DNA from: Dokdonia sp. Hel_I_53
Lineage (GTDB): Bacteria; Bacteroidota; Bacteroidia; Flavobacteriales; Flavobacteriaceae
Direction of reading: 5' to 3'
Assembly: GCF_007827465.1 (NCBI RefSeq)
Contig: NZ_VISL01000001.1
Coordinates: 1,033,501-1,097,500, forward strand
Length of the DNA: 64,000 nucleotides
The notes beneath the pieces were generated by a model. That model was not told the origin of the DNA. It saw nothing but the letters and a program-made list of their open reading frames with translations, and searched no databases. This document shows, one piece after another, positions 1-64,000 of the stretch. How positions within the stretch are numbered: the first letter of the stretch is position 1; each line of letters begins with the position of its first letter. A program made the position numbers and the translations under genes.

Positions 1-698
1 TGGAAGTCTGCTATTTCTTGAAACATAGCCTCAAACACTTCATCAAAAGAATGACCACTTAATACTGCATACTCTCTAGCCATGATGATGATATCTTCTT
101 CTCGAGGTGATAATCTAGCAAAATTGCGCATGCGAGCTTTAAAGTCCATTGGACCAAATTTCATTCGATTTAAATCTACCAAATAAAAATCATAGCCTTC
201 ATCCTTTATGACAATAAGCGTATTGCCTAACGAATGATCAAGGAAGTTAATTTCCTTTTGATGTAATTCATACGTAAAGGCCGTAAATGCTTTTAAAATC
301 TTCTCATTACCTAAATAGGGTGATTCTTTACACAAATCTCTATAGGTAAGATCATAACTTAGGTGATTACTTACATAGTAACTCTTCCCAAAGAGAAGGC
401 CTTCCTCCTCAAAATAGGCTATAGGTTGTGGAGTTAAAACACCTCTTTCTAAAAGAATATGGGCATATTCAAAAGAACGGCGTGCTTTTGAATCTCTAAA
501 AGATTTATAAGCAACACGATTAACAAGGTTAGGTACTTTAAATGATTTTACGTTTATGGTAACGTTCCCTAGATCAAAAAGTTTAAGAGAGTTACGCTTG
601 CGTTCATCAAACTTTTTGCCGCTAGTATCAAAGTTTATAATGCACTTTTCAATAGCCGTTTTATCTCCCGCAAATGTTTTTGAAAATACCGTTTTCAC
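1..698 (-). CDS. Kdo/WaaP-like lipopolysaccharide kinase, C-terminus cut by window edge
   Basis: About 232 codons are visible and the 3' end lies outside the window. The translation has the small-kinase pattern of the LPS core kinase (KdkA/WaaP) family: a catalytic-loop-like segment HQKEINFLDHSLGN (around residue 155) followed by VDLNRMKFG, which matches the metal-binding DFG-equivalent region. Such enzymes phosphorylate Kdo or heptose on the cytoplasmic side during lipid A-core assembly. No ATG fits; I chose GTG at 698 because a -7 box (TAGCTTTG, 711-704) ends five bases upstream, which leaves an almost leaderless message. It is divergent from the tsaC-like gene. The family call rests on motifs only. 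Confidence 0.7.
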   Translation of the reverse strand, partial: MKTVFSKTFAGDKTAIEKCIINFDTSGKKFDERKRNSLKLFDLGNVTINVKSFKVPNLVNRVAYKSFRDSKARRSFEYAHILLERGVLTPQPIAYFEEEGLLFGKSYYVSNHLSYDLTYRDLCKESPYLGNEKILKAFTAFTYELHQKEINFLDHSLGNTLIVIKDEGYDFYLVDLNRMKFGPMDFKARMRNFARLSPREEDIIIMAREYAVLSGHSFDEVFEAMFQEIADF

Positions 699-703
699 AA
701 TGG

Positions 704-711
704 CAAAGCTA
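704..711 (-). promoter_or_regulatory. -7 promoter element (TAGCTTTG) of the Kdo kinase-like gene
   Basis: Matches the Bacteroidota TAnnTTTG -7 element on the minus strand, five bases before the GTG start. No convincing TTG -33 element is seen at the usual spacing. Confidence 0.45.
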
Positions 712-818
712 CAAGAATATTGATAAATAATTCTTTGGAATCTTCTATTTAAATATCCTGAAAAGCGTTGTGATTGCAATTACATTGTCAAAACGTGAGT
801 AAACACTACTTTTCTATT

Positions 819-826
819 TATTTTTG
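819..826 (+). promoter_or_regulatory. -7 promoter element (TATTTTTG) of the tsaC-like gene
   Basis: TATTTTTG lies seven bases before the ATG at 834. It decides the start: an in-frame ATG at 774 would lie upstream of the promoter. Confidence 0.5.
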
Positions 827-833
827 CAGCATT

Positions 834-1394
834 ATGAAAGAAGATCACGACAAGGCACTAGCTGTTTTAAAAAGAGGAGGTTTGATATTATACCCTACAG
901 ACACTGTTTGGGGTATAGGATGTGACGCAACAAATCCTGATGCCATTGATAAAGTATATGCATTAAAAAAACGTGCAGAAGCACAGTCCCTCATTTGTCT
1001 TGTAAGTGATTTTAAAATGCTTAATCAATATATAGAAAACATACCTGAAGTGGCATATGACATCTTAAAATATGCTGATAAACCGACTACAGTAATCTAT
1101 GACGACCCAATACGCATCGCTACAAATGTTATTGCGCCAGATAATAGTACTGCATTTCGTGTTTGTCGTAATAAATTTTGCAATTTTTTATTGAAAAAAT
1201 TTAGGAAACCCATCGTTTCTACTAGTGCAAACGTTAGTGGGCAACCTACACCTATGTCATTCAGTGAGATTTCACAAGAAATTAAGGACGGCGTAGATTA
1301 TATCGTATCTATTGATCAAAAAAGAAAATCCTCTAAGCCTAGCGCAATTATAAAACTTACCGAAGATGGAAAGGTAAGTGTCATACGCAAATAA
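834..1394 (+). CDS. tsaC: L-threonylcarbamoyladenylate synthase (TsaC/Sua5/YrdC family)
   Basis: A 186-residue YrdC-domain protein, the normal length for the short TsaC form without a Sua5 extension. It makes threonylcarbamoyl-AMP from Thr, bicarbonate and ATP for the t6A37 modification of ANN-decoding tRNAs in the cytoplasm. Visible motifs are YPTDTVWGIGCD near residue 20, the KKR basic patch, ICLVSD and STSANVSG near residue 128. An in-frame ATG 60 bases upstream is rejected because the -7 box lies between the two. It is followed after one base by a copy of the palindrome and then by cca, another tRNA maturation gene. Confidence 0.88.
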   Translation: MKEDHDKALAVLKRGGLILYPTDTVWGIGCDATNPDAIDKVYALKKRAEAQSLICLVSDFKMLNQYIENIPEVAYDILKYADKPTTVIYDDPIRIATNVIAPDNSTAFRVCRNKFCNFLLKKFRKPIVSTSANVSGQPTPMSFSEISQEIKDGVDYIVSIDQKRKSSKPSAIIKLTEDGKVSVIRK

Positions 1395-1395
1395 A

Positions 1396-1409
1396 GCTTT
1401 CGCGAAAGC
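1396..1409. repeat. Iterated palindrome copy 1 (exact)
   Basis: GCTTTCGCGAAAGC, one base after the stop codon of the tsaC-like gene. Confidence 0.9.
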
Positions 1410-1509
1410 GGGAACTTAAATTTTGAAAGACAATCCTCTAAAGATCATTTGTAATGATTTAATATCTAGCACTGGCTAAAAATTATTACAAGACATTTTA
1501 TTAGTACCA

Positions 1510-2925
1510 ATGAATTTAAAAAAAGCACTTTCCAATTCAATATTTAATACAATTACTAAGGCAGCAGATGATTTATCTCTAGAATCTTACGTAATAGGGG
1601 GCTTTGTGAGAGATTTCCTCTTAAAACGCGGAAAAGAGAAGGATATTGATATTGTTGCCATTGGAAGTGGTATTAAACTAGCAAGAAAAGTTTCAGATTT
1701 ATTACCAAGTAAACCAAAGATACAAGTCTTTAAGACTTACGGTACTGCGATGCTCAAATCTAATGACATTGATGTAGAATTTGTAGGAGCTCGTAAAGAA
1801 TCTTATGCACAAGACAGCCGTAATCCTATTGTAGAAGATGGAACGCTAGAAGACGATCAAAATCGTAGGGATTTTACTATAAACGCGCTTGCGATAAAGT
1901 TAAATAGTGATGGATATGGAGAGCTAATAGATCCCTTTAATGGACTAAGCGACCTTGAGCGTAAAATTATAAGGACTCCTCTTGATCCAGATATTACTTA
2001 CAGCGACGACCCCTTACGGATGATGCGTGCAATAAGATTTGCTACCCAGCTAGATTTTATGATAGAGCGCAGCTCCATAGAATCTATAACTCGCAATGCA
2101 GATCGTATAAAAATTATTACTAACGAACGTATAGTAGACGAGCTTCATAAAATCATGCTGAGCGATGTCCCGTCAAAAGGATTTTTGTTATTAGAAAAAA
2201 CTAGAATTCTCCAGCATATACTTCCAGAACTTACTGCACTCAAGGGAATCGATGAAAAAGAGGGCCAAAAACACAAAGACAACTTTTATCATACACTTGA
2301 AGTAGTAGACAACATTTCAAAACATACCGATGATTTATGGTTACGATGGGCAGCCCTGTTACACGATATAGGGAAAGCGCCTACTAAACGTTTTTCAAAA
2401 AAAGTGGGGTGGACGTTTCATGGTCACGAATTTGTAGGCTCAAAAATGGTTTACAAACTATTTAAGCGTCTTAAGATGCCCTTAAATGATAAAATGAAGT
2501 TAGTTCAAAAACTTGTTTTGATGAGCTCTAGACCTATTATTATCTCAGAAGACCATGTGACAGATAGTGCTGTGCGTCGATTAATTTTTGATGCTGGCGA
2601 CCACATAGAAGATTTAATGACTTTATGTGAAGCAGATATAACGACTAAGAATCCTCGGAAATTCAAGAAATACCACAACAATTTTCAAATTGTACGTGAG
2701 AAGATGAAAGAGGTAGAAGAACGTGACCATATACGTAACTTTCAGCCGCCTGTCTCTGGAAAAGAAATTATGGAACGTTTCAATTTAAAACCTTCACGTG
2801 AGATTGGGACTTTGAAAGAAGCAATTAAAGAAGCAATTCTTGAAGGTGAGATCCCTAATGACAAAGAAGCTGCAATAGCATATATGCTTGAAAAAGCAAA
2901 TGAAATGGGCTTAAAAAAATCCTGA
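1510..2925 (+). CDS. cca: CCA tRNA nucleotidyltransferase with HD domain
   Basis: A 471-residue class II tRNA nucleotidyltransferase that adds or repairs the 3'-CCA of tRNAs. Visible motifs are GGFVRD (about residue 31), the catalytic DIDIV (about 45), RRDFTINA (about 120), a DDPLRMMRAIRFA segment binding nucleotide and primer, and a C-terminal HD phosphohydrolase domain with LLHDIGKAP. The two tRNA-Glu genes later in this window do not encode CCA, which fits a need for this enzyme. It ends at a strong bidirectional hairpin shared with the converging CDGSH gene. Confidence 0.93.
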   Translation: MNLKKALSNSIFNTITKAADDLSLESYVIGGFVRDFLLKRGKEKDIDIVAIGSGIKLARKVSDLLPSKPKIQVFKTYGTAMLKSNDIDVEFVGARKESYAQDSRNPIVEDGTLEDDQNRRDFTINALAIKLNSDGYGELIDPFNGLSDLERKIIRTPLDPDITYSDDPLRMMRAIRFATQLDFMIERSSIESITRNADRIKIITNERIVDELHKIMLSDVPSKGFLLLEKTRILQHILPELTALKGIDEKEGQKHKDNFYHTLEVVDNISKHTDDLWLRWAALLHDIGKAPTKRFSKKVGWTFHGHEFVGSKMVYKLFKRLKMPLNDKMKLVQKLVLMSSRPIIISEDHVTDSAVRRLIFDAGDHIEDLMTLCEADITTKNPRKFKKYHNNFQIVREKMKEVEERDHIRNFQPPVSGKEIMERFNLKPSREIGTLKEAIKEAILEGEIPNDKEAAIAYMLEKANEMGLKKS

Positions 2926-2955
2926 GTCTTATTTTTTTTATAAAATTAAATTCGA

Positions 2956-3000
2956 AATAAAAATCCCGAAAATTCATTGAGAGATTTCGGGATTTTTATT
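2956..3000. terminator. Bidirectional terminator between cca and the CDGSH gene
   Basis: A perfect 16-bp stem (AATAAAAATCCCGAAA and its complement) with a 13-base loop and T-rich flanks on both strands, between two converging genes. Confidence 0.8.
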
Positions 3001-3024
3001 CCAAATATGTTGCTAAAATAATAT

Positions 3025-3270
3025 TTAGCAAGTTTTGTGTGTACCATCGCAATACGGTGGATTCATCGTCATCTTACATGTACACAAATAAACAGTTCCA
3101 GTTTGTTCTGCTTCAAACCTAAGGCTTGGAGTACTCTCTGCTGCTTTGTGACCTCCGTCACAGTAGGGTTGGTTTTCTGAGTGACCGCAAGTACACCAAG
3201 AATATTTCTTTCCTGCAACAACTTCGCAAGCTATTGGCTCCTTACCAGCCATTTTTTTATTGTCCTCCAT
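3025..3270 (-). CDS. Tandem CDGSH iron-sulfur domain protein
   Basis: An 81-residue protein with two CDGSH-type [2Fe-2S] motifs: CTCGHSENQPYCDGGH (about residues 26-41) and CTCKMTMNPPYCDGTH (about 63-78). Each has the C-x-C...C-D-G-x-H ligand set (three Cys, one His), as in MitoNEET-like and Miner2-like proteins. No signal peptide or membrane anchor is visible, so it is probably a soluble cytoplasmic redox or cluster-transfer protein. The physiological partner is not evident. It is monocistronic and convergent with cca. Confidence 0.88.
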   Translation of the reverse strand: MEDNKKMAGKEPIACEVVAGKKYSWCTCGHSENQPYCDGGHKAAESTPSLRFEAEQTGTVYLCTCKMTMNPPYCDGTHKTC

Positions 3271-3377
3271 AGTTTATTTTAAAAAGATAAAAGTCATGTT
3301 AATTATGATGAAGATACTCAAATATTAAAATCTAAGAAAGTAGACTCACAATATAGATTGAGTATGGATTATCTATA

Positions 3378-4154
3378 TTAATACAACAAGCTCTTTGAAA
3401 CTTTAGCAAAATTATCTTCAAACAATCTTATTGTGTAATCCAACAATTCTTCACCTCCTCTTCTACCATGTCCTGGAATTATAAGTCGCGTGTTAGGGTA
3501 GGTTTCTTTAACCTTTCTTATTGTATTCGACCATTCTGCTATAGATGCATCTGCTAGATTCCCCTTAGAACCATCTACTGGTTTAATTAAACATCCACCC
3601 AATAAAATATGATCATTTTCAATATAGGCGACAGCATTGTCATTCGTATGTCCAGCCCCTGGGTAAAACATAGAAATTTTATTAGTACCTAAAAAAAGAC
3701 TATCTACCATCTCAAATGAATGACTCAAAAAGATAGAATCTTTGGCCAGCAGTTGAGTGGTTTTTAATGACGCATATGTTGGAATATTAGCTTTGACAAA
3801 AGCGTTTATTCCCCCGGCTGCATCATTATGAGAATGGCTCACCATTACCGCTTTGATCTCAGATTTCAAATCTCTTGTAATATAGGCTATAAGTTGCTCT
3901 GAAATAGAATCATTAAGAGGTGTGTCAAATACAAAGACTTCACTTCCTTCTTTTCTAAAGAAGCCATTGCAAGGAATATAGCCTCCCTTACCATCTTTGA
4001 GATACGAAACATGTAGAAAATCATTCTCTGATAATTTTACAATTTCTAAAGGTCTCACATATGGCTGTATGTTAGAATCACTGCCATCCCAACAAGATTG
4101 CTGGAAACACAAAAAAGAAATAATGACTAAAAGTTGTAGCGACTTTTTAAACAT
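3378..4154 (-). CDS. Subclass B1 metallo-beta-lactamase, exported, probable lipoprotein
   Basis: A 258-residue MBL-fold protein with the full B1 zinc ligand set: H107, H109, D111 in SHSHND; H169 in GAGHTNDN; C188 in LLGGCLIK; H229 in GHG. K191, three residues after the zinc Cys, and N199 in GNLADA match the substrate-contact Lys224 and Asn233 of B1 enzymes. These features separate it from glyoxalase II-type MBL proteins. The N-terminus is hydrophobic and ends QQSCWDGSDS, a loose lipobox followed by the acidic-serine context of Bacteroidota lipoproteins. The start codon shares one base with the helicase stop (TAATG), suggesting translational coupling. Hydrolysis of beta-lactams, including carbapenems, is inferred from the family and not shown. 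Confidence 0.85.
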   Translation of the reverse strand: MFKKSLQLLVIISFLCFQQSCWDGSDSNIQPYVRPLEIVKLSENDFLHVSYLKDGKGGYIPCNGFFRKEGSEVFVFDTPLNDSISEQLIAYITRDLKSEIKAVMVSHSHNDAAGGINAFVKANIPTYASLKTTQLLAKDSIFLSHSFEMVDSLFLGTNKISMFYPGAGHTNDNAVAYIENDHILLGGCLIKPVDGSKGNLADASIAEWSNTIRKVKETYPNTRLIIPGHGRRGGEELLDYTIRLFEDNFAKVSKSLLY

Positions 4155-5512
4155 TATTTTCTTTTATTTCTTTTATTGTAATTTTTATCACCTTTTGTTT
4201 TAGGCTTTTTATATTTTTTGGCAATCTCACGTCTATATGAACCTCCTAGGTTCATCTTACTATTCTTCTCACTTTTCTCATGAAAAGCAGGTCCTGGAGC
4301 ATCTTCGTCATTCTTATTCCACTTATGTGGGTTAAAAATTTCCTTTGCCTCTGGGCGCTCTTCTGGTGTAAGCTCCTTTGAAATTTCGAGATCTTCTGGC
4401 AATGCCTTTTCAGGAACCTTAATTCCCATAAGCAGTTCAATCTCTTCTAAAAACTTCTCTTCTTCTGGAGTAGAAAAAACAATAGAGATACCTTCTCTTT
4501 GCGCCCTACCCGTACGACCTATTCTATGTAAATAATTTTCTGGAAAGCGTGGTGTGTCAACATTTATAACGTGAGTAATATCGTCAATATCTAGTCCACG
4601 AGCCATCACATCTGTAGCAACCATCATCCGTACTTTACCTTCTGAGAAGGAATTGATACTGTTTATACGGTAGTTTTGAGTCTTGTTTGAGTGTATCAAG
4701 TCTACCTGACCTGGGAAAGCCTCTTCGAGCTTTAGGTAAAGTCTATCTGCCATACGCTTATCGCGTACAAACAAAAGCACTTTAGGGTATTTTTTAGTTG
4801 AAACAAGCTCATCTAATAAGAAATTAACTTTTGTATAAAAGTTAGGCATCTTATAACTCACTTGAGTAATATTCTTTAAGGGTGTACCGCTACGTGCAAC
4901 CTTAATAAATTTCGGATTACTAAAATAATCTTTAATAAGTTCATCTACATCTTCTGTCATCGTAGCACTAAACATTATATGCTGCCTACGTACTGGCAAA
5001 ATATCAAAAATATTCATCAATTGTGGGCGAAAACCTAAGTCTAGCATCACATCTACCTCATCAATAACTACTTTTTGAATAGATTTAAGTTGTAGCACTC
5101 TACTCACAGCTAAGTCATATAAACGACCAGGAGTAGCAACCACGATATCTTGGCCCTCGGCAATTAGAGCTTTTTGAGTATTGATATTTGCACCTCCATA
5201 CACCCCTGCAATACGAACATCTATATATTTAGAAAGTTTTTCGAGTTCACTTACAACTTGTAAAACAAGTTCACGAGTGGGCACTAAAATTAAAACTCTT
5301 GGATTTTCTTGCCTTGAATATGGCAACGTACGTAAGATGGGTAATAAATAGGCAAAGGTCTTACCCGTACCTGTTTGAGCTATTCCTACCACATCATTAC
5401 CAGACATCACTGGCGCAAGTGCATCCTGCTGAATAGGTGTAGGGGTTGTGAAGCCCATATCATCGAGGGCGTTCCAAAGAAATTTGTTGAGGTTGAGGTC
5501 TTTAAATGTCAT
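4154..5512 (-). CDS. DEAD-box ATP-dependent RNA helicase
   Basis: A 452-residue superfamily 2 helicase with the Q-motif region (PTPIQQDAL), Walker A AQTGTGKT, PTREL, TPGRL, motif II as DEVD instead of DEAD, SAT, and HRIGRTGR. A Lys/Arg-rich low-complexity tail of about 70 residues follows, typical of RhlE-like and CsdA-like flavobacterial helicases that act in ribosome assembly or mRNA turnover. Upstream lies an intrinsic terminator for the ABC genes. Its stop overlaps the start of the metallo-beta-lactamase gene by one base. Which RhlE/DeaD subgroup it belongs to cannot be decided here. Confidence 0.9.
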   Translation of the reverse strand: MTFKDLNLNKFLWNALDDMGFTTPTPIQQDALAPVMSGNDVVGIAQTGTGKTFAYLLPILRTLPYSRQENPRVLILVPTRELVLQVVSELEKLSKYIDVRIAGVYGGANINTQKALIAEGQDIVVATPGRLYDLAVSRVLQLKSIQKVVIDEVDVMLDLGFRPQLMNIFDILPVRRQHIMFSATMTEDVDELIKDYFSNPKFIKVARSGTPLKNITQVSYKMPNFYTKVNFLLDELVSTKKYPKVLLFVRDKRMADRLYLKLEEAFPGQVDLIHSNKTQNYRINSINSFSEGKVRMMVATDVMARGLDIDDITHVINVDTPRFPENYLHRIGRTGRAQREGISIVFSTPEEEKFLEEIELLMGIKVPEKALPEDLEISKELTPEERPEAKEIFNPHKWNKNDEDAPGPAFHEKSEKNSKMNLGGSYRREIAKKYKKPKTKGDKNYNKRNKRK

Positions 5513-5581
5513 AACGTTATCTGCGCGAAAATACTTCTTTTTTTAGGATTGAAGGTGTCTTACAATGACTTAGCAATCAAA

Positions 5582-5614
5582 AAAAAGACGTAATCCAATA
5601 GATCACGTCTTTTT
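5582..5614 (-). terminator. Terminator of the ABC exporter operon
   Basis: A 10-bp stem (AAAAAGACGT / ACGTCTTTTT) with a T-run on the minus strand, just past the permease stop and the palindrome. Confidence 0.75.
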
Positions 5615-5627
5615 GTAACAATATATT

Positions 5628-5643
5628 CGCTTTCGCGAAAGCG
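5628..5643. repeat. Iterated palindrome copy 2 (exact, extended to 20 bp)
   Basis: Core at 5629-5642; the symmetry extends to 5626-5645. It lies seven bases after the stop of the ABC permease gene and before its terminator. Confidence 0.9.
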
Positions 5644-5650
5644 AATACAA

Positions 5651-6481
5651 TTATAAATCTCTCTTTTTAAGTAATGCAAAACTGCTATATATGAATATGA
5701 ATATCCATACACAAACGATGGCTATCTCATACCACTCCACGCCATAGTCCATCACCATTTCTGTTTGCAACTGGGTTGCTGCAGTTTGAACAATCTCTAA
5801 CCTCGTGAATGGTTCATTTATTAAATTCCACATAGAACCCAGCGGAAGGAAATCCCATACCTGCCAAGCAATTTCTTTTGTAGACACGTATGCAGTTCCA
5901 AGCCAAATTATCCATTCAAAAATCCACCAAAAAAGCAGAAATCCAAGTGCGAAAGCAGAACGCTTGATGAGTATCCCTAAGAACAAACAGAAGGAGAAGA
6001 AAGCAACTAATTTTAAAAAGAATCCAAAAAGAAATTCCAATCCAGTAAAAACGATAGATGCTTCATTAAAATCTGAGAATGAAAATCCTAAAATTAAATT
6101 GAGTATGAAAATGAATATAGTAGATATGGCAGAAAAAACTATTACGGTAACAAACTTTGATAGTATAAACTCCTTTTTACTGAGACCATCTATTAAATTT
6201 TGTTTAAGTGTTCTATTACTATATTCATTTGCAGTCATGGAGACAATCACCACTGCAAGAAAAAACTTGAGTATGGCTGCCATAAAGGTATTAAAGTGCC
6301 AGATATATGGAAAATTAAAAATTCCTTGATCTGCAAGTCTAAACTCTGCACCGAATATATTAAACTTTATTGAAGCTAATAATGCTATAGCAGAGAGTAA
6401 TATAAAGTATCCTATAATTAAGACTTTTGAGGTCCTACTATGCTTAAGCTTATGATATTCTATGGTTAGTAATCGTAACAT
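5651..6481 (-). CDS. ABC-2 type transporter permease
   Basis: A 276-residue membrane protein with about six hydrophobic segments, the topology of ABC-2 exporter permeases. The N-terminal MLRLLTIEYHKLKHSRTSK amphipathic stretch and the SMTANEYSNRTLKQNLIDG loop are typical of Bacteroidota permeases of this class. It starts eight bases after the ATP-binding gene, so the two form one exporter. The substrate is unknown; gliding GldF/GldA and bacitracin-type exporters share the architecture. Confidence 0.85.
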   Translation of the reverse strand: MLRLLTIEYHKLKHSRTSKVLIIGYFILLSAIALLASIKFNIFGAEFRLADQGIFNFPYIWHFNTFMAAILKFFLAVVIVSMTANEYSNRTLKQNLIDGLSKKEFILSKFVTVIVFSAISTIFIFILNLILGFSFSDFNEASIVFTGLEFLFGFFLKLVAFFSFCLFLGILIKRSAFALGFLLFWWIFEWIIWLGTAYVSTKEIAWQVWDFLPLGSMWNLINEPFTRLEIVQTAATQLQTEMVMDYGVEWYEIAIVCVWIFIFIYSSFALLKKRDL

Positions 6482-6489
6482 TTGGTTTT

Positions 6490-7383
6490 TTAGTTTTTAG
6501 TTAATTCTAAGAATTGTTCTTCAAGACTTTCTTTTCGTTTGACTAGGTGTGTCAGAGTAATCCCCTCTCGATGTAATTGCGAGTTTAATGTTTTCGCTTC
6601 AAGCGGGTTTGCTAGAAATCCAGTCAAGAGATCTCCTTCTAATTTAACTTCGCCAAAGTCAGAATGGTCCTCTAAATAAGATTTAAGCAATTCTAGATTA
6701 TCTGCTCGCAATTCAAAGAAACCGTTACTAGCATTCATTGCATCTACCCTACCTGAATACAGCTTTACTCCTTTACGTAAAATAACAACATGTGTACATA
6801 CTTTTTCTACTTCGTCAAGCAAGTGAGATGCTAGTAAAATTGTAGTACCTCCTGCTGCAATTTTTTTTATTATCTGCCTTATTTGGTGAATTCCCTGAGG
6901 ATCTAAACCATTTGTAGGTTCATCAAGGATTAATATCTCTGGATCGTTAAGAAGTGCAGAAGCTATCGCTAAGCGCTGCTTCATTCCTAATGAATAGGTG
7001 CTAAATTTGCTATGCATACGATCTAATAACCCAACGACTTCTAGCTTTTCTGAAATCTTATCTGAAGACACTCCTTTTATTTTACAAACTAAAGCAAGGT
7101 TTTGCTCTGCAGTCATATAAGGGTAAAAGTTTGGTCGTTCTATGATCGCTCCTACTTTCTTGAGAGCTTCGTGTGTGGTTCCTTTTCCGTCAAACCAATG
7201 GAAATTTCCTGAAGTTGGATTTACCACATTAAGCACCATCCCTAGTGTTGTAGACTTACCACTACCATTAGGTCCTAAAATGCCATAGACATTTCCCTTT
7301 TCTATAGTAAATGAAAGATCACTTACAGCTTTTACAAGACCAAAATGCTTAGTCAGGTTATTGATTGTTAATATCGTTTCCAA
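6490..7383 (-). CDS. ABC transporter ATP-binding protein
   Basis: A 297-residue nucleotide-binding subunit with Walker A GPNGSGKST, signature YSLGMKQRL, Walker B ILILDEPTNGLDP and a switch His in LASHLL. The C-terminal 80 residues form the accessory region common in drug, lipid and antibiotic exporters of the CcmA/NatA-like group. First gene of the pair with the downstream permease. It is divergent from the gene at 7480, with about 95 bp shared upstream. Confidence 0.92.
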   Translation of the reverse strand: METILTINNLTKHFGLVKAVSDLSFTIEKGNVYGILGPNGSGKSTTLGMVLNVVNPTSGNFHWFDGKGTTHEALKKVGAIIERPNFYPYMTAEQNLALVCKIKGVSSDKISEKLEVVGLLDRMHSKFSTYSLGMKQRLAIASALLNDPEILILDEPTNGLDPQGIHQIRQIIKKIAAGGTTILLASHLLDEVEKVCTHVVILRKGVKLYSGRVDAMNASNGFFELRADNLELLKSYLEDHSDFGEVKLEGDLLTGFLANPLEAKTLNSQLHREGITLTHLVKRKESLEEQFLELTKN

Positions 7384-7479
7384 ATGTGAAATAGTTTTAG
7401 GTTGCTAGTTATTAACAAGACGGTGTAGTTTACTTTTTGTTACAAGCCTTTAGTATCTTTACCAAAAGAAATACGCTCC

Positions 7480-8553
7480 ATGGATGATAAATTAATGTCA
7501 AAGAAAAAGCCGTCTTATCCCGTCAGGGAGAAGCTCGATGCCTATTTAAAGACATTTGCCCGTAAAACACAAGTTTCAATTTCTTACCAAGATTTACTAA
7601 GATTTACAGGAGGAATTACCGTATACGACAAACACGAAAATGATACGCTGTGGATACGTGTTTATTATCCAGAATTCGAACAAGATGAGATTGAGTATAA
7701 TCTCAAACGCATATACACTCAACTCCACTCTGATGGTAATGAGAATGTTTTTGACTATCTAAAAATAGACGCCATTGACTTTTGTACGTTCGGAAATTCA
7801 AAACCTTTCCGGATTAAAATAATGAATGTATATAACAACAACTACGTCTATTTCTACGTAAAACAGGCAGATGCAAGCCGTATATATGGACTAGAACTTG
7901 AGCATATTCTTTCTCCAAACAGGATCAATTTCTTAGTTTTTGAAAATACCCTCATAGAAGAGCATATTGCGGGGATACCAGGCGATGAATTTATAAATAA
8001 TCATCTGCAACATTGTGATGATTTAGGACTAGCTCAGATTGCAAAAGAGTTTGTAAAATTTAATGAGCGCTGTATGATCACTCTTTTAGGTGATATGCGT
8101 TCTTATAATTTTGTAGTTATACCTACGCATGATTTTGATCATGTACGGTATAAAATTAGAGCTATTGACTTTGATCAACAGTGTTATGAAGGGAACTTTA
8201 AAGTATACCAACCAGCTATTTTTAAAGAGAATATTAAGTATGTAAGACTGGTAGCAAAAAGGTTAGATAATCGCTCTATTGAACAGTATCGTAACGAGGA
8301 AAGAGCCTTACTTGCTAAAAGAATTTTAAATGGTAAAAAAAGATTAACCCGATTACTGAGAGTGATGAGTACAGATCCTATCTCTTCGCGCCAAAATGTA
8401 AGACAACTACGTGCAGATATATTTGAATTCACTTCTGACATTAAATTTAAACGTGCTGCAAACATGGGAGCTGTCTTAAGAGCTGCGCTTGAGTTTGTAA
8501 AAAGAAATTATGAAGATGTGAGCGTTAAGCGTATAGTTGATGGAACACATTAA
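7480..8553 (+). CDS. Conserved hypothetical protein, possibly kinase-like
   Basis: A 357-residue soluble protein that I do not recognise by family name. Around residues 200-212 it has TLLGDMRSYNFV and around 225-233 AIDFDQQ. Order and spacing recall the catalytic H-G-D-x-x-x-x-N and metal-binding D-F-D motifs of aminoglycoside phosphotransferase/HipA-like kinases, but no glycine-rich loop is obvious, so the kinase assignment is only an inference. A second possible ATG lies five codons downstream. Monocistronic, closed by a bidirectional hairpin. Confidence 0.5.
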   Translation: MDDKLMSKKKPSYPVREKLDAYLKTFARKTQVSISYQDLLRFTGGITVYDKHENDTLWIRVYYPEFEQDEIEYNLKRIYTQLHSDGNENVFDYLKIDAIDFCTFGNSKPFRIKIMNVYNNNYVYFYVKQADASRIYGLELEHILSPNRINFLVFENTLIEEHIAGIPGDEFINNHLQHCDDLGLAQIAKEFVKFNERCMITLLGDMRSYNFVVIPTHDFDHVRYKIRAIDFDQQCYEGNFKVYQPAIFKENIKYVRLVAKRLDNRSIEQYRNEERALLAKRILNGKKRLTRLLRVMSTDPISSRQNVRQLRADIFEFTSDIKFKRAANMGAVLRAALEFVKRNYEDVSVKRIVDGTH

Positions 8554-8583
8554 AAGAGGCTGAAAGTATTTCCAGCCTCTTTT
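8552..8583. terminator. Bidirectional terminator
   Basis: An 11-bp stem (AAAAGAGGCTG / CAGCCTCTTTT) between two converging genes; the stem starts at the last bases of the 7480 gene's stop. Confidence 0.8.
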
Positions 8584-8585
8584 AA

Positions 8586-9641
8586 TTATTTTTCTTCTTT
8601 ATTAAAATAGACTAAGTAATAATACATTTGCTTCTCTTCATCCCAGCCCTTCTCTACAAATTTTTGTGCACTCTCTGGATTTATAAAATCCATTTTAATC
8701 TGAATGTTTGTATCTAAATTAATAACATTCTTAATTTTTTTACGCTGTGTACTTACTGCAGAGTTACTGATAGGAAAGTTAGTTAGATCTTCAATTTTAT
8801 ATTTTGGAGATTGCTCCATTTTATAGTTTCGGAATTCTGGCACCAACGCTGGATTGTCTATTACTTCATTCATAAAAGCAGTCTCTTCAAATTTGTCATT
8901 TTTTGCAAAATGATTTACCGCTCTATTCATAAATAACACCTCTTCCTTTTTATCCTCTGCAGGTAGCACTACATCTTTTGCAAAGTCTTGACAAAACTTG
9001 AGATATTTTTTAGTATAAAAATTATCGTCCTCAAAAGCTTCTACACCAAGGAAGTTTTCCAGCCAGTATTTAGTATCATATCTATTAGAATCTACAGACA
9101 ACACCTTATATCCTTCCTCTGCTTTATGATTAAAAATTAGGCACCCTTTGTCTAATTTGTTGAGATTAATACCTTGTTCAAGTATCATTTGAAGGTTCGT
9201 TCCGCTTTCGCGAAATTTCAAAAAGTCTTGTTTTAATTCGCTTTTAAAAATACCTAATGCATCTGTTTTGATATTATCTATCTGCACTCCTTCTAAATGA
9301 ACGATATATAACTCTCCTGCTTTGATGTGTGGATGATCACTCTGAGCGTAAAGATGTTTTGCAATCTCTTCAGATAATAAATGCGTTGCACTAGGGTTCT
9401 CAAAAACTTTTTGTGCTAAGCTAAACAGCTCATTAAAAGTAATATCTTCTTCATGGAAAAATTTATAATAATTCTCTTCTTTCTCTCTAAAAGGCTTAAA
9501 GAAAAACTCCTTTACTAATGGCGTTAACTCATCACTTAGAGGGTAAGGATCTTGAGATACAAATAACCCTTCTGCCTTGCCTTTATTACCTACCCTATGT
9601 ATGGATAGTGACTCAATTTGCGCGCTATATAAATTAATCAT
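8586..9641 (-). CDS. Nucleoid-associated protein, NdpA/YejK (NA37) family
   Basis: A 351-residue protein resembling the 37-kDa nucleoid-associated family throughout, with the N-terminal pattern of a hydrophobic strand, basic residues, and later HIKAGELYIVHLEGVQID. In proteobacteria YejK associates with the nucleoid and with topoisomerases; the role in Bacteroidota is less clear. A partial palindrome copy lies inside the gene, encoding KFRES near residue 145. An independent unit: its 3' end meets a shared terminator and 137 bases separate it from the next gene upstream. Confidence 0.75.
   Translation of the reverse strand: MINLYSAQIESLSIHRVGNKGKAEGLFVSQDPYPLSDELTPLVKEFFFKPFREKEENYYKFFHEEDITFNELFSLAQKVFENPSATHLLSEEIAKHLYAQSDHPHIKAGELYIVHLEGVQIDNIKTDALGIFKSELKQDFLKFRESGTNLQMILEQGINLNKLDKGCLIFNHKAEEGYKVLSVDSNRYDTKYWLENFLGVEAFEDDNFYTKKYLKFCQDFAKDVVLPAEDKKEEVLFMNRAVNHFAKNDKFEETAFMNEVIDNPALVPEFRNYKMEQSPKYKIEDLTNFPISNSAVSTQRKKIKNVINLDTNIQIKMDFINPESAQKFVEKGWDEEKQMYYYLVYFNKEEK
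9203..9215. repeat. Iterated palindrome, partial copy inside the NdpA-like gene
   Basis: CGCTTTCGCGAAA is kept but the right arm ends in TT instead of GC (12 of 14 core bases). On the coding strand it reads FRES. Confidence 0.6.
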
Positions 9642-9778
9642 AGGGTTTATTTAAAGATTATATTCTTTGATAAATAAGCTTTTCAATGCATTCATTAAAG
9701 AAGAGTTTCTTACTAAAAATTTCAGGATTTTATTTACGTACACTCATATAATAATACTAAGCGTATGAATGTTATGTA

Positions 9779-10294
9779 TTAGTTCCAATTCTCATCAAAA
9801 TTGAGATCGTCAAAATCGTCAACATCATAATCATCATTAAACTCATCATCTTCATCTTCATCTTTTTCTTGAGCTTCCATTTCAAAATGAGGTGCCTGAT
9901 CTGGGATCTGACCATGCACATACATCAAATTAGGATAAGTAACACCATCCTCTGGCTCTGCAATTTCTGCAAGCTCTACTAAAAAGCGCCACATATTTAA
10001 GAAATCATACACATATAAAAGTCGTGTTTGCTTTTCATCTAAAATACTATCTAGTGTCGTTTCATTCATTATTCTTAGGGAACCCTCGCCTTCACCCATA
10101 TCAAACTGGGCAAACTCCTCTCCTTGCATCCAGGTATCGTCACTTAAATAAAATGCAGCAACCTCTGCCCCATCAAAACCAAAAGACTGGTTAATGCTAT
10201 TATGTAAATCTTCAAGAGTAGCTGTCGCTTCTATCTCTAAGTCACGATAAACGTCTTCTTCTGTGTCTAGAATCGCTCTAAAACGGTAAATCAT
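9779..10294 (-). CDS. Plasmid pRiA4b ORF-3-like family protein
   Basis: A 171-residue acidic protein resembling the pRiA4b ORF-3/IS1096 TnpR-like family: YRFRAILDTEEDVYRDLEI at the N-terminus, the LEDLHNSINQSFGF segment, and a YVYDF...WRFLVEL core. The last 35 residues are almost only Asp and Glu. Despite the family name there are no transposon ends or transposase here, so it is treated as a resident gene. Function unknown. A -7 box lies 20 bases upstream of the ATG. Confidence 0.75.
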   Translation of the reverse strand: MIYRFRAILDTEEDVYRDLEIEATATLEDLHNSINQSFGFDGAEVAAFYLSDDTWMQGEEFAQFDMGEGEGSLRIMNETTLDSILDEKQTRLLYVYDFLNMWRFLVELAEIAEPEDGVTYPNLMYVHGQIPDQAPHFEMEAQEKDEDEDDEFNDDYDVDDFDDLNFDENWN

Positions 10295-10314
10295 ACAGTT
10301 AAGTTTAAGGAGTG

Positions 10315-10322
10315 CAAAGATA
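10315..10322 (-). promoter_or_regulatory. -7 promoter element (TATCTTTG) of the pRiA4b ORF-3-like gene
   Basis: Perfect TAnnTTTG on the minus strand, 20 bases before the ATG at 10294. Confidence 0.55.
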
Positions 10323-10331
10323 CTTGCTTTC

Positions 10332-11378
10332 TTATAAAGTTGCCTTTATGGAAACCTCCCTTTTTTTGAAACTTTCTAACAATATATAAAACTGAACCCC
10401 AAAAAGTAATGATGCTAGAACTAAATGTAACGGTTGTGTACCAAAGGGAAAATCAAAATAGTACATAGCAATCCCCGTAATTACCTCTAAGCTTATCAAA
10501 ACTAATGTCCAGTTCATCAGTTTAGTGTGCCCCAATCTAACTGATCTATTTTGCCAGAAGAGATAAATATTAAGTACTGTTACAAGAATAGAAAAAGATC
10601 TATGTATATAAAACCAAGATGTAGCAGGATCTAACCAAAGACTTTTTGCATCATACCCCACCTCTGCGACACGTTCATCCACATATTGCCGCACTTGTGT
10701 CCCTAACGCTATTTGCACCAGCGTTAATAAACTTGCTACTAGTATGAGACTACTAAAGAGTGAATTGTATTTTTTTTGAGTAAGGAGATTTTCTCTTTGT
10801 TGAGAGGCGTGCCACAACCAAAGCAATAAAGCAACGATAAACAGTGCCGCAATCATGTGTATGGTAATTTTTACAGGAAGTAAGTTAGAATCTACCACTT
10901 GCTTCCCAAGCCATGCTTGAAAAAGCATTAGAGGCAAGACCAAAAATGATCCAAAAATATAAAGAGATTTCCTGTTCCAGTAGCTAAATGCTAAAACGAC
11001 CATCAACAGCATAGGTATACCAGCAATGGCAGTAACAACACGATTAATATATTCTATCCAAGTATGCCATACATTAAAAACTGCATAATCATGCTTTTCA
11101 TATATTTCCCAGTTTCCCTCATTAAACTCGTCTTTTGTCGTAAAATCAGAAGGGGCAATTCGTAAAGATTCTTGTCGTATAATTACTTGGCCTTCTTCAT
11201 AGGCATGATTTGGTTTCCATTGTATTTCTGACTCCTCTGTAGGGGGTATTAGATAGCCAAAACATTGTGGCCAATCTGGACACCCCATACCACTACCAGT
11301 CATTCTCACAACAGCACCTGCAATAATGATAAGATACAAGAATATTATTGATGTCTTAAGGGCTTTACGGTACCACAT
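10332..11378 (-). CDS. ctaA: Heme A synthase (COX15/CtaA family)
   Basis: A roughly 348-residue polytopic membrane protein with about eight hydrophobic helices. It converts heme O to heme A for cytochrome oxidase. Visible features are the GAVVRMTGSGMGCPDWPQCFG signature after the first helix and helix-embedded His residues (VWHTWIEYINR, KITIHMIAA, WFYIHRSF, LHLVLAS) serving as heme ligands. The long first periplasmic loop is usual in Bacteroidota. A longer frame opens at 11444, but a -7 box (11405-11398) lies inside that extension, so the Met at 11378 (MWYRKALK) is preferred. Confidence 0.9.
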   Translation of the reverse strand: MWYRKALKTSIIFLYLIIIAGAVVRMTGSGMGCPDWPQCFGYLIPPTEESEIQWKPNHAYEEGQVIIRQESLRIAPSDFTTKDEFNEGNWEIYEKHDYAVFNVWHTWIEYINRVVTAIAGIPMLLMVVLAFSYWNRKSLYIFGSFLVLPLMLFQAWLGKQVVDSNLLPVKITIHMIAALFIVALLLWLWHASQQRENLLTQKKYNSLFSSLILVASLLTLVQIALGTQVRQYVDERVAEVGYDAKSLWLDPATSWFYIHRSFSILVTVLNIYLFWQNRSVRLGHTKLMNWTLVLISLEVITGIAMYYFDFPFGTQPLHLVLASLLFGVQFYILLESFKKREVSIKATL

Positions 11379-11397
11379 ATGTATAGTTTGAATCTTA

Positions 11398-11405
11398 CAA
11401 AAATA
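11398..11405 (-). promoter_or_regulatory. -7 promoter element (TATTTTTG) of ctaA
   Basis: TAnnTTTG on the minus strand, 19 bases before the chosen ctaA start. Confidence 0.5.
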
Positions 11406-11468
11406 ACAATTGAGTCGTTTATTATTGGATATTGTGAGTTTCAAATAAAATGAAAATAGATGTGGTTA

Positions 11469-11484
11469 CGCTTTCGCGAAAGCG
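11469..11484. repeat. Iterated palindrome copy 3 (exact, 16 bp)
   Basis: Lies between the divergent ctaA and satD genes, upstream of both: one of the few copies 5' of genes on either side. Confidence 0.9.
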
Positions 11485-11536
11485 GTATTTCAACCATCCC
11501 CTCTTATCATATCGCACTTGTAAACGATTTCACCAC

Positions 11537-11608
11537 ATATCGTCTTTTAAGACGAAATAGGAATATATCGTCTCTAAATACGAAATACTTGCATATCGTC
11601 TTCAAATA
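11537..11608 (+). promoter_or_regulatory. Triple operator: three imperfect palindromes with an exact 28-bp period
   Basis: The octamer ATATCGTC begins at 11537, 11565 and 11593, exactly 28 bp apart. Each is the left half of an inverted repeat. Unit 1 is perfect (TCGTCTT-TT-AAGACGA). Units 2 and 3 have degenerate right halves ending AATACGA. The third overlaps the promoter of the SatD gene. The arrangement suggests cooperative binding of a dimeric regulator; the C-terminal helix-turn-helix of SatD is the obvious candidate, by inference. Confidence 0.75.
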
Positions 11609-11611
11609 CGA

Positions 11612-11619
11612 TATATTTG
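11612..11619 (+). promoter_or_regulatory. -7 promoter element (TATATTTG) of the satD operon
   Basis: TAnnTTTG ending four bases before the ATG at 11624, so the transcript is probably leaderless. It abuts operator unit 3. Confidence 0.6.
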
Positions 11620-11623
11620 TGCT

Positions 11624-12232
11624 ATGAAAAAATTAGTAGCCGTTCTTACTGGTGACATTATTAACTCTCGTGAGGAAAAAGTAACTAACTGGATGCCAGA
11701 ATTAAAATCTACCTTAGAACGATATGGACCTACCCCTGAAAATTGGGAAATATACCGCGGAGATAGCTTTCAATTGATGCTCCCTGCCTCTGATGGATTC
11801 ATAGCAGCCTTACACATTAAAGCAACTATAAAAAAATTCAGAAGTATCGATGTACGAATTTCCATAGGTTTAGGGACTATTGATCACGCAGCAAAACGAA
11901 TTACAGAATCTAATGGCAGCGCATTTTTACATTCTGGTGAAGGTTTTGAAAATCTTAAGAAACAAACATTGGCTATCACATCAAATAATACACAAGAGTT
12001 ACAAGCAATTCACATAATGATAGATCTTGCAATGCTAGTGGCAAATAACTGGACACCTTCTGTAGCTCAGCTAATCCAAACATACATTGAACACCCAGAT
12101 AGACAACAAAAAGAAATTGCCCAGCTTCTCAACAAATCTCAGAGCACTGTGAGTGAAACGCTGTCTAGGAGTGGTTATGAAGAAATAATTGCCATACAGC
12201 ACTATTATAAACAGTTAATACCTAAACAATGA
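11624..12232 (+). CDS. SatD-family protein with cyclase-like core and C-terminal HTH
   Basis: 202 residues. The N-terminal 120 residues fit the SatD family: AVLTGDIINSR (D11), IYRGDSFQLML (G46-D47), VRISIGLG (78-84) and a G-S-A-F-L-H-S segment (98-104). This order (metal Asp after the first strand, a GD turn, R-x-x-I-G-x-G, then G-x-A) parallels class III nucleotidyl cyclases, so a cyclase fold with two metal Asp residues is inferred. Residues about 161-186 (QKEIAQLLNKSQSTVSETL) form a helix-turn-helix. The gene overlaps its membrane partner by ATGA and has a triple operator upstream. The name comes from the Streptococcus sat locus; the biochemical role is unknown. Confidence 0.7.
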   Translation: MKKLVAVLTGDIINSREEKVTNWMPELKSTLERYGPTPENWEIYRGDSFQLMLPASDGFIAALHIKATIKKFRSIDVRISIGLGTIDHAAKRITESNGSAFLHSGEGFENLKKQTLAITSNNTQELQAIHIMIDLAMLVANNWTPSVAQLIQTYIEHPDRQQKEIAQLLNKSQSTVSETLSRSGYEEIIAIQHYYKQLIPKQ

Positions 12233-12945
12233 TTATATTAATTAAGTTATTACTTGCGCATTGTATAGGAGACTTTGTATTACAACCCGAAAAATGGGTG
12301 AAGAATAAAAGAAAAAAAACATACAAATCTCCGTTCTTGTATGCGCATATTGCTGTACATACCTTGGCCTTATTAGTCATTTTTCAATTTGACATAAGCT
12401 ACTGGCCGTTGTATTTATTTATTTCCACAACTCACTATTTGATTGATCTTGCAAAGCTTAGTCTGTACTCTAAGAAAAAGGATCGCTTACTATTTATACT
12501 TGATCAAGTGGCACACCTCATTATGATCTGGATTGTCTTAGTCTATTATAGGTCAGTCTCTTTTGACATGAGTATAGTTTATAGAAATGATGTCCTACTA
12601 TTCATACTAGCTATTGTATGCTTAACCTCGGTGAGTGGTGTGATAATGAAAATCTTAATGAGCAGATGGTCTCTTGAGGAAAATGATTTAAAACATTCCC
12701 TTAGCCAAGCTGGCTTGTATATTGGAATATTAGAACGTCTATTTGTATTTGGATTTATAGTACTGAATCAATGGGAAGCTATTGGACTACTTATAACGGC
12801 AAAATCTGTGTTTCGCTTTGGTGATCTTTCAAAAGCAAAGGATCGCAAGCTCACAGAGTATGTTTTAATTGGCACCATGTTGAGCTTTGGAAGTGCAATC
12901 ATCATAGGTCTAGCCTACGTATATCTCTCTTCAATATTGATTTAA
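12229..12945 (+). CDS. DUF3307-family integral membrane protein
   Basis: 238 residues with about seven hydrophobic helices. The conserved polar residues typical of DUF3307 are visible in membrane-proximal positions: LLAHCIGDFVLQ (H11, D15) near the N-terminus, YAHIAVHTLAL, and STTHYLIDLAK around residue 68. The His/Asp pattern recalls YdjM-like putative membrane hydrolases, but no activity can be claimed. It starts within the stop codon of satD (ATGA) and ends at a strong terminator, so the two genes form a closed two-gene unit. Confidence 0.75.
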   Translation: MIILIKLLLAHCIGDFVLQPEKWVKNKRKKTYKSPFLYAHIAVHTLALLVIFQFDISYWPLYLFISTTHYLIDLAKLSLYSKKKDRLLFILDQVAHLIMIWIVLVYYRSVSFDMSIVYRNDVLLFILAIVCLTSVSGVIMKILMSRWSLEENDLKHSLSQAGLYIGILERLFVFGFIVLNQWEAIGLLITAKSVFRFGDLSKAKDRKLTEYVLIGTMLSFGSAIIIGLAYVYLSSILI

Positions 12946-12949
12946 ACAG

Positions 12950-12982
12950 AAAAGAGCTCCTTTCGTTGAAAGGAGCTCTTTT
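12950..12982. terminator. Bidirectional terminator after the satD operon
   Basis: A perfect 15-bp stem (AAAAGAGCTCCTTTC and its complement) with a 3-base loop; also serves lpdA on the other strand. Confidence 0.85.
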
Positions 12983-12989
12983 AGTTATT

Positions 12990-13004
12990 GGTTTCGCGAA
13001 AGCG
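12990..13004. repeat. Iterated palindrome, variant (13 of 14)
   Basis: GGTTTCGCGAAAGC differs by one base from the core. It lies eight bases after the lpdA stop (minus strand), between that stop and the terminator. Confidence 0.75.
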
Positions 13005-13012
13005 TAAATCAA

Positions 13013-14410
13013 TTAAATATGTAAGGCTCTATCATCAGTAGCTGCAAGTGCGGCTTCTTTAACAGCTTCTGCATAAGTAGGGTGCGCATGACTCATACGA
13101 GCCATATCCTCTGCACTTGCTCTAAACTCCATAGCTGTTACTCCCTCTGCAATTAAATCTGCAACACGAGCTCCTACCATATGAACACCTAATACTTCGT
13201 CTGTAGTTTTATCTGCTAGAATTTTTACAAATCCATCTGTATCTCCACTAGCACGACTACGTCCCAAAGCACGCATTGGGAATTGGCCTGACTTGTACTC
13301 AACGCCAGCGTTCTTAAGCTCCTCTTCCGTTTTACCTACAGAGGCTACTTCTGGCCATGTATAAACTACGCCTGGGATTAAATTATAATCTATATGTGGT
13401 TTTTGACCTGCAAGTTGCTCTGCAACTACAACCCCCTCTTCTTCTGCCTTATGCGCAAGCATGGCTCCTTTCACAACATCACCTATGGCATAAATATTTG
13501 AAACATTTGTTTTTAAATGTTCATCTACCTCTACACGACCACGATCATCTGTTTTGATACCTACTGCATCTAGGTTAAGTCCGTCTGTATACGCACGACG
13601 CCCTACAGATACGAGTACGTAATCACCCTTAAACTCAACTTTTTTTCCTTTCTTATCAGTTGCCTTCACAGTAACCTCATCACCATCACGCTCAACGGCA
13701 GTCACACCGTGAGAAAGCGCAAATTTCATTTTTTGCTTCTTGAATACTTTAAGCATTTCCTTACTTTGCGCACCATCCATTGTTGGGATAATACGATCCA
13801 TGTATTCCACAACCGTTACCTCTGCTCCTAATCTTTTGTATACCTGCCCTAATTCTAGACCTATTACTCCTCCACCTATTACAATAAGATGTTTAGGTAC
13901 CTCTGGAAGTTTAAGAGCTTCTGTAGACGTAATAATACGTTCTTTATCGATTGTTATAAATGGAAGCGTACTCGGTTTAGATCCAGTAGCTATAATGATA
14001 TTTTTTGCCTCTAAAGTTGTTTCTTTTTCGCCTTTCACTAGAATATGAGTAGCATCTTTAAAAGAACCCATACCTTGATAAACATCAATCTTATTTTTGT
14101 CCATAAGATATTCAATTCCCTTTGTCGTTTGATCTACTACGCTTTGTTTGCGAGCAATCATTTTCTCTAAAGAAAATTTCACATCTCCTAGCTCAATACC
14201 ATGCTCATCAAAATGTTTTATGGCATCTTCATAATGGTGTGAAGAATCCAGTAAAGCTTTAGACGGAATACATCCCACATTGAGACAGGTTCCTCCTAGT
14301 GTACTATATTTTTCTATTATGGCAGTTTTCATTCCTAGTTGTGCACAACGTATTGCTGCTACATATCCACCAGGACCAGAGCCTATCACGGCTACATCAT
14401 ATGAACTCAT
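13013..14410 (-). CDS. lpdA: Dihydrolipoyl dehydrogenase (E3)
   Basis: A 465-residue flavoprotein disulfide reductase that reoxidises lipoyl groups of pyruvate, 2-oxoglutarate and branched-chain dehydrogenase complexes and the glycine cleavage system. Visible are the FAD-binding GSGPGGYVAA, the redox disulfide GGTCLNVGCIPSKALL (about residues 39-54), NAD-binding IGGGVIGLELG, the second FAD contact YAIGDV, and the C-terminal active-site HAHPTYAEA. No E1 or E2 gene is adjacent. A perfect -7 box lies 21 bases upstream. Confidence 0.95.
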   Translation of the reverse strand: MSSYDVAVIGSGPGGYVAAIRCAQLGMKTAIIEKYSTLGGTCLNVGCIPSKALLDSSHHYEDAIKHFDEHGIELGDVKFSLEKMIARKQSVVDQTTKGIEYLMDKNKIDVYQGMGSFKDATHILVKGEKETTLEAKNIIIATGSKPSTLPFITIDKERIITSTEALKLPEVPKHLIVIGGGVIGLELGQVYKRLGAEVTVVEYMDRIIPTMDGAQSKEMLKVFKKQKMKFALSHGVTAVERDGDEVTVKATDKKGKKVEFKGDYVLVSVGRRAYTDGLNLDAVGIKTDDRGRVEVDEHLKTNVSNIYAIGDVVKGAMLAHKAEEEGVVVAEQLAGQKPHIDYNLIPGVVYTWPEVASVGKTEEELKNAGVEYKSGQFPMRALGRSRASGDTDGFVKILADKTTDEVLGVHMVGARVADLIAEGVTAMEFRASAEDMARMSHAHPTYAEAVKEAALAATDDRALHI

Positions 14411-14431
14411 ATTTTCTTTTTAAAAGTTAGA

Positions 14432-14439
14432 CAAAGATA
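14432..14439 (-). promoter_or_regulatory. -7 promoter element (TATCTTTG) of lpdA
   Basis: Perfect TAnnTTTG on the minus strand, 21 bases before the lpdA ATG. Confidence 0.55.
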
Positions 14440-14510
14440 CGAAGTTAGGAAGGAGTTTTAAAGTGAAGCTTTAAACCATTTGAGTGATTATATTCGATTT
14501 TAATAAATAA

Positions 14511-14535
14511 AAAAGCCCTCATTGCTGAAGGCTTT
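14511..14535 (-). terminator. Terminator of the DUF2911 gene
   Basis: AAAGCC-TC / GA-GGCTTT stem with one mismatch and a six-base loop, followed on the minus strand by TTTTTATTTATT. Confidence 0.6.
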
Positions 14536-14558
14536 CAAAACTTTAGAAATGGAAATTA

Positions 14559-15404
14559 TTACATAGCTCCCCACTCTTTAAGAGAGTCGTTATTCATTTT
14601 TATGTAATCCATGTTCCCTGCTTTTTTAGCTCCTGCTAAGGAAGCTTGTGCAGCTTTTATAGCTCCTTTTTTATCTCCTGCTTTTGCAAGTAATAAAGAC
14701 TGCTGACGCAATTGCCAAAACTTAGGTTCTTTATTCATAGACATTGCTTTCTCCATATACTTGCTAGCTCTCTCAAGATCTTGATCAGTGCTTGAAAGGT
14801 AAACCGCTGCGTTATAATAATCTCCCATACTTGGCCCAGACAACACTCTATCTATACTCGCAAGAACTGTTTGATTAGCAGGTACTTCAAAAGGCACAGC
14901 TACATACGTTTTGTCCCATTGCATTGTTAAATGTGCTCCATCATTAGATAAATGGTCTACTCCTACCGTAAAAGATTCGGCCGGTATATTAGTCATTTGT
15001 ACTTTTGCCTTAGTTACAACAGCTACTTTACTATCATCCCATTTTGCTGGAGTTCCCCAATTATTAGTGTCTGTGTATAAATATACTTCCCATTCATTTT
15101 CCATAGGCTTAGTATAGATCGCATATTTACCAGATTTTATTTCTTTGCCTCCAATAGTTACAGGGGTTGAAAATTCTATTGTTGTATTTGCATTTGCACC
15201 TGTACGCCACATTGCTCCATAAGGAACGAGGTCTCCCATAATAGTACGATCTCTCATTGCTGGACGTGAATATTCTACTGTCACGTCAGTAAGACCTACT
15301 TTCTGCATTATTTTGGCTGCTGGACTAGGAGCTGGCGTTTCAATTTGTGAAGTCACAGTCAAGGTAAAAACACCTAAGAAAGCTACTAATAAGAATTTTT
15401 TCAT
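14559..15404 (-). CDS. DUF2911 domain-containing exported protein
   Basis: 281 residues with a signal peptide (MKKFLLVAFLGVFTLTVTSQ). Residues about 25-170 match DUF2911: KVGLTDVTVEYSRPAMRDR, MWRTGANANTTIEFS, GKYAIYTKP and WGTPAKWDDSKV. The C-terminal 90 residues look helical and TPR-like (AVYLSSTDQDLERASKYMEKA). Predicted periplasmic; no biochemical function is known for the family. Monocistronic. Confidence 0.85.
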   Translation of the reverse strand: MKKFLLVAFLGVFTLTVTSQIETPAPSPAAKIMQKVGLTDVTVEYSRPAMRDRTIMGDLVPYGAMWRTGANANTTIEFSTPVTIGGKEIKSGKYAIYTKPMENEWEVYLYTDTNNWGTPAKWDDSKVAVVTKAKVQMTNIPAESFTVGVDHLSNDGAHLTMQWDKTYVAVPFEVPANQTVLASIDRVLSGPSMGDYYNAAVYLSSTDQDLERASKYMEKAMSMNKEPKFWQLRQQSLLLAKAGDKKGAIKAAQASLAGAKKAGNMDYIKMNNDSLKEWGAM

Positions 15405-15428
15405 AATATTTATTTTTAATGGTTAAAA

Positions 15429-15455
15429 GATGTTTTATGCTTTCGCTAAAACATC
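15429..15455. repeat. Degenerate palindrome inside a 9-bp inverted repeat
   Basis: GATGTTTTA and TAAAACATC flank TGCTTTCGC, so a decayed copy of the iterated palindrome (11 of 14) sits at the tip of a larger hairpin between two divergent genes. Confidence 0.5.
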
Positions 15456-15520
15456 CATACCAACAAAAATACGTCACTCTTAATAGCTAATTGTTAACTA
15501 AACCTTAATATACAGAGGCG

Positions 15521-15528
15521 TATCTTTG
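15521..15528 (+). promoter_or_regulatory. -7 promoter element (TATCTTTG) of the aquaporin gene
   Basis: Perfect TAnnTTTG, 16 bases before the ATG at 15545. Confidence 0.55.
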
Positions 15529-15544
15529 CTTAAAACTATCAAAT

Positions 15545-16207
15545 ATGAAACGCTATATCGCCGAGCTTATAGGTACATTTTCAATGGTTTTTTGTGGTTG
15601 CGCAGCCATGAGCGTTAATGAAATTACCGCGGGATCTGTAACACACCCTGGTATCGCGATTACTTGGGGTCTTATAGTGATGGGTATGATATACGCATTT
15701 GGAGACATTTCTGGTGCTCACCTCAACCCCGCAGTAACAGTTGCTTTTGCTTACGCAAAAAAATTTTCTTGGAGAGAAGTACCAAAATATGTCTTGGCAC
15801 AACTAGTAGGAGCCACAATAGCCGGAGCTTTTTTATGGTTTCTTTTTCCTGAAAGTGAGTTTTTAGGTAGTACAGTGCCTTCTTTTGATTATTTCAGAGC
15901 CTTTATTCTAGAAATCCTTCTTGCATTTTTTCTTATGCTTGTAATTATAAACGTATCGACTGGTGCTAAAGAAATTGGTATTATCGCAGGTATAGCTATT
16001 GGTGGTATTGTATTACTAGAAGCTATGTTTGCAGGTCCTATGACAAATGCTTCTATGAATCCTGCCAGATCCTTAGGTCCAGCTATTTTCTCTGGAAAAT
16101 GGGAGCCGATATGGATCTACCTGACAGCGCCATTTATAGGTGCTATTCTAGCAGTAATTAGTTGCAAACTCGTAAAAGATGAACAATGCTGCGATGGCCA
16201 GTGTTAA
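15545..16207 (+). CDS. Aquaporin (MIP family) with NIP/GlpF-like selectivity filter
   Basis: 220 residues, six helices and the two NPA boxes (HLNPAVT, N61; SMNPARS, N172). Aligned by eye to AqpZ, the aromatic/arginine filter is W41, A160, A169 and R175 instead of Phe, His, Thr, Arg. Trp plus small residues is the pattern of glycerol facilitators and plant NIPs, which also pass metalloid acids. The C-terminus ends EQCCDGQC, a Cys-rich tail unusual for aquaporins. Conduction of glycerol, arsenite or similar solutes is an inference; no ars gene is adjacent. It has its own promoter. Confidence 0.85.
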   Translation: MKRYIAELIGTFSMVFCGCAAMSVNEITAGSVTHPGIAITWGLIVMGMIYAFGDISGAHLNPAVTVAFAYAKKFSWREVPKYVLAQLVGATIAGAFLWFLFPESEFLGSTVPSFDYFRAFILEILLAFFLMLVIINVSTGAKEIGIIAGIAIGGIVLLEAMFAGPMTNASMNPARSLGPAIFSGKWEPIWIYLTAPFIGAILAVISCKLVKDEQCCDGQC

Positions 16208-16385
16208 AACAATGAAGACTTACATGCCACTTATAAAGTTATAGCAATCAAATACTTTTGATCAAATGATGTCTCAAAAAATCTTATAATTTTCTAGAAA
16301 AGTAAATCATATTTTGTCTTTTGTTTAACTTATGCCTCTATTTTATTAAACATTATCATTGTATTTTAGCTAGATAAACAGTGAT

Positions 16386-16895
16386 ATGAAAATTTACCAA
16401 ATACATTCCAAGCAGAACCTTCCAATAACTTTAGATGAAGCCTGGGAATTCTTATCTAATGCCCGTAACCTTGCAACCATTACTCCAGATTATATGAATT
16501 TCAATATCATTTCTGGAGCAGATAGACCTGTGTATGCAGGGCAATTAATCCAATATACCGTTACCCCTCTTGCTAATTTTAAATTAAAATGGGTCACAGA
16601 AATTATTAGTGTAAAAGAAGGAGAATATTTTGTTGATGAGCAAAAATATGGCCCCTACGCTATGTGGCACCACAAACACTTTATAAAAGAAATACCTGGT
16701 GGTGTAGAAATGGAAGATATAGTAGATTACAAGTTGCCCGCTGGATTTTTAGGCAGAATTGCACATCCATACCTTGTAAAACCAAAATTAGATGAGATTT
16801 TTTCATATCGAAAGACGGCTTTAGAAAAAAAGTTTGGAATCTACCAGCTACCAAAACAAGACTCTACAACACTAAAACAGGACATACTCAACTAA
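16386..16895 (+). CDS. SRPBCC (START-like) family protein
   Basis: 169 residues with the ligand-binding SRPBCC pattern: an N-terminal strand followed by LDEAWEFLSNARNLATITP, then alternating strands and a C-terminal helix (YRKTALEKKFG). No signal peptide, so cytoplasmic. It begins a three-gene cluster with an SDR (11 bases downstream) and a photolyase, an association I recall from marine flavobacteria. The ligand is unknown. The 178 bases upstream show no clear -7 box. Confidence 0.75.
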   Translation: MKIYQIHSKQNLPITLDEAWEFLSNARNLATITPDYMNFNIISGADRPVYAGQLIQYTVTPLANFKLKWVTEIISVKEGEYFVDEQKYGPYAMWHHKHFIKEIPGGVEMEDIVDYKLPAGFLGRIAHPYLVKPKLDEIFSYRKTALEKKFGIYQLPKQDSTTLKQDILN

Positions 16896-16906
16896 TAAAA
16901 AAACTT

Positions 16907-17605
16907 ATGAGAAAGAATATACTTTTGATAGGAGGAAGCCATGGGATAGGATTTGAAATTGCCAATAAACTACATTCTAAACATACTGTGTATGTTGCAT
17001 CTCGTACTAAAGAAAACCTCGGTAATCTTGATGTAAATCATCTTCAATTTGACACAGAAAAAGATGAGCTAGATATGTCTGAATTACCAGAACGCATTGA
17101 TGGATTTATATTTTGCCCAGGAACAATAAACCTTAAACCTTTTAAAAGTTTGAGTACAGAAATTTTTAGAGAAGATCTAGAACTCAATTTTTTAAGTATG
17201 ATAAAGGTCGTGCATCAAGTATTAGATCATCTTAAAAACTCTGAGCAGGCAAGCCTCGTATTCTTTAGTACGGTAGCTGTGAAAGTGGGAATGCCATTTC
17301 ATACAAGTGTTGCTGCTGCAAAAGGTGCCATAGAAGGATTTGCAAAAGCACTAGCTGCAGAGTATGCTCCAAAATTTAGAGTGAATGTAATTGCACCATC
17401 TCTTACTGACACTTCACTAGCCAGTCGACTTTTAAATAATGATAAAAAGCGAAAAATGATGGATGATCGCCACCCTTTAAAACGAGTAGGCGATGCAAAA
17501 GATATCGCAAATATTGCTGCCTTCTTAATTAGTGATGAAAGCAGCTGGATTACTGGACAGGTTCTAGGTGTTGATGGGGGAATGAGTACACTTAATGTTC
17601 AGTAG
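16907..17605 (+). CDS. SDR-family protein lacking the catalytic tyrosine
   Basis: 232 residues with a Rossmann SDR fold: GGSHGIG cofactor loop (residues 9-15), FCPG in place of NNAG, and a C-terminal GxVLGVDGGM typical of classical SDRs. The catalytic Tyr-x3-Lys is V135-AAA-K139 (SVAAAKGAIEGFAKAL), so Tyr is replaced by Val while Lys is kept. It may be a binding protein or use altered chemistry. It sits between an SRPBCC protein and a photolyase. The palindrome follows its stop after five bases. Confidence 0.8.
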   Translation: MRKNILLIGGSHGIGFEIANKLHSKHTVYVASRTKENLGNLDVNHLQFDTEKDELDMSELPERIDGFIFCPGTINLKPFKSLSTEIFREDLELNFLSMIKVVHQVLDHLKNSEQASLVFFSTVAVKVGMPFHTSVAAAKGAIEGFAKALAAEYAPKFRVNVIAPSLTDTSLASRLLNNDKKRKMMDDRHPLKRVGDAKDIANIAAFLISDESSWITGQVLGVDGGMSTLNVQ

Positions 17606-17610
17606 AATTT

Positions 17611-17626
17611 CGCTTTCGCGAAAGCG
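17611..17626. repeat. Iterated palindrome copy 4 (exact, symmetric over 22 bp)
   Basis: The symmetry extends to 17608-17629. Lies between the SDR stop and the photolyase start, inside a probable operon. Confidence 0.9.
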
Positions 17627-17657
17627 AAACAATAAATATCAAATCAAAAAGTAATCT

Positions 17658-18968
17658 ATGTCAAAACAAAAAGTTTCAATTTTCTGGTTTCGTCGTGATC
17701 TTCGGCTTGATGATAATGTTGGTTTTCTTGAAGCATTGCGTGGTGATTATCCAGTCTTACCCATATTCATATTTGATAAAGAAATCCTTGATAAGCTACC
17801 TGAAGATGATGCCCGTGTAACATTTATTTTCAATACACTCCAGAAAATGCGGGATGAGTTGCAAGATGATTATAAGAGTTCTCTAGCTATGTTTTATGGG
17901 AAACCGAAACAGATTTACAAAGAACTTTTAAGTGATTATGACATACAAGCCGTTTATACAAATAGAGATTATGAACCGTATGCTAAAGAAAGGGATGAAG
18001 AGATAAAAAATCTTTTAGAAAATCAAGATACTGACTTTCACACTTTCAAAGATCAAGTCATATTTGAAAAAGATGAAGTAGTAAAGAATGATGGAGACCC
18101 ATATATCGTGTATACTCCATATAAAAATAAATGGAAAGAGCATTTTGATGAGGACCAAGATTTAAAAATGCATTACACTTCTCAAGATCTAAGTAATCTT
18201 ATAGAAAATAGCAGACTCCCCAATCTCACTTTGAGCGATTTGGGATTTAAAAAATCTACTATTGAAATTCCTGATTATGATGTTACTCCTACCTTAATTG
18301 AAAATTATGAGGACACTCGTAACTTCCCTGCGGAGGATGGTACTTCTCGTTTAGGACCACATTTGAGATTTGGTACTGTGAGTGTAAGAAAAATGGTTCG
18401 TAAGGCTATTGCAACGAAAAATGAAGTTTTCTGGAGTGAACTCATCTGGCGTGAATTTTTTATGCAGATTCTGTATCACTTTCCAGAAACGAAAGACAAT
18501 GCCTTTCGCTCTAAATATGACCGAATTGAATGGCGTAACAATGAAGATGAATTTGAAAAGTGGAAAAATGGAGAAACAGGCTACCAGCTTGTAGACGCCG
18601 GAATGAGGCAACTTAACGAATCTGGATATATGCACAACAGAGTGCGTATGCTAGTGGCTAGTTTTTTGTGTAAGCACTTACTTATAGACTGGCGTTGGGG
18701 TGAAACTTATTTTGCAGAGAAATTATTGGATTACGAGATGAGCTCAAACGTAGGGAACTGGCAATGGGCCGCAGGATCTGGTGTAGATGCTGCTCCATAC
18801 TTCAGAATCTTTAACCCTATGACTCAAGTAGAAAAATTTGATAAGAATAAGAAATACATTAAAAAATGGGTTCCAGAAGTGGATACAGAAGATTATCCAG
18901 AGAAAATGGTGGATCATAAAGAAGCTAGAGAAAGATGTTTAAAAACATACAAATCAGCTTTAGATTAA
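17658..18968 (+). CDS. Deoxyribodipyrimidine photolyase / cryptochrome family
   Basis: 436 residues. The N-terminal antenna domain starts WFRRDLRLDDN; the FAD domain has EDGTSRLGPHLRFG, ELIWREFFMQIL, GYQLVDAGMRQL, HNRVRMLVASFL and the flavin-proximal GNWQWAAGSGVDAAPYFRIFNP. These residues are those of class I CPD photolyases, which use blue light to split cyclobutane dimers. A light-sensing role cannot be excluded by sequence alone. Third gene of the SRPBCC-SDR-photolyase cluster; converges on the ABC-F gene. Confidence 0.88.
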   Translation: MSKQKVSIFWFRRDLRLDDNVGFLEALRGDYPVLPIFIFDKEILDKLPEDDARVTFIFNTLQKMRDELQDDYKSSLAMFYGKPKQIYKELLSDYDIQAVYTNRDYEPYAKERDEEIKNLLENQDTDFHTFKDQVIFEKDEVVKNDGDPYIVYTPYKNKWKEHFDEDQDLKMHYTSQDLSNLIENSRLPNLTLSDLGFKKSTIEIPDYDVTPTLIENYEDTRNFPAEDGTSRLGPHLRFGTVSVRKMVRKAIATKNEVFWSELIWREFFMQILYHFPETKDNAFRSKYDRIEWRNNEDEFEKWKNGETGYQLVDAGMRQLNESGYMHNRVRMLVASFLCKHLLIDWRWGETYFAEKLLDYEMSSNVGNWQWAAGSGVDAAPYFRIFNPMTQVEKFDKNKKYIKKWVPEVDTEDYPEKMVDHKEARERCLKTYKSALD

Positions 18969-18983
18969 TATAGCACTGTACTC

Positions 18984-20621
18984 TTATTTTATAAGGTCAA
19001 TCTCCTTAAGATTTTCAATACGGTTACGTTTTAAGAAATCATCGATGGTCTCAAAATGTTCAATGACTCGCTTTTCTTTAAATTCAAAAACCTTTTTAGA
19101 CAAGCCTTGAAGGAAGTCGCGATCGTGAGAAACCAATATCAATGTACCATCATACGTTTGTAAAGCTTCTTTAAGAACATCTTTTGACTTGATATCTAGA
19201 TGATTTGTAGGCTCATCTAAAATTAATAGGTTCACTGGTTCTAATAAAAGTTTTACCATGGCAAGCCTTGTGCGCTCTCCACCAGAAAGTACACTTACCT
19301 TTTTATCAATCTGATCCCCAGAAAACATGAATCTTCCCAATATATTTTTTATTTGGGTACGCATATCTCCTTTGGCAACTTCATCTACTGTTTGAAAAAC
19401 CGTTAATTCCGGGTCAAGTAACGCAGCTTGGTTTTGAGCAAAATAGCCCACTTTTACATTATGACCCAACTCGCAGTGGCCATCTACTGATATCTCTCCA
19501 AGAATAGCCTTAATCATCGTAGATTTTCCTTCTCCATTTCTACCTACGAAGCTCACTTTTTCGCCTCGAGCGATATCCATATTTGCATTTCTAAACACTA
19601 CATGATCATCATAGCTTTTAGAAAGATCTTTAACTTTTACGGGAAAATCACCAGACCTTGGTGCTGGAGGAAAACTTAAAGCTAGTGATGATGTGTCAAC
19701 CTCATCTATCTCAATGATTTCTAGTTTTTCTAGCATTCGCTCTCTAGAAGAAACTTGATTTGTTTTAGAATACGTCCCTTTAAAACGATCAATAAAAGCC
19801 TGATTATCTGCAATAAATTTTTGTTGCTCTTGGTAAGCTTTGATCTGATGTAAACGACGATCTGCTCGCAACTCTAAATAATGGGAGTAGTTTGCCTTGT
19901 AATCATAAATACGGCCCATCGTGACCTCAATTGTTCTATTAGTAATATTATCAATAAATGTTTTATCGTGAGAGATCACAATTACAGCTTTTGCTTTATT
20001 GAGTAAAAAGTCTTCTAGCCAAATAACAGATTCAATATCTACGTGGTTTGTAGGCTCATCAAGTAAAATAAGATCTGGTTTTTCAAGCAAGATTTTTGCC
20101 AGCTCTATGCGCATACGCCATCCTCCAGAAAACTCGCTTGTAGGTTTATTAAAATCTGACCTCTTAAAGCCTAAACCCCTCAATGCCTTTTCTACTTCTT
20201 CTTCTATATTTACTTCCTCAATCGCATAATATTTTTCTCCTAAATCTGATACCTGGGCGATGATTTTCATGTACGCATCAGATTCGTAATCTGTGCGAGT
20301 TTCTAACTCCTTATTGAGCCTATCCATCTCTGTCTTCATATCAAGCACTTGTGAGAAAGCTTTTGAAGCTTCTTCCATGACGGTGCACTCATCGTCTGTT
20401 AACAGGTGTTGTGGTAAATAAGCAATTACGGCATCCTTGGGAGTTCTCACATTACCTCTAGTAGGTTTTTGTGCTCCAGCAATGATTTTCATCATGGTTG
20501 ATTTACCTGCGCCATTTTTACCCATTAATGCTATTTTATCATTTTCATTAATGGTAAACGACACGTTGCTAAAAAGGGAGTCTCCACTAAACTCTACGGC
20601 GAGATTATCTACTGCTATCAT
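18984..20621 (-). CDS. ABC-F family ATPase
   Basis: 545 residues with two ABC domains in one chain and no membrane segments. Domain 1 has GKNGAGKST, FSGGWRMRIELAK and LILLDEPTNHVD; domain 2 has GRNGEGKST, LSGGERTRLAM and LLILDEPTNHLD. The linker between them is charged and helical, as in ABC-F proteins that bind the ribosomal E site. The subgroup (Uup, EttA or YbiT-like) is not resolved, though length and linker suit YbiT/Uup-like translation factors. A -7 box lies 18 bases upstream. Confidence 0.92.
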   Translation of the reverse strand: MIAVDNLAVEFSGDSLFSNVSFTINENDKIALMGKNGAGKSTMMKIIAGAQKPTRGNVRTPKDAVIAYLPQHLLTDDECTVMEEASKAFSQVLDMKTEMDRLNKELETRTDYESDAYMKIIAQVSDLGEKYYAIEEVNIEEEVEKALRGLGFKRSDFNKPTSEFSGGWRMRIELAKILLEKPDLILLDEPTNHVDIESVIWLEDFLLNKAKAVIVISHDKTFIDNITNRTIEVTMGRIYDYKANYSHYLELRADRRLHQIKAYQEQQKFIADNQAFIDRFKGTYSKTNQVSSRERMLEKLEIIEIDEVDTSSLALSFPPAPRSGDFPVKVKDLSKSYDDHVVFRNANMDIARGEKVSFVGRNGEGKSTMIKAILGEISVDGHCELGHNVKVGYFAQNQAALLDPELTVFQTVDEVAKGDMRTQIKNILGRFMFSGDQIDKKVSVLSGGERTRLAMVKLLLEPVNLLILDEPTNHLDIKSKDVLKEALQTYDGTLILVSHDRDFLQGLSKKVFEFKEKRVIEHFETIDDFLKRNRIENLKEIDLIK

Positions 20622-20639
20622 TGAATAAATTTAAGATTG

Positions 20640-20647
20640 CAAAAATA
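20640..20647 (-). promoter_or_regulatory. -7 promoter element (TATTTTTG) of the ABC-F gene
   Basis: TAnnTTTG on the minus strand, 18 bases before the ATG at 20621. Confidence 0.5.
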
Positions 20648-20679
20648 TTGTATTGAAAAATTATGATTGGGTTTCGTAC

Positions 20680-20693
20680 GCTTTCGCGAAAGC
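20680..20693. repeat. Iterated palindrome copy 5 (exact)
   Basis: Thirty-eight bases 3' of the pgl stop and upstream of the ABC-F promoter. Confidence 0.9.
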
Positions 20694-20731
20694 ATAATTC
20701 ATATCCAAATATGAAGAATTAGGAATTTGAC

Positions 20732-21445
20732 TTATTTATAAATCCCCTGTGCTGCTTCCTCATCCATAAACCAATGTAATTCTCCTGAAAGAGGAGACAC
20801 CAAACTTGCTGGATACTCTAAATCATCGTTTTGGCTATTCAGAATTGCATCTATTTTATCTTTCTTGGAAGCTCCTGTGACTAGAAATGCAACCGCTTTA
20901 GCATTATTAATCACATCTCCGGTCACACTAATACGCTGTTGTCCAGATTCTGGATGAGTGGCTACCACACAAAATTCCGTTGCATCCCACAACTCCATTT
21001 CATGCGGAAATATAGAAGCCGTATGACCATCATCCCCCATACCTAATATGACCAGGTCAAATTGAGGCACCTCATTCTCAAGCGGCAAATTTTTCTCTAA
21101 TTCTTTTGAGTAACGCAACGCCTCTGCTTCTGGAATGTTATCACCTAAAATTCGGTGAATATTTTCTGACGGAATTTCAATTTTAGACAATAAATAATCT
21201 ACCGTCATTTTATAGTTACTATCATTATCTGTTGGCGGTACACAACGCTCATCTCCCCAGTAAAAATGGAACTTAGACCAATCAGTATGCTTATACTCAG
21301 TCGCGAGATGATCAAAAACTATTTTAGGGGTACTTCCGCCAGAAAGAGCTACAGTTATAGATTGTTTATCACTAGCAAGATCTATAAGAAAATCTGCAAA
21401 TTCCTGAGCAACTTCTTGTTTAGTTTTTGATATATGTAGTTTCAT
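20732..21445 (-). CDS. pgl: 6-phosphogluconolactonase
   Basis: 237 residues, the length of DevB-type lactonases. Hydrolyses 6-phosphoglucono-delta-lactone to 6-phosphogluconate. Visible are ALSGGSTPK (about residues 34-42), the YWGDERCVPP segment and LGMGDDGHTASIFPH with the catalytic His. It lies 47 bases downstream of zwf on the same strand, so the first two steps of the oxidative pentose phosphate pathway are co-transcribed. Confidence 0.94.
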   Translation of the reverse strand: MKLHISKTKQEVAQEFADFLIDLASDKQSITVALSGGSTPKIVFDHLATEYKHTDWSKFHFYWGDERCVPPTDNDSNYKMTVDYLLSKIEIPSENIHRILGDNIPEAEALRYSKELEKNLPLENEVPQFDLVILGMGDDGHTASIFPHEMELWDATEFCVVATHPESGQQRISVTGDVINNAKAVAFLVTGASKKDKIDAILNSQNDDLEYPASLVSPLSGELHWFMDEEAAQGIYK

Positions 21446-21492
21446 AAAATAATGTAGTTATAAAAATAATACTGGTTAGTTTGAAATTAAAC

Positions 21493-23007
21493 TTAACAGT
21501 CAATAACGCAATAATCAGGATCATCTGCTAAGTTAGCTCCTGGATTACGCCATTGATTTGATCCTTCTATAAGCTCATCTGCATGCTGTGGTCCCCAGAC
21601 TCCTGCAGAGTACCCATAAATGTTAGCCTTTTTGGACTTCCAGAAATTCAATATAGGATCTGTAAATCGCCAAGCAGCCTCTACCTCATCTGCTCTTGCA
21701 TATAATGTTGCATCTCCCTGCATGGCATCTAGAAGTAAACGTTCATAGGCTTCCATTATATTAGTGTCTCCCAAACTAGAGTAGTAAAAATCGAGATTTC
21801 CACGCTCAACTTTAAATCCTTGACCCGGTACTTTTACACCAAATTTCATTAGAATACCTTCATCTGGTTGTATTCTTATAATGAGCTTATTGTCTTTATT
21901 AATATTTGAATTTTTAAAAATCTGATGGTGTGGTGACTTAAAGTGTATGACAACCTCTGTTACTTTAGTAGGCATTCTCTTTGCTGTGCGCACGTAAAAA
22001 GGAACATCTGCCCATCGCCAATTATCTACATAAAATTTTACAGCAGCATAGGTTTCTGTAATACTATCTGCATCTACATCTTCCTCTTCTCGATAGCCGT
22101 TAACGCGCTCTCCATTAATTTTTGAACTTAGATATTGTCCTCTTATGGTGTTCTTCTCTATAGTCTCAGGATCTGTCATTAAGCGTAGTGATTTTAACGC
22201 TTTAAGCTTCTCATTACGTATCTCTTCTGGATCTGCACTTAAAGGTGGCTCCATCACTAGCATTGCAACTAGTTGTAATAAATGACTTTGAAACATATCA
22301 CGCAAAGCTCCAGACTTATCATAATATCCTCCACGAGATTCTACCCCGCCACTCTCTGCATTTGTAATTTCTACGTGATCTATATAATCTCTATTCCACA
22401 GCGGCTCAAAAATGCTATTTGCAAATCTGGTGACAAGAATATTTTGAACGGTTTCTTTACCTAAATAATGATCTATTCTATAAATCTGCGACTCCTTAAA
22501 ATAGCGATGCAAACCTTCATTGAGAGACTTTGCTGTTTCTAAACTATAGCCAAATGGTTTTTCTACAATTAATCGCTTCCAGCCTAGTCGCTCATCATTG
22601 AGTCCTTTTGCAGTAAGATTTTTTACTATGGCTTCAAAAAGACTTGGAGGTGTAGAGAGATAAAAAATAAAGTTGTTATCACATTGATAGGTCGTATTCA
22701 AATCCTGAATGCGCTCATTGAGTTCTCTATAATCAACATCATATTTTTTATGGAGATCTTCGTAAAAAAGTTTTTCAGAAAATGTTTTAATAAACTCCTC
22801 GCTGTCTTCTAAATATTTGCTTTCTAGAGCAACTTGTTTTCTAAAATCCTCATCGGTCATAAAGCTTCGAGCCACTCCCAAGACGACGAAATGCTCTGGT
22901 AAATGTTTGTCTTTATAAAGTTTGTACAAAGCTGGGACGAGCTTACGAGCTGTAAGGTCTCCAGATGCACCAAAAATCACAAGCATTTGATTCTCTGTCT
23001 TAGGCAT
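21493..23007 (-). CDS. zwf: Glucose-6-phosphate 1-dehydrogenase
   Basis: 504 residues. NADP-binding GASGDLTARKLVPAL at the N-terminus, substrate-binding RIDHYLGKETVQNI around residue 180, and EKPFG. Oxidises glucose 6-phosphate to the lactone and supplies NADPH. Leads the zwf-pgl operon and is divergent from gnd; about 130 bases between the two starts hold the control region, where I see only a weak near-match (TACTTTTA) to the -7 element for gnd. Confidence 0.95.
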   Translation of the reverse strand: MPKTENQMLVIFGASGDLTARKLVPALYKLYKDKHLPEHFVVLGVARSFMTDEDFRKQVALESKYLEDSEEFIKTFSEKLFYEDLHKKYDVDYRELNERIQDLNTTYQCDNNFIFYLSTPPSLFEAIVKNLTAKGLNDERLGWKRLIVEKPFGYSLETAKSLNEGLHRYFKESQIYRIDHYLGKETVQNILVTRFANSIFEPLWNRDYIDHVEITNAESGGVESRGGYYDKSGALRDMFQSHLLQLVAMLVMEPPLSADPEEIRNEKLKALKSLRLMTDPETIEKNTIRGQYLSSKINGERVNGYREEEDVDADSITETYAAVKFYVDNWRWADVPFYVRTAKRMPTKVTEVVIHFKSPHHQIFKNSNINKDNKLIIRIQPDEGILMKFGVKVPGQGFKVERGNLDFYYSSLGDTNIMEAYERLLLDAMQGDATLYARADEVEAAWRFTDPILNFWKSKKANIYGYSAGVWGPQHADELIEGSNQWRNPGANLADDPDYCVIDC

Positions 23008-23139
23008 AAAGCGGAAGTTGGTTTCTCGGACAAAAGTAACTATTTAGTCGTGTATGCCCAACGTAGTTATCCAACTGTTATCAACCAAAATGAATTATTT
23101 CATTTACTTTTACATCGCAAAATAGCACACACAATTTTT

Positions 23140-24555
23140 ATGGAGCATACTTACGATTTTGGACTAGTTGGTCTTGGAGTAATGGGTAGAAATTTTATCC
23201 TCAACGTAGCAGATAATGGATTTACTGCATTAGGTAACGATCTTGACCCACAAAAAGTTCAAGCCCTTATTGAAGAAGGTGGAAATACAGAGCGTGTCAA
23301 TGCTGTTGTAGAGGTTTCCGCTTTCGCGAAAGCATTATCATCTCCACGTAAAATTATGATGCTTGTTCCTGCTGGTAAAGTAGTAGATATTGTGATTGAA
23401 AGTTTACTTCCTCACCTAGATAAAGGTGATATTCTTATAGATGGTGGAAATTCTTTTTTTACAGATACGGATAGACGAGAAGCCTATCTTGCTGAAAAAG
23501 GCATCCACTTTTTTGGAGCCGGAGTATCTGGTGGTGCAGAAGGAGCTCGTAAAGGCCCTAGCATAATGCCAGGTGGATCAAAGGCTGGTTATGCCGCAGT
23601 ACAACCTATTTTTGAAGCTGTTGCTGCAAAATTTGAAGGCGAACCTTGTGTGGCATATTTGGGTCCAAAATCTGCTGGAAACTATGTGAAAATGGTGCAC
23701 AATGGGATTGAATATGGATTAATGCAACTCACCTCAGAAGTATATGATGTACTCAAAAAAGCTGGAAATTTATCAAATAATGAATTACACCATACCTACA
23801 AACAATGGAATGCAGGACGACTACAATCATTCTTGGTAGAAATAACCTCAGAGATATTTGCAGAGAAGGACAATTTAGGAAATGCAGACCTCATTGATCA
23901 AATACAAGATAAGGCTAAGCAAAAAGGCACTGGAAAATGGACTTCTCAAAATGCTATGGATTTGGGCATCCCTGTTCCTTCTATAGACATTGCCGTGAGC
24001 ATGAGAGAGATTTCTGCACTTAAAGATGAACGCACTATTGCAGATTCACTTTATGACCGTCCAGAAATTGCTCAAATGGACAAAGAAAAACTCATAGATC
24101 TTACAGAAAAGGCATTTTATTTTTCATATATCGTAACCTACGCACAAGGCTTACATCAACTTGCAGATGCTTCAAGAGAATACGGATACAACCTCAACAT
24201 TGCAGAAATTGCAAAAATTTGGAGAGCAGGGTGCATTATTAGAGCAAAACTGCTAGCAGACATTACTAAGGCTTTTGAAGCAGATACAGTACTTCCTAAC
24301 TTACTGCTTTCTCCATCATTTATTTCTAAGGTACAAGGCTCAGTGAGTGCCGCCAGAGAGTTAGTAGCTTTTGGTGCATTGAATGGCATTCCATTACCTG
24401 GAATTTCAAACTCGCTCACCTATTTTGATGCCTATACTTCAACACGTTTACCGCTTAACTTGATACAAGCACAACGTGATTATTTTGGTTCTCACACCTA
24501 TGAGAGACTGGACCGTGAAGGTGTTTTTCACACAGAATGGAAACTTAAAAATTAA
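23140..24555 (+). CDS. gnd: 6-phosphogluconate dehydrogenase, decarboxylating
   Basis: 471 residues from the Met at 23140 (MEHTYDFGLVGLGVMGRNF). The frame is open further upstream, but that part overlaps zwf and has no family similarity. Motifs are GLGVMGRN, GAGVSGGAEGARKGPSIMPGG, and YVKMVHNGIEYGLMQL with the catalytic Lys. It completes the oxidative pentose phosphate branch and produces ribulose 5-phosphate, CO2 and NADPH. A palindrome copy is read as SAFAKAL near residue 62. Its stop overlaps the stop of the converging GDPD gene. Confidence 0.95.
   Translation: MEHTYDFGLVGLGVMGRNFILNVADNGFTALGNDLDPQKVQALIEEGGNTERVNAVVEVSAFAKALSSPRKIMMLVPAGKVVDIVIESLLPHLDKGDILIDGGNSFFTDTDRREAYLAEKGIHFFGAGVSGGAEGARKGPSIMPGGSKAGYAAVQPIFEAVAAKFEGEPCVAYLGPKSAGNYVKMVHNGIEYGLMQLTSEVYDVLKKAGNLSNNELHHTYKQWNAGRLQSFLVEITSEIFAEKDNLGNADLIDQIQDKAKQKGTGKWTSQNAMDLGIPVPSIDIAVSMREISALKDERTIADSLYDRPEIAQMDKEKLIDLTEKAFYFSYIVTYAQGLHQLADASREYGYNLNIAEIAKIWRAGCIIRAKLLADITKAFEADTVLPNLLLSPSFISKVQGSVSAARELVAFGALNGIPLPGISNSLTYFDAYTSTRLPLNLIQAQRDYFGSHTYERLDREGVFHTEWKLKN
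23320..23333. repeat. Iterated palindrome copy 6 (exact, inside gnd)
   Basis: In frame in gnd as AFAKA, in a segment just before the strand RKIMMLVPAG. Confidence 0.9.
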
Positions 24556-25622
24556 CTCCTTGTATTCAGTTTTAGAAATTCGTTTCTAGCTCTTACCGCT
24601 TCATTGGTATAATCTGTAAATACACCATCTACGCCAGCCTCGAAGAATTTTAAGTATTCTTGAGTTGGCTCCTCATTAGATGACCACTGTTGATCCTCAT
24701 TTTTAAACGTATAGGGATGTACTTCAAGTTTGCTTTTATGAGCAAGCTCTACAAAATCAGTGGCAATGAGTGACTTTGGATGTGCAACTAAATCTCTAGC
24801 TACAGAAACTACAAATGGCTTCCATGGACCCACACCGTCTGCGTAGGTTGCCATAAATTCCATTCCCTTTGGGGTGGCAAAAAAACTATAGTCTCGCTTA
24901 TCATTTTCTACATAAAAATCGTAAGGCTGTCCCGAAGAATCATAGGAGCCATCTAATTTTTTAAATCGAAGGTCTCCGTTTTGATTATATCCTGAAGCTC
25001 CTATTAATTGCACTAACTTTACTGAAGTTTTTCTCCTTAAATACTGTAATGTTTTAACTTCAAAACATTGTACGTAAATTTTTGAATCCCTGCGAGTATA
25101 CTCAGCCTTTAACAATTGATTTAAGAATCGATCTTCCATCTCTAACCCCAATTGTTTGTGGAAAGTGGGATGTTTTAATTCTGGATAAATCCCTATTTCT
25201 TTTCCACTTTTCTTTTTATATGCTTTCAATAAAGCTATTATTTCTTCGAATGTTGGGATTTCAAACTGATCATCATAATTGTGAGGTCTGTTTTTCCAAA
25301 ATTGTCGCGTTTTTATTTTTTTAAGTTCAGCAACTGTAAAATCAGAGACAAACCAGTCTGTAACAATCTCCCCATCAAGAATCTTAGTAGTCTTTCGGTT
25401 TTGAAATTCTTTAAAGTTTGAGATATTCGTTTTTTGAGATAAATAGGGTTCATGGCGTGCTACAAATACACCATCTTTAGTTAAGACAAGATCTGGCTCA
25501 ATGTAATCAGCACCGAATTCAATAGCCTTTTGGTATCCTTCTATGGTATGTTCTGGGAAATGAGATTGTGCGCCGCGATGCGCTATTATAAGGGGAGAAA
25601 CACTGGAATGACGTTGCTTCAT
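24552..25622 (-). CDS. Glycerophosphodiester phosphodiesterase
   Basis: 356 residues of the GDPD TIM-barrel family (GlpQ-like): IIAHRGAQSHFPEHTIEGY with the catalytic His and Arg, then YIEPDLVLTKDGVFVARHEP with the metal-binding Glu/Asp and second His, and a late VDGVFTDYTNEAV. No signal peptide is visible, which is unusual for GlpQ-type enzymes acting in the periplasm. Cleaves glycerophosphodiesters to glycerol 3-phosphate and an alcohol. Stop codons overlap with gnd by three bases and no terminator lies between. Confidence 0.9.
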   Translation of the reverse strand: MKQRHSSVSPLIIAHRGAQSHFPEHTIEGYQKAIEFGADYIEPDLVLTKDGVFVARHEPYLSQKTNISNFKEFQNRKTTKILDGEIVTDWFVSDFTVAELKKIKTRQFWKNRPHNYDDQFEIPTFEEIIALLKAYKKKSGKEIGIYPELKHPTFHKQLGLEMEDRFLNQLLKAEYTRRDSKIYVQCFEVKTLQYLRRKTSVKLVQLIGASGYNQNGDLRFKKLDGSYDSSGQPYDFYVENDKRDYSFFATPKGMEFMATYADGVGPWKPFVVSVARDLVAHPKSLIATDFVELAHKSKLEVHPYTFKNEDQQWSSNEEPTQEYLKFFEAGVDGVFTDYTNEAVRARNEFLKLNTRS

Positions 25623-25699
25623 ACTTTAAGAAAAATTATTGTAATTAAGGCCTCAAGACAATTACTCTTTAATGTTTCTGTTATAGAATTAAACCAGAA

Positions 25700-25730
25700 A
25701 AAAGCGCAAAAAATAATTTTCTGCGCTTTT
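25700..25730 (-). terminator. Terminator of the DUF4290-murA operon
   Basis: A 9-bp stem (AAAAGCGCA / TGCGCTTTT) followed on the minus strand by TTTTTTCTGG. Confidence 0.7.
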
Positions 25731-25746
25731 GATTATATTTTTTTAA

Positions 25747-25760
25747 TTTTCGCGAAAGCG
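25747..25760. repeat. Iterated palindrome, variant with decayed left arm
   Basis: TTTTCGCGAAAGCG; ten bases after the murA stop on the minus strand, between that stop and the terminator. Confidence 0.7.
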
Positions 25761-25770
25761 AAAAAGTTGA

Positions 25771-27084
25771 CTAATCTATTCGCTTTATTTTAGCTCCTAT
25801 TTTTCTGAGTCGATCATCTATATTTTCATAACCACGATCAATCTGTTCTATATTATGGATGGTAGAAGTCCCTTTTGCGCTTAGTGCTGCAATGAGAAGA
25901 GATACTCCTGCACGTATATCTGGTGATGTCATCGTAGTAGCTTTAAGCGTAGATTTAAAATCATGACCTATAACAGTTGCTCTGTGTGGATCACACAGAA
26001 TTATTTTTGCTCCCATATCCATCAATTTATCTGTAAAAAATAGACGGCTTTCAAACATTTTTTGATGAATAAGAACTTCTCCTTTTGCCTGTATGGCAGT
26101 TACCAAAACAATACTTAAAAGATCTGGAGTAAACCCAGGCCAAGGAGCATCTGAAATGGTCATAAAGGATCCGTCTATAAAGGTATCAATCGTATAACCG
26201 TCTGTATGAGCGGGAATATAAATATCATCTCCCTTTCGTTCTAAGGTAATACCTAATTTTCTAAAGGTAACCGGTATAAGTCCTAGGTCCTCCCAACTTA
26301 CATTTTTTATGGTTATCTCACTTTGGGTCATGGCTGCAAGACCTATCCATGATCCTATTTCAATCATATCTGGGAGAATACGATGGTCACATCCACCAAT
26401 TTTTTCTACCCCTTCAATTGTCAATAGATTAGATCCAATACCTTTGATGTTTGCCCCCATGCGCACCATCATCTTACACAATTGTTGTAAGTAAGGCTCA
26501 CAAGCAGCGTTATATATAGTTGTTTTACCTTGAGCAAGTACGGCTGCCATAACAATGTTTGCGGTACCGGTAACAGATGCTTCGTTAAGGAGCATATCTG
26601 TCCCTTTGAGACCGTTTGGGGCTTCTACTCCGTAAAATCGTTCTTCTTTGTTATAGCGAAATTTTGCTCCTAATTTAATGAAACCATCAAAGTGCGTATC
26701 AAGACGACGGCGTCCTATTTTGTCTCCACCTGGCCTTGGGATATATCCTTTCCCAAACCTTGCGAGTAATGGACCAACTATCATAATTGAACCTCTTATA
26801 CTACTTCCCTCTTCTTTAAACTTCTTACTTTCTAGGTATTTTAAATCCAATTCATCTGCTTGAAAAGTGTAAGTTCCCTTTTGCAGTTTCTCAACCTTTA
26901 CACCGAGGTGATCCAGTATCATAATGAGCTTGTTAACATCTATGATATCTGGCAGGTTGCTTATAGTAACTTTTTCAGGAGTGAGTAGTACTCCGCATAA
27001 AATTTGCAATGCTTCATTTTTTGCTCCTTGCGGATGTATATCTCCTTTGAGTTGATGACCTCCCTCTATCTGAAATGTTGCCAT
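25771..27084 (-). CDS. murA: UDP-N-acetylglucosamine 1-carboxyvinyltransferase with Asp in place of the catalytic Cys
   Basis: 437 residues. First committed step of peptidoglycan synthesis: transfers enolpyruvate from PEP to UDP-GlcNAc in the cytoplasm. QGAKNEALQIL holds the substrate Lys-Asn pair. The flexible loop reads RPGGDKIGRRRLDTHF, so position 121 (Cys115 in E. coli) is Asp. Enzymes with Asp here are active but not alkylated by fosfomycin, as known from Mycobacterium and Chlamydia. Downstream partner of a DUF4290 gene (15-base gap). Confidence 0.95.
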   Translation of the reverse strand: MATFQIEGGHQLKGDIHPQGAKNEALQILCGVLLTPEKVTISNLPDIIDVNKLIMILDHLGVKVEKLQKGTYTFQADELDLKYLESKKFKEEGSSIRGSIMIVGPLLARFGKGYIPRPGGDKIGRRRLDTHFDGFIKLGAKFRYNKEERFYGVEAPNGLKGTDMLLNEASVTGTANIVMAAVLAQGKTTIYNAACEPYLQQLCKMMVRMGANIKGIGSNLLTIEGVEKIGGCDHRILPDMIEIGSWIGLAAMTQSEITIKNVSWEDLGLIPVTFRKLGITLERKGDDIYIPAHTDGYTIDTFIDGSFMTISDAPWPGFTPDLLSIVLVTAIQAKGEVLIHQKMFESRLFFTDKLMDMGAKIILCDPHRATVIGHDFKSTLKATTMTSPDIRAGVSLLIAALSAKGTSTIHNIEQIDRGYENIDDRLRKIGAKIKRID

Positions 27085-27099
27085 GAATCTGTATTCTTT

Positions 27100-27756
27100 T
27101 TAGTAACGCTTTTTGCGGTTATTGTTATTATTTTTTGAATAGTTTCTCTTTTTTACTGGATTTTCTGCTGCTTTGGCTTTTTTGTTTGCTCTAATTAAGC
27201 GATCAGAATCTCTCAACTCCTCATCTTTATCTTTTAAATTGATCTCGCCTTTACTCAACTCATATAAATGATCAAAGATTACTGTATCGTCTACAGTGTC
27301 CTTATTCCAGTTTAGAAAACATTTTTTCATATGGTTTGCGATGGTCATCACTAGTCCATCTCTCATATCTCCTTTTTCCCAACTTGTTGCCACATCTATC
27401 ATACGTTTAATATTATTTCCGTAAAAACGATATTTAGGAAAATTTTGAGGATATTCTAATGGTTCTGGACGTTCCTCTAATTCTTCTCTTGAGGGTTTAC
27501 CATAAGGCGATTCAACATCTAATTTAAAATCAGACATAATAAATAATTGATCCCAAAGTTTGTGTTGAAAATCTGGCACATCGCGTAAATGTGGTTGCAA
27601 ATTGCCCATTACAGCAATAATTGCTTTTGCTGTTTTATCACGCTCTTCTGCATCTTCCATCGCTACTGCATCATTTACCATTTTTTGTATATGACGCCCG
27701 TATTCGGGAATGATGAGATGAACTCTCTCCGTATTGTACTCTAATTGATCTATCAA
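27100..27756 (-). CDS. DUF4290 domain-containing protein
   Basis: 218 residues of a Bacteroidota-specific family with the typical start LEYNTERVHLIIPEYGRHIQKM and the DVATSWEKGDMRDGLV region. The last 30 residues are Lys/Arg/Asn-rich (KKRNYSKNNNNNRKKRY), suggesting nucleic-acid contact. It precedes murA by 15 bases, so it is probably co-transcribed with cell-wall synthesis. Function unknown. Confidence 0.85.
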   Translation of the reverse strand: MIDQLEYNTERVHLIIPEYGRHIQKMVNDAVAMEDAEERDKTAKAIIAVMGNLQPHLRDVPDFQHKLWDQLFIMSDFKLDVESPYGKPSREELEERPEPLEYPQNFPKYRFYGNNIKRMIDVATSWEKGDMRDGLVMTIANHMKKCFLNWNKDTVDDTVIFDHLYELSKGEINLKDKDEELRDSDRLIRANKKAKAAENPVKKRNYSKNNNNNRKKRY

Positions 27757-28093
27757 TTGTAAAAAATTAAGTGAAGTAGTCTACTCTTTTATAGACCCGC
27801 GCAAAATACTAAAATTTGTGGTAATGCAAAGACTCTTTAATAAATTGATAACAGTTAGCTAAGTAAATCTTAAAAGTTTCTATGATCTCAATTTAATTAA
27901 ATAAAACGATCAAGAGTTATGTGTGATATTACTGAAGTTGGTGTATTGTCACCTTCCTAAAGAAGAATCTTAACACGTCTAAAAAAATATCTTATAAACT
28001 GCCGATTCTAGCTTTAAATGAACATTTAGATTTACACGTTGTCCATACATTTATAAAAAAGCTATCATTTGAGTTATGAATGTTTAAAAATTT
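27757..28093. other. Intergenic stretch with no recognised gene
   Basis: About 340 bases, A+T-rich, between the DUF4290 start and the palindrome next to the 28118 gene. No plausible coding frame, tRNA, strong hairpin or perfect TAnnTTTG box was seen. It must contain the promoter of DUF4290-murA. Confidence 0.4.
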
Positions 28094-28109
28094 CGCTTTC
28101 GCGAAAGCG
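28094..28109. repeat. Iterated palindrome copy 7 (exact, symmetric over 26 bp)
   Basis: Symmetry reaches TTTTT/AAAAA on both sides (28089-28114). Eight bases after the stop of the 28118 gene; the T-run could let it act as a terminator. Confidence 0.9.
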
Positions 28110-28117
28110 AAAAAATT

Positions 28118-28603
28118 CTAAGCTGCCATCTCATTTCTTTGCTTGGTAAAGTGTTCTTGTTTACTTTTTACTCTCGCAATTTCTGAACTTAGGTCATCAA
28201 TTAGATTGTTAGGAAAATTATCTTCTTGACTTACCTTATTTAATTTTATTATATAAAGTTTAATTTTATGTGCTATCCAGCTCGAGATCATTTCGTCCTT
28301 ACTTAAATGGGATTCTCCATGGTTTGTTGAAAACACACTGTCATTTATATTTTGGCTACATAATTCTAAGCCAGACTTAAATGTAGATTCACTATGATCA
28401 CAAAATGTATCCTTAAAGTTCTCTAGTGCAATTTCTTCCTCACGAATAGCGACCAAAAGCTGATCATCGTGTGCAAATTTTGAAGCTATATTAAGAGCTT
28501 CTTGTAATATTAGTGTTGAAGATATGACAAACTCAGCCCTTCTAATTAAAAAAATATTGCCTTTAGAAGTATTTTTTTGCGAGTAATCCATATCTGAAAC
28601 CAT
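28118..28603 (-). CDS. Hypothetical protein
   Basis: 161 residues, not recognised. Predicted mostly helical with no signal peptide or membrane helix. It has a possible four-helix pattern (ISSTLILQEALNIASKF, then a central Ser/Asn/His-rich stretch, then KIKLYIIKLNKV and EIARVKSKQEHF). A second Met four codons in (MDYSQK) could be the start. It stands alone between a DUF493 gene and a long empty stretch. Confidence 0.5.
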   Translation of the reverse strand: MVSDMDYSQKNTSKGNIFLIRRAEFVISSTLILQEALNIASKFAHDDQLLVAIREEEIALENFKDTFCDHSESTFKSGLELCSQNINDSVFSTNHGESHLSKDEMISSWIAHKIKLYIIKLNKVSQEDNFPNNLIDDLSSEIARVKSKQEHFTKQRNEMAA

Positions 28604-28692
28604 AACTTTTTTTTATAAAGGTATAGATGATTCCATTTAGAAATCTTAAAAAAAATACAGTTGTATTTTTTTTAACGTTATGAAAGTAAGGT

Positions 28693-28983
28693 CTATAAAG
28701 AAATAACTCCTTCTACTTTACCCACTTCTTTATACTTAGCGATTACAGCATCAGGATTTTTCATTGTCACATTTATGGAGACGCTTGTATATTTACCAGT
28801 TCGGGATTCATTTTTTTTTATCACAGCACCCATATGATTAAAAATAGTTTCTATATCCTTAATTTTTATCGCACTTGAAGGTACAATAAATTTATATAGA
28901 TATGGAGCTGGCCATAAGGAGGTATCTGCTAGCTGTGTTTTAAGCTTAGCATAAAATTCTTCTGGGTTATCATTTGGAGTCAT
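28693..28983 (-). CDS. DUF493 (YbeD-like) protein
   Basis: 96 residues with the ACT-like fold pattern of the YbeD/DUF493 family: YLYKFIVPSS, then a helix, KYTSVSINVTMKNPDAVIAKYKEV and a final VEGVISL. Small cytoplasmic protein; a regulatory role is suspected in E. coli but not established. Divergent from the ATPase-recQ-fmt operon. Confidence 0.82.
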   Translation of the reverse strand: MTPNDNPEEFYAKLKTQLADTSLWPAPYLYKFIVPSSAIKIKDIETIFNHMGAVIKKNESRTGKYTSVSINVTMKNPDAVIAKYKEVGKVEGVISL

Positions 28984-29035
28984 CAGGTCTTTTTCTTTAT
29001 CAAAGATACAGAATTACTGTTCTTTTAGGTTTGCT

Positions 29036-29043
29036 TAATTTTG
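29036..29043 (+). promoter_or_regulatory. -7 promoter element (TAATTTTG) of the ATPase-recQ-fmt operon
   Basis: TAnnTTTG, 20 bases before the ATG at 29064. It argues against the upstream in-frame ATG at 28974. Confidence 0.5.
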
Positions 29044-29063
29044 TACAAAAGTCTACCATTTTT

Positions 29064-29600
29064 ATGCCAAAACGAATTTTACTTATAGGTGGCCCTTCAA
29101 CAGGAAAAACCACATTACTCAAGCATTTAAAGCAACTTGGGCATCCGTGTCTTGAGGAAATTTCACGTCAAGTGATTCAAAAAGCACAAAACCAAGGTAT
29201 TGATCAGCTTTTTCTTGAGAAACCTCTTTTATTTTCTGAACTTTTAAAAGATGCACGTATTGATCAATGGCAACAGGCAGTTGAGTATAAAAACGAAAAT
29301 GTTTTTATTGATCGTGGAATTCCTGACACGGTGGCATATATGGATTATATAGGACAGGTGTATCCAGATACATTTATAGAAGCTTGTACAAGGTATAGAT
29401 ATGATTCCGTTTTTATACTGCCTCCTTGGAAAGAAATACATGTCACAGATAGTGAACGCTATGAAAGCTTTGAAGAGGCAACAAAAATCCAGTTACACCT
29501 ATTAAAGACTTATAAAGATTATGGATATCATCCAGTTGAAATACCTATTGGTTCCATAGAGGAAAGAGGTGACTTTATAGTCAACGCCATTAGGAATTGA
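29064..29600 (+). CDS. NadR/Ttd14-like AAA ATPase
   Basis: 178 residues from MPKRILLIGG. P-loop GGPSTGKTT at the N-terminus, LEEISRQVIQ, and the Walker B-like VFIDRGIPDTVAYMDY typical of the AAA_28 group, related to the kinase domain of NadR. It may be a small-molecule or nucleoside kinase; the substrate is unknown. First gene of an operon: its TGA overlaps the TTG start of recQ. Confidence 0.75.
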   Translation: MPKRILLIGGPSTGKTTLLKHLKQLGHPCLEEISRQVIQKAQNQGIDQLFLEKPLLFSELLKDARIDQWQQAVEYKNENVFIDRGIPDTVAYMDYIGQVYPDTFIEACTRYRYDSVFILPPWKEIHVTDSERYESFEEATKIQLHLLKTYKDYGYHPVEIPIGSIEERGDFIVNAIRN

Positions 29601-31501
29601 CAACTACATCAAAAGAAATATTAAAAAAATACTGGGGTTATGATAATTTTAAGCCCAAGCAACAAGAAATTATAAAAGCAATAATTTCTAGAAAAGACAC
29701 TATCGCGCTTTTACCTACGGGAGGAGGTAAATCTATTTGTTATCAATTACCTGCCTTGCTATTCGATGGGATCACCATTGTCATATCTCCCCTAATTGCC
29801 CTAATGAAAGATCAAGTGTTGTCTTTACAAGAAAAAGGTATTAAATCTCTAGCCATCCCTAGTGGTATCAAACATTCTGAACTAGACACCTTATTAGACA
29901 ATTGTATCTACGGTAATTACAAATTATTGTATTTGTCACCAGAGCGGTTACAACAAGAATTAGTTCAAGAGCGTATCAAGCGAATGAATGTATCACTTAT
30001 TGCTATTGATGAAGCACATTGTATTTCTCAGTGGGGTCACGATTTTAGACCTGCATACCGTGATATTTCTAAAATTCGAAATTTAGAATTTCAACATAAG
30101 AAGACCAACCCTCCCATTATTGCTCTTACAGCAACAGCTACTCCTAGGGTCATTGAAGATATAACTGAACAACTAAGGCTTGATGAACCTAAATTATTTC
30201 AAACATCATATCACAGAGCTAACTTAACTTATACAGTTCAAAAAGCTACAGACAAATTTTATCAGCTAGAGGACATTCTCAACAAATCAAAATCAAGCTG
30301 TATAGTATATGTACGCAATAGAAAAGCTACTGTTAATACAGCTCATTTTTTAAACAGCAGAGGCATCACATCAACATATTACCATGGAGGTATGTCCAGA
30401 GATGATAGGCATAAGCAATATTTAAAATGGCGTTCTAATCATACCAAAGTCATGGTGGGTACCAGTGCATTTGGGATGGGGATTGATAAGGCTGATGTAG
30501 ATTGTGTCGTCCATATGGAAATACCAGATAGTATTGAAAATTACTTTCAAGAGTCAGGAAGGGCTGGGCGCGCAGGGCAAAAAGCAACTGCAATGCTCAT
30601 ATATAACGAAAACGACTTAGTGCGCCTTGATAATCAATTTATTAAAGTAATACCCGGAGTTCAAGATGTAAAGAAAATATATAAGCACCTCAGTAATTAT
30701 TTTCAAATCTCTTATGGTGAAGGCCAGCAAACAAACCACAGATTTAATTTTAGTGAGTTTTGTTCGACTTACAAATTACATAGCATCTTAGCTTATAATG
30801 CTTTGCAAGTTCTTGATAGAAATAGCATAATTAGTCTCTCTCAAGAATTTACAAAGAGGGCTACTGTAAACTTTAAGGTGAATGAATATGCACTGAGTTA
30901 CTACCTATTACGTAACAACCAACTAGATGACGTGGTAAAAGCCATCTTGAGAACCTATGGAGCTGTTTTTGAACAAGTAACGACCATAAACTATGCGATC
31001 ATTTCAACTAAGGCTTCTAGAACTGTAGATCAAGTTCATACGGCACTTCTCACACTCCATCGAGACGATATCATAGATTACGAGCACCAAAGCTTTGACA
31101 CCTCAATTACATTTTTAGTGCCTAGGGACGATGATAGAACAATAAATACGATTGCTCCATTTATAAAAAATCAAGCAAATTTTAAGAGACTTCAAGTAGA
31201 TTCAATAAAAGCATTTATAAATAACTCAAACGTATGTAGAGCCATACAATTAATGAGTTATTTTAATGAGACAATGCAATCTCCATGTGGATTATGTGAT
31301 GTCTGCAAAGATAAAACCGTACAAAAAAATAGAACCCCTGCAAATCAAGCTATTATTGATATTCTATATGAGGGACCAAAATCTGCTCATGAGCTTACAA
31401 GTTTGACCCACCCAAAAGCAGATATTATCCATGCAATTCGATTACTTTTGGATCAGAAAAAAATTGTTTTACAAGCAGATAATACATATAAATTATTATG
31501 A
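29597..31501 (+). CDS. recQ: ATP-dependent DNA helicase RecQ
   Basis: 634 residues starting at TTG (TTGACAACT), whose last two bases belong to the TGA of the preceding gene; no near downstream ATG would keep the helicase intact. Motifs are LLPTGGGKSICYQLP, DEAHCISQWGHDFRP, TATATPRV, GMGIDKADV and QESGRAGRAG. The RQC zinc site is present (SNVCRAIQLMSYFNE, then CGLCDVC), followed by a winged helix. No HRDC domain is obvious, so it is the short type. Unwinds DNA 3'-5' in recombination repair. fmt follows with an ATGA overlap. Confidence 0.92.
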   Translation: MTTTSKEILKKYWGYDNFKPKQQEIIKAIISRKDTIALLPTGGGKSICYQLPALLFDGITIVISPLIALMKDQVLSLQEKGIKSLAIPSGIKHSELDTLLDNCIYGNYKLLYLSPERLQQELVQERIKRMNVSLIAIDEAHCISQWGHDFRPAYRDISKIRNLEFQHKKTNPPIIALTATATPRVIEDITEQLRLDEPKLFQTSYHRANLTYTVQKATDKFYQLEDILNKSKSSCIVYVRNRKATVNTAHFLNSRGITSTYYHGGMSRDDRHKQYLKWRSNHTKVMVGTSAFGMGIDKADVDCVVHMEIPDSIENYFQESGRAGRAGQKATAMLIYNENDLVRLDNQFIKVIPGVQDVKKIYKHLSNYFQISYGEGQQTNHRFNFSEFCSTYKLHSILAYNALQVLDRNSIISLSQEFTKRATVNFKVNEYALSYYLLRNNQLDDVVKAILRTYGAVFEQVTTINYAIISTKASRTVDQVHTALLTLHRDDIIDYEHQSFDTSITFLVPRDDDRTINTIAPFIKNQANFKRLQVDSIKAFINNSNVCRAIQLMSYFNETMQSPCGLCDVCKDKTVQKNRTPANQAIIDILYEGPKSAHELTSLTHPKADIIHAIRLLLDQKKIVLQADNTYKLL

Positions 31502-32448
31502 GAGAGATACGCATTGTTTTTATGGGCACACCAGAATTTGCTGTAACCATTCTGAGTGGACTTTTAGAAGAAGGGTATAATGTAGTTGGAGTAATCACAG
31601 CACCAGATCGACCTGCTGGCCGGGGGCAGAAATTACGTAAAAGTGATGTTAAAGCGTATGCAGAGGCACACAATCTACCCATATTACAACCCACAAATCT
31701 AAAAGACACTTCGTTTATTGAGGAGCTTAAAGCATTAAATGCAAATCTACAAATTGTAGTAGCCTTTAGAATGTTACCTAAGGTGGTATGGGAAATGCCA
31801 GATTATGGAACCTTTAACCTTCATGCATCATTACTACCGCAATATAGAGGCGCCGCTCCTATAAATTGGGCAATTATCAATGGTGAAACAGAAACAGGAG
31901 TCACAACATTCTTTATAGATGATAAAATTGATACTGGAGAAATCATTTTACAAGAAAAAATTACAATAGATGATAAAGAGAATGCAGGACATTTACACGA
32001 CCGTTTAATGATTGCAGGAAAATCTCTTGTTATAAAAACAGTTCAATCCATAGAAAATAAAGAGGTAAAAACTTACGTTCAAAATGATGATTTTCAATTA
32101 AAAACAGCATACAAACTTCACAGTGAGAACACAAAAATTAACTGGACAGCTCCTCTTCAGGATATTTACAACCTTATAAGAGGACTAAGCCCCTATCCCT
32201 CTGCATATACGATCTTAGAAAATGGCGGTAAGGAGCAAAGAGTAAAAATTTATAACGCTTTCGCGAAAGCAGAATCTCAAATGTATATCCCACCTGGAGC
32301 TGTTACCATAGCAGATGATCACCTAGCTATTGCTACACCAGAAGGCTATATCTGTATAACGGAAATGCAATTATCAGGAAAGAAAAAAATGGCTGTAAAA
32401 GATTTATTAAATGGTTATAAATTTGACAAAAATGCCAAAATGCGCTAA
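31498..32448 (+). CDS. fmt: Methionyl-tRNA formyltransferase
   Basis: 316 residues. Transfers formyl from 10-formyl-THF to Met-tRNAfMet. Catalytic segment FNLHASLLPQYRGAAPINWA (Asn and His) and the SLLPQYRG motif; GVTTFFIDDKIDTG carries the Asp. The C-terminal beta-barrel follows from about residue 205. Within it a palindrome copy is translated as NAFAKAE (about residue 255), between strands. Starts in the recQ stop codon (ATGA). Last gene of the three-gene operon. Confidence 0.95.
   Translation: MREIRIVFMGTPEFAVTILSGLLEEGYNVVGVITAPDRPAGRGQKLRKSDVKAYAEAHNLPILQPTNLKDTSFIEELKALNANLQIVVAFRMLPKVVWEMPDYGTFNLHASLLPQYRGAAPINWAIINGETETGVTTFFIDDKIDTGEIILQEKITIDDKENAGHLHDRLMIAGKSLVIKTVQSIENKEVKTYVQNDDFQLKTAYKLHSENTKINWTAPLQDIYNLIRGLSPYPSAYTILENGGKEQRVKIYNAFAKAESQMYIPPGAVTIADDHLAIATPEGYICITEMQLSGKKKMAVKDLLNGYKFDKNAKMR
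32257..32270. repeat. Iterated palindrome copy 8 (exact, inside fmt)
   Basis: In frame as NAFAKAE, the same heptapeptide that the copy in the GH13 gene encodes. Confidence 0.9.
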
Positions 32449-32550
32449 AGCCCTGTCCTCATTGATCTTAAGAGATTTAATAAAATAGCCTGTCTTTATC
32501 AACAATTTCATCGATTTATTAACAATAACCCTGATTTCCCTTGCTATTAC

Positions 32551-32580
32551 TTGCGTGGGAGCATAATCCGTATAAATTTG
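32551..32580 (+). promoter_or_regulatory. Promoter of the HU gene: TTG-N19-TAAATTTG
   Basis: TTG at 32551-32553 and TAAATTTG at 32573-32580, spacing 19, matching the Flavobacterium consensus at both elements. The 5' UTR is about 50 bases. Confidence 0.75.
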
Positions 32581-32634
32581 TTAGGGAATTAAGCATAAAG
32601 CTTAACCACATTTAATTAATTAACAATTTACATT

Positions 32635-32907
32635 ATGAACAAATCAGAATTAATCGATGGAATGGCAGAGCACGCTGGTATTACAAAAGCTGCAGCAAAA
32701 AAAGCATTAGAATCTTTCTTAGGAGATGTGGAAAGCACTCTTAAAAAAGGAGGGCGTGTTTCTCTTGTAGGATTTGGATCTTGGTCTGTTTCTAAGCGTA
32801 ACGCACGTGAAGGAAGAAATCCACAGACTGGAAAAACGATTCAAATCGCAGCAAAGAATGTTGTAAAATTCAAAGCTGGATCTGAGCTTGCAGACGCTGT
32901 AAACTAA
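32635..32907 (+). CDS. HU-family DNA-binding protein
   Basis: 90 residues, standard HU length. MNKSELIDGMAEHAGITKAAAKKAL, VSLVGFGSWSVSKRNAREGRNPQTGK and a beta-arm consistent with bending DNA. Major nucleoid protein acting as a dimer. Monocistronic with a consensus promoter and a strong terminator. Whether it is the only HU in the genome is unknown. Confidence 0.95.
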   Translation: MNKSELIDGMAEHAGITKAAAKKALESFLGDVESTLKKGGRVSLVGFGSWSVSKRNAREGRNPQTGKTIQIAAKNVVKFKAGSELADAVN

Positions 32908-32927
32908 TTGATTCACAATTATTATAT

Positions 32928-32964
32928 AAAAACCGAGTAACGCATTGTTACTCGGTTTTTTTTA
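32928..32964 (+). terminator. Terminator of the HU gene
   Basis: A perfect 14-bp stem (AAAAACCGAGTAAC and its complement), 5-base loop, then a T-run. Confidence 0.9.
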
Positions 32965-33035
32965 TGAGTAGGTGACTCTTAAACAATTCATTGAATATGG
33001 TATAAATTTGAAGTGGTTATCTAAAAAATATGTTT

Positions 33036-33938
33036 CTAAACATAGCTTCCTATAAAAAATAAAAGCGCAAGTACAAATGTAGATAGTGCAACTTTCTTTA
33101 ATTCTGGATCTAATAATACATGAGAAGTTGTTTTGTAAACTTTTACCATGTGCATGCTAAGAGGTATCATTGCAATTAATGAAATATAGCTCAAAAGATC
33201 TATAGCGGTCATAAGAAGGAAGGTCAACCAGCTTAATACAGCCACAACGTAGAGTATTAAGTGATATCTAAGGGATCCATCCTTTCCAAGATAGACGGCA
33301 AGTGTATTCTTTCCTACTTTTTGGTCGGCTTCTCTATCTCTCATATTATTTAAATGCAATACCATTGTCGATAAAGCCCCAATAGTTATAGCAGGTAAAA
33401 ATTGATAGATAGAAAGAAATTGTGCAAACAGATAAAAAGACCCACAAACACCTATAATTCCAAAGAATATAAAAACAAAAATATCTCCTAGCCCTCTATA
33501 TCCATAAGCACTTTTTCCCACCGTATACTTTATTGCAGAAATAATCGCCGCAATTCCTAGTATCATAAATAGTAAAGAAAGTAATAGTTGATCTCCTCCA
33601 AAAGCTGTATAAATTAAAACTACAACGATACTTGTTGTAAAAACAGAAGTCAAAATAATAGCCCACCTAAGCTGACTTTCAGTAAGTAAGCCGCTTTGCA
33701 TTGCTCTCACTGGCCCAACACGATCTTTATTGTCTGTACCTTTTAATCCATCTCCATAATCGTTTGCATAATTTGAAATGATCTGAAAACCTAAGGTAGC
33801 AAAGAGAGATAACAGAAATACAGTCCAATTAAATGCTCCTTCTTGAAGCGCTAAACCACCCCCCACTAAAATTCCAGATATAGATAATGGTAATGTTCTA
33901 GGTCGTGCGGCACTTAGCCAAATTTTAAATGAAGGCAT
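33036..33938 (-). CDS. menA: 1,4-dihydroxy-2-naphthoate polyprenyltransferase
   Basis: 300 residues, about eight to nine membrane helices, UbiA superfamily. The first Asp-rich motif is NYANDYGDGLKGTDNKDR and the second NNMRDREAD; both bind Mg-polyprenyl diphosphate. Attaches the isoprenoid tail to DHNA to give demethylmenaquinone, the quinone precursor for respiration. Monocistronic and divergent from the GH13 lipoprotein; no other men gene is nearby. Confidence 0.93.
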   Translation of the reverse strand: MPSFKIWLSAARPRTLPLSISGILVGGGLALQEGAFNWTVFLLSLFATLGFQIISNYANDYGDGLKGTDNKDRVGPVRAMQSGLLTESQLRWAIILTSVFTTSIVVVLIYTAFGGDQLLLSLLFMILGIAAIISAIKYTVGKSAYGYRGLGDIFVFIFFGIIGVCGSFYLFAQFLSIYQFLPAITIGALSTMVLHLNNMRDREADQKVGKNTLAVYLGKDGSLRYHLILYVVAVLSWLTFLLMTAIDLLSYISLIAMIPLSMHMVKVYKTTSHVLLDPELKKVALSTFVLALLFFIGSYV

Positions 33939-34039
33939 AGAAAATTTTAAAAAGTAAATGTACCAATTTCTAGCAGTATCTGTATTATGATTAATAATTG
34001 AAAACCTTTCATTAGTTTAGTATTTATAAAAGACTAGTT

Positions 34040-35707
34040 ATGAATAGTACACTAAGAATTATCATATTAATTTTTTTCATATGTATTTCTTGCCAATATA
34101 AGGAAACTAGCATTCAAGATAAAAAATCCTCTGAAACGTCTCCATTTTTTTGGGAAGCAGCAAATATGTATTTCTTACTAACAGATCGCTTTTATAATGG
34201 CACTACATCAAATGATGTTAATTTTGATCGTACAAGAGAAACAGGTGTTCTACGTGGTTTTAAAGGAGGTGACTTAATAGGAATTAGAAAAAAAATTGAA
34301 GAGGGTTATTTTACAGATTTAGGGATTAATGCAATTTGGTTTACTCCTGTAGTAGAGCAGATACACGATGTCGTAGATGAAGGTACTGGACCCACATATG
34401 GGTATCATGGTTATTGGGCAAAAGATTGGACTGCGCTAGATCCTAACTTTGGCACCCGTGAAGATCTTAAGGCAGTTGTAGATGAAGCTCATAAAAGAGG
34501 TATCCGTATTGTTATGGATGTTGTCCTTAATCATACAGGGCCTGTCACAATAAAAGACCCTTTTTGGGGTGAAGATTGGGCTAGAGAGAATCCTAACTGT
34601 AAATTTTCTACTTATGAGAATACAACTGCTTGTAGCCTTGTTGAAAATCTCCCTGACATTCTCACAGAGAGCAATGTGGAGGTAATGCTTCCTGAGACAC
34701 TTATAAAAAAATGGAAAAAAGAAGGTCGCTACAAGCAAGAAATAGAAGAACTAGATGATTATTTTGCAATAAATAAGCTTTCTAAAACCCCACGAAATTA
34801 TATAATCAAATGGTTAACTGATTTTATAGAAGAGTTTGGAATTGATGCATTTAGAGTAGATACTACAAAACATGTTGATGAAGCTTCTTGGGTTATTTTA
34901 CGTGAGCAATCTGAAAAAGCATTTAATACTTACAAAAGTAAAAATCCTAAAAAAGTGCTGGATGATATAGGTTTTTTCATGTTTGGAGAAGTATACAATT
35001 ATTCTATTGACAACGGCAGAGAATACGATTTTGGTGATAAAAAGGTCGACTATTTTGAAAATGGTTTTGACAATCTTATTAATTTCCAGTTTAAATATGA
35101 TGCAGAAAATAGTTATGAAGATCTCTTTAGTAAATATGCTTCACTAAAGGATTCTGTATTTTCAGATAAAAGCTTTGTTAATTACGCCACCTCTCATGAT
35201 GATGGCCAGCCTTTTGACAAGAACCGTACGCGCTCAAAAGAAATAGCATCTAAATTATTGCTCACCACTGGTATTTCTCAAATTTATTATGGTGATGAAA
35301 CAGGGAGAGACCTTACTATTGAGGGAGCAAATGGGGATGCTACTTTACGGAGTTTTATGAATTGGGAAGATTTAAAAAATCCTCAAACTCAAGAACTACT
35401 GTCTCACTGGCAAAAGTTAGGTAGATTCAGAATAGCTCACCCAGCTATAGGTGCAGGAAAACACAAAATGATTTCAGAAGAACCTTACATCTTTAGACGT
35501 TATTTCGAAAAAAACGGTTTTAAGGATGAAGTTATTGTAGGCCTTGAACTTCCAATTGGAACTAAAGTTATTGAGCTAAATAACGCTTTCGCGAAAGCAG
35601 AGCATGTAACAGACACGTATTCTGGAAAAACAGTCCCCGTAATTGATGGTGAAATTACACTTGATACTCCCTATGGAACAGTACTGCTAGAAATAGCTAA
35701 AAACTAA
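34040..35707 (+). CDS. GH13 alpha-amylase family lipoprotein
   Basis: 555 residues. The hydrophobic N-terminus ends ICISCQY, giving a probable lipidated Cys18. The four GH13 regions are present: DVVLNHT, GIDAFRVDTTKH (nucleophile Asp), FGEVYN (acid Glu) and ATSHDD (transition-state Asp). An all-beta C-terminal domain follows and includes a palindrome copy read as NAFAKAE. Likely periplasmic or outer-membrane cleavage of alpha-glucans; the exact specificity is not visible. It stands outside any SusCD locus and its stop overlaps the converging flavoprotein gene. Confidence 0.9.
   Translation: MNSTLRIIILIFFICISCQYKETSIQDKKSSETSPFFWEAANMYFLLTDRFYNGTTSNDVNFDRTRETGVLRGFKGGDLIGIRKKIEEGYFTDLGINAIWFTPVVEQIHDVVDEGTGPTYGYHGYWAKDWTALDPNFGTREDLKAVVDEAHKRGIRIVMDVVLNHTGPVTIKDPFWGEDWARENPNCKFSTYENTTACSLVENLPDILTESNVEVMLPETLIKKWKKEGRYKQEIEELDDYFAINKLSKTPRNYIIKWLTDFIEEFGIDAFRVDTTKHVDEASWVILREQSEKAFNTYKSKNPKKVLDDIGFFMFGEVYNYSIDNGREYDFGDKKVDYFENGFDNLINFQFKYDAENSYEDLFSKYASLKDSVFSDKSFVNYATSHDDGQPFDKNRTRSKEIASKLLLTTGISQIYYGDETGRDLTIEGANGDATLRSFMNWEDLKNPQTQELLSHWQKLGRFRIAHPAIGAGKHKMISEEPYIFRRYFEKNGFKDEVIVGLELPIGTKVIELNNAFAKAEHVTDTYSGKTVPVIDGEITLDTPYGTVLLEIAKN
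35585..35598. repeat. Iterated palindrome copy 9 (exact, inside the GH13 gene)
   Basis: In frame as NAFAKAE in the C-terminal beta domain. Confidence 0.9.
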
Positions 35708-36246
35708 TCTTCTAACTGGTGAATAAATGAAGCGATGACCTCTCCTACTCCAATATTCATAGTGGGATTAATAATGGTGTTTTGTTCTACATTAAAATTT
35801 TCTTGAAATGATGGGAAGCTAAAACTCTCAACCACCTTTCCTCCAAAGCGAGGAATCGTATTTTTCATATATTCTACTGCAGAAGCCCCTCCTCTTGCAC
35901 CTGGAGATGTGCTTACAAGTAAAATTTTCTTTCCTTCTAAAAAATTACGGTCTGCCCTAGAGAGCCAGTCGATTATATTTTTAAAAAAAGCAGAAATCAT
36001 TCCATTATGTTCATTAACTCCAATAATAAGTCCTACGGATTCTGCTATTTTATTTTTAACCACTTTTACATCAATAGGAATCCCTCTCTCATTTTCTAGA
36101 TCTAAATTATACATAGGTATGTCGTAGGACAAGAGAGACTGTCTCTGTACATTATATCCATTAATAGATGCAACAAAAAAATCAAGTAGTTGACTATTTA
36201 TAGAATGTATGCTATTGCTACCAGAAAGGACTAAAATTTTTTCCAT
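35704..36246 (-). CDS. NAD(P)H-dependent FMN reductase-like flavoprotein
   Basis: About 180 residues from MEKILVLSGSNS; an ATG five codons upstream lies inside the terminator hairpin of the preceding gene and is rejected. Flavodoxin-like fold: SGSNSIHSINSQLL phosphate loop, the YDIPMYNLD region, GVNEHNGMISAFFKNIIDWLS (flavin contact) and STSPGARGGA. Cytoplasmic quinone, azo or chromate reductase-type activity is possible. Overlaps the amylase stop by four bases tail to tail. Confidence 0.85.
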   Translation of the reverse strand: MEKILVLSGSNSIHSINSQLLDFFVASINGYNVQRQSLLSYDIPMYNLDLENERGIPIDVKVVKNKIAESVGLIIGVNEHNGMISAFFKNIIDWLSRADRNFLEGKKILLVSTSPGARGGASAVEYMKNTIPRFGGKVVESFSFPSFQENFNVEQNTIINPTMNIGVGEVIASFIHQLED

Positions 36247-36260
36247 ATAAATAAAAAACA

Positions 36261-36284
36261 AAGAGCTACCCTATGGTAGCTCTT
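36261..36284 (-). terminator. Terminator of the FadL-like gene
   Basis: A 10-bp stem (AAGAGCTACC and its complement) with a CTAT loop and T-rich sequence after it on the minus strand. Confidence 0.75.
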
Positions 36285-36307
36285 AAAAGTAATTAAAATA
36301 TAGTTAT

Positions 36308-37840
36308 TTATAAGCTTAATGTAAGCGTACCTACCAGAGATGAGTTTGTTTTATTTATTTGAGCCCTATCAATGAGTCCTACAGAATATAACCGTTCAGC
36401 ACTATCTTGAAAAAATTGATCATAAGCTACATCTATCTTAATTTGTCCAAAATTGTACCCTAGACCAGCAGAATAACCATATGTTGCACCTAATAAATTT
36501 TGATTATGATAAGGACTTGTTTCATAACGACCTCCAGCTCTATAACTCCATTTATTTGATCGCATTTCTGCACCTAGTTTAAAAGTATTTACAGCTCTTA
36601 ATATATCGTTGATTTCATTGTTTTTTGAATTAAAAAATGGATCCCTCTCTGGACGGAATCTTAAATTAGTCATATCCCTATAAGAGTAATCAAAACTAAT
36701 CAAGCCCTGAGATCCAAAAACGTAAGCAACACTTGATGTATATTTTCCAGGTGTTTTTATTTCATAGTCTTGATAGACATTTACAACCTCTGGATTAATT
36801 TGAGTTGTAAAAATCCCTAAATCATCGATTGAAGTTGTAGATAAACGTTGTGTGTTTTCTTCAGAAATTGTGTACCAAGTAGGTGATTCATAGGTGAATC
36901 CTAAACGTATATTATCGTTAAATTTAGATATCGCTCCCACCTGAAAAGAAAAACCACTTCCCAATGTTCTTAAGTTATTTTCAAACCGAATATCTGTTAC
37001 ATTTGTAAAACCCTCATTAGCAGGGGGTGCTCCAGCATTATTACTTTCAAAGAGTACAGTAGATCTGTTGGTATCTAAGAAATGAGAGTTTAAATTAATA
37101 CCCAAGTATAAATCATCACCATATTGAGCTGCTATGTTGAAAGATGCTTTACCATTAGAACCACTTGATAGAGATGTATATTCTTGATCGTATACTGTTC
37201 CAACTGTATTTACACCGTAGGTTGTATTATTAGAATCATAGGAAGTTGGCTCTAAGATATATGATTGAAAACCTAATAATGCCTGTTGAGATCCATAACC
37301 TTGATCCTCTCCTAAAAATTGATACAATTGAGCGATAGATTCATTTTCACGTGTTTCTAAATCACTTAAAGGTACACCTTGAGCATAGATTGCAAAGTAT
37401 TCTGAAATAGAATTTAAATTAAATCCTTGTGCAATGTATTGATTATTAAAATTACTGGTACGATCATAATTAAAACCTAGAGTAATTTTATTCCATTTTG
37501 TACCAGAAGTACCATCTAAAATAAAAACACCACCTAGTTGATTAATTGCTGTATCAGTGTTGGATACTATCGTATTTCCTCCAAAATAAGATGCTTCATT
37601 TTCTAAATGATCACTTGCTAATGTAAAAGTTGCTGTACCATTTGTAAAGACCGCACTACTCGCAGGATTATCTCCAATGGCACTTAAATCTCCACCCAAT
37701 GCACCGAACGCTCCATTCATAGCTCTATAACGTGCAGTACCTGTAACATTAACAGAACTATATTGTAATGCTTCGGATATCGTTTGGGCAAAGCTCGCGC
37801 CTGTGGTCATAACCACTATTAAAAAGATTATTTTTTTCAT
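36308..37840 (-). CDS. OmpP1/FadL/TodX-family outer membrane protein
   Basis: 510 residues with a signal peptide (cleavage near SFAQ). Mature N-terminus QTISEALQYSSVNVTGTARY, then AMNGAFGALGGDLSAIGDNPA, the hallmark of FadL-type channels in Bacteroidota. The rest is alternating amphipathic strands ending in a beta-signal (LVGTLTLSL). Proposed to import hydrophobic compounds such as long-chain fatty acids. Downstream of the low-complexity lipoprotein gene by 28 bases. Confidence 0.88.
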   Translation of the reverse strand: MKKIIFLIVVMTTGASFAQTISEALQYSSVNVTGTARYRAMNGAFGALGGDLSAIGDNPASSAVFTNGTATFTLASDHLENEASYFGGNTIVSNTDTAINQLGGVFILDGTSGTKWNKITLGFNYDRTSNFNNQYIAQGFNLNSISEYFAIYAQGVPLSDLETRENESIAQLYQFLGEDQGYGSQQALLGFQSYILEPTSYDSNNTTYGVNTVGTVYDQEYTSLSSGSNGKASFNIAAQYGDDLYLGINLNSHFLDTNRSTVLFESNNAGAPPANEGFTNVTDIRFENNLRTLGSGFSFQVGAISKFNDNIRLGFTYESPTWYTISEENTQRLSTTSIDDLGIFTTQINPEVVNVYQDYEIKTPGKYTSSVAYVFGSQGLISFDYSYRDMTNLRFRPERDPFFNSKNNEINDILRAVNTFKLGAEMRSNKWSYRAGGRYETSPYHNQNLLGATYGYSAGLGYNFGQIKIDVAYDQFFQDSAERLYSVGLIDRAQINKTNSSLVGTLTLSL

Positions 37841-37868
37841 TAAATAAATTTAAGAATATGATAAATCA

Positions 37869-38990
37869 TTAACCTCTACGACCTCCACCTCTAGATGAAG
37901 AAGATCTCGATGAAGACCTAGTAGATCCTGAGGATCTTGAAGAAGAACCCGATCTTACACTACTTCCTCTTGAAGAAGATGATGATGACCTTCCATAAGA
38001 TGAAGATCTAGACCTTGATGGCCTCGTTGTCATAGGGCGTGTTGTTCCAGACCTTCTGGCCTTTGAACCGCCTCGATTCATTGGTCGAGTATTTGGCCTA
38101 TTTCTATTACCATTTGACGGTCTAGTTGTCGCTGGTCTACCTCGAGTAACACCATCTCTAGACACTCTGCCACGTGAATTTACTCTCCCTACATTAGCTC
38201 TATTCCTAGAGTAAGTCGCGCGACTTCTTGTAGAAACTCGTCTCCCAGTGTTTACACTTCTACGATTTACTGCATTTGATCTCCTATTTCTAGCATTCCT
38301 GAGGTCATAACTCGATCTACGTCCAGAATTATAAGCAACTCTACCATAATTATATCTAGGAGAAAGTGGATGTCCATAAAAACCGTTTCGATAGAAAGGG
38401 TGTGAATTGTATCCATAAAAACCGCCGTATCCATAAAATCTATTGAACCCATAAAAAGGTCTATTGAATCCTCCATACCAATAAGGAGACCATACAGGTG
38501 CAAATGGACTTAAGCCAAAATAGCCATTATAACCAAACCCTCCGTAACCAAATCCAGCATAGCCAAATCTGCCGTAACCAAATCCACCTATAAAAGGAGA
38601 GTTATTATAAACGTTAATCTCAACATCATCAACAACATCACCCCATCCGCCATAACCTGTCGCAGCATCAAAGTCAACAGCATCAACATATACCTCTTCT
38701 CCATCCTCAGATGAATAGGAATCAATATCTGTAAATATACTATCTCTCTCTTGGGCTTGACTCAGTTGCTGTGCACTTCTTTCAAAATAATTTTTATATA
38801 ATAGACTGTTTGAGTTTTTTACAGCAGTAACTGGCTCTGAGGACACAGATACTTGTACATCTGATCCACTATATATCCCATCCTCATCATATACTTGTTG
38901 AGATGATCCGCATGAAACTAGAAAACCAGCTAGTACAATTAAGAGCGTGAAACTTTTTAGTCTTGTAATATGTGAAGTAATAATTTTCAT
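37869..38990 (-). CDS. Lipoprotein with Gly/Tyr/Phe-rich and Arg/Ser-rich low-complexity regions
   Basis: 373 residues. Signal peptide with a clear lipobox (LAGFLVSCGSS). After an acidic region, residues about 140-215 are Gly-Tyr-Phe-rich (repeated GFGYGGF and FYGYGGF units). From about 225 to the end the chain is Arg, Asn, Ser and Thr with almost no hydrophobics, finishing in Ser/Arg/Gly runs. Composition resembles adhesive or scaffold proteins; databases often give such proteins meaningless names. Co-transcribed with the FadL-like gene. Function unknown. Confidence 0.75.
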   Translation of the reverse strand: MKIITSHITRLKSFTLLIVLAGFLVSCGSSQQVYDEDGIYSGSDVQVSVSSEPVTAVKNSNSLLYKNYFERSAQQLSQAQERDSIFTDIDSYSSEDGEEVYVDAVDFDAATGYGGWGDVVDDVEINVYNNSPFIGGFGYGRFGYAGFGYGGFGYNGYFGLSPFAPVWSPYWYGGFNRPFYGFNRFYGYGGFYGYNSHPFYRNGFYGHPLSPRYNYGRVAYNSGRRSSYDLRNARNRRSNAVNRRSVNTGRRVSTRSRATYSRNRANVGRVNSRGRVSRDGVTRGRPATTRPSNGNRNRPNTRPMNRGGSKARRSGTTRPMTTRPSRSRSSSYGRSSSSSSRGSSVRSGSSSRSSGSTRSSSRSSSSRGGGRRG

Positions 38991-39006
38991 AACGATACTG
39001 TTTTAA

Positions 39007-39037
39007 TTGTTGCTTGCTTTAAAAATACCTAATTTTG
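39007..39037 (+). promoter_or_regulatory. Promoter of proS: TTG and TAATTTTG
   Basis: TTG at 39007-39009 (spacing 20) or 39010-39012 (spacing 17) and TAATTTTG at 39030-39037; 54 bases to the ATG. Confidence 0.6.
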
Positions 39038-39091
39038 CTAGATACTTTTACATCAATTACAGACACAATAGTTGTGCCAAATTAAGTATTT

Positions 39092-40570
39092 ATGGGGAAA
39101 AACCTTACAAAAAGAAGTGAAGATTATTCAAAGTGGTACAACGAACTTGTAGTTCAAGCTGACCTTGCAGAAAACTCTGCAGTGCGTGGATGTATGGTTA
39201 TCAAACCGTATGGATATGCAATTTGGGAGAAAATGCAGGCTGAGCTAGATCGTATGTTCAAGGAAACTGGGCACGAAAATGCTTATTTCCCACTTTTTGT
39301 TCCTAAAAGCTTATTTGAAGCAGAGGAGAAAAACGCAGAAGGCTTTGCAAAAGAGTGCGCTGTTGTTACTCATTATAGACTCAAGACAGATCCTGAAAAT
39401 CCAGCAAAACTAATTGTAGATCCTAATGCTAAGCTTGAAGAGGAGCTTATCGTAAGACCTACAAGTGAAGCGATTATCTGGAATACTTATAAAGGATGGA
39501 TACAATCTTATCGCGACCTACCACTTCTCATTAACCAATGGGCTAATGTCGTACGATGGGAAATGCGTACACGCTTGTTTCTGAGAACAGCTGAGTTTCT
39601 TTGGCAAGAAGGCCACACTGCACATGCAACGAAACAAGAGGCCATAGAGGAAGCAGAGCTAATGAATGATGTATACGCAAAGTTTGCTGAAAATTTTCTA
39701 GCAGTACCCGTCATAAAAGGAATAAAAACAGAAAGTGAGAGATTTGCTGGAGCAGACGAAACTTATTGTATCGAAGCTCTAATGCAAGACGGAAAAGCAC
39801 TCCAAGCTGGAACCTCTCATTTTTTAGGTCAAAATTTTGCAAAAGCATTTGATGTTAAGTTTACCAGTAATCAAGGTAAGCAGGAATTTGTATGGGCTAC
39901 CTCCTGGGGAGTATCCACAAGACTAATGGGAGCTCTTATTATGACGCATAGTGATGATCAAGGCCTAGTCCTACCACCCAACCTTGCTCCTTTTCAAGTA
40001 GTTATTGTACCTATATATAAAAACCAAGAGCAACTTGACGCCATCTCTCAAGTTGCAAATGAAATTATAAAAGACCTTAAACTGCACGGAGTTACTGTAA
40101 AATTTGACAATAGAGACACCCATAAACCAGGCTGGAAATTTAACGAGTATGAATTAAAAGGCGTTCCGCTTCGTATTGGGATTGGGCCAAAAGACTTAGA
40201 AAAAAGAACTGTAGAACTCGCGAGACGCGACACACTCACTAAGGAGTTTATTGCAAAAGAAGACGTAGCCACAACCGTTGTATCCTTATTAAAAGAAATA
40301 CAAGAAAATTTATACAATAAAGCCAAAGAATACCGTGACAGCCATACCACAGTTGTAAACGATTTTGAAACCTTTAAAAATGTTTTAGAAAATAAAGGAG
40401 GATTTATAAGTGCGCACTGGGATGGCACAAAAGAAACCGAAAACAAAATTAAAGAGCTTACAAAAGCAACCATTAGATGCATTCCTATGAATAGCCAACT
40501 TGAAGAAGGAAAATGTGTTTTAACAGGCGCGTCATCACCGCGTAGAGTGCTGTTTGCTAAGGCATATTAA
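39092..40570 (+). CDS. proS: Prolyl-tRNA synthetase, short eukaryote/archaea-type
   Basis: 492 residues, class II. Lacks the large editing insertion of E. coli-type ProRS between motifs 2 and 3 and starts [16 protein letters not shown], so it is the eukaryote/archaeal-like form common in Bacteroidota. Motif 2 region [14 protein letters not shown] and motif 3 [12 protein letters not shown] bind ATP; the C-terminal extension ends near the zinc-domain position. Charges tRNA-Pro in the cytoplasm. Monocistronic, followed by tRNA genes with their own promoter. Confidence 0.95.
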
Positions 40571-40598
40571 AATAATTTATAAAAAACTCAATTAGTGT

Positions 40599-40628
40599 TT
40601 GCACGATCTAAAAATAATTGTATTTTTG
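40599..40628 (+). promoter_or_regulatory. Promoter of the tRNA-Glu/rpsT unit: TTG-N19-TATTTTTG
   Basis: TTG at 40599-40601 and TATTTTTG at 40621-40628, spacing 19, 26 bases before the first tRNA. Confidence 0.75.
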
Positions 40629-40654
40629 CATCCGCAATTCAAACAATTGTTCTA

Positions 40655-40726
40655 GGCCCGTTCGTCTATCGGCTAGGACGCATGGTTTTCATCCATGTAA
40701 GAGGGGTTCGATTCCCCTACGGGCTA
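40655..40726 (+). tRNA. tRNA-Glu (UUC), first copy
   Basis: 72 bases to the discriminator A. Acceptor GGCCCGT/ACGGGCT (G1-U72 wobble), anticodon stem CATGG/CCATG around loop TTTTCAT with anticodon TTC, T-arm GGGG-TTCGATT-CCCC. The CCA is not encoded (CAAA follows). Confidence 0.97.
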
Positions 40727-40770
40727 CAAACCAAGTACGAGGTTAAAAGTACATTTTAGTGAATTTTTAA

Positions 40771-40842
40771 GGCCCGTTCGTCTATCGGCTAGGACGCATG
40801 GTTTTCATCCATGTAAGAGGGGTTCGATTCCCCTACGGGCTA
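40771..40842 (+). tRNA. tRNA-Glu (UUC), second identical copy
   Basis: Identical to the first copy over all 72 bases, 44 bases downstream, with no promoter or terminator in between, so both are probably cut from one precursor. rpsT starts 28 bases after it. Confidence 0.97.
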
Positions 40843-40870
40843 CAATTTTATAATTATACAAAAAACAATA

Positions 40871-41122
40871 ATGGCAAATCACAAGTCATCTTTAAAAAGG
40901 ATCAGAAGCAACGAGACTAAGCGCCTTAGAAACCGTTACCAGCACAGAACGACTCGTAACGCAATTAAGAAATTGCGCGAAATGACTGAGAAAGAGCAAG
41001 CAGTTGCTTTATTCCCAGCGGTAGCTTCTATGCTTGATAAGTTAGCAAAACGTAATATTATTCACAGTAATAAAGCGGCTAACTTGAAATCAAAGCTTGC
41101 TAAGCACGTAGCTGCTCTTTAA
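40871..41122 (+). CDS. rpsT: 30S ribosomal protein S20
   Basis: 83 residues, normal length for S20, highly basic and helical: [36 protein letters not shown] and a C-terminal [18 protein letters not shown]. Binds 16S rRNA early in small-subunit assembly. It lies 28 bases after the second tRNA-Glu with no visible own promoter, so co-transcription with the tRNAs is likely. A terminator follows. Confidence 0.96.
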
Positions 41123-41146
41123 GCTAGAAAAAGAATCTATAACGGG

Positions 41147-41176
41147 AACTTCTATACCTTTAATAGAAGTTTTTTT
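41147..41176 (+). terminator. Terminator of rpsT
   Basis: A 9-bp stem (AACTTCTAT / ATAGAAGTT), 7-base loop, then seven T. Confidence 0.85.
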
Positions 41177-41195
41177 GTTGTTAATATATAGAGTT

Positions 41196-41211
41196 CGCTT
41201 TCGCGAAAGCG
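41196..41211. repeat. Iterated palindrome copy 10 (exact, 18 bp with flanks)
   Basis: Lies 20 bases after the rpsT terminator and 126 bases before rplS. Confidence 0.9.
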
Positions 41212-41336
41212 TAATCAAAGCAACACTACTTAAATAAACCCGCTTACTACTATAAAATAGTTTGCACCCATTTGACTAACCTCTGACGATAAACGTGAAT
41301 GTTACTTGAATGTAAAACCATTGAAATATCTCAAAG

Positions 41337-41687
41337 ATGGAAGATTTAGTAAAATTTGTACAAGACGAATTTGTTCAAAAAAATGATTTGCCAAAATTTG
41401 CAGCTGGTGACACAATTACTGTGTACTACGAAATTAAAGAAGGTGAAAAAAGTAGAACTCAGTTCTTTAGAGGAGTTGTTATCCAACTAAGAGGATCTGG
41501 GGCTACGCAAACTTTTACAATTCGTAAAATGTCTGGTACTGTAGGTGTAGAACGTGTATTTCCTATTAACTTACCTGCAATTCAAAAAATTGAAGTTAAC
41601 AAAAGAGGTATTGTACGTCGCGCACGTATCTTCTATTTTAGAGAACTTACTGGTAAGAAAGCCCGTATCAAAGAAAGACGTTCGTAA
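41337..41687 (+). CDS. rplS: 50S ribosomal protein L19
   Basis: 116 residues, standard L19: GDTITVYYEIKEGEKSRTQF, FRGVVIQLRGSG, TFTIRKMSGTVGVERVFPIN and the C-terminal RGIVRRARIFYFRELTGKKARIKE. Located at the subunit interface. Alone here, without the rpsP-rimM-trmD neighbours seen in many bacteria. Confidence 0.97.
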   Translation: MEDLVKFVQDEFVQKNDLPKFAAGDTITVYYEIKEGEKSRTQFFRGVVIQLRGSGATQTFTIRKMSGTVGVERVFPINLPAIQKIEVNKRGIVRRARIFYFRELTGKKARIKERRS

Positions 41688-41711
41688 CAAATACAAACGT
41701 TTAAAATTTAT

Positions 41712-41745
41712 AAAGCTTTATCAGATATCTGATAAAGCTTTTTTT
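41712..41745 (+). terminator. Terminator of rplS, perfect 30-bp palindrome
   Basis: Bases 41712-41741 (AAAGCTTTATCAGAT and its exact complement without spacer) followed by a T-run. Confidence 0.88.
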
Positions 41746-42218
41746 ATGAACAAAAGTTGATAAGTACAGTTTATAACTAGTTAATAATTAAATACATAGA
41801 AATACCAATGCGTTTAATTAATAAAACTTATCTTTAGGTGTATTTTAAAGCAGATTGTTTTAGAAACTTATAAATTTTAAGTTTAGTTTTTATTTAAAAT
41901 TATTTGAAAGTTTTTTGTTTTGCTAACAAGACCCGCTGCACAAGCTAGGAAAAAGAAATTTTTTATTTCTTAAATCCAAATTATCTTAAGTAAAACAAAC
42001 ATCCTGAAATAGATTATAGCTACATTTTATGCTAATTTGCTATTTCAGAGAAATTGAACAGATGTAACTATTAATAAGTTACTTTAAAACTTCAAGGGTT
42101 TTCTGGCAAAACAATTTCTAAAAGCCATATCATCGTACGTCGTACTTGATATGGCTTTTGTTTTTACCCCACTCACACTATTTTATACTTTAATTAGTAC
42201 TATTCATTGCTTTTAAGA
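41746..42218. other. Long A+T-rich intergenic stretch with an isolated hairpin
   Basis: No coding frame or tRNA was recognised. It contains a terminator-like hairpin at 42121-42165 that is too far from rplS to be its terminator. No perfect TAnnTTTG box was found between 41746 and 42120. A small RNA ending at the hairpin is possible but unsupported otherwise. Confidence 0.4.
42121..42165 (+). terminator. Orphan terminator-like hairpin
   Basis: A 12-bp stem (AAAGCCATATCA / TGATATGGCTTT) around a 14-base loop that itself contains CGTACGTCGTACT, followed by TGTTTTT. No gene precedes it within 430 bases. Confidence 0.65.
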
Positions 42219-42250
42219 TTGCAACTAACCTACTCTAATAGCTATATTTG
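42219..42250 (+). promoter_or_regulatory. Promoter of the isocitrate dehydrogenase gene: TTG-N21-TATATTTG
   Basis: TTG at 42219-42221 and TATATTTG at 42243-42250; 53 bases to the ATG at 42304. Confidence 0.65.
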
Positions 42251-42300
42251 TTAGGCTTTTTACATAAGCTATTTCAAAATATTAACTCAATAAATTTTAG

Positions 42301-44532
<2,232 letters not shown>

Positions 44533-44538
44533 TTTATC

Positions 44539-44554
44539 CGCTTTCGCGAAAGCG
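44539..44554. repeat. Iterated palindrome copy 11 (exact, 16 bp)
   Basis: Six bases after the icd stop and 16 bases before the terminator stem. Confidence 0.9.
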
Positions 44555-44570
44555 TATAATTAAATATAAC

Positions 44571-44603
44571 AAAGCCCTTTCCTAAATTTGAAAGGGCTTT
44601 TTT
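44571..44603 (+). terminator. Terminator of icd
   Basis: An 11-bp stem (AAAGCCCTTTC and its complement), 8-base loop, then T-run. Confidence 0.9.
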
Positions 44604-44650
44604 CGTGTATAATCTCTGTTAAGTCTGTAGCTTTACTTTAAATTCTTATA

Positions 44651-47029
44651 ATGAAAAAAAATTGGTTACTCCTACTTTTTTGTGGATGCTTTTTGATTAG
44701 TCAAGCACAACAAAAATATACGCTTAGTGGTACCATCACAGACGCGGCAAGTAATGAAACTCTTATAGGTGTCTCGCTTCTTTTTCCTGAAATATCTGAT
44801 GGAGTTGTTACAAATTCTTATGGTTTTTACTCAATTACTCTTCCTCAAGGCACCTATACTGTAGAAGTAAGATACTTGGGGTATAGCACTGTCTCTAAAA
44901 CATTTACATTAAACCAAGATATTCGTGAAAATTTTGAACTTCTAGAAGTATTAGAATCACTAGATGAGGTGATCATAGAAGAAAAAGTAGAGCGTGTCCG
45001 TATACGAAAACCTCAAATGAGTGTAAATGCACTTACGGCAGAAACTATAAAAGATATTCCCGTAGTACTTGGGGAGGCAGATGTTATTAAAGCCATATTA
45101 CTATTACCCGGTGTTACTAGTGCCGGTGAGGGTGCGTCTGGCTTTAACGTGAGAGGGGGTGCAGCAGATCAAAATTTGATTTTACTTGATGAAGCTACTA
45201 TTTTTAATTCTTCTCATTTATTTGGGTTCTTTTCTGTTTTTAATCCTGATGCTATTAAAGATTTAAAATTGTATAAAGGAGGTATTCCTGCTAGATATGG
45301 GGGTCGTGTATCTTCTGTTCTCGACATTTATCAAAAAGAAGGTAATAGCAAAAAATTTAAAGTAAACGGCGGCATAGGAGCTGTCTCTAGTAGATTATTA
45401 GTAGAGGGGCCTATAGTAAAAGATAAAGCTGCATTTTTGTTAGGAGGGCGAGCATCCTATGCCCATTTGTTTTTACCATTATTTAATATTGATAATAGTG
45501 CATATTTCTACGATTTAAATACAAAGATTAATTACAATATTAATGATAATAACAGTCTATATCTTTCTGGATATTTTGGCCGTGATCTCTTTAGTGTGCA
45601 AGAAAGCTTCAAAAATGTTTATGGAAATGCAGTGGGGAATTTACGATGGAATCATATATTTTCTGACAAATTATTTTCAAATGCCTCACTTATCTATAGT
45701 GATTATTATTATGGGTTAGATCTTGATTTTGTAGGTTTTGAATGGAATTCTGGTATATCAAATATCAATGTCAAATATGACTTGACTCATTATCTAAATG
45801 ACAAGTTAAAAATATACTCAGGGATTAATAATTTATACTACACATTTAATCCTGGTCGTATCAAACCAAATGGTCCAGATTCTGGGATTGTAGAAGAACA
45901 GCTTACCAAGAAATATGCAAATGAGTTTGCTGCATATGTGGACATTGAGCAAAAATTAAGTAAAAATTTTACCATAGAATACGGTTTAAGATATAGCAAT
46001 TTCATTAGACTAGGTCAAGATGAGATTAATGAATATCGTGACAATCTAGCAGTTACTTTTGACCCCACTCTTCTTATTTACCAAAGTGCAGACCCTATTG
46101 ATGTAAATAGAAATGGGAAAAGAAGTGATAACCTAGCCACATTTAATTATTTTGAACCAAGAGTTGCTGGCTCTTATGCTTTCAATGATGACTCGTCTAT
46201 TAAGGGTAGCTATACAAGACTTGTGCAGTATCTCCATCTATTATCAAACACAAGTTCTCCCACTCCATTAGATATTTGGACACCTAGTGGACCTTTTGTG
46301 AAACCACAACAATTAGATCAATATGCTTTAGGGTATTTTAAAAACTTTAGCTTTCGCGAAAGCGAATACACTATAGAAAGCGAGGTGTTTTTTAAAGATA
46401 TAAAAGGACGCATTGACTATATTGATGGAGCTCAGCTTATTGCTAACAATGCTATAGAACAAGTAATCTTACAGGGTGAAGGCAGGGCTTATGGACTAGA
46501 GTTTTTATTACGTAAAAATGAAGGAAAGCTAAAAGGATTTTTAGCCTACACCCTCTCAAAGTCAGAACAACGTACACCGGGAAGAAATGAGAACGAGTTA
46601 GGCATTAACCGTGGAAAATGGTATAACACGCCTTATGACAAAACTCACGACATTTCTATTAATGCAAGTTACGAAATAAGTAAAAAATGGAAATTAGGAA
46701 GTAATTTTCTTTTTCAAACGGGACAACCCACTAATTTCCCAATAGGTCAATTTGAATTTCAAGGCATTATAACACCAATTTACGGCCCTCGTAATAAGCA
46801 GCGCTTGCCTTCATACCATCGATTAGACCTAAGCGCAACATTAACTCCCCAAAAAAACAAAAATAGAAAATGGCAATCTGAGTGGGTTTTTAGTATGTAT
46901 AATATATATAATCGTCGCAATGCGGCATCTATTAACTTTAGACAAAATGAGAATACCGGAGCAAATGAAGCAGTGCGCACTTCTATTTTTGGTATCATTC
47001 CATCTGTTACTTATAACTTTAAATTCTAA
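44651..47029 (+). CDS. TonB-dependent outer membrane receptor
   Basis: 792 residues. Signal peptide to about residue 19, a carboxypeptidase-regulatory-like domain (YTLSGTITDAASNETLIGVSL) to about 105, a plug with FNVRGGAADQNLILLDEAT and GGIPARYGGRVSSVLDI, then a 22-strand-type barrel ending in an aromatic Phe. The plug lacks the long SusC features. A palindrome copy inside the barrel is read as SFRESE near residue 570. The next gene, one base after the stop, is a DUF4249 lipoprotein, a common pairing in Bacteroidota. Ligand unknown. Confidence 0.92.
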   Translation: MKKNWLLLLFCGCFLISQAQQKYTLSGTITDAASNETLIGVSLLFPEISDGVVTNSYGFYSITLPQGTYTVEVRYLGYSTVSKTFTLNQDIRENFELLEVLESLDEVIIEEKVERVRIRKPQMSVNALTAETIKDIPVVLGEADVIKAILLLPGVTSAGEGASGFNVRGGAADQNLILLDEATIFNSSHLFGFFSVFNPDAIKDLKLYKGGIPARYGGRVSSVLDIYQKEGNSKKFKVNGGIGAVSSRLLVEGPIVKDKAAFLLGGRASYAHLFLPLFNIDNSAYFYDLNTKINYNINDNNSLYLSGYFGRDLFSVQESFKNVYGNAVGNLRWNHIFSDKLFSNASLIYSDYYYGLDLDFVGFEWNSGISNINVKYDLTHYLNDKLKIYSGINNLYYTFNPGRIKPNGPDSGIVEEQLTKKYANEFAAYVDIEQKLSKNFTIEYGLRYSNFIRLGQDEINEYRDNLAVTFDPTLLIYQSADPIDVNRNGKRSDNLATFNYFEPRVAGSYAFNDDSSIKGSYTRLVQYLHLLSNTSSPTPLDIWTPSGPFVKPQQLDQYALGYFKNFSFRESEYTIESEVFFKDIKGRIDYIDGAQLIANNAIEQVILQGEGRAYGLEFLLRKNEGKLKGFLAYTLSKSEQRTPGRNENELGINRGKWYNTPYDKTHDISINASYEISKKWKLGSNFLFQTGQPTNFPIGQFEFQGIITPIYGPRNKQRLPSYHRLDLSATLTPQKNKNRKWQSEWVFSMYNIYNRRNAASINFRQNENTGANEAVRTSIFGIIPSVTYNFKF
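46350..46364. repeat. Iterated palindrome copy 12 (exact, inside the TonB receptor gene)
   Basis: Read in the second frame as SFRESE, probably in a barrel loop. Confidence 0.9.
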
Positions 47030-47030
47030 G

Positions 47031-47918
47031 ATGATGAAAAAAAGTATTCTTTTACTAACATGCTTAGTCACTTTTAGTAGTTGTGAAGATGTTATTGATG
47101 TAGAGCTCAAAAATGAAACTCCTAGATTGATTGTAGATGCACTCATACGTGTAGACACTGCTCAAGATTTTACAGATGCAAACATTAAGGTTTCTCTATC
47201 ATCATCTTTTTTTGGGGAGATAGAACCTGCAATAATAGATACCATAGAATTACGAGAAATTACAAATGGTGACATTATTACTTATGAACCTGTACCAGAC
47301 GAACCAGGGTCATACCGCCCTTCTAATACTTCTGGATCTCTTGTATCTGATAATAAAATTAGCACCTCATTCTTATCAAATTCTAATGTTGAATTTACGC
47401 TCAATGTTATATACAATGGCAAAACCTACCTTGCGACAACACGTTTTGTAAACTCAGTCCCCTTAGATGAAGTAGTACAAGGAGACGGGCAACTATTTGA
47501 TGAAGATGGTATTGAAGTTCAAGTTTCTTTTACAGACATAGCTGATCAGGAGGATTACTACATCTTTGACTTTGATTTTAATGAATATCTTCCGACCGAA
47601 GATCGATTTTATCAAGGACAACAATTTAAATTTTCTTATTTCTATGACCAACAACTCACCAGTGGAGATGTAATTGATATTAAAATTTTAGGAGCAGACC
47701 TCCAATTTTATAACTACATAAGTGGTATTTTAGAACAAAGTGAACAGGGTCAAAATGGACCATTTCAAACCCCAACGGCTACTGTACGAGGCAATTTTAT
47801 TAGCATAACAGATATTGATAATGGAGATATCAACAATAACACAAGTCTACCTGATGAGTTTATACTAGGTTACTTTAGCATATCACAAGAGTTTAGCACC
47901 TCACTATTAATTAATTAG
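47031..47918 (+). CDS. DUF4249 lipoprotein, partner of the TonB receptor
   Basis: About 295 residues from the Met pair one base after the receptor stop (MMKKSILLLTCLVTFSSC). The lipidated Cys is followed by EDVIDVEL and ETPRLIVDALI, the usual start of DUF4249 proteins. A longer frame reaching back into the receptor gene is not credible because it would bury the signal peptide. It probably binds the ligand at the outer-membrane surface with the receptor. Confidence 0.85.
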   Translation: MMKKSILLLTCLVTFSSCEDVIDVELKNETPRLIVDALIRVDTAQDFTDANIKVSLSSSFFGEIEPAIIDTIELREITNGDIITYEPVPDEPGSYRPSNTSGSLVSDNKISTSFLSNSNVEFTLNVIYNGKTYLATTRFVNSVPLDEVVQGDGQLFDEDGIEVQVSFTDIADQEDYYIFDFDFNEYLPTEDRFYQGQQFKFSYFYDQQLTSGDVIDIKILGADLQFYNYISGILEQSEQGQNGPFQTPTATVRGNFISITDIDNGDINNNTSLPDEFILGYFSISQEFSTSLLIN

Positions 47919-47942
47919 GTTCAATACGTATTTTAAGATTTA

Positions 47943-47957
47943 CGCTTTTGCGAAAGC
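47943..47957. repeat. Iterated palindrome, variant (13 of 14)
   Basis: GCTTTTGCGAAAGC, 24 bases after the DUF4249 stop; the next bases form a separate imperfect hairpin (47957-47992). Confidence 0.75.
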
Positions 47958-47992
47958 AAAGAAATGCAAATATTTTTTTGCTTATTTCTTTG
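47957..47992 (+). terminator. Possible weak terminator hairpin after the DUF4249 gene
   Basis: CAAAGAAAT-GCAAA pairs with TTTGC-TT-ATTTCTTTG; the longest T-run is in the loop rather than after the stem, so function is uncertain. Confidence 0.35.
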
Positions 47993-48151
47993 ATTTAGTC
48001 TACTTTAGCACCCTCCCTACAATTTTTGTTAAAATATGTTAACGCATGCCTAAAAGAAAGGTTTTTACCTGACTTATTAAGCAAGCAACTATTTTAATGT
48101 TTCAATATTTAATTAAATATCATTAATCATTAAATCCCAAATCACAAAACA

Positions 48152-48844
48152 ATGAAACATTATTTACTTTTATTATTATTTCTTATTACTTTTCAAGGAT
48201 TTTCTCAAACTATTGATTTGAGTGCTTACAATGAATTTCTTGATGATTACGTTTCTAAAGAGGGTGTTGTTGACTACGATGAGCTTTTAGAAAATATGAA
48301 TGTCATCCAAGAGCTAGCAAAGAATTTTTCAAAGATTTCTCCTAATGCAGGCTGGAGTGCTAACGAACAAAAGGCTTTCTGGATTAATTTCTACAACGTA
48401 AATATCATAAAATTACTAGTTGAAAATTATCCTATTAAGAGTATTAATTACATTAGAGAGCCTTTTAAGAATGAAACATTAGACTTTACTGGTGGAAAAA
48501 TTTCTTTAGATTTTGTTGAGCACAGTATTTTAAGAGAATTTGATGACCCTAGAATACACTTTGCATTGTACTCTACAGCAACCTCATCCCCTTTACTAAT
48601 GAGAACTGCATATGATTCTAATAGGTTAGATTATGAGTTAGACATGGCTACTAAGCAGTTTATCAATGACGAAACAAAAAATGACGTAAATCTTAGAGGA
48701 AGTAAATTATCTAGAATTTTTGACTGGTATAAAGATGATTTTGACCTTGTTCCCTTTATAAATAAATTTTCGAATAAAGGTAAAATATCAATAGAAACTC
48801 CTATAAGTTTTATGGATTACGATTGGAATTTACACCGTGAGTAA
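48152..48844 (+). CDS. DUF547 domain-containing exported protein
   Basis: 230 residues with a signal peptide (cleaved near GFSQ). The DUF547 core is visible: QKAFWINFYNVNIIKLLVE, NYPIKSINYI, LDFVEHSILREFDDPRIHFAL and a final DYDWNLH. Probably periplasmic. The family is widespread and of unknown function, with a papain-like fold suggested in the literature. Monocistronic with a terminator. Confidence 0.87.
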   Translation: MKHYLLLLLFLITFQGFSQTIDLSAYNEFLDDYVSKEGVVDYDELLENMNVIQELAKNFSKISPNAGWSANEQKAFWINFYNVNIIKLLVENYPIKSINYIREPFKNETLDFTGGKISLDFVEHSILREFDDPRIHFALYSTATSSPLLMRTAYDSNRLDYELDMATKQFINDETKNDVNLRGSKLSRIFDWYKDDFDLVPFINKFSNKGKISIETPISFMDYDWNLHRE

Positions 48845-48864
48845 ATACATAAATTATTTTTTAC

Positions 48865-48897
48865 AAAAATGCTGTCTTAATCTAAGGCAGCATTTTT
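48865..48897 (+). terminator. Terminator of the DUF547 gene
   Basis: A 15-bp stem with one G-U pair (AAAAATGCTGTCTTA), 3-base loop and following T-rich sequence. Confidence 0.85.
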
Positions 48898-48995
48898 CTT
48901 TTATAAGAATGTATTTAAAATTAGCTACATTTCCTCAAATATTTTCAACATTGTAATTAGCTAATTTTTTATGACGATTTCTTACATTAGCATTT

Positions 48996-50690
48996 ATGAG
49001 AAGTCTCTTTATATTATTTTTTATTTTGGTGAGTGGCATTGTTTTTTGCCAAGAAATACCAAAAAATTATTTTGTCAATCCTTTGGATGGTGCAATGATA
49101 ATTGCGGGGACCTTTGGCGAGCTACGTAGTAATCATTTTCATAGTGGTCTTGACCTCAAAACAGAGCGAAGAGAAGGACTACCTGTTTATGCAAGTGCCT
49201 CAGGAATAGTAACAAGAATTAAAATTTCGCATTACGGGTATGGGAAGGCTATTTATATATTGCACCCCAATGGATATACGACGGTGTATGCCCACCTCAA
49301 AAATTTCTGCCCAGAAATTGAAGATTATGTTAAAGCCGCTCAATATAAAAAAGAAAGTTTTGAAATAGAGCTTTTCCCTACACAAGGAGAATTAAGGGTT
49401 TCAAAAGGAGAAATCATAGCCTATAGTGGAAATACAGGGGGTAGTGCTGGCCCGCATTTGCATTTTGAAATACGTGACAAAAATGCTAGACCAATGAACC
49501 CATTACTATTTGGCCTAGTAGCTAAAGACACTAGAAAACCAATCATTCAAGAATTAATTGCATACCCAATAGGAAATCAGAGCGCCATAAATAAAGATGG
49601 AAATCCTACATCATTACGGCTTACACAAAAAAAGGACGGTAATTACCAAGCAGAAAGCGTAAATGCAACAGGGACTTTAGGATTTGCTGTGGGAACTATT
49701 GACCAATTAGATTTGGCTAACAATAAAAATGGAATTTACTCTATAACGACTACTGTAAATGGTGAGACTAATTTTGAAATTAAAATGAATAAATTTTCTT
49801 TTGCAGAAACAAGATATCTCAATCGCATGATTGACTATGGGTTATATAAAGATAAAAGAAAAAGAGTGCAAAAATTATTTATAGAAAAGAACAACCCTTT
49901 AAGCATTTACACAAAAGAGAAAGATAATGGATTATTAAATGTATCAAATGGCCTTTCATATCAATACCATATAAGCTTAAAAGATTTTGAAGGTAATGAA
50001 ACAAAAATCACCATTCCAATAACAGGAACAAATGATAGCATTCTTAGCCCAAGGAAAATAAAAGAAACTGAGGACTATGTATATAGTGATCAAGGATACA
50101 GCTTTAATGAAGGTAAGTTTGAAGTATATATTCCCAAAGGAGCATTATATGATGACACTTTTATAAATCTAACCGTATCTGGAGATAAATTATTTTTACA
50201 TGAAGATGTTGTGCCCGTGCATAAAAATATTATTGTTTCTTATGACCTTTCTGATTATAAAGAGGATGATAGAGAAAAATTATACTTAGGAAGACACAAT
50301 TGGAAAGATGACATTTATTATGTAAGATCTCGTATTGTAGGTGATAAGTTACAAATTGGCACCAGAACCTTTGGTACATATAGTCTCGCAAAAGATACAG
50401 CTCCGCCAAAAATAGAGCCTAAGAACTTCAAAAAAGGAAAATGGATGTCAAAATACAGGTATCTAACTTTAAAAATTTCAGATCAAGATAGCGGTATCAA
50501 AGGATATAGAGCTACAGTAAATGGGAAGTTTATATTATTAGAATACGATCCTAAAACAAATATTCTAACACATGATTTTAATGATGGCATTATTAAAGAC
50601 GTTAAAAATGATTTTAAACTTGTAGTGACAGATAATGTAGGAAATAGCGCTATTTTTGAAACTACATTTTTTAGAAAAGACATTCGTTGA
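48996..50690 (+). CDS. M23-family metallopeptidase, exported
   Basis: 564 residues. Signal peptide (cleaved near VFCQ), then a LytM/M23 domain: GTFGELRSNHFHSGLDLKT with the H-x3-D zinc motif, VYAHL, and the catalytic SAGPHLHFEI. The C-terminal 380 residues look like beta-rich domains not needed for catalysis. Cleaves peptidoglycan crosslinks or other Gly-containing peptides, assuming the fold is active. Its stop overlaps the TTG start of a TonB receptor. Confidence 0.9.
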   Translation: MRSLFILFFILVSGIVFCQEIPKNYFVNPLDGAMIIAGTFGELRSNHFHSGLDLKTERREGLPVYASASGIVTRIKISHYGYGKAIYILHPNGYTTVYAHLKNFCPEIEDYVKAAQYKKESFEIELFPTQGELRVSKGEIIAYSGNTGGSAGPHLHFEIRDKNARPMNPLLFGLVAKDTRKPIIQELIAYPIGNQSAINKDGNPTSLRLTQKKDGNYQAESVNATGTLGFAVGTIDQLDLANNKNGIYSITTTVNGETNFEIKMNKFSFAETRYLNRMIDYGLYKDKRKRVQKLFIEKNNPLSIYTKEKDNGLLNVSNGLSYQYHISLKDFEGNETKITIPITGTNDSILSPRKIKETEDYVYSDQGYSFNEGKFEVYIPKGALYDDTFINLTVSGDKLFLHEDVVPVHKNIIVSYDLSDYKEDDREKLYLGRHNWKDDIYYVRSRIVGDKLQIGTRTFGTYSLAKDTAPPKIEPKNFKKGKWMSKYRYLTLKISDQDSGIKGYRATVNGKFILLEYDPKTNILTHDFNDGIIKDVKNDFKLVVTDNVGNSAIFETTFFRKDIR

Positions 50691-53155
50691 AAAATCGCTA
50701 TTTAATTATTTTCTTTATAATCTGTTCATTTTCTGAGCTGCTTGGGCAGACAGCAACCATTCGTGGAATTGTATTAGATGAGAGCACTAAAATTCTTTCC
50801 TCTGTCTCGATCAGATACGAAGAAAATGGCACTACCACTAATAGTAATGGTTTTTATACTCTTGACATTCCATCAAATACTAATGTAACGGTAGAATTTT
50901 CTTTTTTAGGGTTTAAAAAACTCACACAAACATTTAAGCTAGAGGCTAATGCAGAAGTAGAATTTAATCCTATTCTTAAGAGGGACATTGAGCAATTAAG
51001 TGCGATAATTCTGACAAATACACCTCAAGAACGCGTTCAAGGAATTATTACACTTTCCCCTAGTGCCATACGCAAAATACCTGGCGCAAATGCAGGAGTA
51101 GAAAATCTTCTTAAGTCTCTTCCGGGAGTGAGTAATAATAATGAACTCAGTACACAGTATTCGGTAAGAGGAGGAAATTTTGACGAGAATCTAGTATATG
51201 TCAATGATATTGAAGTTTATAGGCCATTTTTAGTAAGATCTGGACAACAAGAAGGATTAAGCTTTGTCAATAGTGATCTAATCCAAGACGTAGCATTTAG
51301 TGCAGGAGGTTTTCAAGCAAAATATGGCGACAAGTTATCGTCAGTACTCGATATCACCTACAGAAGACCTGTAAATTTTGGAGCAACTATTGACGCAAGC
51401 CTTCTAGGGGGCAGTATATCTGCAGAGGGAATCTCTAAAAATGGTCGCTTTACAGCCATATCTGGTGTACGCTATCGTGATAATAGTTTACTTGTAAATG
51501 CAAAACAAACAAAGACAAACTTCAAGCCTCGCTTCTTCGATGTGCAATCGCTGCTTACTTATAAGTTTTCAAACAAATTTCAATTAGATTTTTTGGGCAA
51601 TATTGCTGTTAACTCATATGACTATAAGCCCCTTACACGACAAACAAATTTTGGCACGTTAGCCGCGCCTGTTGCATTAGTAGTTTTTTATAGTGGTCAA
51701 GAAAAAGATATTTATAACACCTATTTTGGAGCTCTAAAAGGTACATATGCAGTTAGTGAAAACCTCACGTTAAAATTTATAAGTTCAACCTATCACACAC
51801 AAGAACAAGAGTATTTTGACATCTTTGCTGAGTATAGGCTAGGCACACCAAATACTGATATAGGAGATGAAAACTTAGGAGAAGTAGAATTTACACAAGG
51901 TATTGGATCACAACTTACCCACGGGCGTAATGACCTTGATGCATTCTTTATAAATATTGCTCATAAAGGAACTTATATTAAAGAAAATAATCAAATAGAT
52001 TGGGGTATAAAATACACAAGAGAAGATATACGTGATCGATTAGAAGAATATGAAGTTATTGACTCTGCCGGCTTTTCTATAAGACCACCTATTCCCGATT
52101 TTTCAAACCAGCAGCCCTACGAGCCTTTTGATGCACCTTTAGAGCCCTATACTAATATAAGAGCGCAAAACAATGTTACTATTGATAGGCTAACAGCATT
52201 TACACAGTATAGTAAGAAAATAGATTTTGAGCAAAGTGAATTGTGGCTCAATGCAGGCCTTAGAACTCATCAATGGACTGTAAGTGGAGAGAACTTAGAA
52301 AACAACACGCAAACCGTCTTGAGTCCAAGAGCTCAGCTCAGTATAAAGCCAAATTGGAGTAGTGATATGATTTTTAGGGCCTCAGGAGGTCTATATTATC
52401 AACCTCCACTTTATAGAGAACTAAGAGACTCTATAGGGCAAGTACGTCCAAAAGTTAAAGCTCAAAAATCCTATCACCTTGTAGTTGGTCACGACTGGAG
52501 TTTTAATTTATGGGAAAGGCCTTTCAAGTTAGTATCTGAATTATATTACAAAGGGTTGAGTGATGTAAACCCATACACACTTGAAAATGTTAGAATACGG
52601 TATAGAGCAACAAATAATGCTGTTGCAAGAGCATATGGTTTTGACACTAGACTAAATGGAGAATTTGTTCCAGGCACTCAGAGTTGGATTAGTTTAGGTA
52701 TTTTGAAAACAGAAGAAAATATAGAAGACCAAGGGTATATTCCACGCCCTAGTGATCAACGTATGAAAGTTGCTTTTTTGTTTCAAGATTATGCGCCTCG
52801 TATACCTAATTTAAAGCTATATATTAATATGGTGTATCAAACAGGATTGCCAGGAGGTTCACCGAGCTATGCAGATCCGTACATTTTTGCAGAGTTGCCC
52901 CGATTGAGAGACTATTTCAGAGCTGACGCTGGTATAAATTATGTCTTTACTGACTCAAAAAGGAAATATCCAAAAGGTCACTGGCTTCACCCTTTCAAAG
53001 AGTTGACTGCTGGTTTTGAAATTTATAATATTTTTGATAAGCAAAATTCTATTACCAACACATTTGTAAGGGACGCTAGCTCGCAACAGCAATATGCAGT
53101 TCCTAACTTTTTAACTCCAAGAGTATTTAATATCAAAATTTCTGCAAAATTTTAA
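50687..53155 (+). CDS. TonB-dependent receptor starting at TTG
   Basis: 822 residues. The start is TTG inside the sequence TTGA, whose TGA ends the M23 gene; a signal peptide follows at once (KNRYLIIFFIICSFSELLGQ), which confirms the position. Carboxypeptidase-regulatory-like domain about residues 22-105, plug with YSVRGGNFDENLVYVND and GGFQAKYGDKLSSVLDI, then the barrel ending FNIKISAKF. Coupled to a periplasmic peptidase, so it may import products of peptidase activity; this is inference. Converges on the cysteine desulfurase gene two bases later. Confidence 0.92.
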   Translation: MKNRYLIIFFIICSFSELLGQTATIRGIVLDESTKILSSVSIRYEENGTTTNSNGFYTLDIPSNTNVTVEFSFLGFKKLTQTFKLEANAEVEFNPILKRDIEQLSAIILTNTPQERVQGIITLSPSAIRKIPGANAGVENLLKSLPGVSNNNELSTQYSVRGGNFDENLVYVNDIEVYRPFLVRSGQQEGLSFVNSDLIQDVAFSAGGFQAKYGDKLSSVLDITYRRPVNFGATIDASLLGGSISAEGISKNGRFTAISGVRYRDNSLLVNAKQTKTNFKPRFFDVQSLLTYKFSNKFQLDFLGNIAVNSYDYKPLTRQTNFGTLAAPVALVVFYSGQEKDIYNTYFGALKGTYAVSENLTLKFISSTYHTQEQEYFDIFAEYRLGTPNTDIGDENLGEVEFTQGIGSQLTHGRNDLDAFFINIAHKGTYIKENNQIDWGIKYTREDIRDRLEEYEVIDSAGFSIRPPIPDFSNQQPYEPFDAPLEPYTNIRAQNNVTIDRLTAFTQYSKKIDFEQSELWLNAGLRTHQWTVSGENLENNTQTVLSPRAQLSIKPNWSSDMIFRASGGLYYQPPLYRELRDSIGQVRPKVKAQKSYHLVVGHDWSFNLWERPFKLVSELYYKGLSDVNPYTLENVRIRYRATNNAVARAYGFDTRLNGEFVPGTQSWISLGILKTEENIEDQGYIPRPSDQRMKVAFLFQDYAPRIPNLKLYINMVYQTGLPGGSPSYADPYIFAELPRLRDYFRADAGINYVFTDSKRKYPKGHWLHPFKELTAGFEIYNIFDKQNSITNTFVRDASSQQQYAVPNFLTPRVFNIKISAKF

Positions 53156-53157
53156 TA

Positions 53158-54315
53158 TTAAGCAGGGATTTTTTCCAAAAATTCTTTTAATACAGAAACT
53201 GTATAATCCACTTCTTCTCTGGTGTTGTATTTTGAAAATGAAAAACGCACACTAGGCTTCTCGAGGTCTTCATCAGTTAGAATTTCTTGTAAAACATGAG
53301 AGCCTTTATCACTTCCGCTTTGACAAGCACTCCCTTTTGAACATGCAATTCCCTTCATATCAAGTTGAAACAAAAGCATAAGTGCTTTTTCTGGGTTGAT
53401 GGGTAAGCATACATTAAGTAATGTGTATGTGCTTTTTGAAGAATCGCTACAATTTCCATTTAATTTTGCAGCTGGAATTTCTGATGCTAATTTTTCTATA
53501 AAGTAATTTTTAATTCCTTTTATATAACTACGCTCTTCATCTAAATTGTCATATGCGCACCGAATGGCTTCCTCAATGCCCGCAATATTATGAACACTTT
53601 CTGTACCTGCGCGTAGACCGCGCTCTTGGGACCCACCAAAAATAAGTGGTTTCAGTCCACTATTTTTGCGCACAAAAGCAAAACCTACGCCCTTAGGCCC
53701 ATGAAATTTGTGCCCAGCCGCAGCCACAAAATCCACAGGAATCTCTTGCAAGTCTACTTTGTAATGGCCTATACTTTGTACCATGTCAGAATGAACTAAG
53801 GCTCCGTGGCTTTTAGACAATACAGCAATTGATTTTATATCAATCATATTCCCAATTTCGTTATTTACATGCATGAGCGATACCAGCGTCTTTTTAGTTG
53901 TTGATTGAAGTAGCTCTTGGAGATGTTTTTCATCTGGAGTACCACATTCTTTAAGACTTACAAAATCAATATCAATTTTATGCGATGCGGCAACTTCCTC
54001 TACTGCATGTAAAACGGCATGATGTTCTATACGTGAGGTTATAATCCGTTGTACGCCTAGGTCTCTTACAGCACTATTAATAACAAAATTATCTGCCTCC
54101 GTTCCTCCAGAGGTAAAAATGATTTCTCCAGCAGTAACATTAAGAATTTTAGCAATCGTTTTTCGAGCACTTTCTATATGACTTTTTGCAGTCCTCCCTA
54201 GTGCATGGGTTGATGATGGGTTACCAGATACATCACGCATCACCTCGACCATGCGATCTAATACTTCTTCTCGTATTTGGGTAGTTGCTGCATTATCAAA
54301 ATAAACCGATCTCAT
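53158..54315 (-). CDS. Cysteine desulfurase (NifS/IscS family)
   Basis: 385 residues, PLP-dependent fold type I. Start VYFDNAATT; TSGGTEADN; the PLP Lys in AAAGHKFHGPKG (K203); active-site Cys in GSACQSGSDKGSH (C331) on the mobile loop. Removes sulfur from cysteine for Fe-S cluster or thionucleoside synthesis. No iscU, suf or mnmA is adjacent, so the pathway is open. A -7 box (TATTTTTG) lies 28 bases upstream. Confidence 0.93.
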   Translation of the reverse strand: MRSVYFDNAATTQIREEVLDRMVEVMRDVSGNPSSTHALGRTAKSHIESARKTIAKILNVTAGEIIFTSGGTEADNFVINSAVRDLGVQRIITSRIEHHAVLHAVEEVAASHKIDIDFVSLKECGTPDEKHLQELLQSTTKKTLVSLMHVNNEIGNMIDIKSIAVLSKSHGALVHSDMVQSIGHYKVDLQEIPVDFVAAAGHKFHGPKGVGFAFVRKNSGLKPLIFGGSQERGLRAGTESVHNIAGIEEAIRCAYDNLDEERSYIKGIKNYFIEKLASEIPAAKLNGNCSDSSKSTYTLLNVCLPINPEKALMLLFQLDMKGIACSKGSACQSGSDKGSHVLQEILTDEDLEKPSVRFSFSKYNTREEVDYTVSVLKEFLEKIPA

Positions 54316-54343
54316 AGACGTTCTAACTTAAAAATTATTCTCG

Positions 54344-54351
54344 CAAAAATA
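54344..54351 (-). promoter_or_regulatory. -7 promoter element (TATTTTTG) of the cysteine desulfurase gene
   Basis: TAnnTTTG on the minus strand, 28 bases before the ATG at 54315. Confidence 0.5.
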
Positions 54352-54442
54352 CCTAAAATAAATAGATACACTCCTAGTGGAGTTATAAGGAATAGAATTC
54401 TATAAATTGTAGAATTTCAAAGGCAAAATATGTGTAGATTAA

Positions 54443-54458
54443 CGCTTTCGCGAAAGCG
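54443..54458. repeat. Iterated palindrome copy 13 (exact, 16 bp)
   Basis: Between two divergent genes, 46 bases before the ATG at 54505. Confidence 0.9.
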
Positions 54459-54504
54459 TAATTACCCATATTTCCACTACTTTTACATTAGTAAATACAT
54501 TTAT

Positions 54505-55449
54505 ATGAAAAAGATTTTTACGGTATGTTTACTCATAGCTATTACAATAAGTTGTGATGATGGGGATGTTACTATCACAGAATTTGACTTTGATCAAACT
54601 ATTGAACTTTGTAGTACTCCAGATAATAACCAATATGTATTTTATAATACAAATGATGCCAATGAGGGCATAGCAGTACAGTTTACAACTACTGAAGATA
54701 TTTTGAGTGAAGAAATCACAGAACCCAACTTTGCAATAATCGACAGTACATACAGTGTACGATTAGATGGAGGTCAAGATAGAGTAGTATATAGAAAATT
54801 TAAAAGCGCCGTAACAAATAACTATTTCTGTAATATTATCCCACCCTCAGAACCTATCGTTGATAATGAACTTATAAGTTATTCTACAGACTTATCTATA
54901 AAAGTCACAGGTTTTATGGATGATAATGACGGAATTCCTGCAGAGGTTGAAGATCCTGATGGATATAATTCTACAAATATAGGTGACATGAAAGATACAG
55001 ATCTAGACGGAATTCCAAATATTTATGACGATGATGATGATGGTGATAATGTCCCAACTCGAGCTGAGTATGTTGCTGATCAACTTGATAATCTTCAAGA
55101 CTCTGATGAAGACACTATTCCTGATTATCTTGATGATGATGATGATGGGGATGGTGTACTCACAAGGTATGAAGATGCAAATGGTGATTTAAATCCGATG
55201 AATGATAATTCGGATGTTAATAACCCCACTAAAGATGATTATTTAAATGCTGAAATCGCAGTTACCACCGTGGTTGATAGTTTTCGTATTCATAATTTTA
55301 GAATCACAGATAGAAGTGTTTTTATTTTAATGCAAAATCTAAGTTATGAAAATGCTACTGAAACTGTATTAAATAGAGAAGAACAGATACTTGGAACGTA
55401 CTCTGTTTCTGAAGATTTAGAAATAACTTTTACTCCGAATTTTAATTAA
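54505..55449 (+). CDS. Lipoprotein with Asp-rich calcium-binding-like repeats
   Basis: 314 residues from MKKIFTVCLLIAITISC; an in-frame ATG at 54430 is rejected because its extension runs through the palindrome and hides the signal peptide. Cys is followed by DDGDV, the acidic signal for surface export in Bacteroidota. Residues about 150-230 carry Asp repeats of the thrombospondin type 3 kind (DTDLDGIPNIYDDDDDGD, DEDTIPDYLDDDDDGDG), likely Ca-binding. Remaining domains unrecognised. The last eight bases overlap the converging Smr gene. Confidence 0.78.
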   Translation: MKKIFTVCLLIAITISCDDGDVTITEFDFDQTIELCSTPDNNQYVFYNTNDANEGIAVQFTTTEDILSEEITEPNFAIIDSTYSVRLDGGQDRVVYRKFKSAVTNNYFCNIIPPSEPIVDNELISYSTDLSIKVTGFMDDNDGIPAEVEDPDGYNSTNIGDMKDTDLDGIPNIYDDDDDGDNVPTRAEYVADQLDNLQDSDEDTIPDYLDDDDDGDGVLTRYEDANGDLNPMNDNSDVNNPTKDDYLNAEIAVTTVVDSFRIHNFRITDRSVFILMQNLSYENATETVLNREEQILGTYSVSEDLEITFTPNFN

Positions 55450-55984
55450 TATTCTGGAAAATATAAACCTCTGTAGCTCCTAATCCATACTTCTGAAAAT
55501 CTGCATCATAAAATTTCACATTGTCATATCTTCTAAACAACGTATATAATTCCTCGCGGAGTACGCCCTCCCCTACTCCATGAATAAAAACCATCTTTTG
55601 TAATCGCTTACTTATTGCAAAGTTAAGTTGACGACGAGCGGTGTCTAGTTGCAAATTGAGCATTTCATAATTAGACATGGCCCCGCTTCGCTCTACAAGT
55701 TTGTGAATGTGTAAATCTACCTCCATCACTGGAGCATTTCTCTGTTTAGCTGGAATTTTTTTTGAAGTATATTTTTTGGGTTCCTCTTTTTCCTCAATGA
55801 CACCCTCTGGAACCTCTGCCAATTTACTTTTAATGGTAATAGGTACTGCTGGAATGAGTTCACTTTCGTGAAAAATTGAAACAAATCCATCAATGTCTTC
55901 TACTTGAATTTCATCAGCTTTTTTTGAAATAATTACTCCTTCAAAATCGTCATCTAATGCTTGAACTTTATCGCCTATTTCCAT
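55442..55984 (-). CDS. Smr-domain protein (MutS2 C-terminal-like)
   Basis: 180 residues. The C-terminal half is a small MutS-related domain: VMEVDLHIHKL, KRLQKMVFIHGVGEGVLREEL and a final YGLGATEVYIF. The D-L-H and H-G-x-G motifs are those linked to nuclease activity in Smr proteins. The N-terminal half has small beta segments (IGDKVQALDDDFEGVIISK), like DUF2027. Role unclear: RNA or branched-DNA processing, or ribosome rescue as proposed for other Smr proteins. Confidence 0.83.
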   Translation of the reverse strand: MEIGDKVQALDDDFEGVIISKKADEIQVEDIDGFVSIFHESELIPAVPITIKSKLAEVPEGVIEEKEEPKKYTSKKIPAKQRNAPVMEVDLHIHKLVERSGAMSNYEMLNLQLDTARRQLNFAISKRLQKMVFIHGVGEGVLREELYTLFRRYDNVKFYDADFQKYGLGATEVYIFQNIN

Positions 55985-56058
55985 TACGCTAAGTGAGATA
56001 ACCTGTTAATATTTTTAAATCTCATAGTATTCTAACCTGATCTATGAAACTATAGAGG

Positions 56059-56066
56059 CAAAAATA
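56059..56066 (-). promoter_or_regulatory. -7 promoter element (TATTTTTG) of the Smr gene
   Basis: TAnnTTTG on the minus strand, 74 bases before the ATG at 55984. Confidence 0.4.
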
Positions 56067-56123
56067 ACGTATATTTACTACAGTTAAACCCCAAGTCTAA
56101 CTGTACTTATTAAAGTGTCCCTT

Positions 56124-58193
56124 ATGAAAAAATTATTATTTTTAAGTCTTGTCGCTCTTGGACTTACTGTAAAAGCACAATTATACGTTCAACCCACAAG
56201 TACAAATGCATCTTACGTATTTGTAAATGATGCCTTATTTTTTGTTAAACAAGATGTTGAGCTTGTCACAAACAGCACCCTAGCATCAGCCAGTGAAAGT
56301 GAAATTTCAAACATACTCTTACGTGGAAAAGGACAATTACTACAGGGACAAGGTGTAGATAGAGACAACAAAGGAACAGGAGATATATCCGTTTATCAGG
56401 AAGGAACGGTAAATCAGTTTGATTATAACTTTTGGGCATCACCTGTCGGATTATCCCGTACGTTAGGTACAGGTATTAGTGGCCCCGCTAGAGCAAATGG
56501 AAATACACCATTTGCTTTTAGAAATGCACCCTCAGAAAAAATTTTAAACCTGCCTCTTACTGTAACAAACAGTGATTCTGCTTTAAATAATGGTGGGTAT
56601 GATGGTTTTACATCTCCAGGGGTTTTATCTATAGCCCACTATTGGCTTTTTTCATATAAGTCTTCTTCTGGAGGATATGCAGATTGGACGCAAATAGGAA
56701 ATACTGGTGAGCTTGAAGCTGGTTATGGCTTTACGATGAAAGGTGTAAGTGGTACTGACAACACAACCATAAGCACTGAAACTGGAGCAAACAACTCAGG
56801 TGGCGCACAGCGATATGATTTTAGAGGACGTCCAAATAATGGAGATATTAGCGGTGTAACTGTTGGTGTTGATGAAGATGTACTTGTGGGTAACCCTTAC
56901 CCTTCTGCGATGGATCTTTCTTATTTTTTAATTGAAAACTCTGCACCTACTGCTGCCGGAAGCACAGAAACTTACGATTTGGGCTTTGGAGGCGGTACAG
57001 TGAGTATTGATCGTAAAAAAGTAATTACTGGAGTTGCATATTTTTGGGATAGTAAAGCTGGTGTTAATTCTCATTATTTAGAAAATTATGAAGGTGGATA
57101 TGGAACTTTCTCTCCTATGAACAGTCCTCTAGGTGCAGGAATGTATGTAGAGGCTACGTATCAAAATTATGATGAATTAGGTAACGGAATCGGTAACGAC
57201 ACAGGTCCAGGAGCCTTTTACGAAAGGAGATTTTCACCAGTAGGTCAAGGTTTTTTTCTTTTAGGAGATAGCAGTCAAGGAACGTCAACCCTCACTTTTA
57301 GTAACAGACATAGAGTTTATGTGCAAGAAGGCGCCGCAAATAATTCTGAATTTAGAACAGCACAAAATCAAAACCCTGTACCTGGCATTGGTGTAGAGAC
57401 TTTTTATCCTGACGTTACAAACATGGATAAAATTACTGAGATTTATCTTGCAGTTGGTATTAATAACTTATACACAAGACAACTTGGTATTGGAATTATT
57501 GAAAATGCAACTGAAGGATTTGATTTTGCTGTAGATGCACCTATTAATGGTGCACTACCCACAGATGTCGCATTTGCTTCTGATTACACAAATGATATAG
57601 GAAAATTAGGTAATGTTATTGCAGGAATTGGTAAAGATCAATATCAATGGGTTCCTCTTAAATTGCAGGTAGCAGAAACATCAGAATTTAAATTTAAAGT
57701 ATTTAGAACAGCAGAATTTAGCTACGATAATATCTTCTTACTAGACAGTTTAACAAATACATATCATGATATACTTAACGATGAGATGATTATTTCATTA
57801 GAAGAAGGTGTTTATGAAGATCGTTTCTTTGTAAGATTTACAACTGAAACAGCCCCTCCAGAAGAAGAAACTGAAGATGAAATAGAAGACAACGAAGATA
57901 TTAGTATTATTGAGCAGGATCCTTTTTCAGAAGAAGATGCTGTTTATAATTCGTTTATTATCACACAAAATAATAATGATGGTCAGCTAGAAATTTATAA
58001 TCCTGACAACATTGTTGTAAAAGATGTTGCCCTCTATGACATCACTGGCAAGCAAATTTTCAAGGAATTAGATTTAGGTAATCAAAATGAATATTCATTT
58101 TCTACTAAAAATTTAACAACTGGTATTTATGTCGTACAGTTCGTAACTATAGATGGTCTTAGGAAAGCTCAAAAAATAAGAATCATCAATTAA
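56124..58193 (+). CDS. Secreted protein with T9SS type A sorting domain
   Basis: About 689 residues from MKKLLFLSLVALG; an ATG three codons upstream gives the same signal peptide with an added MSL. After the signal peptide comes a beta-rich region with repeated outer-surface motifs (NYNFWASPVG-like, VGNPYPSAMDL) seen in many Bacteroidota secreted proteins. An acidic linker (EEETEDEIEDNED) leads to the C-terminal type A sorting domain: LEIYNP, VALYDITGKQIF, LTTGIYVVQF. Exported by the type IX system to the surface or medium. No catalytic domain is recognised. Confidence 0.85.
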   Translation: MKKLLFLSLVALGLTVKAQLYVQPTSTNASYVFVNDALFFVKQDVELVTNSTLASASESEISNILLRGKGQLLQGQGVDRDNKGTGDISVYQEGTVNQFDYNFWASPVGLSRTLGTGISGPARANGNTPFAFRNAPSEKILNLPLTVTNSDSALNNGGYDGFTSPGVLSIAHYWLFSYKSSSGGYADWTQIGNTGELEAGYGFTMKGVSGTDNTTISTETGANNSGGAQRYDFRGRPNNGDISGVTVGVDEDVLVGNPYPSAMDLSYFLIENSAPTAAGSTETYDLGFGGGTVSIDRKKVITGVAYFWDSKAGVNSHYLENYEGGYGTFSPMNSPLGAGMYVEATYQNYDELGNGIGNDTGPGAFYERRFSPVGQGFFLLGDSSQGTSTLTFSNRHRVYVQEGAANNSEFRTAQNQNPVPGIGVETFYPDVTNMDKITEIYLAVGINNLYTRQLGIGIIENATEGFDFAVDAPINGALPTDVAFASDYTNDIGKLGNVIAGIGKDQYQWVPLKLQVAETSEFKFKVFRTAEFSYDNIFLLDSLTNTYHDILNDEMIISLEEGVYEDRFFVRFTTETAPPEEETEDEIEDNEDISIIEQDPFSEEDAVYNSFIITQNNNDGQLEIYNPDNIVVKDVALYDITGKQIFKELDLGNQNEYSFSTKNLTTGIYVVQFVTIDGLRKAQKIRIIN

Positions 58194-58209
58194 AATCTAG
58201 GGATTCATT

Positions 58210-58488
58210 ATGGAGGAATATATGCTTCCTTGCCTAAACAAAAAATATCTAGGTTTCGAATGTATGGGGTGTGGCATACAAAGATCTGTCGCCTTACTTT
58301 TTAAAGGAGAGTTTTTACAATCATTTTATATGTACCCAGCACTTTATCCTTTGATACTGTTGTTGGGTTTTTTGTTGCTCAATCAATTTATTAGTTTTAA
58401 ATATGCCAATAAGAGTATTATTTTTTTAGCTATCTTGACCGTGGCTACAATAATCACTAGCTACATAATTAAAATGACAACTAATTAA
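58210..58488 (+). CDS. DUF2752 membrane protein
   Basis: 92 residues with two hydrophobic helices. The family motif GFECMGCGIQRS lies before the first helix; the Cys pair resembles a redox or metal site but is unproven. Sixteen bases after the T9SS cargo gene and 20 before the CCC-motif gene, so it probably belongs to one operon. Confidence 0.8.
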   Translation: MEEYMLPCLNKKYLGFECMGCGIQRSVALLFKGEFLQSFYMYPALYPLILLLGFLLLNQFISFKYANKSIIFLAILTVATIITSYIIKMTTN

Positions 58489-58508
58489 ACAACTGACAAT
58501 TAATTATT

Positions 58509-58838
58509 ATGGAACAACAAAAATTACCAAATGTTACTATTTCTCTAGTTTTAGGTATTCTATCCTATATTGCTTGCTGCTGTTCTTCTGGAATAGGAGG
58601 TGTGATTTTATCAGGAATAGCTCTTTACTTAGTAAATAAGGATAAAAAGATGCTCGAAGCTAATCCTGAAATTTATGAGAACGCTTCACAACTTAATACA
58701 GCAAGAATCATCGCTATTATAGGACTAGTGCTTGCGATTTTAACTTTAGTTGGTAGTGTCATATACATAATCACATTAGGTGGGGTTGATGCTTATATGG
58801 ACCAACAAAGACAAGCTATGGAACAAATGGGAATATAA
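58509..58838 (+). CDS. CCC-motif membrane protein
   Basis: 109 residues with two membrane helices; the first holds the family's triple cysteine (SYIACCCSSGIGG). A cytoplasmic segment (KDKKMLEANPEIYENASQL) separates the helices. Known as a small Bacteroidota family near DUF2752 genes; function unknown. The shared Cys-rich character with its neighbour is notable. Confidence 0.8.
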   Translation: MEQQKLPNVTISLVLGILSYIACCCSSGIGGVILSGIALYLVNKDKKMLEANPEIYENASQLNTARIIAIIGLVLAILTLVGSVIYIITLGGVDAYMDQQRQAMEQMGI

Positions 58839-58859
58839 TAATTACCTTAAATAAAAAGA

Positions 58860-58890
58860 GCTACACTGATCAAGTAATTAGTGTAGCTTT
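58860..58890 (+). terminator. Terminator of the CCC-motif operon
   Basis: An 8-bp stem (GCTACACT / AGTGTAGC) followed by TTTAAGG; only a short T-run. Confidence 0.55.
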
Positions 58891-58905
58891 AAGGGTAGCC
58901 CTAAT

Positions 58906-58940
58906 AAAAGACCATCTAGTAAATCTAGATGGTCTTTTTA
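58906..58940. terminator. Bidirectional terminator between the CCC-motif gene and rocD
   Basis: A 14-bp stem (AAAAGACCATCTAG and its complement) with a 5-base loop, T-runs on both strands. Confidence 0.85.
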
Positions 58941-58959
58941 TTAAAATATCTAATCAGTC

Positions 58960-60240
58960 TTATTTCTCAAACTCTTTAAGAGTTTTCGTAATTATTGCGA
59001 CGCAATCTAATAATTGGTCTTTTGTCATTACAAGTGGAGGTGCAAAACGAATGATATTGCCATGCGTAGGTTTTGCAAGGAGACCATTATCTCTTAATGC
59101 AATACAAATGTCCCAGGCTGTAGAGCTATCTTCCGTATCATTTATTAATATTGCATTAAGCAATCCTTTTCCTCTAACACCACTCACAATCGAACTGTTC
59201 TCTATAAACTTAGAAAGCTCTGCTCTAAATAATTCTCCTAATACCTGAGCATTTTCAGCTAAGTTCTCATCTTTAATCACCTCAAGGGCAGCCATGCCTA
59301 CCGCAGCAGCAACTGGATTACCTCCAAAAGTACTACCATGATTCCCTGGCTTGATTACATTCATAATAGCGTCATTAGCTAGTACGGCAGATACTGGATA
59401 GGCTCCACCAGACAAAGCTTTACCTAGAATTAAAATATCTGGCTTTACTTCTGGAGTACCAGAACAATGCTTGTCTGGACAGCTACAATTACCACAAGTG
59501 GCAAGTAAACGCCCTGTTCTCGCTATCCCAGTCTGTACTTCATCTGCAATAAATAATACGTTATGTTTCTCACAGAGCGCTTTTGCTGCTGATAAGTATC
59601 CTTCACTAGGTACATACACACCAGCTTCACCTTGAATAGGCTCTACCAAGAATCCTGCGATATTTTTTCTACTATTTAATGCTTCTTCTAGTGCCTTGAG
59701 GTTATCATATTCTATCTTAATGAAACCTTTTGTATATGGCCCAAAGTTTTTACGAGCTACGGGATCATTAGAAAAAGAAATAATGGTTGTTGTTCTACCA
59801 TGAAAATTGTTTTCACATACAATTATTTCTGCCTCATTCTCATCTATGCCTTTCACTTCATACGCCCACTTTCTACAAAGCTTTAAAGCAGTCTCTACAG
59901 CCTCTGCCCCTGTGTTCATGGGAAGCAACTTGTCAAAGTTAAAAGTCTCTGTCGCATACTTTTCAAACTTCCCAAGCATATCATTATAAAATGCTCTAGA
60001 AGTTAAGGTAAGTGTTTTAGCTTGATCTGTCATTGCTCCTACAATCTTTGGGTGACAATGTCCTTGATTTACAGCAGAGTATGCAGATAAAAAATCATAA
60101 TATTTCTTTCCTTCTACATCCCAAACAAAGACTCCCTCGCCTTTGCTCAGCACCACAGGTAGTGGATGGTAATTATGTGCTCCGTATTTGTCTTCTAGTG
60201 CGATTGCTTCTTGCGAAGTAAGATGGTCGATAGTGGCCAT
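58960..60240 (-). CDS. rocD: Ornithine aminotransferase with a cysteine-rich insertion
   Basis: 426 residues, class III PLP aminotransferase. Converts ornithine and 2-oxoglutarate to glutamate semialdehyde and glutamate. Start [51 protein letters not shown] Lys in ILGKALSGG (K274). Between the Walker-like GRLLA and KPDIL lies an insertion [18 protein letters not shown] with four Cys (249, 252, 254, 259) that Bacillus-type RocD does not have. Divergent from rlmD. Confidence 0.9.
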
Positions 60241-60403
60241 AGTATATTATTTTGAGTATTAAAAAAATGCAATTCCTACGCTACCTTTATTCTTTCGAAA
60301 GCTCGAAAATTCAGCGGGGGAGAGAAATCATCCCTAAAACAGAACGTAAAATTACGAATTATAAAGGACGACTGAAAACCTTCTACACAATTAAGAATTG
60401 TTC

Positions 60404-60411
60404 TATTTTTG
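60404..60411 (+). promoter_or_regulatory. -7 promoter element (TATTTTTG) of the rlmD operon
   Basis: TAnnTTTG ending five bases before the ATG at 60417, suggesting a leaderless message and excluding the in-frame ATG at 60252. Confidence 0.55.
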
Positions 60412-60416
60412 CGACT

Positions 60417-61829
60417 ATGGGCAGACGTAAACAAAATAGACAAGTTTTTGAAAATATACCTGTGACAGATGCTGGCGCAAAAGGAAAAGCTATTGGTCAT
60501 GCACCAGATGGTAAGGTAATATTTATCAATAATGCCATTCCTGGTGATGTGGTACATGTACAAACTACAAAAAAACGCAAAGCTTATTACGAAGGAACAG
60601 CTACTGAAGTGGTTACGCTTTCGCGAAAGCGTACACAACCTCAATGTCAGCACTTTGAAGTTTGCGGTGGTTGTAAGTGGCAAAACATGGAGTACAAATA
60701 CCAGCTCGAGTACAAGCAACAAGAGGTGGTAAATAATCTCACACGTTTAGGAAAAATTGAATTACCTGAAATAACACCCATAGCTGGTAGCGCCGAAGAA
60801 TATTTCTATCGCAATAAAATGGAGTTTGGTTTTTCAGATTCAAAATGGCTCACACTTGATCAAATTAGATCTGGTGAAATCATTGAAGATCGTAATGCGT
60901 TGGGCTTTCACATAGCGGGTATGTGGGATAAAATTCTTGATATTGAAAAGTGTCATTTACAGAGAGACCCTAGCAATGCAATTCGTAATGGAATCAAAGA
61001 ATTTGCCACGTCAAATGATATGACGTTTTATAATGCGCGTAATCAAGAAGGGTTTCTCCGCACACTTATGATCCGTACAAGTTCAAATGGAGAGCTAATG
61101 GTTCTAGTACAATTTTTTAAAGAAGACTCTAAGAATCGAACGTTATTACTTGATTACATAAAAGACACTTGGCCAGAAATCACTTCACTCTTGTATGTTA
61201 TAAATGAAAAAGGTAATGACACTATTTATGATCAAGAGGTCATCTGTTATGCAGGTCGAGATCATATCTTTGAAGAGATGGAGGGTTTAAAATTTAAAAT
61301 AAACGCCAAATCTTTTTACCAGACCAACTCTAAGCAAGCCTATGAGTTGTATAAAATAACTCGTGATTTTGCAGGACTTACCGGTGATGAGCTTGTATAC
61401 GATCTATATACTGGTACTGGAACTATTGCTCAGTTTGTTGCGAAGAAGGCAAGAAAAGTCATTGGTGTAGAAGCCGTCCCAGATGCGATTACAGCAGCAA
61501 AGGAAAATGCACAACTCAACAACATAGATAATGCAGAGTTTTACGTGGGTGATATGAAAAAAGTGTTTAATACTGAGTTTATAAACACACATGGACAGCC
61601 AGATATTATTATTACAGATCCTCCGCGTGATGGCATGCATGGAGATGTTGTACAGCAAATCTTAAATATATCCCCGGCAAAGATTGTATATGTAAGCTGT
61701 AACAGTGCAACACAAGCACGTGATCTTGCGTTACTAGATGATATATATAAAGTGACTCGAGTGCAACCTGTTGACATGTTCCCGCAAACACATCATGTGG
61801 AAAACGTCGTACTTCTAGAAAAAAGATAA
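60417..61829 (+). CDS. rlmD: 23S rRNA (uracil-5-)-methyltransferase RlmD-like
   Basis: 470 residues from MGRRKQNRQVF. An N-terminal TRAM domain (AIGHAPDGKVIFINNAIPGD) precedes the [4Fe-4S] cysteines (CQHFEVCGGCKWQNM, plus C in EKCHLQ) and the SAM-binding LVYDLYTGTGTIAQF, DPPRDGMH and catalytic VYVSCNSATQARD. Methylates a uracil in 23S rRNA (U1939 in E. coli); other TrmA-like targets are possible. A palindrome copy inside the TRAM-to-cluster segment is read as TLSRKRT near residue 70. Two small membrane-anchored genes follow. Confidence 0.9.
   Translation: MGRRKQNRQVFENIPVTDAGAKGKAIGHAPDGKVIFINNAIPGDVVHVQTTKKRKAYYEGTATEVVTLSRKRTQPQCQHFEVCGGCKWQNMEYKYQLEYKQQEVVNNLTRLGKIELPEITPIAGSAEEYFYRNKMEFGFSDSKWLTLDQIRSGEIIEDRNALGFHIAGMWDKILDIEKCHLQRDPSNAIRNGIKEFATSNDMTFYNARNQEGFLRTLMIRTSSNGELMVLVQFFKEDSKNRTLLLDYIKDTWPEITSLLYVINEKGNDTIYDQEVICYAGRDHIFEEMEGLKFKINAKSFYQTNSKQAYELYKITRDFAGLTGDELVYDLYTGTGTIAQFVAKKARKVIGVEAVPDAITAAKENAQLNNIDNAEFYVGDMKKVFNTEFINTHGQPDIIITDPPRDGMHGDVVQQILNISPAKIVYVSCNSATQARDLALLDDIYKVTRVQPVDMFPQTHHVENVVLLEKR
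60616..60631. repeat. Iterated palindrome copy 14 (exact, inside rlmD)
   Basis: Read in the third frame as TLSRKRT, so the set of in-gene copies covers all three frames. Confidence 0.9.
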
Positions 61830-61830
61830 T

Positions 61831-62328
61831 ATGAGAAAGTTGATCTTACTATTTTTATTGATCATAGGACTCCTTCATACTTCTTGTGAAAGAGATGATA
61901 TTTGTGCGGCAACTACACAAACGACACCTTTACTTAGAATTGAATTTTATGACGCAAACAATATATCTATATTAAAAGCTCCAACAAATTTAGAAATTAC
62001 AACAGCTGTAGAAGGAGGAGATACGTTAGCCCTTGTAAATACTTCATCGGTTGCTATACCTTTGAACACAAGTGTTGATCAACTTGTATATTCATTTAAA
62101 ATTAATAGCTTAGAAGTAGATGAAGATGAAGAAAATACAGATGATCTTGCTATATCATACATTCGTCAGGAAGATTTTGTTAGTTCTGCCTGCGGATTTA
62201 GAGTCATTTATAATGACCTAGAAATAACAAGAGACGCACTAAACGATGGTAACTGGATTCAGGATATCGATATTTTAAACACAATAATAGATAATGACAC
62301 GATCACGCACGTTACTATATTTCATTAG
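61831..62328 (+). CDS. DUF6452-like lipoprotein
   Basis: 165 residues with a signal peptide and lipobox (LLHTSCERDDIC). One base after the rlmD stop, so co-transcribed. Resembles the small DUF6452 lipoproteins found next to RlmD and DUF6048 in flavobacteria. Contains two further Cys (one in DICAATT, one in SSACGFRV) that might form a disulfide. Function unknown. It overlaps the next gene by 35 bases. Confidence 0.75.
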   Translation: MRKLILLFLLIIGLLHTSCERDDICAATTQTTPLLRIEFYDANNISILKAPTNLEITTAVEGGDTLALVNTSSVAIPLNTSVDQLVYSFKINSLEVDEDEENTDDLAISYIRQEDFVSSACGFRVIYNDLEITRDALNDGNWIQDIDILNTIIDNDTITHVTIFH

Positions 62329-63004
62329 TATTTTTCTTTTTCTCACCGCCTCAGTATACTCACAAAATTCTGAGAAAGTCATAGATAACGATACTCTCAA
62401 AAAAAATAAGAAATATTACGGCCTACGCGTAGGACTTAATTTGTCTAAACCTATTCTTTCCATTATTGATCCTAATTTTAAAGGTTTTGGAATAGTAGGA
62501 GATTTTAGAATAAAAAAAAATTACTATTTAGCAGCAGCTCTTGGAAATGAGACTCGCACCATAGAGCTTCCTAATATAGAAAACACAACAAAAGGCAGCT
62601 ACATAAAAGCTGGATTTAATTACAATGCTTATGAGAACTGGTATGGTATGAATAATTTATTGTATGCGGGAGTATATGCAGGTTTTTCAAGTTTTACTCA
62701 GGAGCTAGATCGCTATACAATATATACTACCACTACTCCTTTTGAAGATGACATACGTATAGCATCCCAAGAGTTCAAAAATTTAAATGCTACTTGGTTA
62801 GAACTAAAAATAGGTATCGAAGTTGAATTATTTAATAACCTATATCTAGGGCTTAATGCCCAACTCAAGAGATCGATTATCGTTAAAGAACCAGAAGAAT
62901 ATGCAAACCTATATATTCCAGACTTTGGAAAAGTCACTGAGGACAATACAATAGGTGTGGGTTATGGTTATACACTTACCTACTTATTCCCTTTTGTCAA
63001 ATAA
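62294..63004 (+). CDS. DUF6048-like outer membrane beta-barrel protein
   Basis: 236 residues with a signal peptide (cleaved near SVYSQ). The mature part alternates hydrophobic and polar residues in short strands and ends YTLTYLFPFVK, typical of small outer-membrane barrels; it fits the DUF6048 family. The start lies within the 3' end of the DUF6452 gene. Last gene of the rlmD operon; the long-standing link with an rRNA methyltransferase has no known reason. Confidence 0.78.
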   Translation: MTRSRTLLYFISIFLFLTASVYSQNSEKVIDNDTLKKNKKYYGLRVGLNLSKPILSIIDPNFKGFGIVGDFRIKKNYYLAAALGNETRTIELPNIENTTKGSYIKAGFNYNAYENWYGMNNLLYAGVYAGFSSFTQELDRYTIYTTTTPFEDDIRIASQEFKNLNATWLELKIGIEVELFNNLYLGLNAQLKRSIIVKEPEEYANLYIPDFGKVTEDNTIGVGYGYTLTYLFPFVK

Positions 63005-63021
63005 TAATTGAATATTAATTA

Positions 63022-63037
63022 CGCTTTCGCGAAAGTG
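63022..63037. repeat. Iterated palindrome, variant (13 of 14)
   Basis: GCTTTCGCGAAAGT core, 17 bases after the DUF6048 stop and nine before the stop of the RlmL-like gene on the other strand. Confidence 0.8.
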
Positions 63038-63045
63038 TAACACAC

Positions 63046-64000
63046 TTATTCCCTTTCTTGATACTTTGCCTTTTTACTTCCAGCATACATTTCATATTTT
63101 ACAAAGCGACTTTCTAAACTACCATTAAAGACTTTAATTTTTCTACTAGGTCGTAACCCTACGTGCTTAAGTGACTCCATATTAGATGTGATAAGCCATG
63201 CATGAGAGCCGGGGTACCCACTTTTAAGTGTGTCTCCTATTTGTTTGTAAAACTCTTCCATTTCTATAGGAAGCCGTTCTCCATAAGGTGGATTAAAAAC
63301 AATTTGTAAAAAGTCATCACCAGGCTTTTCAGACTCAAAAAAGTTGCCTTCCTCTACAGTTATAAAGTCAGAAAGTTGTGCATTTTTGATATTTTCACGA
63401 GCTTTTGCAATTGCAGATGGTGCCTTATCATATCCTGTAATTTTAAATCTAAAATCTTTAACTCTTTTAAGTGCAGAGCCTTCAATGAGATCATACAGAT
63501 CTGCATCCCAATCTGACCATTTTTCAAAAGCGAATTCCTTTCGATTAAGGTTCGCAGGGACATTACAAGCTATCATTGCAGCTTCAATCAACATAGTTCC
63601 AGAACCACACATAGGATCCAAAAGATCAGATTGACCATGCCAGCCACTCATCATGATCAATCCTGCAGCCAGTGCTTCGTTGATTGGTGCAATATTAGTT
63701 GCTGTTCTATAGCCTCTGTGATGTAATGATGCTCCACTGCTATCTAATGAAACTGTACACCAATTGTCTTGTATATGAACATTAAAGCGTACATCAGGAT
63801 GTTTAACATCTACATTAGGTCTAAGATTATCTTCTCTCCTAAACTTATCTACAATAGCATCTTTAGTCTTGAAAGCTACATATTGTGAGTGCGTAAAAGT
63901 AGGCCCACTCACAGTGGCGTTTATTGCAAATGTAGTTTTCAAATCCATGAATTTGCGCCAGTTTATGCGCTGCATACGACGATATAGATCGTCCTCATTC
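63046..64000 (-). CDS. THUMP-domain class I SAM rRNA methyltransferase (RlmL-like), N-terminus cut by window edge
   Basis: The frame is open through the last base of the window, so the gene starts outside it; about 317 codons are visible. SAM-binding LLDPMCGSGTMLIEAA and the catalytic NPPYGERL identify an N2-guanine methyltransferase of the RlmL/TrmG10-like group. The preceding HHRGYRTATNIAPINEALAAG segment is the linker typical of THUMP-containing enzymes. It probably modifies G2445 of 23S rRNA. It lies next to another rRNA methyltransferase operon (rlmD). Confidence 0.88.
   Translation of the reverse strand, partial: NEDDLYRRMQRINWRKFMDLKTTFAINATVSGPTFTHSQYVAFKTKDAIVDKFRREDNLRPNVDVKHPDVRFNVHIQDNWCTVSLDSSGASLHHRGYRTATNIAPINEALAAGLIMMSGWHGQSDLLDPMCGSGTMLIEAAMIACNVPANLNRKEFAFEKWSDWDADLYDLIEGSALKRVKDFRFKITGYDKAPSAIAKARENIKNAQLSDFITVEEGNFFESEKPGDDFLQIVFNPPYGERLPIEMEEFYKQIGDTLKSGYPGSHAWLITSNMESLKHVGLRPSRKIKVFNGSLESRFVKYEMYAGSKKAKYQERE

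Follow-up and report, generated by a model that had tools for sequence, protein, structure and literature searches.

The architectural sites parS, NBS, matS, and SBS are palindromes of 12–16 bp. The parS and NBS sites, at 14–16 bp, have TTTC...GAAA arms that are 4 bp apart, whereas matS, the site of MatP, is confined to the terminus region; the organiser sites matS and parS cluster near the terminus or the origin. Known Chi sites are 5–8 nt long and non-palindromic, with about one site per 5 kb in E. coli, and RecA prefers GT-rich DNA. The known DNA uptake sequences (DUS and USS) are asymmetric, and the extended USS consists of a core with T-rich flanks. Fairly even spacing and strict conservation have been described for uptake sequences (PMC2397512, PMC7811141). 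In cyanobacteria, the palindrome HIP1 (GCGATCGC) is iterated across whole genomes of related species; its function is unproven and is described as still disputed (PMC4390886).

The palindrome GCTTTCGCGAAAGC was found in a 64-kb stretch of DNA from Dokdonia sp. Hel_I_53 (the whole of this stretch is called the window below). It resembles the parS of ParB and the NBS of Noc in length and in its TTTC...GAAA arms, but these arms are only 2 bp apart. Like the architectural site matS it is a palindrome, yet it shows no trend along the chromosome. The preliminary description had likened the palindrome to HIP1, which is right in form, as both are short palindromes that recur throughout the genomes of certain related bacteria and are restricted to them. 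However, HIP1 proper is ruled out by its different sequence and different bacterial group. In addition, HIP1 comprises 8–10 bp, whereas GCTTTCGCGAAAGC is a 14-bp core with skewed flanks of about 20 bp that occurs about once per 4 kb and for which an avoidance of distances below 1 kb was measured.

Abundance of the palindrome in the window and in the genome

In the window, GCTTTCGCGAAAGC occurs in 14 exact copies (Table 1), and a recount reproduced all 14 positions given in the preliminary description. Six further copies have one or two mismatches each, and the resulting 20 matches with at most two mismatches compare with 0.12 (sd 0.38) expected from dinucleotide-preserving shuffles. The five variants described before are all real, but the one placed at 9203 begins at 9204, and the copy at 15439 was absent from that list. 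The distances in the window range from 1.8 to 8.1 kb, and not from 1.5 to 6.5 kb as had been estimated.

Table 1. Copies of the palindrome in the window, with gene context and state of the same slot in other species of the genus (positions within the window, no strand assigned).
Position	Copy	Context	Same slot in the genus
1396..1409	exact	begins 2 nt past ORF end	
5629..5642	exact	intergenic, codirectional genes	
9204..9217	half-variant GCTTTCGCGAAA-TT, 2 mismatches		
11470..11483	exact	divergent genes on either side	
12990..13003	1 mismatch	intergenic, convergent	
15439..15452	2 mismatches		
17612..17625	exact	intergenic	
20680..20693	exact	intergenic	exact in G299 and G313
23320..23333	exact	within ORF	exact in G299, G313, and G206
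25746..25759	half-variant AT-TTTCGCGAAAGC, 2 mismatches		
28095..28108	exact	intergenic	exact in G299 and G313 despite differing flanks
32257..32270	exact	within the methionyl-tRNA formyltransferase gene fmt, translated as Ala-Phe-Ala-Lys-Ala	exact in 5 of 11 regions fetched
35585..35598	exact	close to 3' end of alpha-amylase-like gene	exact in 13 of 13 other species with region fetched
41197..41210	exact	intergenic, upstream of L19 leader	exact in 7 of 11 regions, flanks mostly non-aligning by eye
44540..44553	exact	directly past the gene for isocitrate dehydrogenase	exact in 7 of 11 regions
46350..46363	exact	within ORF	
47944..47957	1 mismatch	intergenic	
54444..54457	exact		exact in G311, 2-mismatch half-variant in five other regions
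60617..60630	exact	within ORF	exact in G299, G301, and G313
63023..63036	1 mismatch	intergenic, convergent	

The complete genome of 2.93 Mb contains 700 exact copies and not a single copy of the reversed control word. A genome sample of 784 kb, composed of the window and 36 stretches of 20 kb, yielded 195 exact copies but only 25 with one mismatch and 28 with two. For this sample, a fourth-order Markov model predicts 0.013 exact copies; a fifth-order model, which was trained on the same enriched sequence, predicts 1.9. The preliminary description had proposed a count against a Markov model and had named a count no higher than expected, or a confinement of the copies to the window, as the results that would speak against it. 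Both were checked: the count is far above expectation, and the copies are not confined to the window. In this abundance, which greatly exceeds chance throughout the genome and in its relatives, the palindrome matches HIP-type iterated palindromes.

Among the imperfect copies, 10 of 55 with a single mismatch have T in place of the outer C in the central CGCG, and 45 of 72 with two mismatches have a single outer GC swapped for two A/T bases. Such a predominance of one-sided variants is expected if the half-sites are read separately. Long stretches without sites are tolerated, as shown by a site-free gap of 20.0 kb in G000 and by the presence of one exact copy within 40 kb in G190, which counts against a chromosome organiser.

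The extended element

The full element consists of TTAC-GCTTTCGCGAAAGC-GTAA, preceded on the 5' side of each strand by about 20 bp that are poor in C and rich in G and T, and it is mirror-symmetric with an overall length of about 50 bp. The earlier statement that the palindrome does not belong to any larger conserved unit is therefore to be amended for this symmetric pattern of about 20 bp per side, but it holds insofar as nothing similar to an IS or a MITE is present there. Mirror-symmetric flanks were seen in samples from all three site-rich genera and were weaker in G190. The aligned flanks share composition but little sequence consensus past TTAC/GTAA, and a MITE or REP element was rejected on these grounds. 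On the 3' side of the core the sequence is A/C-rich and not T-rich, and any lengthening of the stem by the flanks is no greater than their base composition would produce.

The sense strand at coding sites has little C upstream of the core and little G downstream of it, and noncoding sites are alike in this respect; this comparison by context rests on earlier gene calls (72% coding; 68 coding and 127 intergenic sites) and on an open-frame split. Recombinase triplets were considered for a 3-bp periodicity of the flanks and were rejected, because the signal came from the coding sites and noncoding sites had no 3-bp period (p = 0.84). A 6-bp period in the flanks of noncoding sites (p = 0.02 among seven periods tried) was discounted.

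Gene context, spacing, and chromosomal position

Based on gene calls at 90% coding, 103 of the 195 exact copies in the genome sample are inside genes and 92 are noncoding. The density of sites within genes is 0.146 per kb, and in noncoding DNA it is 1.00 per kb between divergent, 1.01 between convergent, and 1.34 between codirectional genes. The fact that the intergenic density hardly varies with gene direction, together with the flanks shared by coding sites, indicates that the element acts at the DNA level. Gaps of less than 1 kb were observed five times versus 41.7 expected when the coding/noncoding placement was kept, and the density of pairs below 1 kb is 0–0.22 of the expected value. This avoidance of short spacing recurs in G299 and, with the 10-bp core, in G190. 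The density of sites shows no trend from origin to terminus (rho = −0.14, p = 0.41; 37 stretches, distance from the inferred origin).

Distribution among relatives

All 18 species of the host genus that were examined contain the palindrome, with 369–905 copies each. By contrast, in a sample of 299 Flavobacteriaceae genomes, hundreds of copies are present in only five genomes from three genera, whereas 56 other genomes have 1–19 copies each, some of which sit in efflux or conjugation-type genes. Conservation in place is high: in alignments with other species of the genus, 40 of 51 window sites are identical, compared to 1.4–3.9% of other 14-mers. "Dialect" words that share the 10-bp core were not seen in other genera, with counts of 2–34 in 12 genomes versus 559–832 in three site-rich genomes. 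When loci of 9 kb or more from outside the samples of the host genome and its genus were screened, the only iterated palindromes besides the GCTTTCGCGAAAGC core were scattered 10-mers with 3–4 copies. Several sites were also found on some viral contigs with phage-type genes, which is nothing that a chromosome organiser would require.

Discussion

We tentatively favor the view that the palindrome forms the center of a duplex-DNA element of about 50 bp, and that this element is most likely the site of a putative dimeric, sequence-specific chromosomal protein. The number of copies in the genome and in all species of the genus examined, the sharp drop from exact to one-mismatch copies, the mirror-symmetric flanks, the near indifference to gene direction, the avoidance of distances below 1 kb, the even density from origin to terminus, the conservation in place, and the palindromic form of known architectural sites all count for this view. 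A single such protein would read the two-fold symmetric element, and the sites may mark or organise the chromosome, for example by anchoring or bridging it about every 4 kb, rather than control single genes. Selection on spacing, and not on gene context, would then hold the sites at a frequency of roughly one per 4 kb. A protein-binding site for nucleoid organisation, one of the functions suggested in the preliminary description, is thus the best remaining reading, although the reader protein was not found. ParB/Noc was rejected as the reader, as five site-rich genomes have one ParB_N match each and no extra copy; the helix-turn-helix region of ParB, as placed from general knowledge, shows no difference by eye between site-rich and site-poor genomes. 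The flat chromosomal density of GCTTTCGCGAAAGC counts against an organiser, because the known organiser sites cluster. Furthermore, strand-specific GT-rich, C-poor flanks are odd for a protein that binds duplex DNA, and a reader of single strands suits them at least as well.

A bidirectional Chi-like site would be read from either side by a helicase-nuclease of the AddAB/RecBCD type, which would switch to recombination, and the loading of RecA would be favored by the GT-rich strand that precedes the core on its 5' side. The GT-rich, C-poor sequence lies, on both strands, where RecA would load after recognition of Chi, the density is similar to that of Chi in E. coli, and the sites on phage-type viral contigs also count for such a role. 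In addition, a locus of the site-rich G190 that happened to be in the sample contains genes for a RecB/AddA-like helicase and, after two intervening genes, an AddB-like PD-(D/E)XK protein, with calls based on Pfam matches over the cut-off and NCBIfam matches below the curated cut-offs. Nevertheless, a Chi-like function appears unlikely, as GCTTTCGCGAAAGC is palindromic and roughly twice as long as known Chi sites, and a 14-nt palindrome could fold back in a single strand. Uptake and molecular drive constitute a possible, if doubtful, alternative, in which competent cells prefer DNA with the element, and biased uptake and recombination multiply and maintain it, as for DUS/USS in Neisseria and Pasteurellaceae. 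All 18 genomes tested for ComEC have it, site-poor relatives no less than site-rich ones, and the core with its flanks resembles the extended USS, while the palindromic form does not fit the asymmetric DUS/USS. The even spacing, strict conservation, and permissive locations resemble those described for DUS/USS (PMC2397512, PMC7811141), but the density is only about one-quarter of that of USS, for which an average spacing of about 1,000 bp is given (PMC2397512/PMC7811141). The distribution fits the uptake signal suggested earlier, but an ATPase of the type IV pilus/type II secretion kind (PF00437) did not exceed the cut-off in seven of the nine site-rich genomes that were tested; the two that have one (G000 and G242) are matched by an equal share among nine site-poor genomes (G175 and G102).

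A HIP1-like origin follows a model described for HIP1 (PMC4390886), in which copies arise and persist through biased mismatch repair together with an orphan methylase whose recognition sequence lies inside the motif. The form and abundance of the palindrome and the C-to-T changes in the central CGCG would agree with it, but 14 bp plus flanks is longer than the usual target of a methylase. Moreover, in a further difference from HIP1, none of the methylase families PF00145, PF01555, and PF02086 is common to all site-rich genomes: G242, with 664 copies, matches none of the three, and G000 and G190 lack PF00145. The methylation site proposed in the preliminary description is not supported for these families, and we consider this origin very unlikely. 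Hardly credible is an element at the RNA level, that is, a terminator or processing hairpin, or a short mobile repeat. In favor of it, the inverted repeat of the core is perfect and stop codons precede some of the copies; however, the density is nearly independent of gene direction, about half of the copies are in genes, and the flanks have little of the sequence consensus of a mobile repeat. A terminator, promoter, or RNA hairpin was rejected by context and flanks, as there is neither a placement at transcript ends, nor a T-run after the stem, nor an additional stem in the flanks, and the RNA hairpin suggested earlier thus finds no support.

Iterated genome-wide motifs are rare. The long exact core, the measurable avoidance of distances below 1 kb, the related genera with almost no copies, and the cultivable relatives in Dokdonia make the function of this one testable. 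If the preferred reading of a site for a chromosomal protein is correct, which we regard as plausible but far from certain, three genera of Flavobacteriaceae may use a genome-wide DNA address system, with a palindromic element of about 50 bp in about 400–900 copies that are mostly at least 1 kb apart (mean about 4–5 kb) and a putative dimeric reader that would organise or mark the whole chromosome. To our knowledge, and as far as a limited literature search shows, no organising site spread over the whole chromosome, no uptake sequence, and no palindromic Chi is known in Bacteroidota, and whichever of the competing explanations is true would provide this phylum with one of the three.

Abundance and structure of the element

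All 14 exact copies of the palindrome GCTTTCGCGAAAGC that the preliminary description had placed in the window were recovered at their positions by a window scan, together with six copies carrying one or two mismatches; shuffled sequences lead one to expect 0.12. Confinement of the copies to the window, which that description regarded as counting against its claim, was not found: the whole genome, a single 2.93-Mb contig of which the window covers positions 1,033,501–1,097,500, contains 700 exact copies and none of a reversed control word. The Markov-model comparison that it proposed was run on a 784-kb sample, consisting of the window and 36 stretches of 20 kb, one every 80 kb. The sample, whose counts take in a few masked bases, contained 195 copies that match exactly, 25 with one mismatch and 28 with two; the expectation is 0.013 exact copies under a fourth-order model and 1.9 under a fifth-order model trained on the same enriched sequence. 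The sample also has 270 TCGCGA hexamers, 195 of them within the exact motif. One 20-kb stretch (L088) holds 10 exact copies, twice the sample mean.

Aligned flanks revealed a larger mirror-symmetric element with the consensus TTAC-core-GTAA and a C at position −1 in 81% of the half-sites. Across 380 sites, C makes up 3–14% at positions −3 to −20 of the left flank versus 16% further out, G or T is raised at most of these positions, and the right flank mirrors the left. The pattern recurs in G206 (same genus) and in G242 and G010 of genus g11 (in G010, at four sites only), and is weaker in the GC-richer G190 (genus g191). The earlier statement that the palindrome is not part of any larger conserved unit needs amending for these symmetric flanks, although nothing in them resembles an IS or MITE. 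Left and right flanks are nearly independent (C-count correlation 0.12) and, across the 380 sites, pair no more than composition predicts, save for slightly more pairing at −1 and −2. Among two-mismatch copies in the samples from site-rich genomes, 45 of 72 swap exactly one outer GC for two A/T bases, which suggests two half-sites, one possibly weaker.

Distribution and conservation in place

At least one copy of GCTTTCGCGAAAGC is present in 61 of 299 genomes of the family, and hundreds in only five, namely the window's own genome (G000), G206 (857 exact copies), G010 (578), G242 (664) and G190 (408); the next-highest counts are 19, 17 and 16. The 18 genomes examined from the own genus carry 369–905 copies each, the two lowest counts coming from genomes that are 78% and 85% complete, and copy number does not track genome size. 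The 10-bp core TTTCGCGAAA occurs 832 times in G000, 700 times in G242 and 559 times in G190; in 12 other tested genomes it occurs 2–34 times, and its reversed control 3–21 times. No copy of GCTTTCGCGAAAGC was found among the 80 matches listed around fmt relatives. A ProS tree of 45 sequences does not group the three site-rich genera into one clade; the site-rich state needs three changes, and the starred branches force two. Repeated loss, repeated gain and transfer may all be compatible with this single-gene tree.

In the searched literature, which covered few subscription journals, neither the 14-mer nor its 12-bp core or 16-bp extension was found, and the 10-bp core string occurs only in papers unrelated by title. 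Titles and abstract beginnings on iterated palindromes and uptake sequences in Flavobacteria, Bacteroidetes or Dokdonia contained no description, and the terms Bacteroidetes and Flavobacteria are absent from the accessible part of PMC4390886.

Conservation in place was assessed in ProS regions of about 40 kb from nine species of the genus and about 22 kb from a further one (G306), with stretches of G206 added. Summed over 11 rows, a window site fell within a blastn alignment 51 times and was identical 40 times, a figure that counts alignable sites only and comes from related, non-independent species; other 14-mers were identical in 1.4–3.9%. Slots (the same place across species of the genus) are listed in the table, their counts depending on the regions chosen. 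The 40-kb ProS regions of five site-poor relatives contain no copy even allowing two mismatches; among the other site-rich genera, G190 has one exact copy there, and G242 and G010 have nine each.

Coordinates of slots and other features (slot and site positions refer to the window; G299, G303 and G307 are species of the same genus)
Feature	Location	Observation
Slot	near 25,226	Turnover: occupied in relatives, empty in G000
Slot	near 33,015	Turnover: occupied in relatives, empty in G000
Slot	35,585	Exact in all 11 regions, likewise in G303 and G307
Slot	41,197	Upstream of L19 leader; exact in 7 of 11 regions; surroundings mostly unalignable by eye
Site	46,350	Turnover: no counterpart in G299
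Slot	54,444	Turnover: half-variant in five relatives
Tandem pair of tRNA-Glu (TTC) genes	window 40655-40843	Directly after proS
L19-Flavobacteria ribosomal protein leader (Rfam RF03130)	window 41277-41304	About 70 bp downstream of conserved copy
Stretch without exact copy	G000 C1 391633-411628	20 kb; end resembles mobile DNA (ORFs only)
RecB/AddA-like helicase and AddB-like PD-(D/E)XK genes	L120 (G190) 10395-19079	Separated by OmpA-like and aminotransferase genes

Copies in site-poor genomes and viral contigs

Twenty stretches around copies were taken from 14 site-poor genomes. In G101, G078, G215 and G087, two copies lie 933 bp apart within a 405-aa ORF, which in G078 encodes an outer membrane efflux protein, with a 1250-aa ACR_tran (RND) transporter before it and an AraC-type regulator after it. 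This palindrome-bearing gene is a possible trace of gene transfer out of site-rich genera. Eight proteins from four genomes were tested for identity, and copies lie in genes for RND/efflux fusions (G012, G201), a Fur-family protein (G012), a DUF4138 protein (G201) and an AbiEii-type protein (G101); the DUF4138 family is part of conjugative transposons. In G087, six of seven core copies fall within 22 kb. The site-poor copies fit what DNA transfer out of site-rich genomes would leave; further copies lie in unnamed genes. In six stretches (L031, L034, L035, L038, L047 and L049), spanning several distant genera, a palindrome-bearing gene for an outer-membrane efflux protein (about 405 aa) adjoins a gene of about 1250 aa, an RND transporter in L034.

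At least 120 stretches of viral contigs carry an exact copy; among the matches listed, 109 have one and eleven have two or three. Most single-copy occurrences are probably due to chance, because the pooled flanks of those listed are unskewed. On five multi-copy contigs, 9 of 10 ORFs tested matched a PHROG family, the matches including head protease, DNA primase, tape-measure protein and transposase. The viral stretches L257, L248, L318, L312 and L249 have phage-type genes and several copies, one of which lies inside a head protease gene.

Gene context and spacing

A home-made hexamer gene caller, used on the sample without curated annotation, yielded 774 genes (89.8% coding) and placed 103 copies in genes (0.146 per kb) versus 92 between genes (1.15 per kb). 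Intergenic density is 1.34 per kb between codirectional, 1.00 between divergent and 1.01 between convergent genes. On the sense strand, as assigned by a cruder caller, copies in genes have C-poor upstream and G-poor downstream flanks, and the same skew is seen whether or not a site lies in a long open frame. The RNA hairpin considered initially is not supported, since density hardly shifts with gene direction and in-gene and intergenic sites share the flank skew: the palindrome acts at the DNA level, not at the RNA level. Within genes, the frame GCT TTC GCG AAA GC (Ala-Phe-Ala-Lys-Ala) is preferred (57:20:26), and 24 of the 103 coding copies, versus 10.2 expected, fall in the first 90 nt. Downstream of parB, G000 and G190 have a copy 37 nt beyond the stop, in the apparent signal peptide of the next gene; G206, G010 and G242 have no copy there.

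Neighboring sites avoid each other. Spacing among the first 100 sites of G000 has a coefficient of variation of 0.71 (random points: 0.99, SD 0.10), and 2 gaps fall below 1 kb versus 20 expected; the respective values are 0.74 and 4 versus 22.8 in G299, and 0.67 and 6 versus 17.4 for the 10-bp core in G190. In the sample, the deficit persists when coding/noncoding placement is preserved (5 gaps below 1 kb versus 41.7 expected; 3 of 500–1000 bp versus 17.6), so that the avoidance does not merely reflect one site per intergenic region. For 414 sites pooled across several species, in which orthologous places are not independent of one another, the ratio of observed to expected pair density is 0–0.22 below 1 kb and reaches 0.78 at 1.25–1.5 kb. 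The longest of the first 99 gaps in G000 is 20.0 kb, and site density does not vary systematically with the distance to the origin inferred from skew (rho −0.14, p 0.41, 37 stretches).

Candidate functions

Among five site-rich genomes, PF00145 is present in G206 and G010 and absent from G000, G242 and G190; among nine, PF01555 passes the cut-off in G010 and G190 alone, and for PF02086 there is a clear match in G206 and G299, a weak one in G000 and none in the other six. None of these three methylase families is common to the site-rich genomes, and G242 lacks all of them; the methylation site suggested at the outset thus finds no support from these three families. A DNA uptake or drive sequence is unlikely, yet deserves some weight because DUS/USS, too, are reported to be evenly spaced, strictly conserved and permissively placed (excerpts of PMC2397512 and PMC7811141), despite a pilus ATPase (PF00437) over cut-off in only two of nine site-rich genomes, and in two of nine site-poor ones; ComEC was present in 18 of 18 genomes tested. 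Recognition by a strand-reading enzyme, as for Chi, appears quite improbable; it is favored by the strand-specific GT-richness, the feature that fits a dimeric protein least. In G190, two unrelated genes separate a RecB/AddA-like helicase gene from an AddB-like gene; the NCBIfam scores of the helicase and the AddB-like protein fall below the curated cut-offs.

Five site-rich genomes have one ParB_N match each; ParB was rejected as the reader, its helix-turn-helix region looking alike in site-rich and site-poor rows. The canonical parS word is absent from the 784-kb sample.

We tentatively prefer, at somewhat less than an even chance, a dimeric chromosomal protein bound at intervals of about 4 kb. 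The proposed protein-binding site for nucleoid organization is thus the favored reading, although neither ParB nor the three methylase families qualified as the reader. A putative protein of two-fold symmetry is indicated by the palindrome itself, by the symmetry of its flanks and by the half-site variants; placement irrespective of context and the scarcity of gaps below 1 kb suggest a chromosome-wide role, in which such a dimer would sit about every 4 kb.
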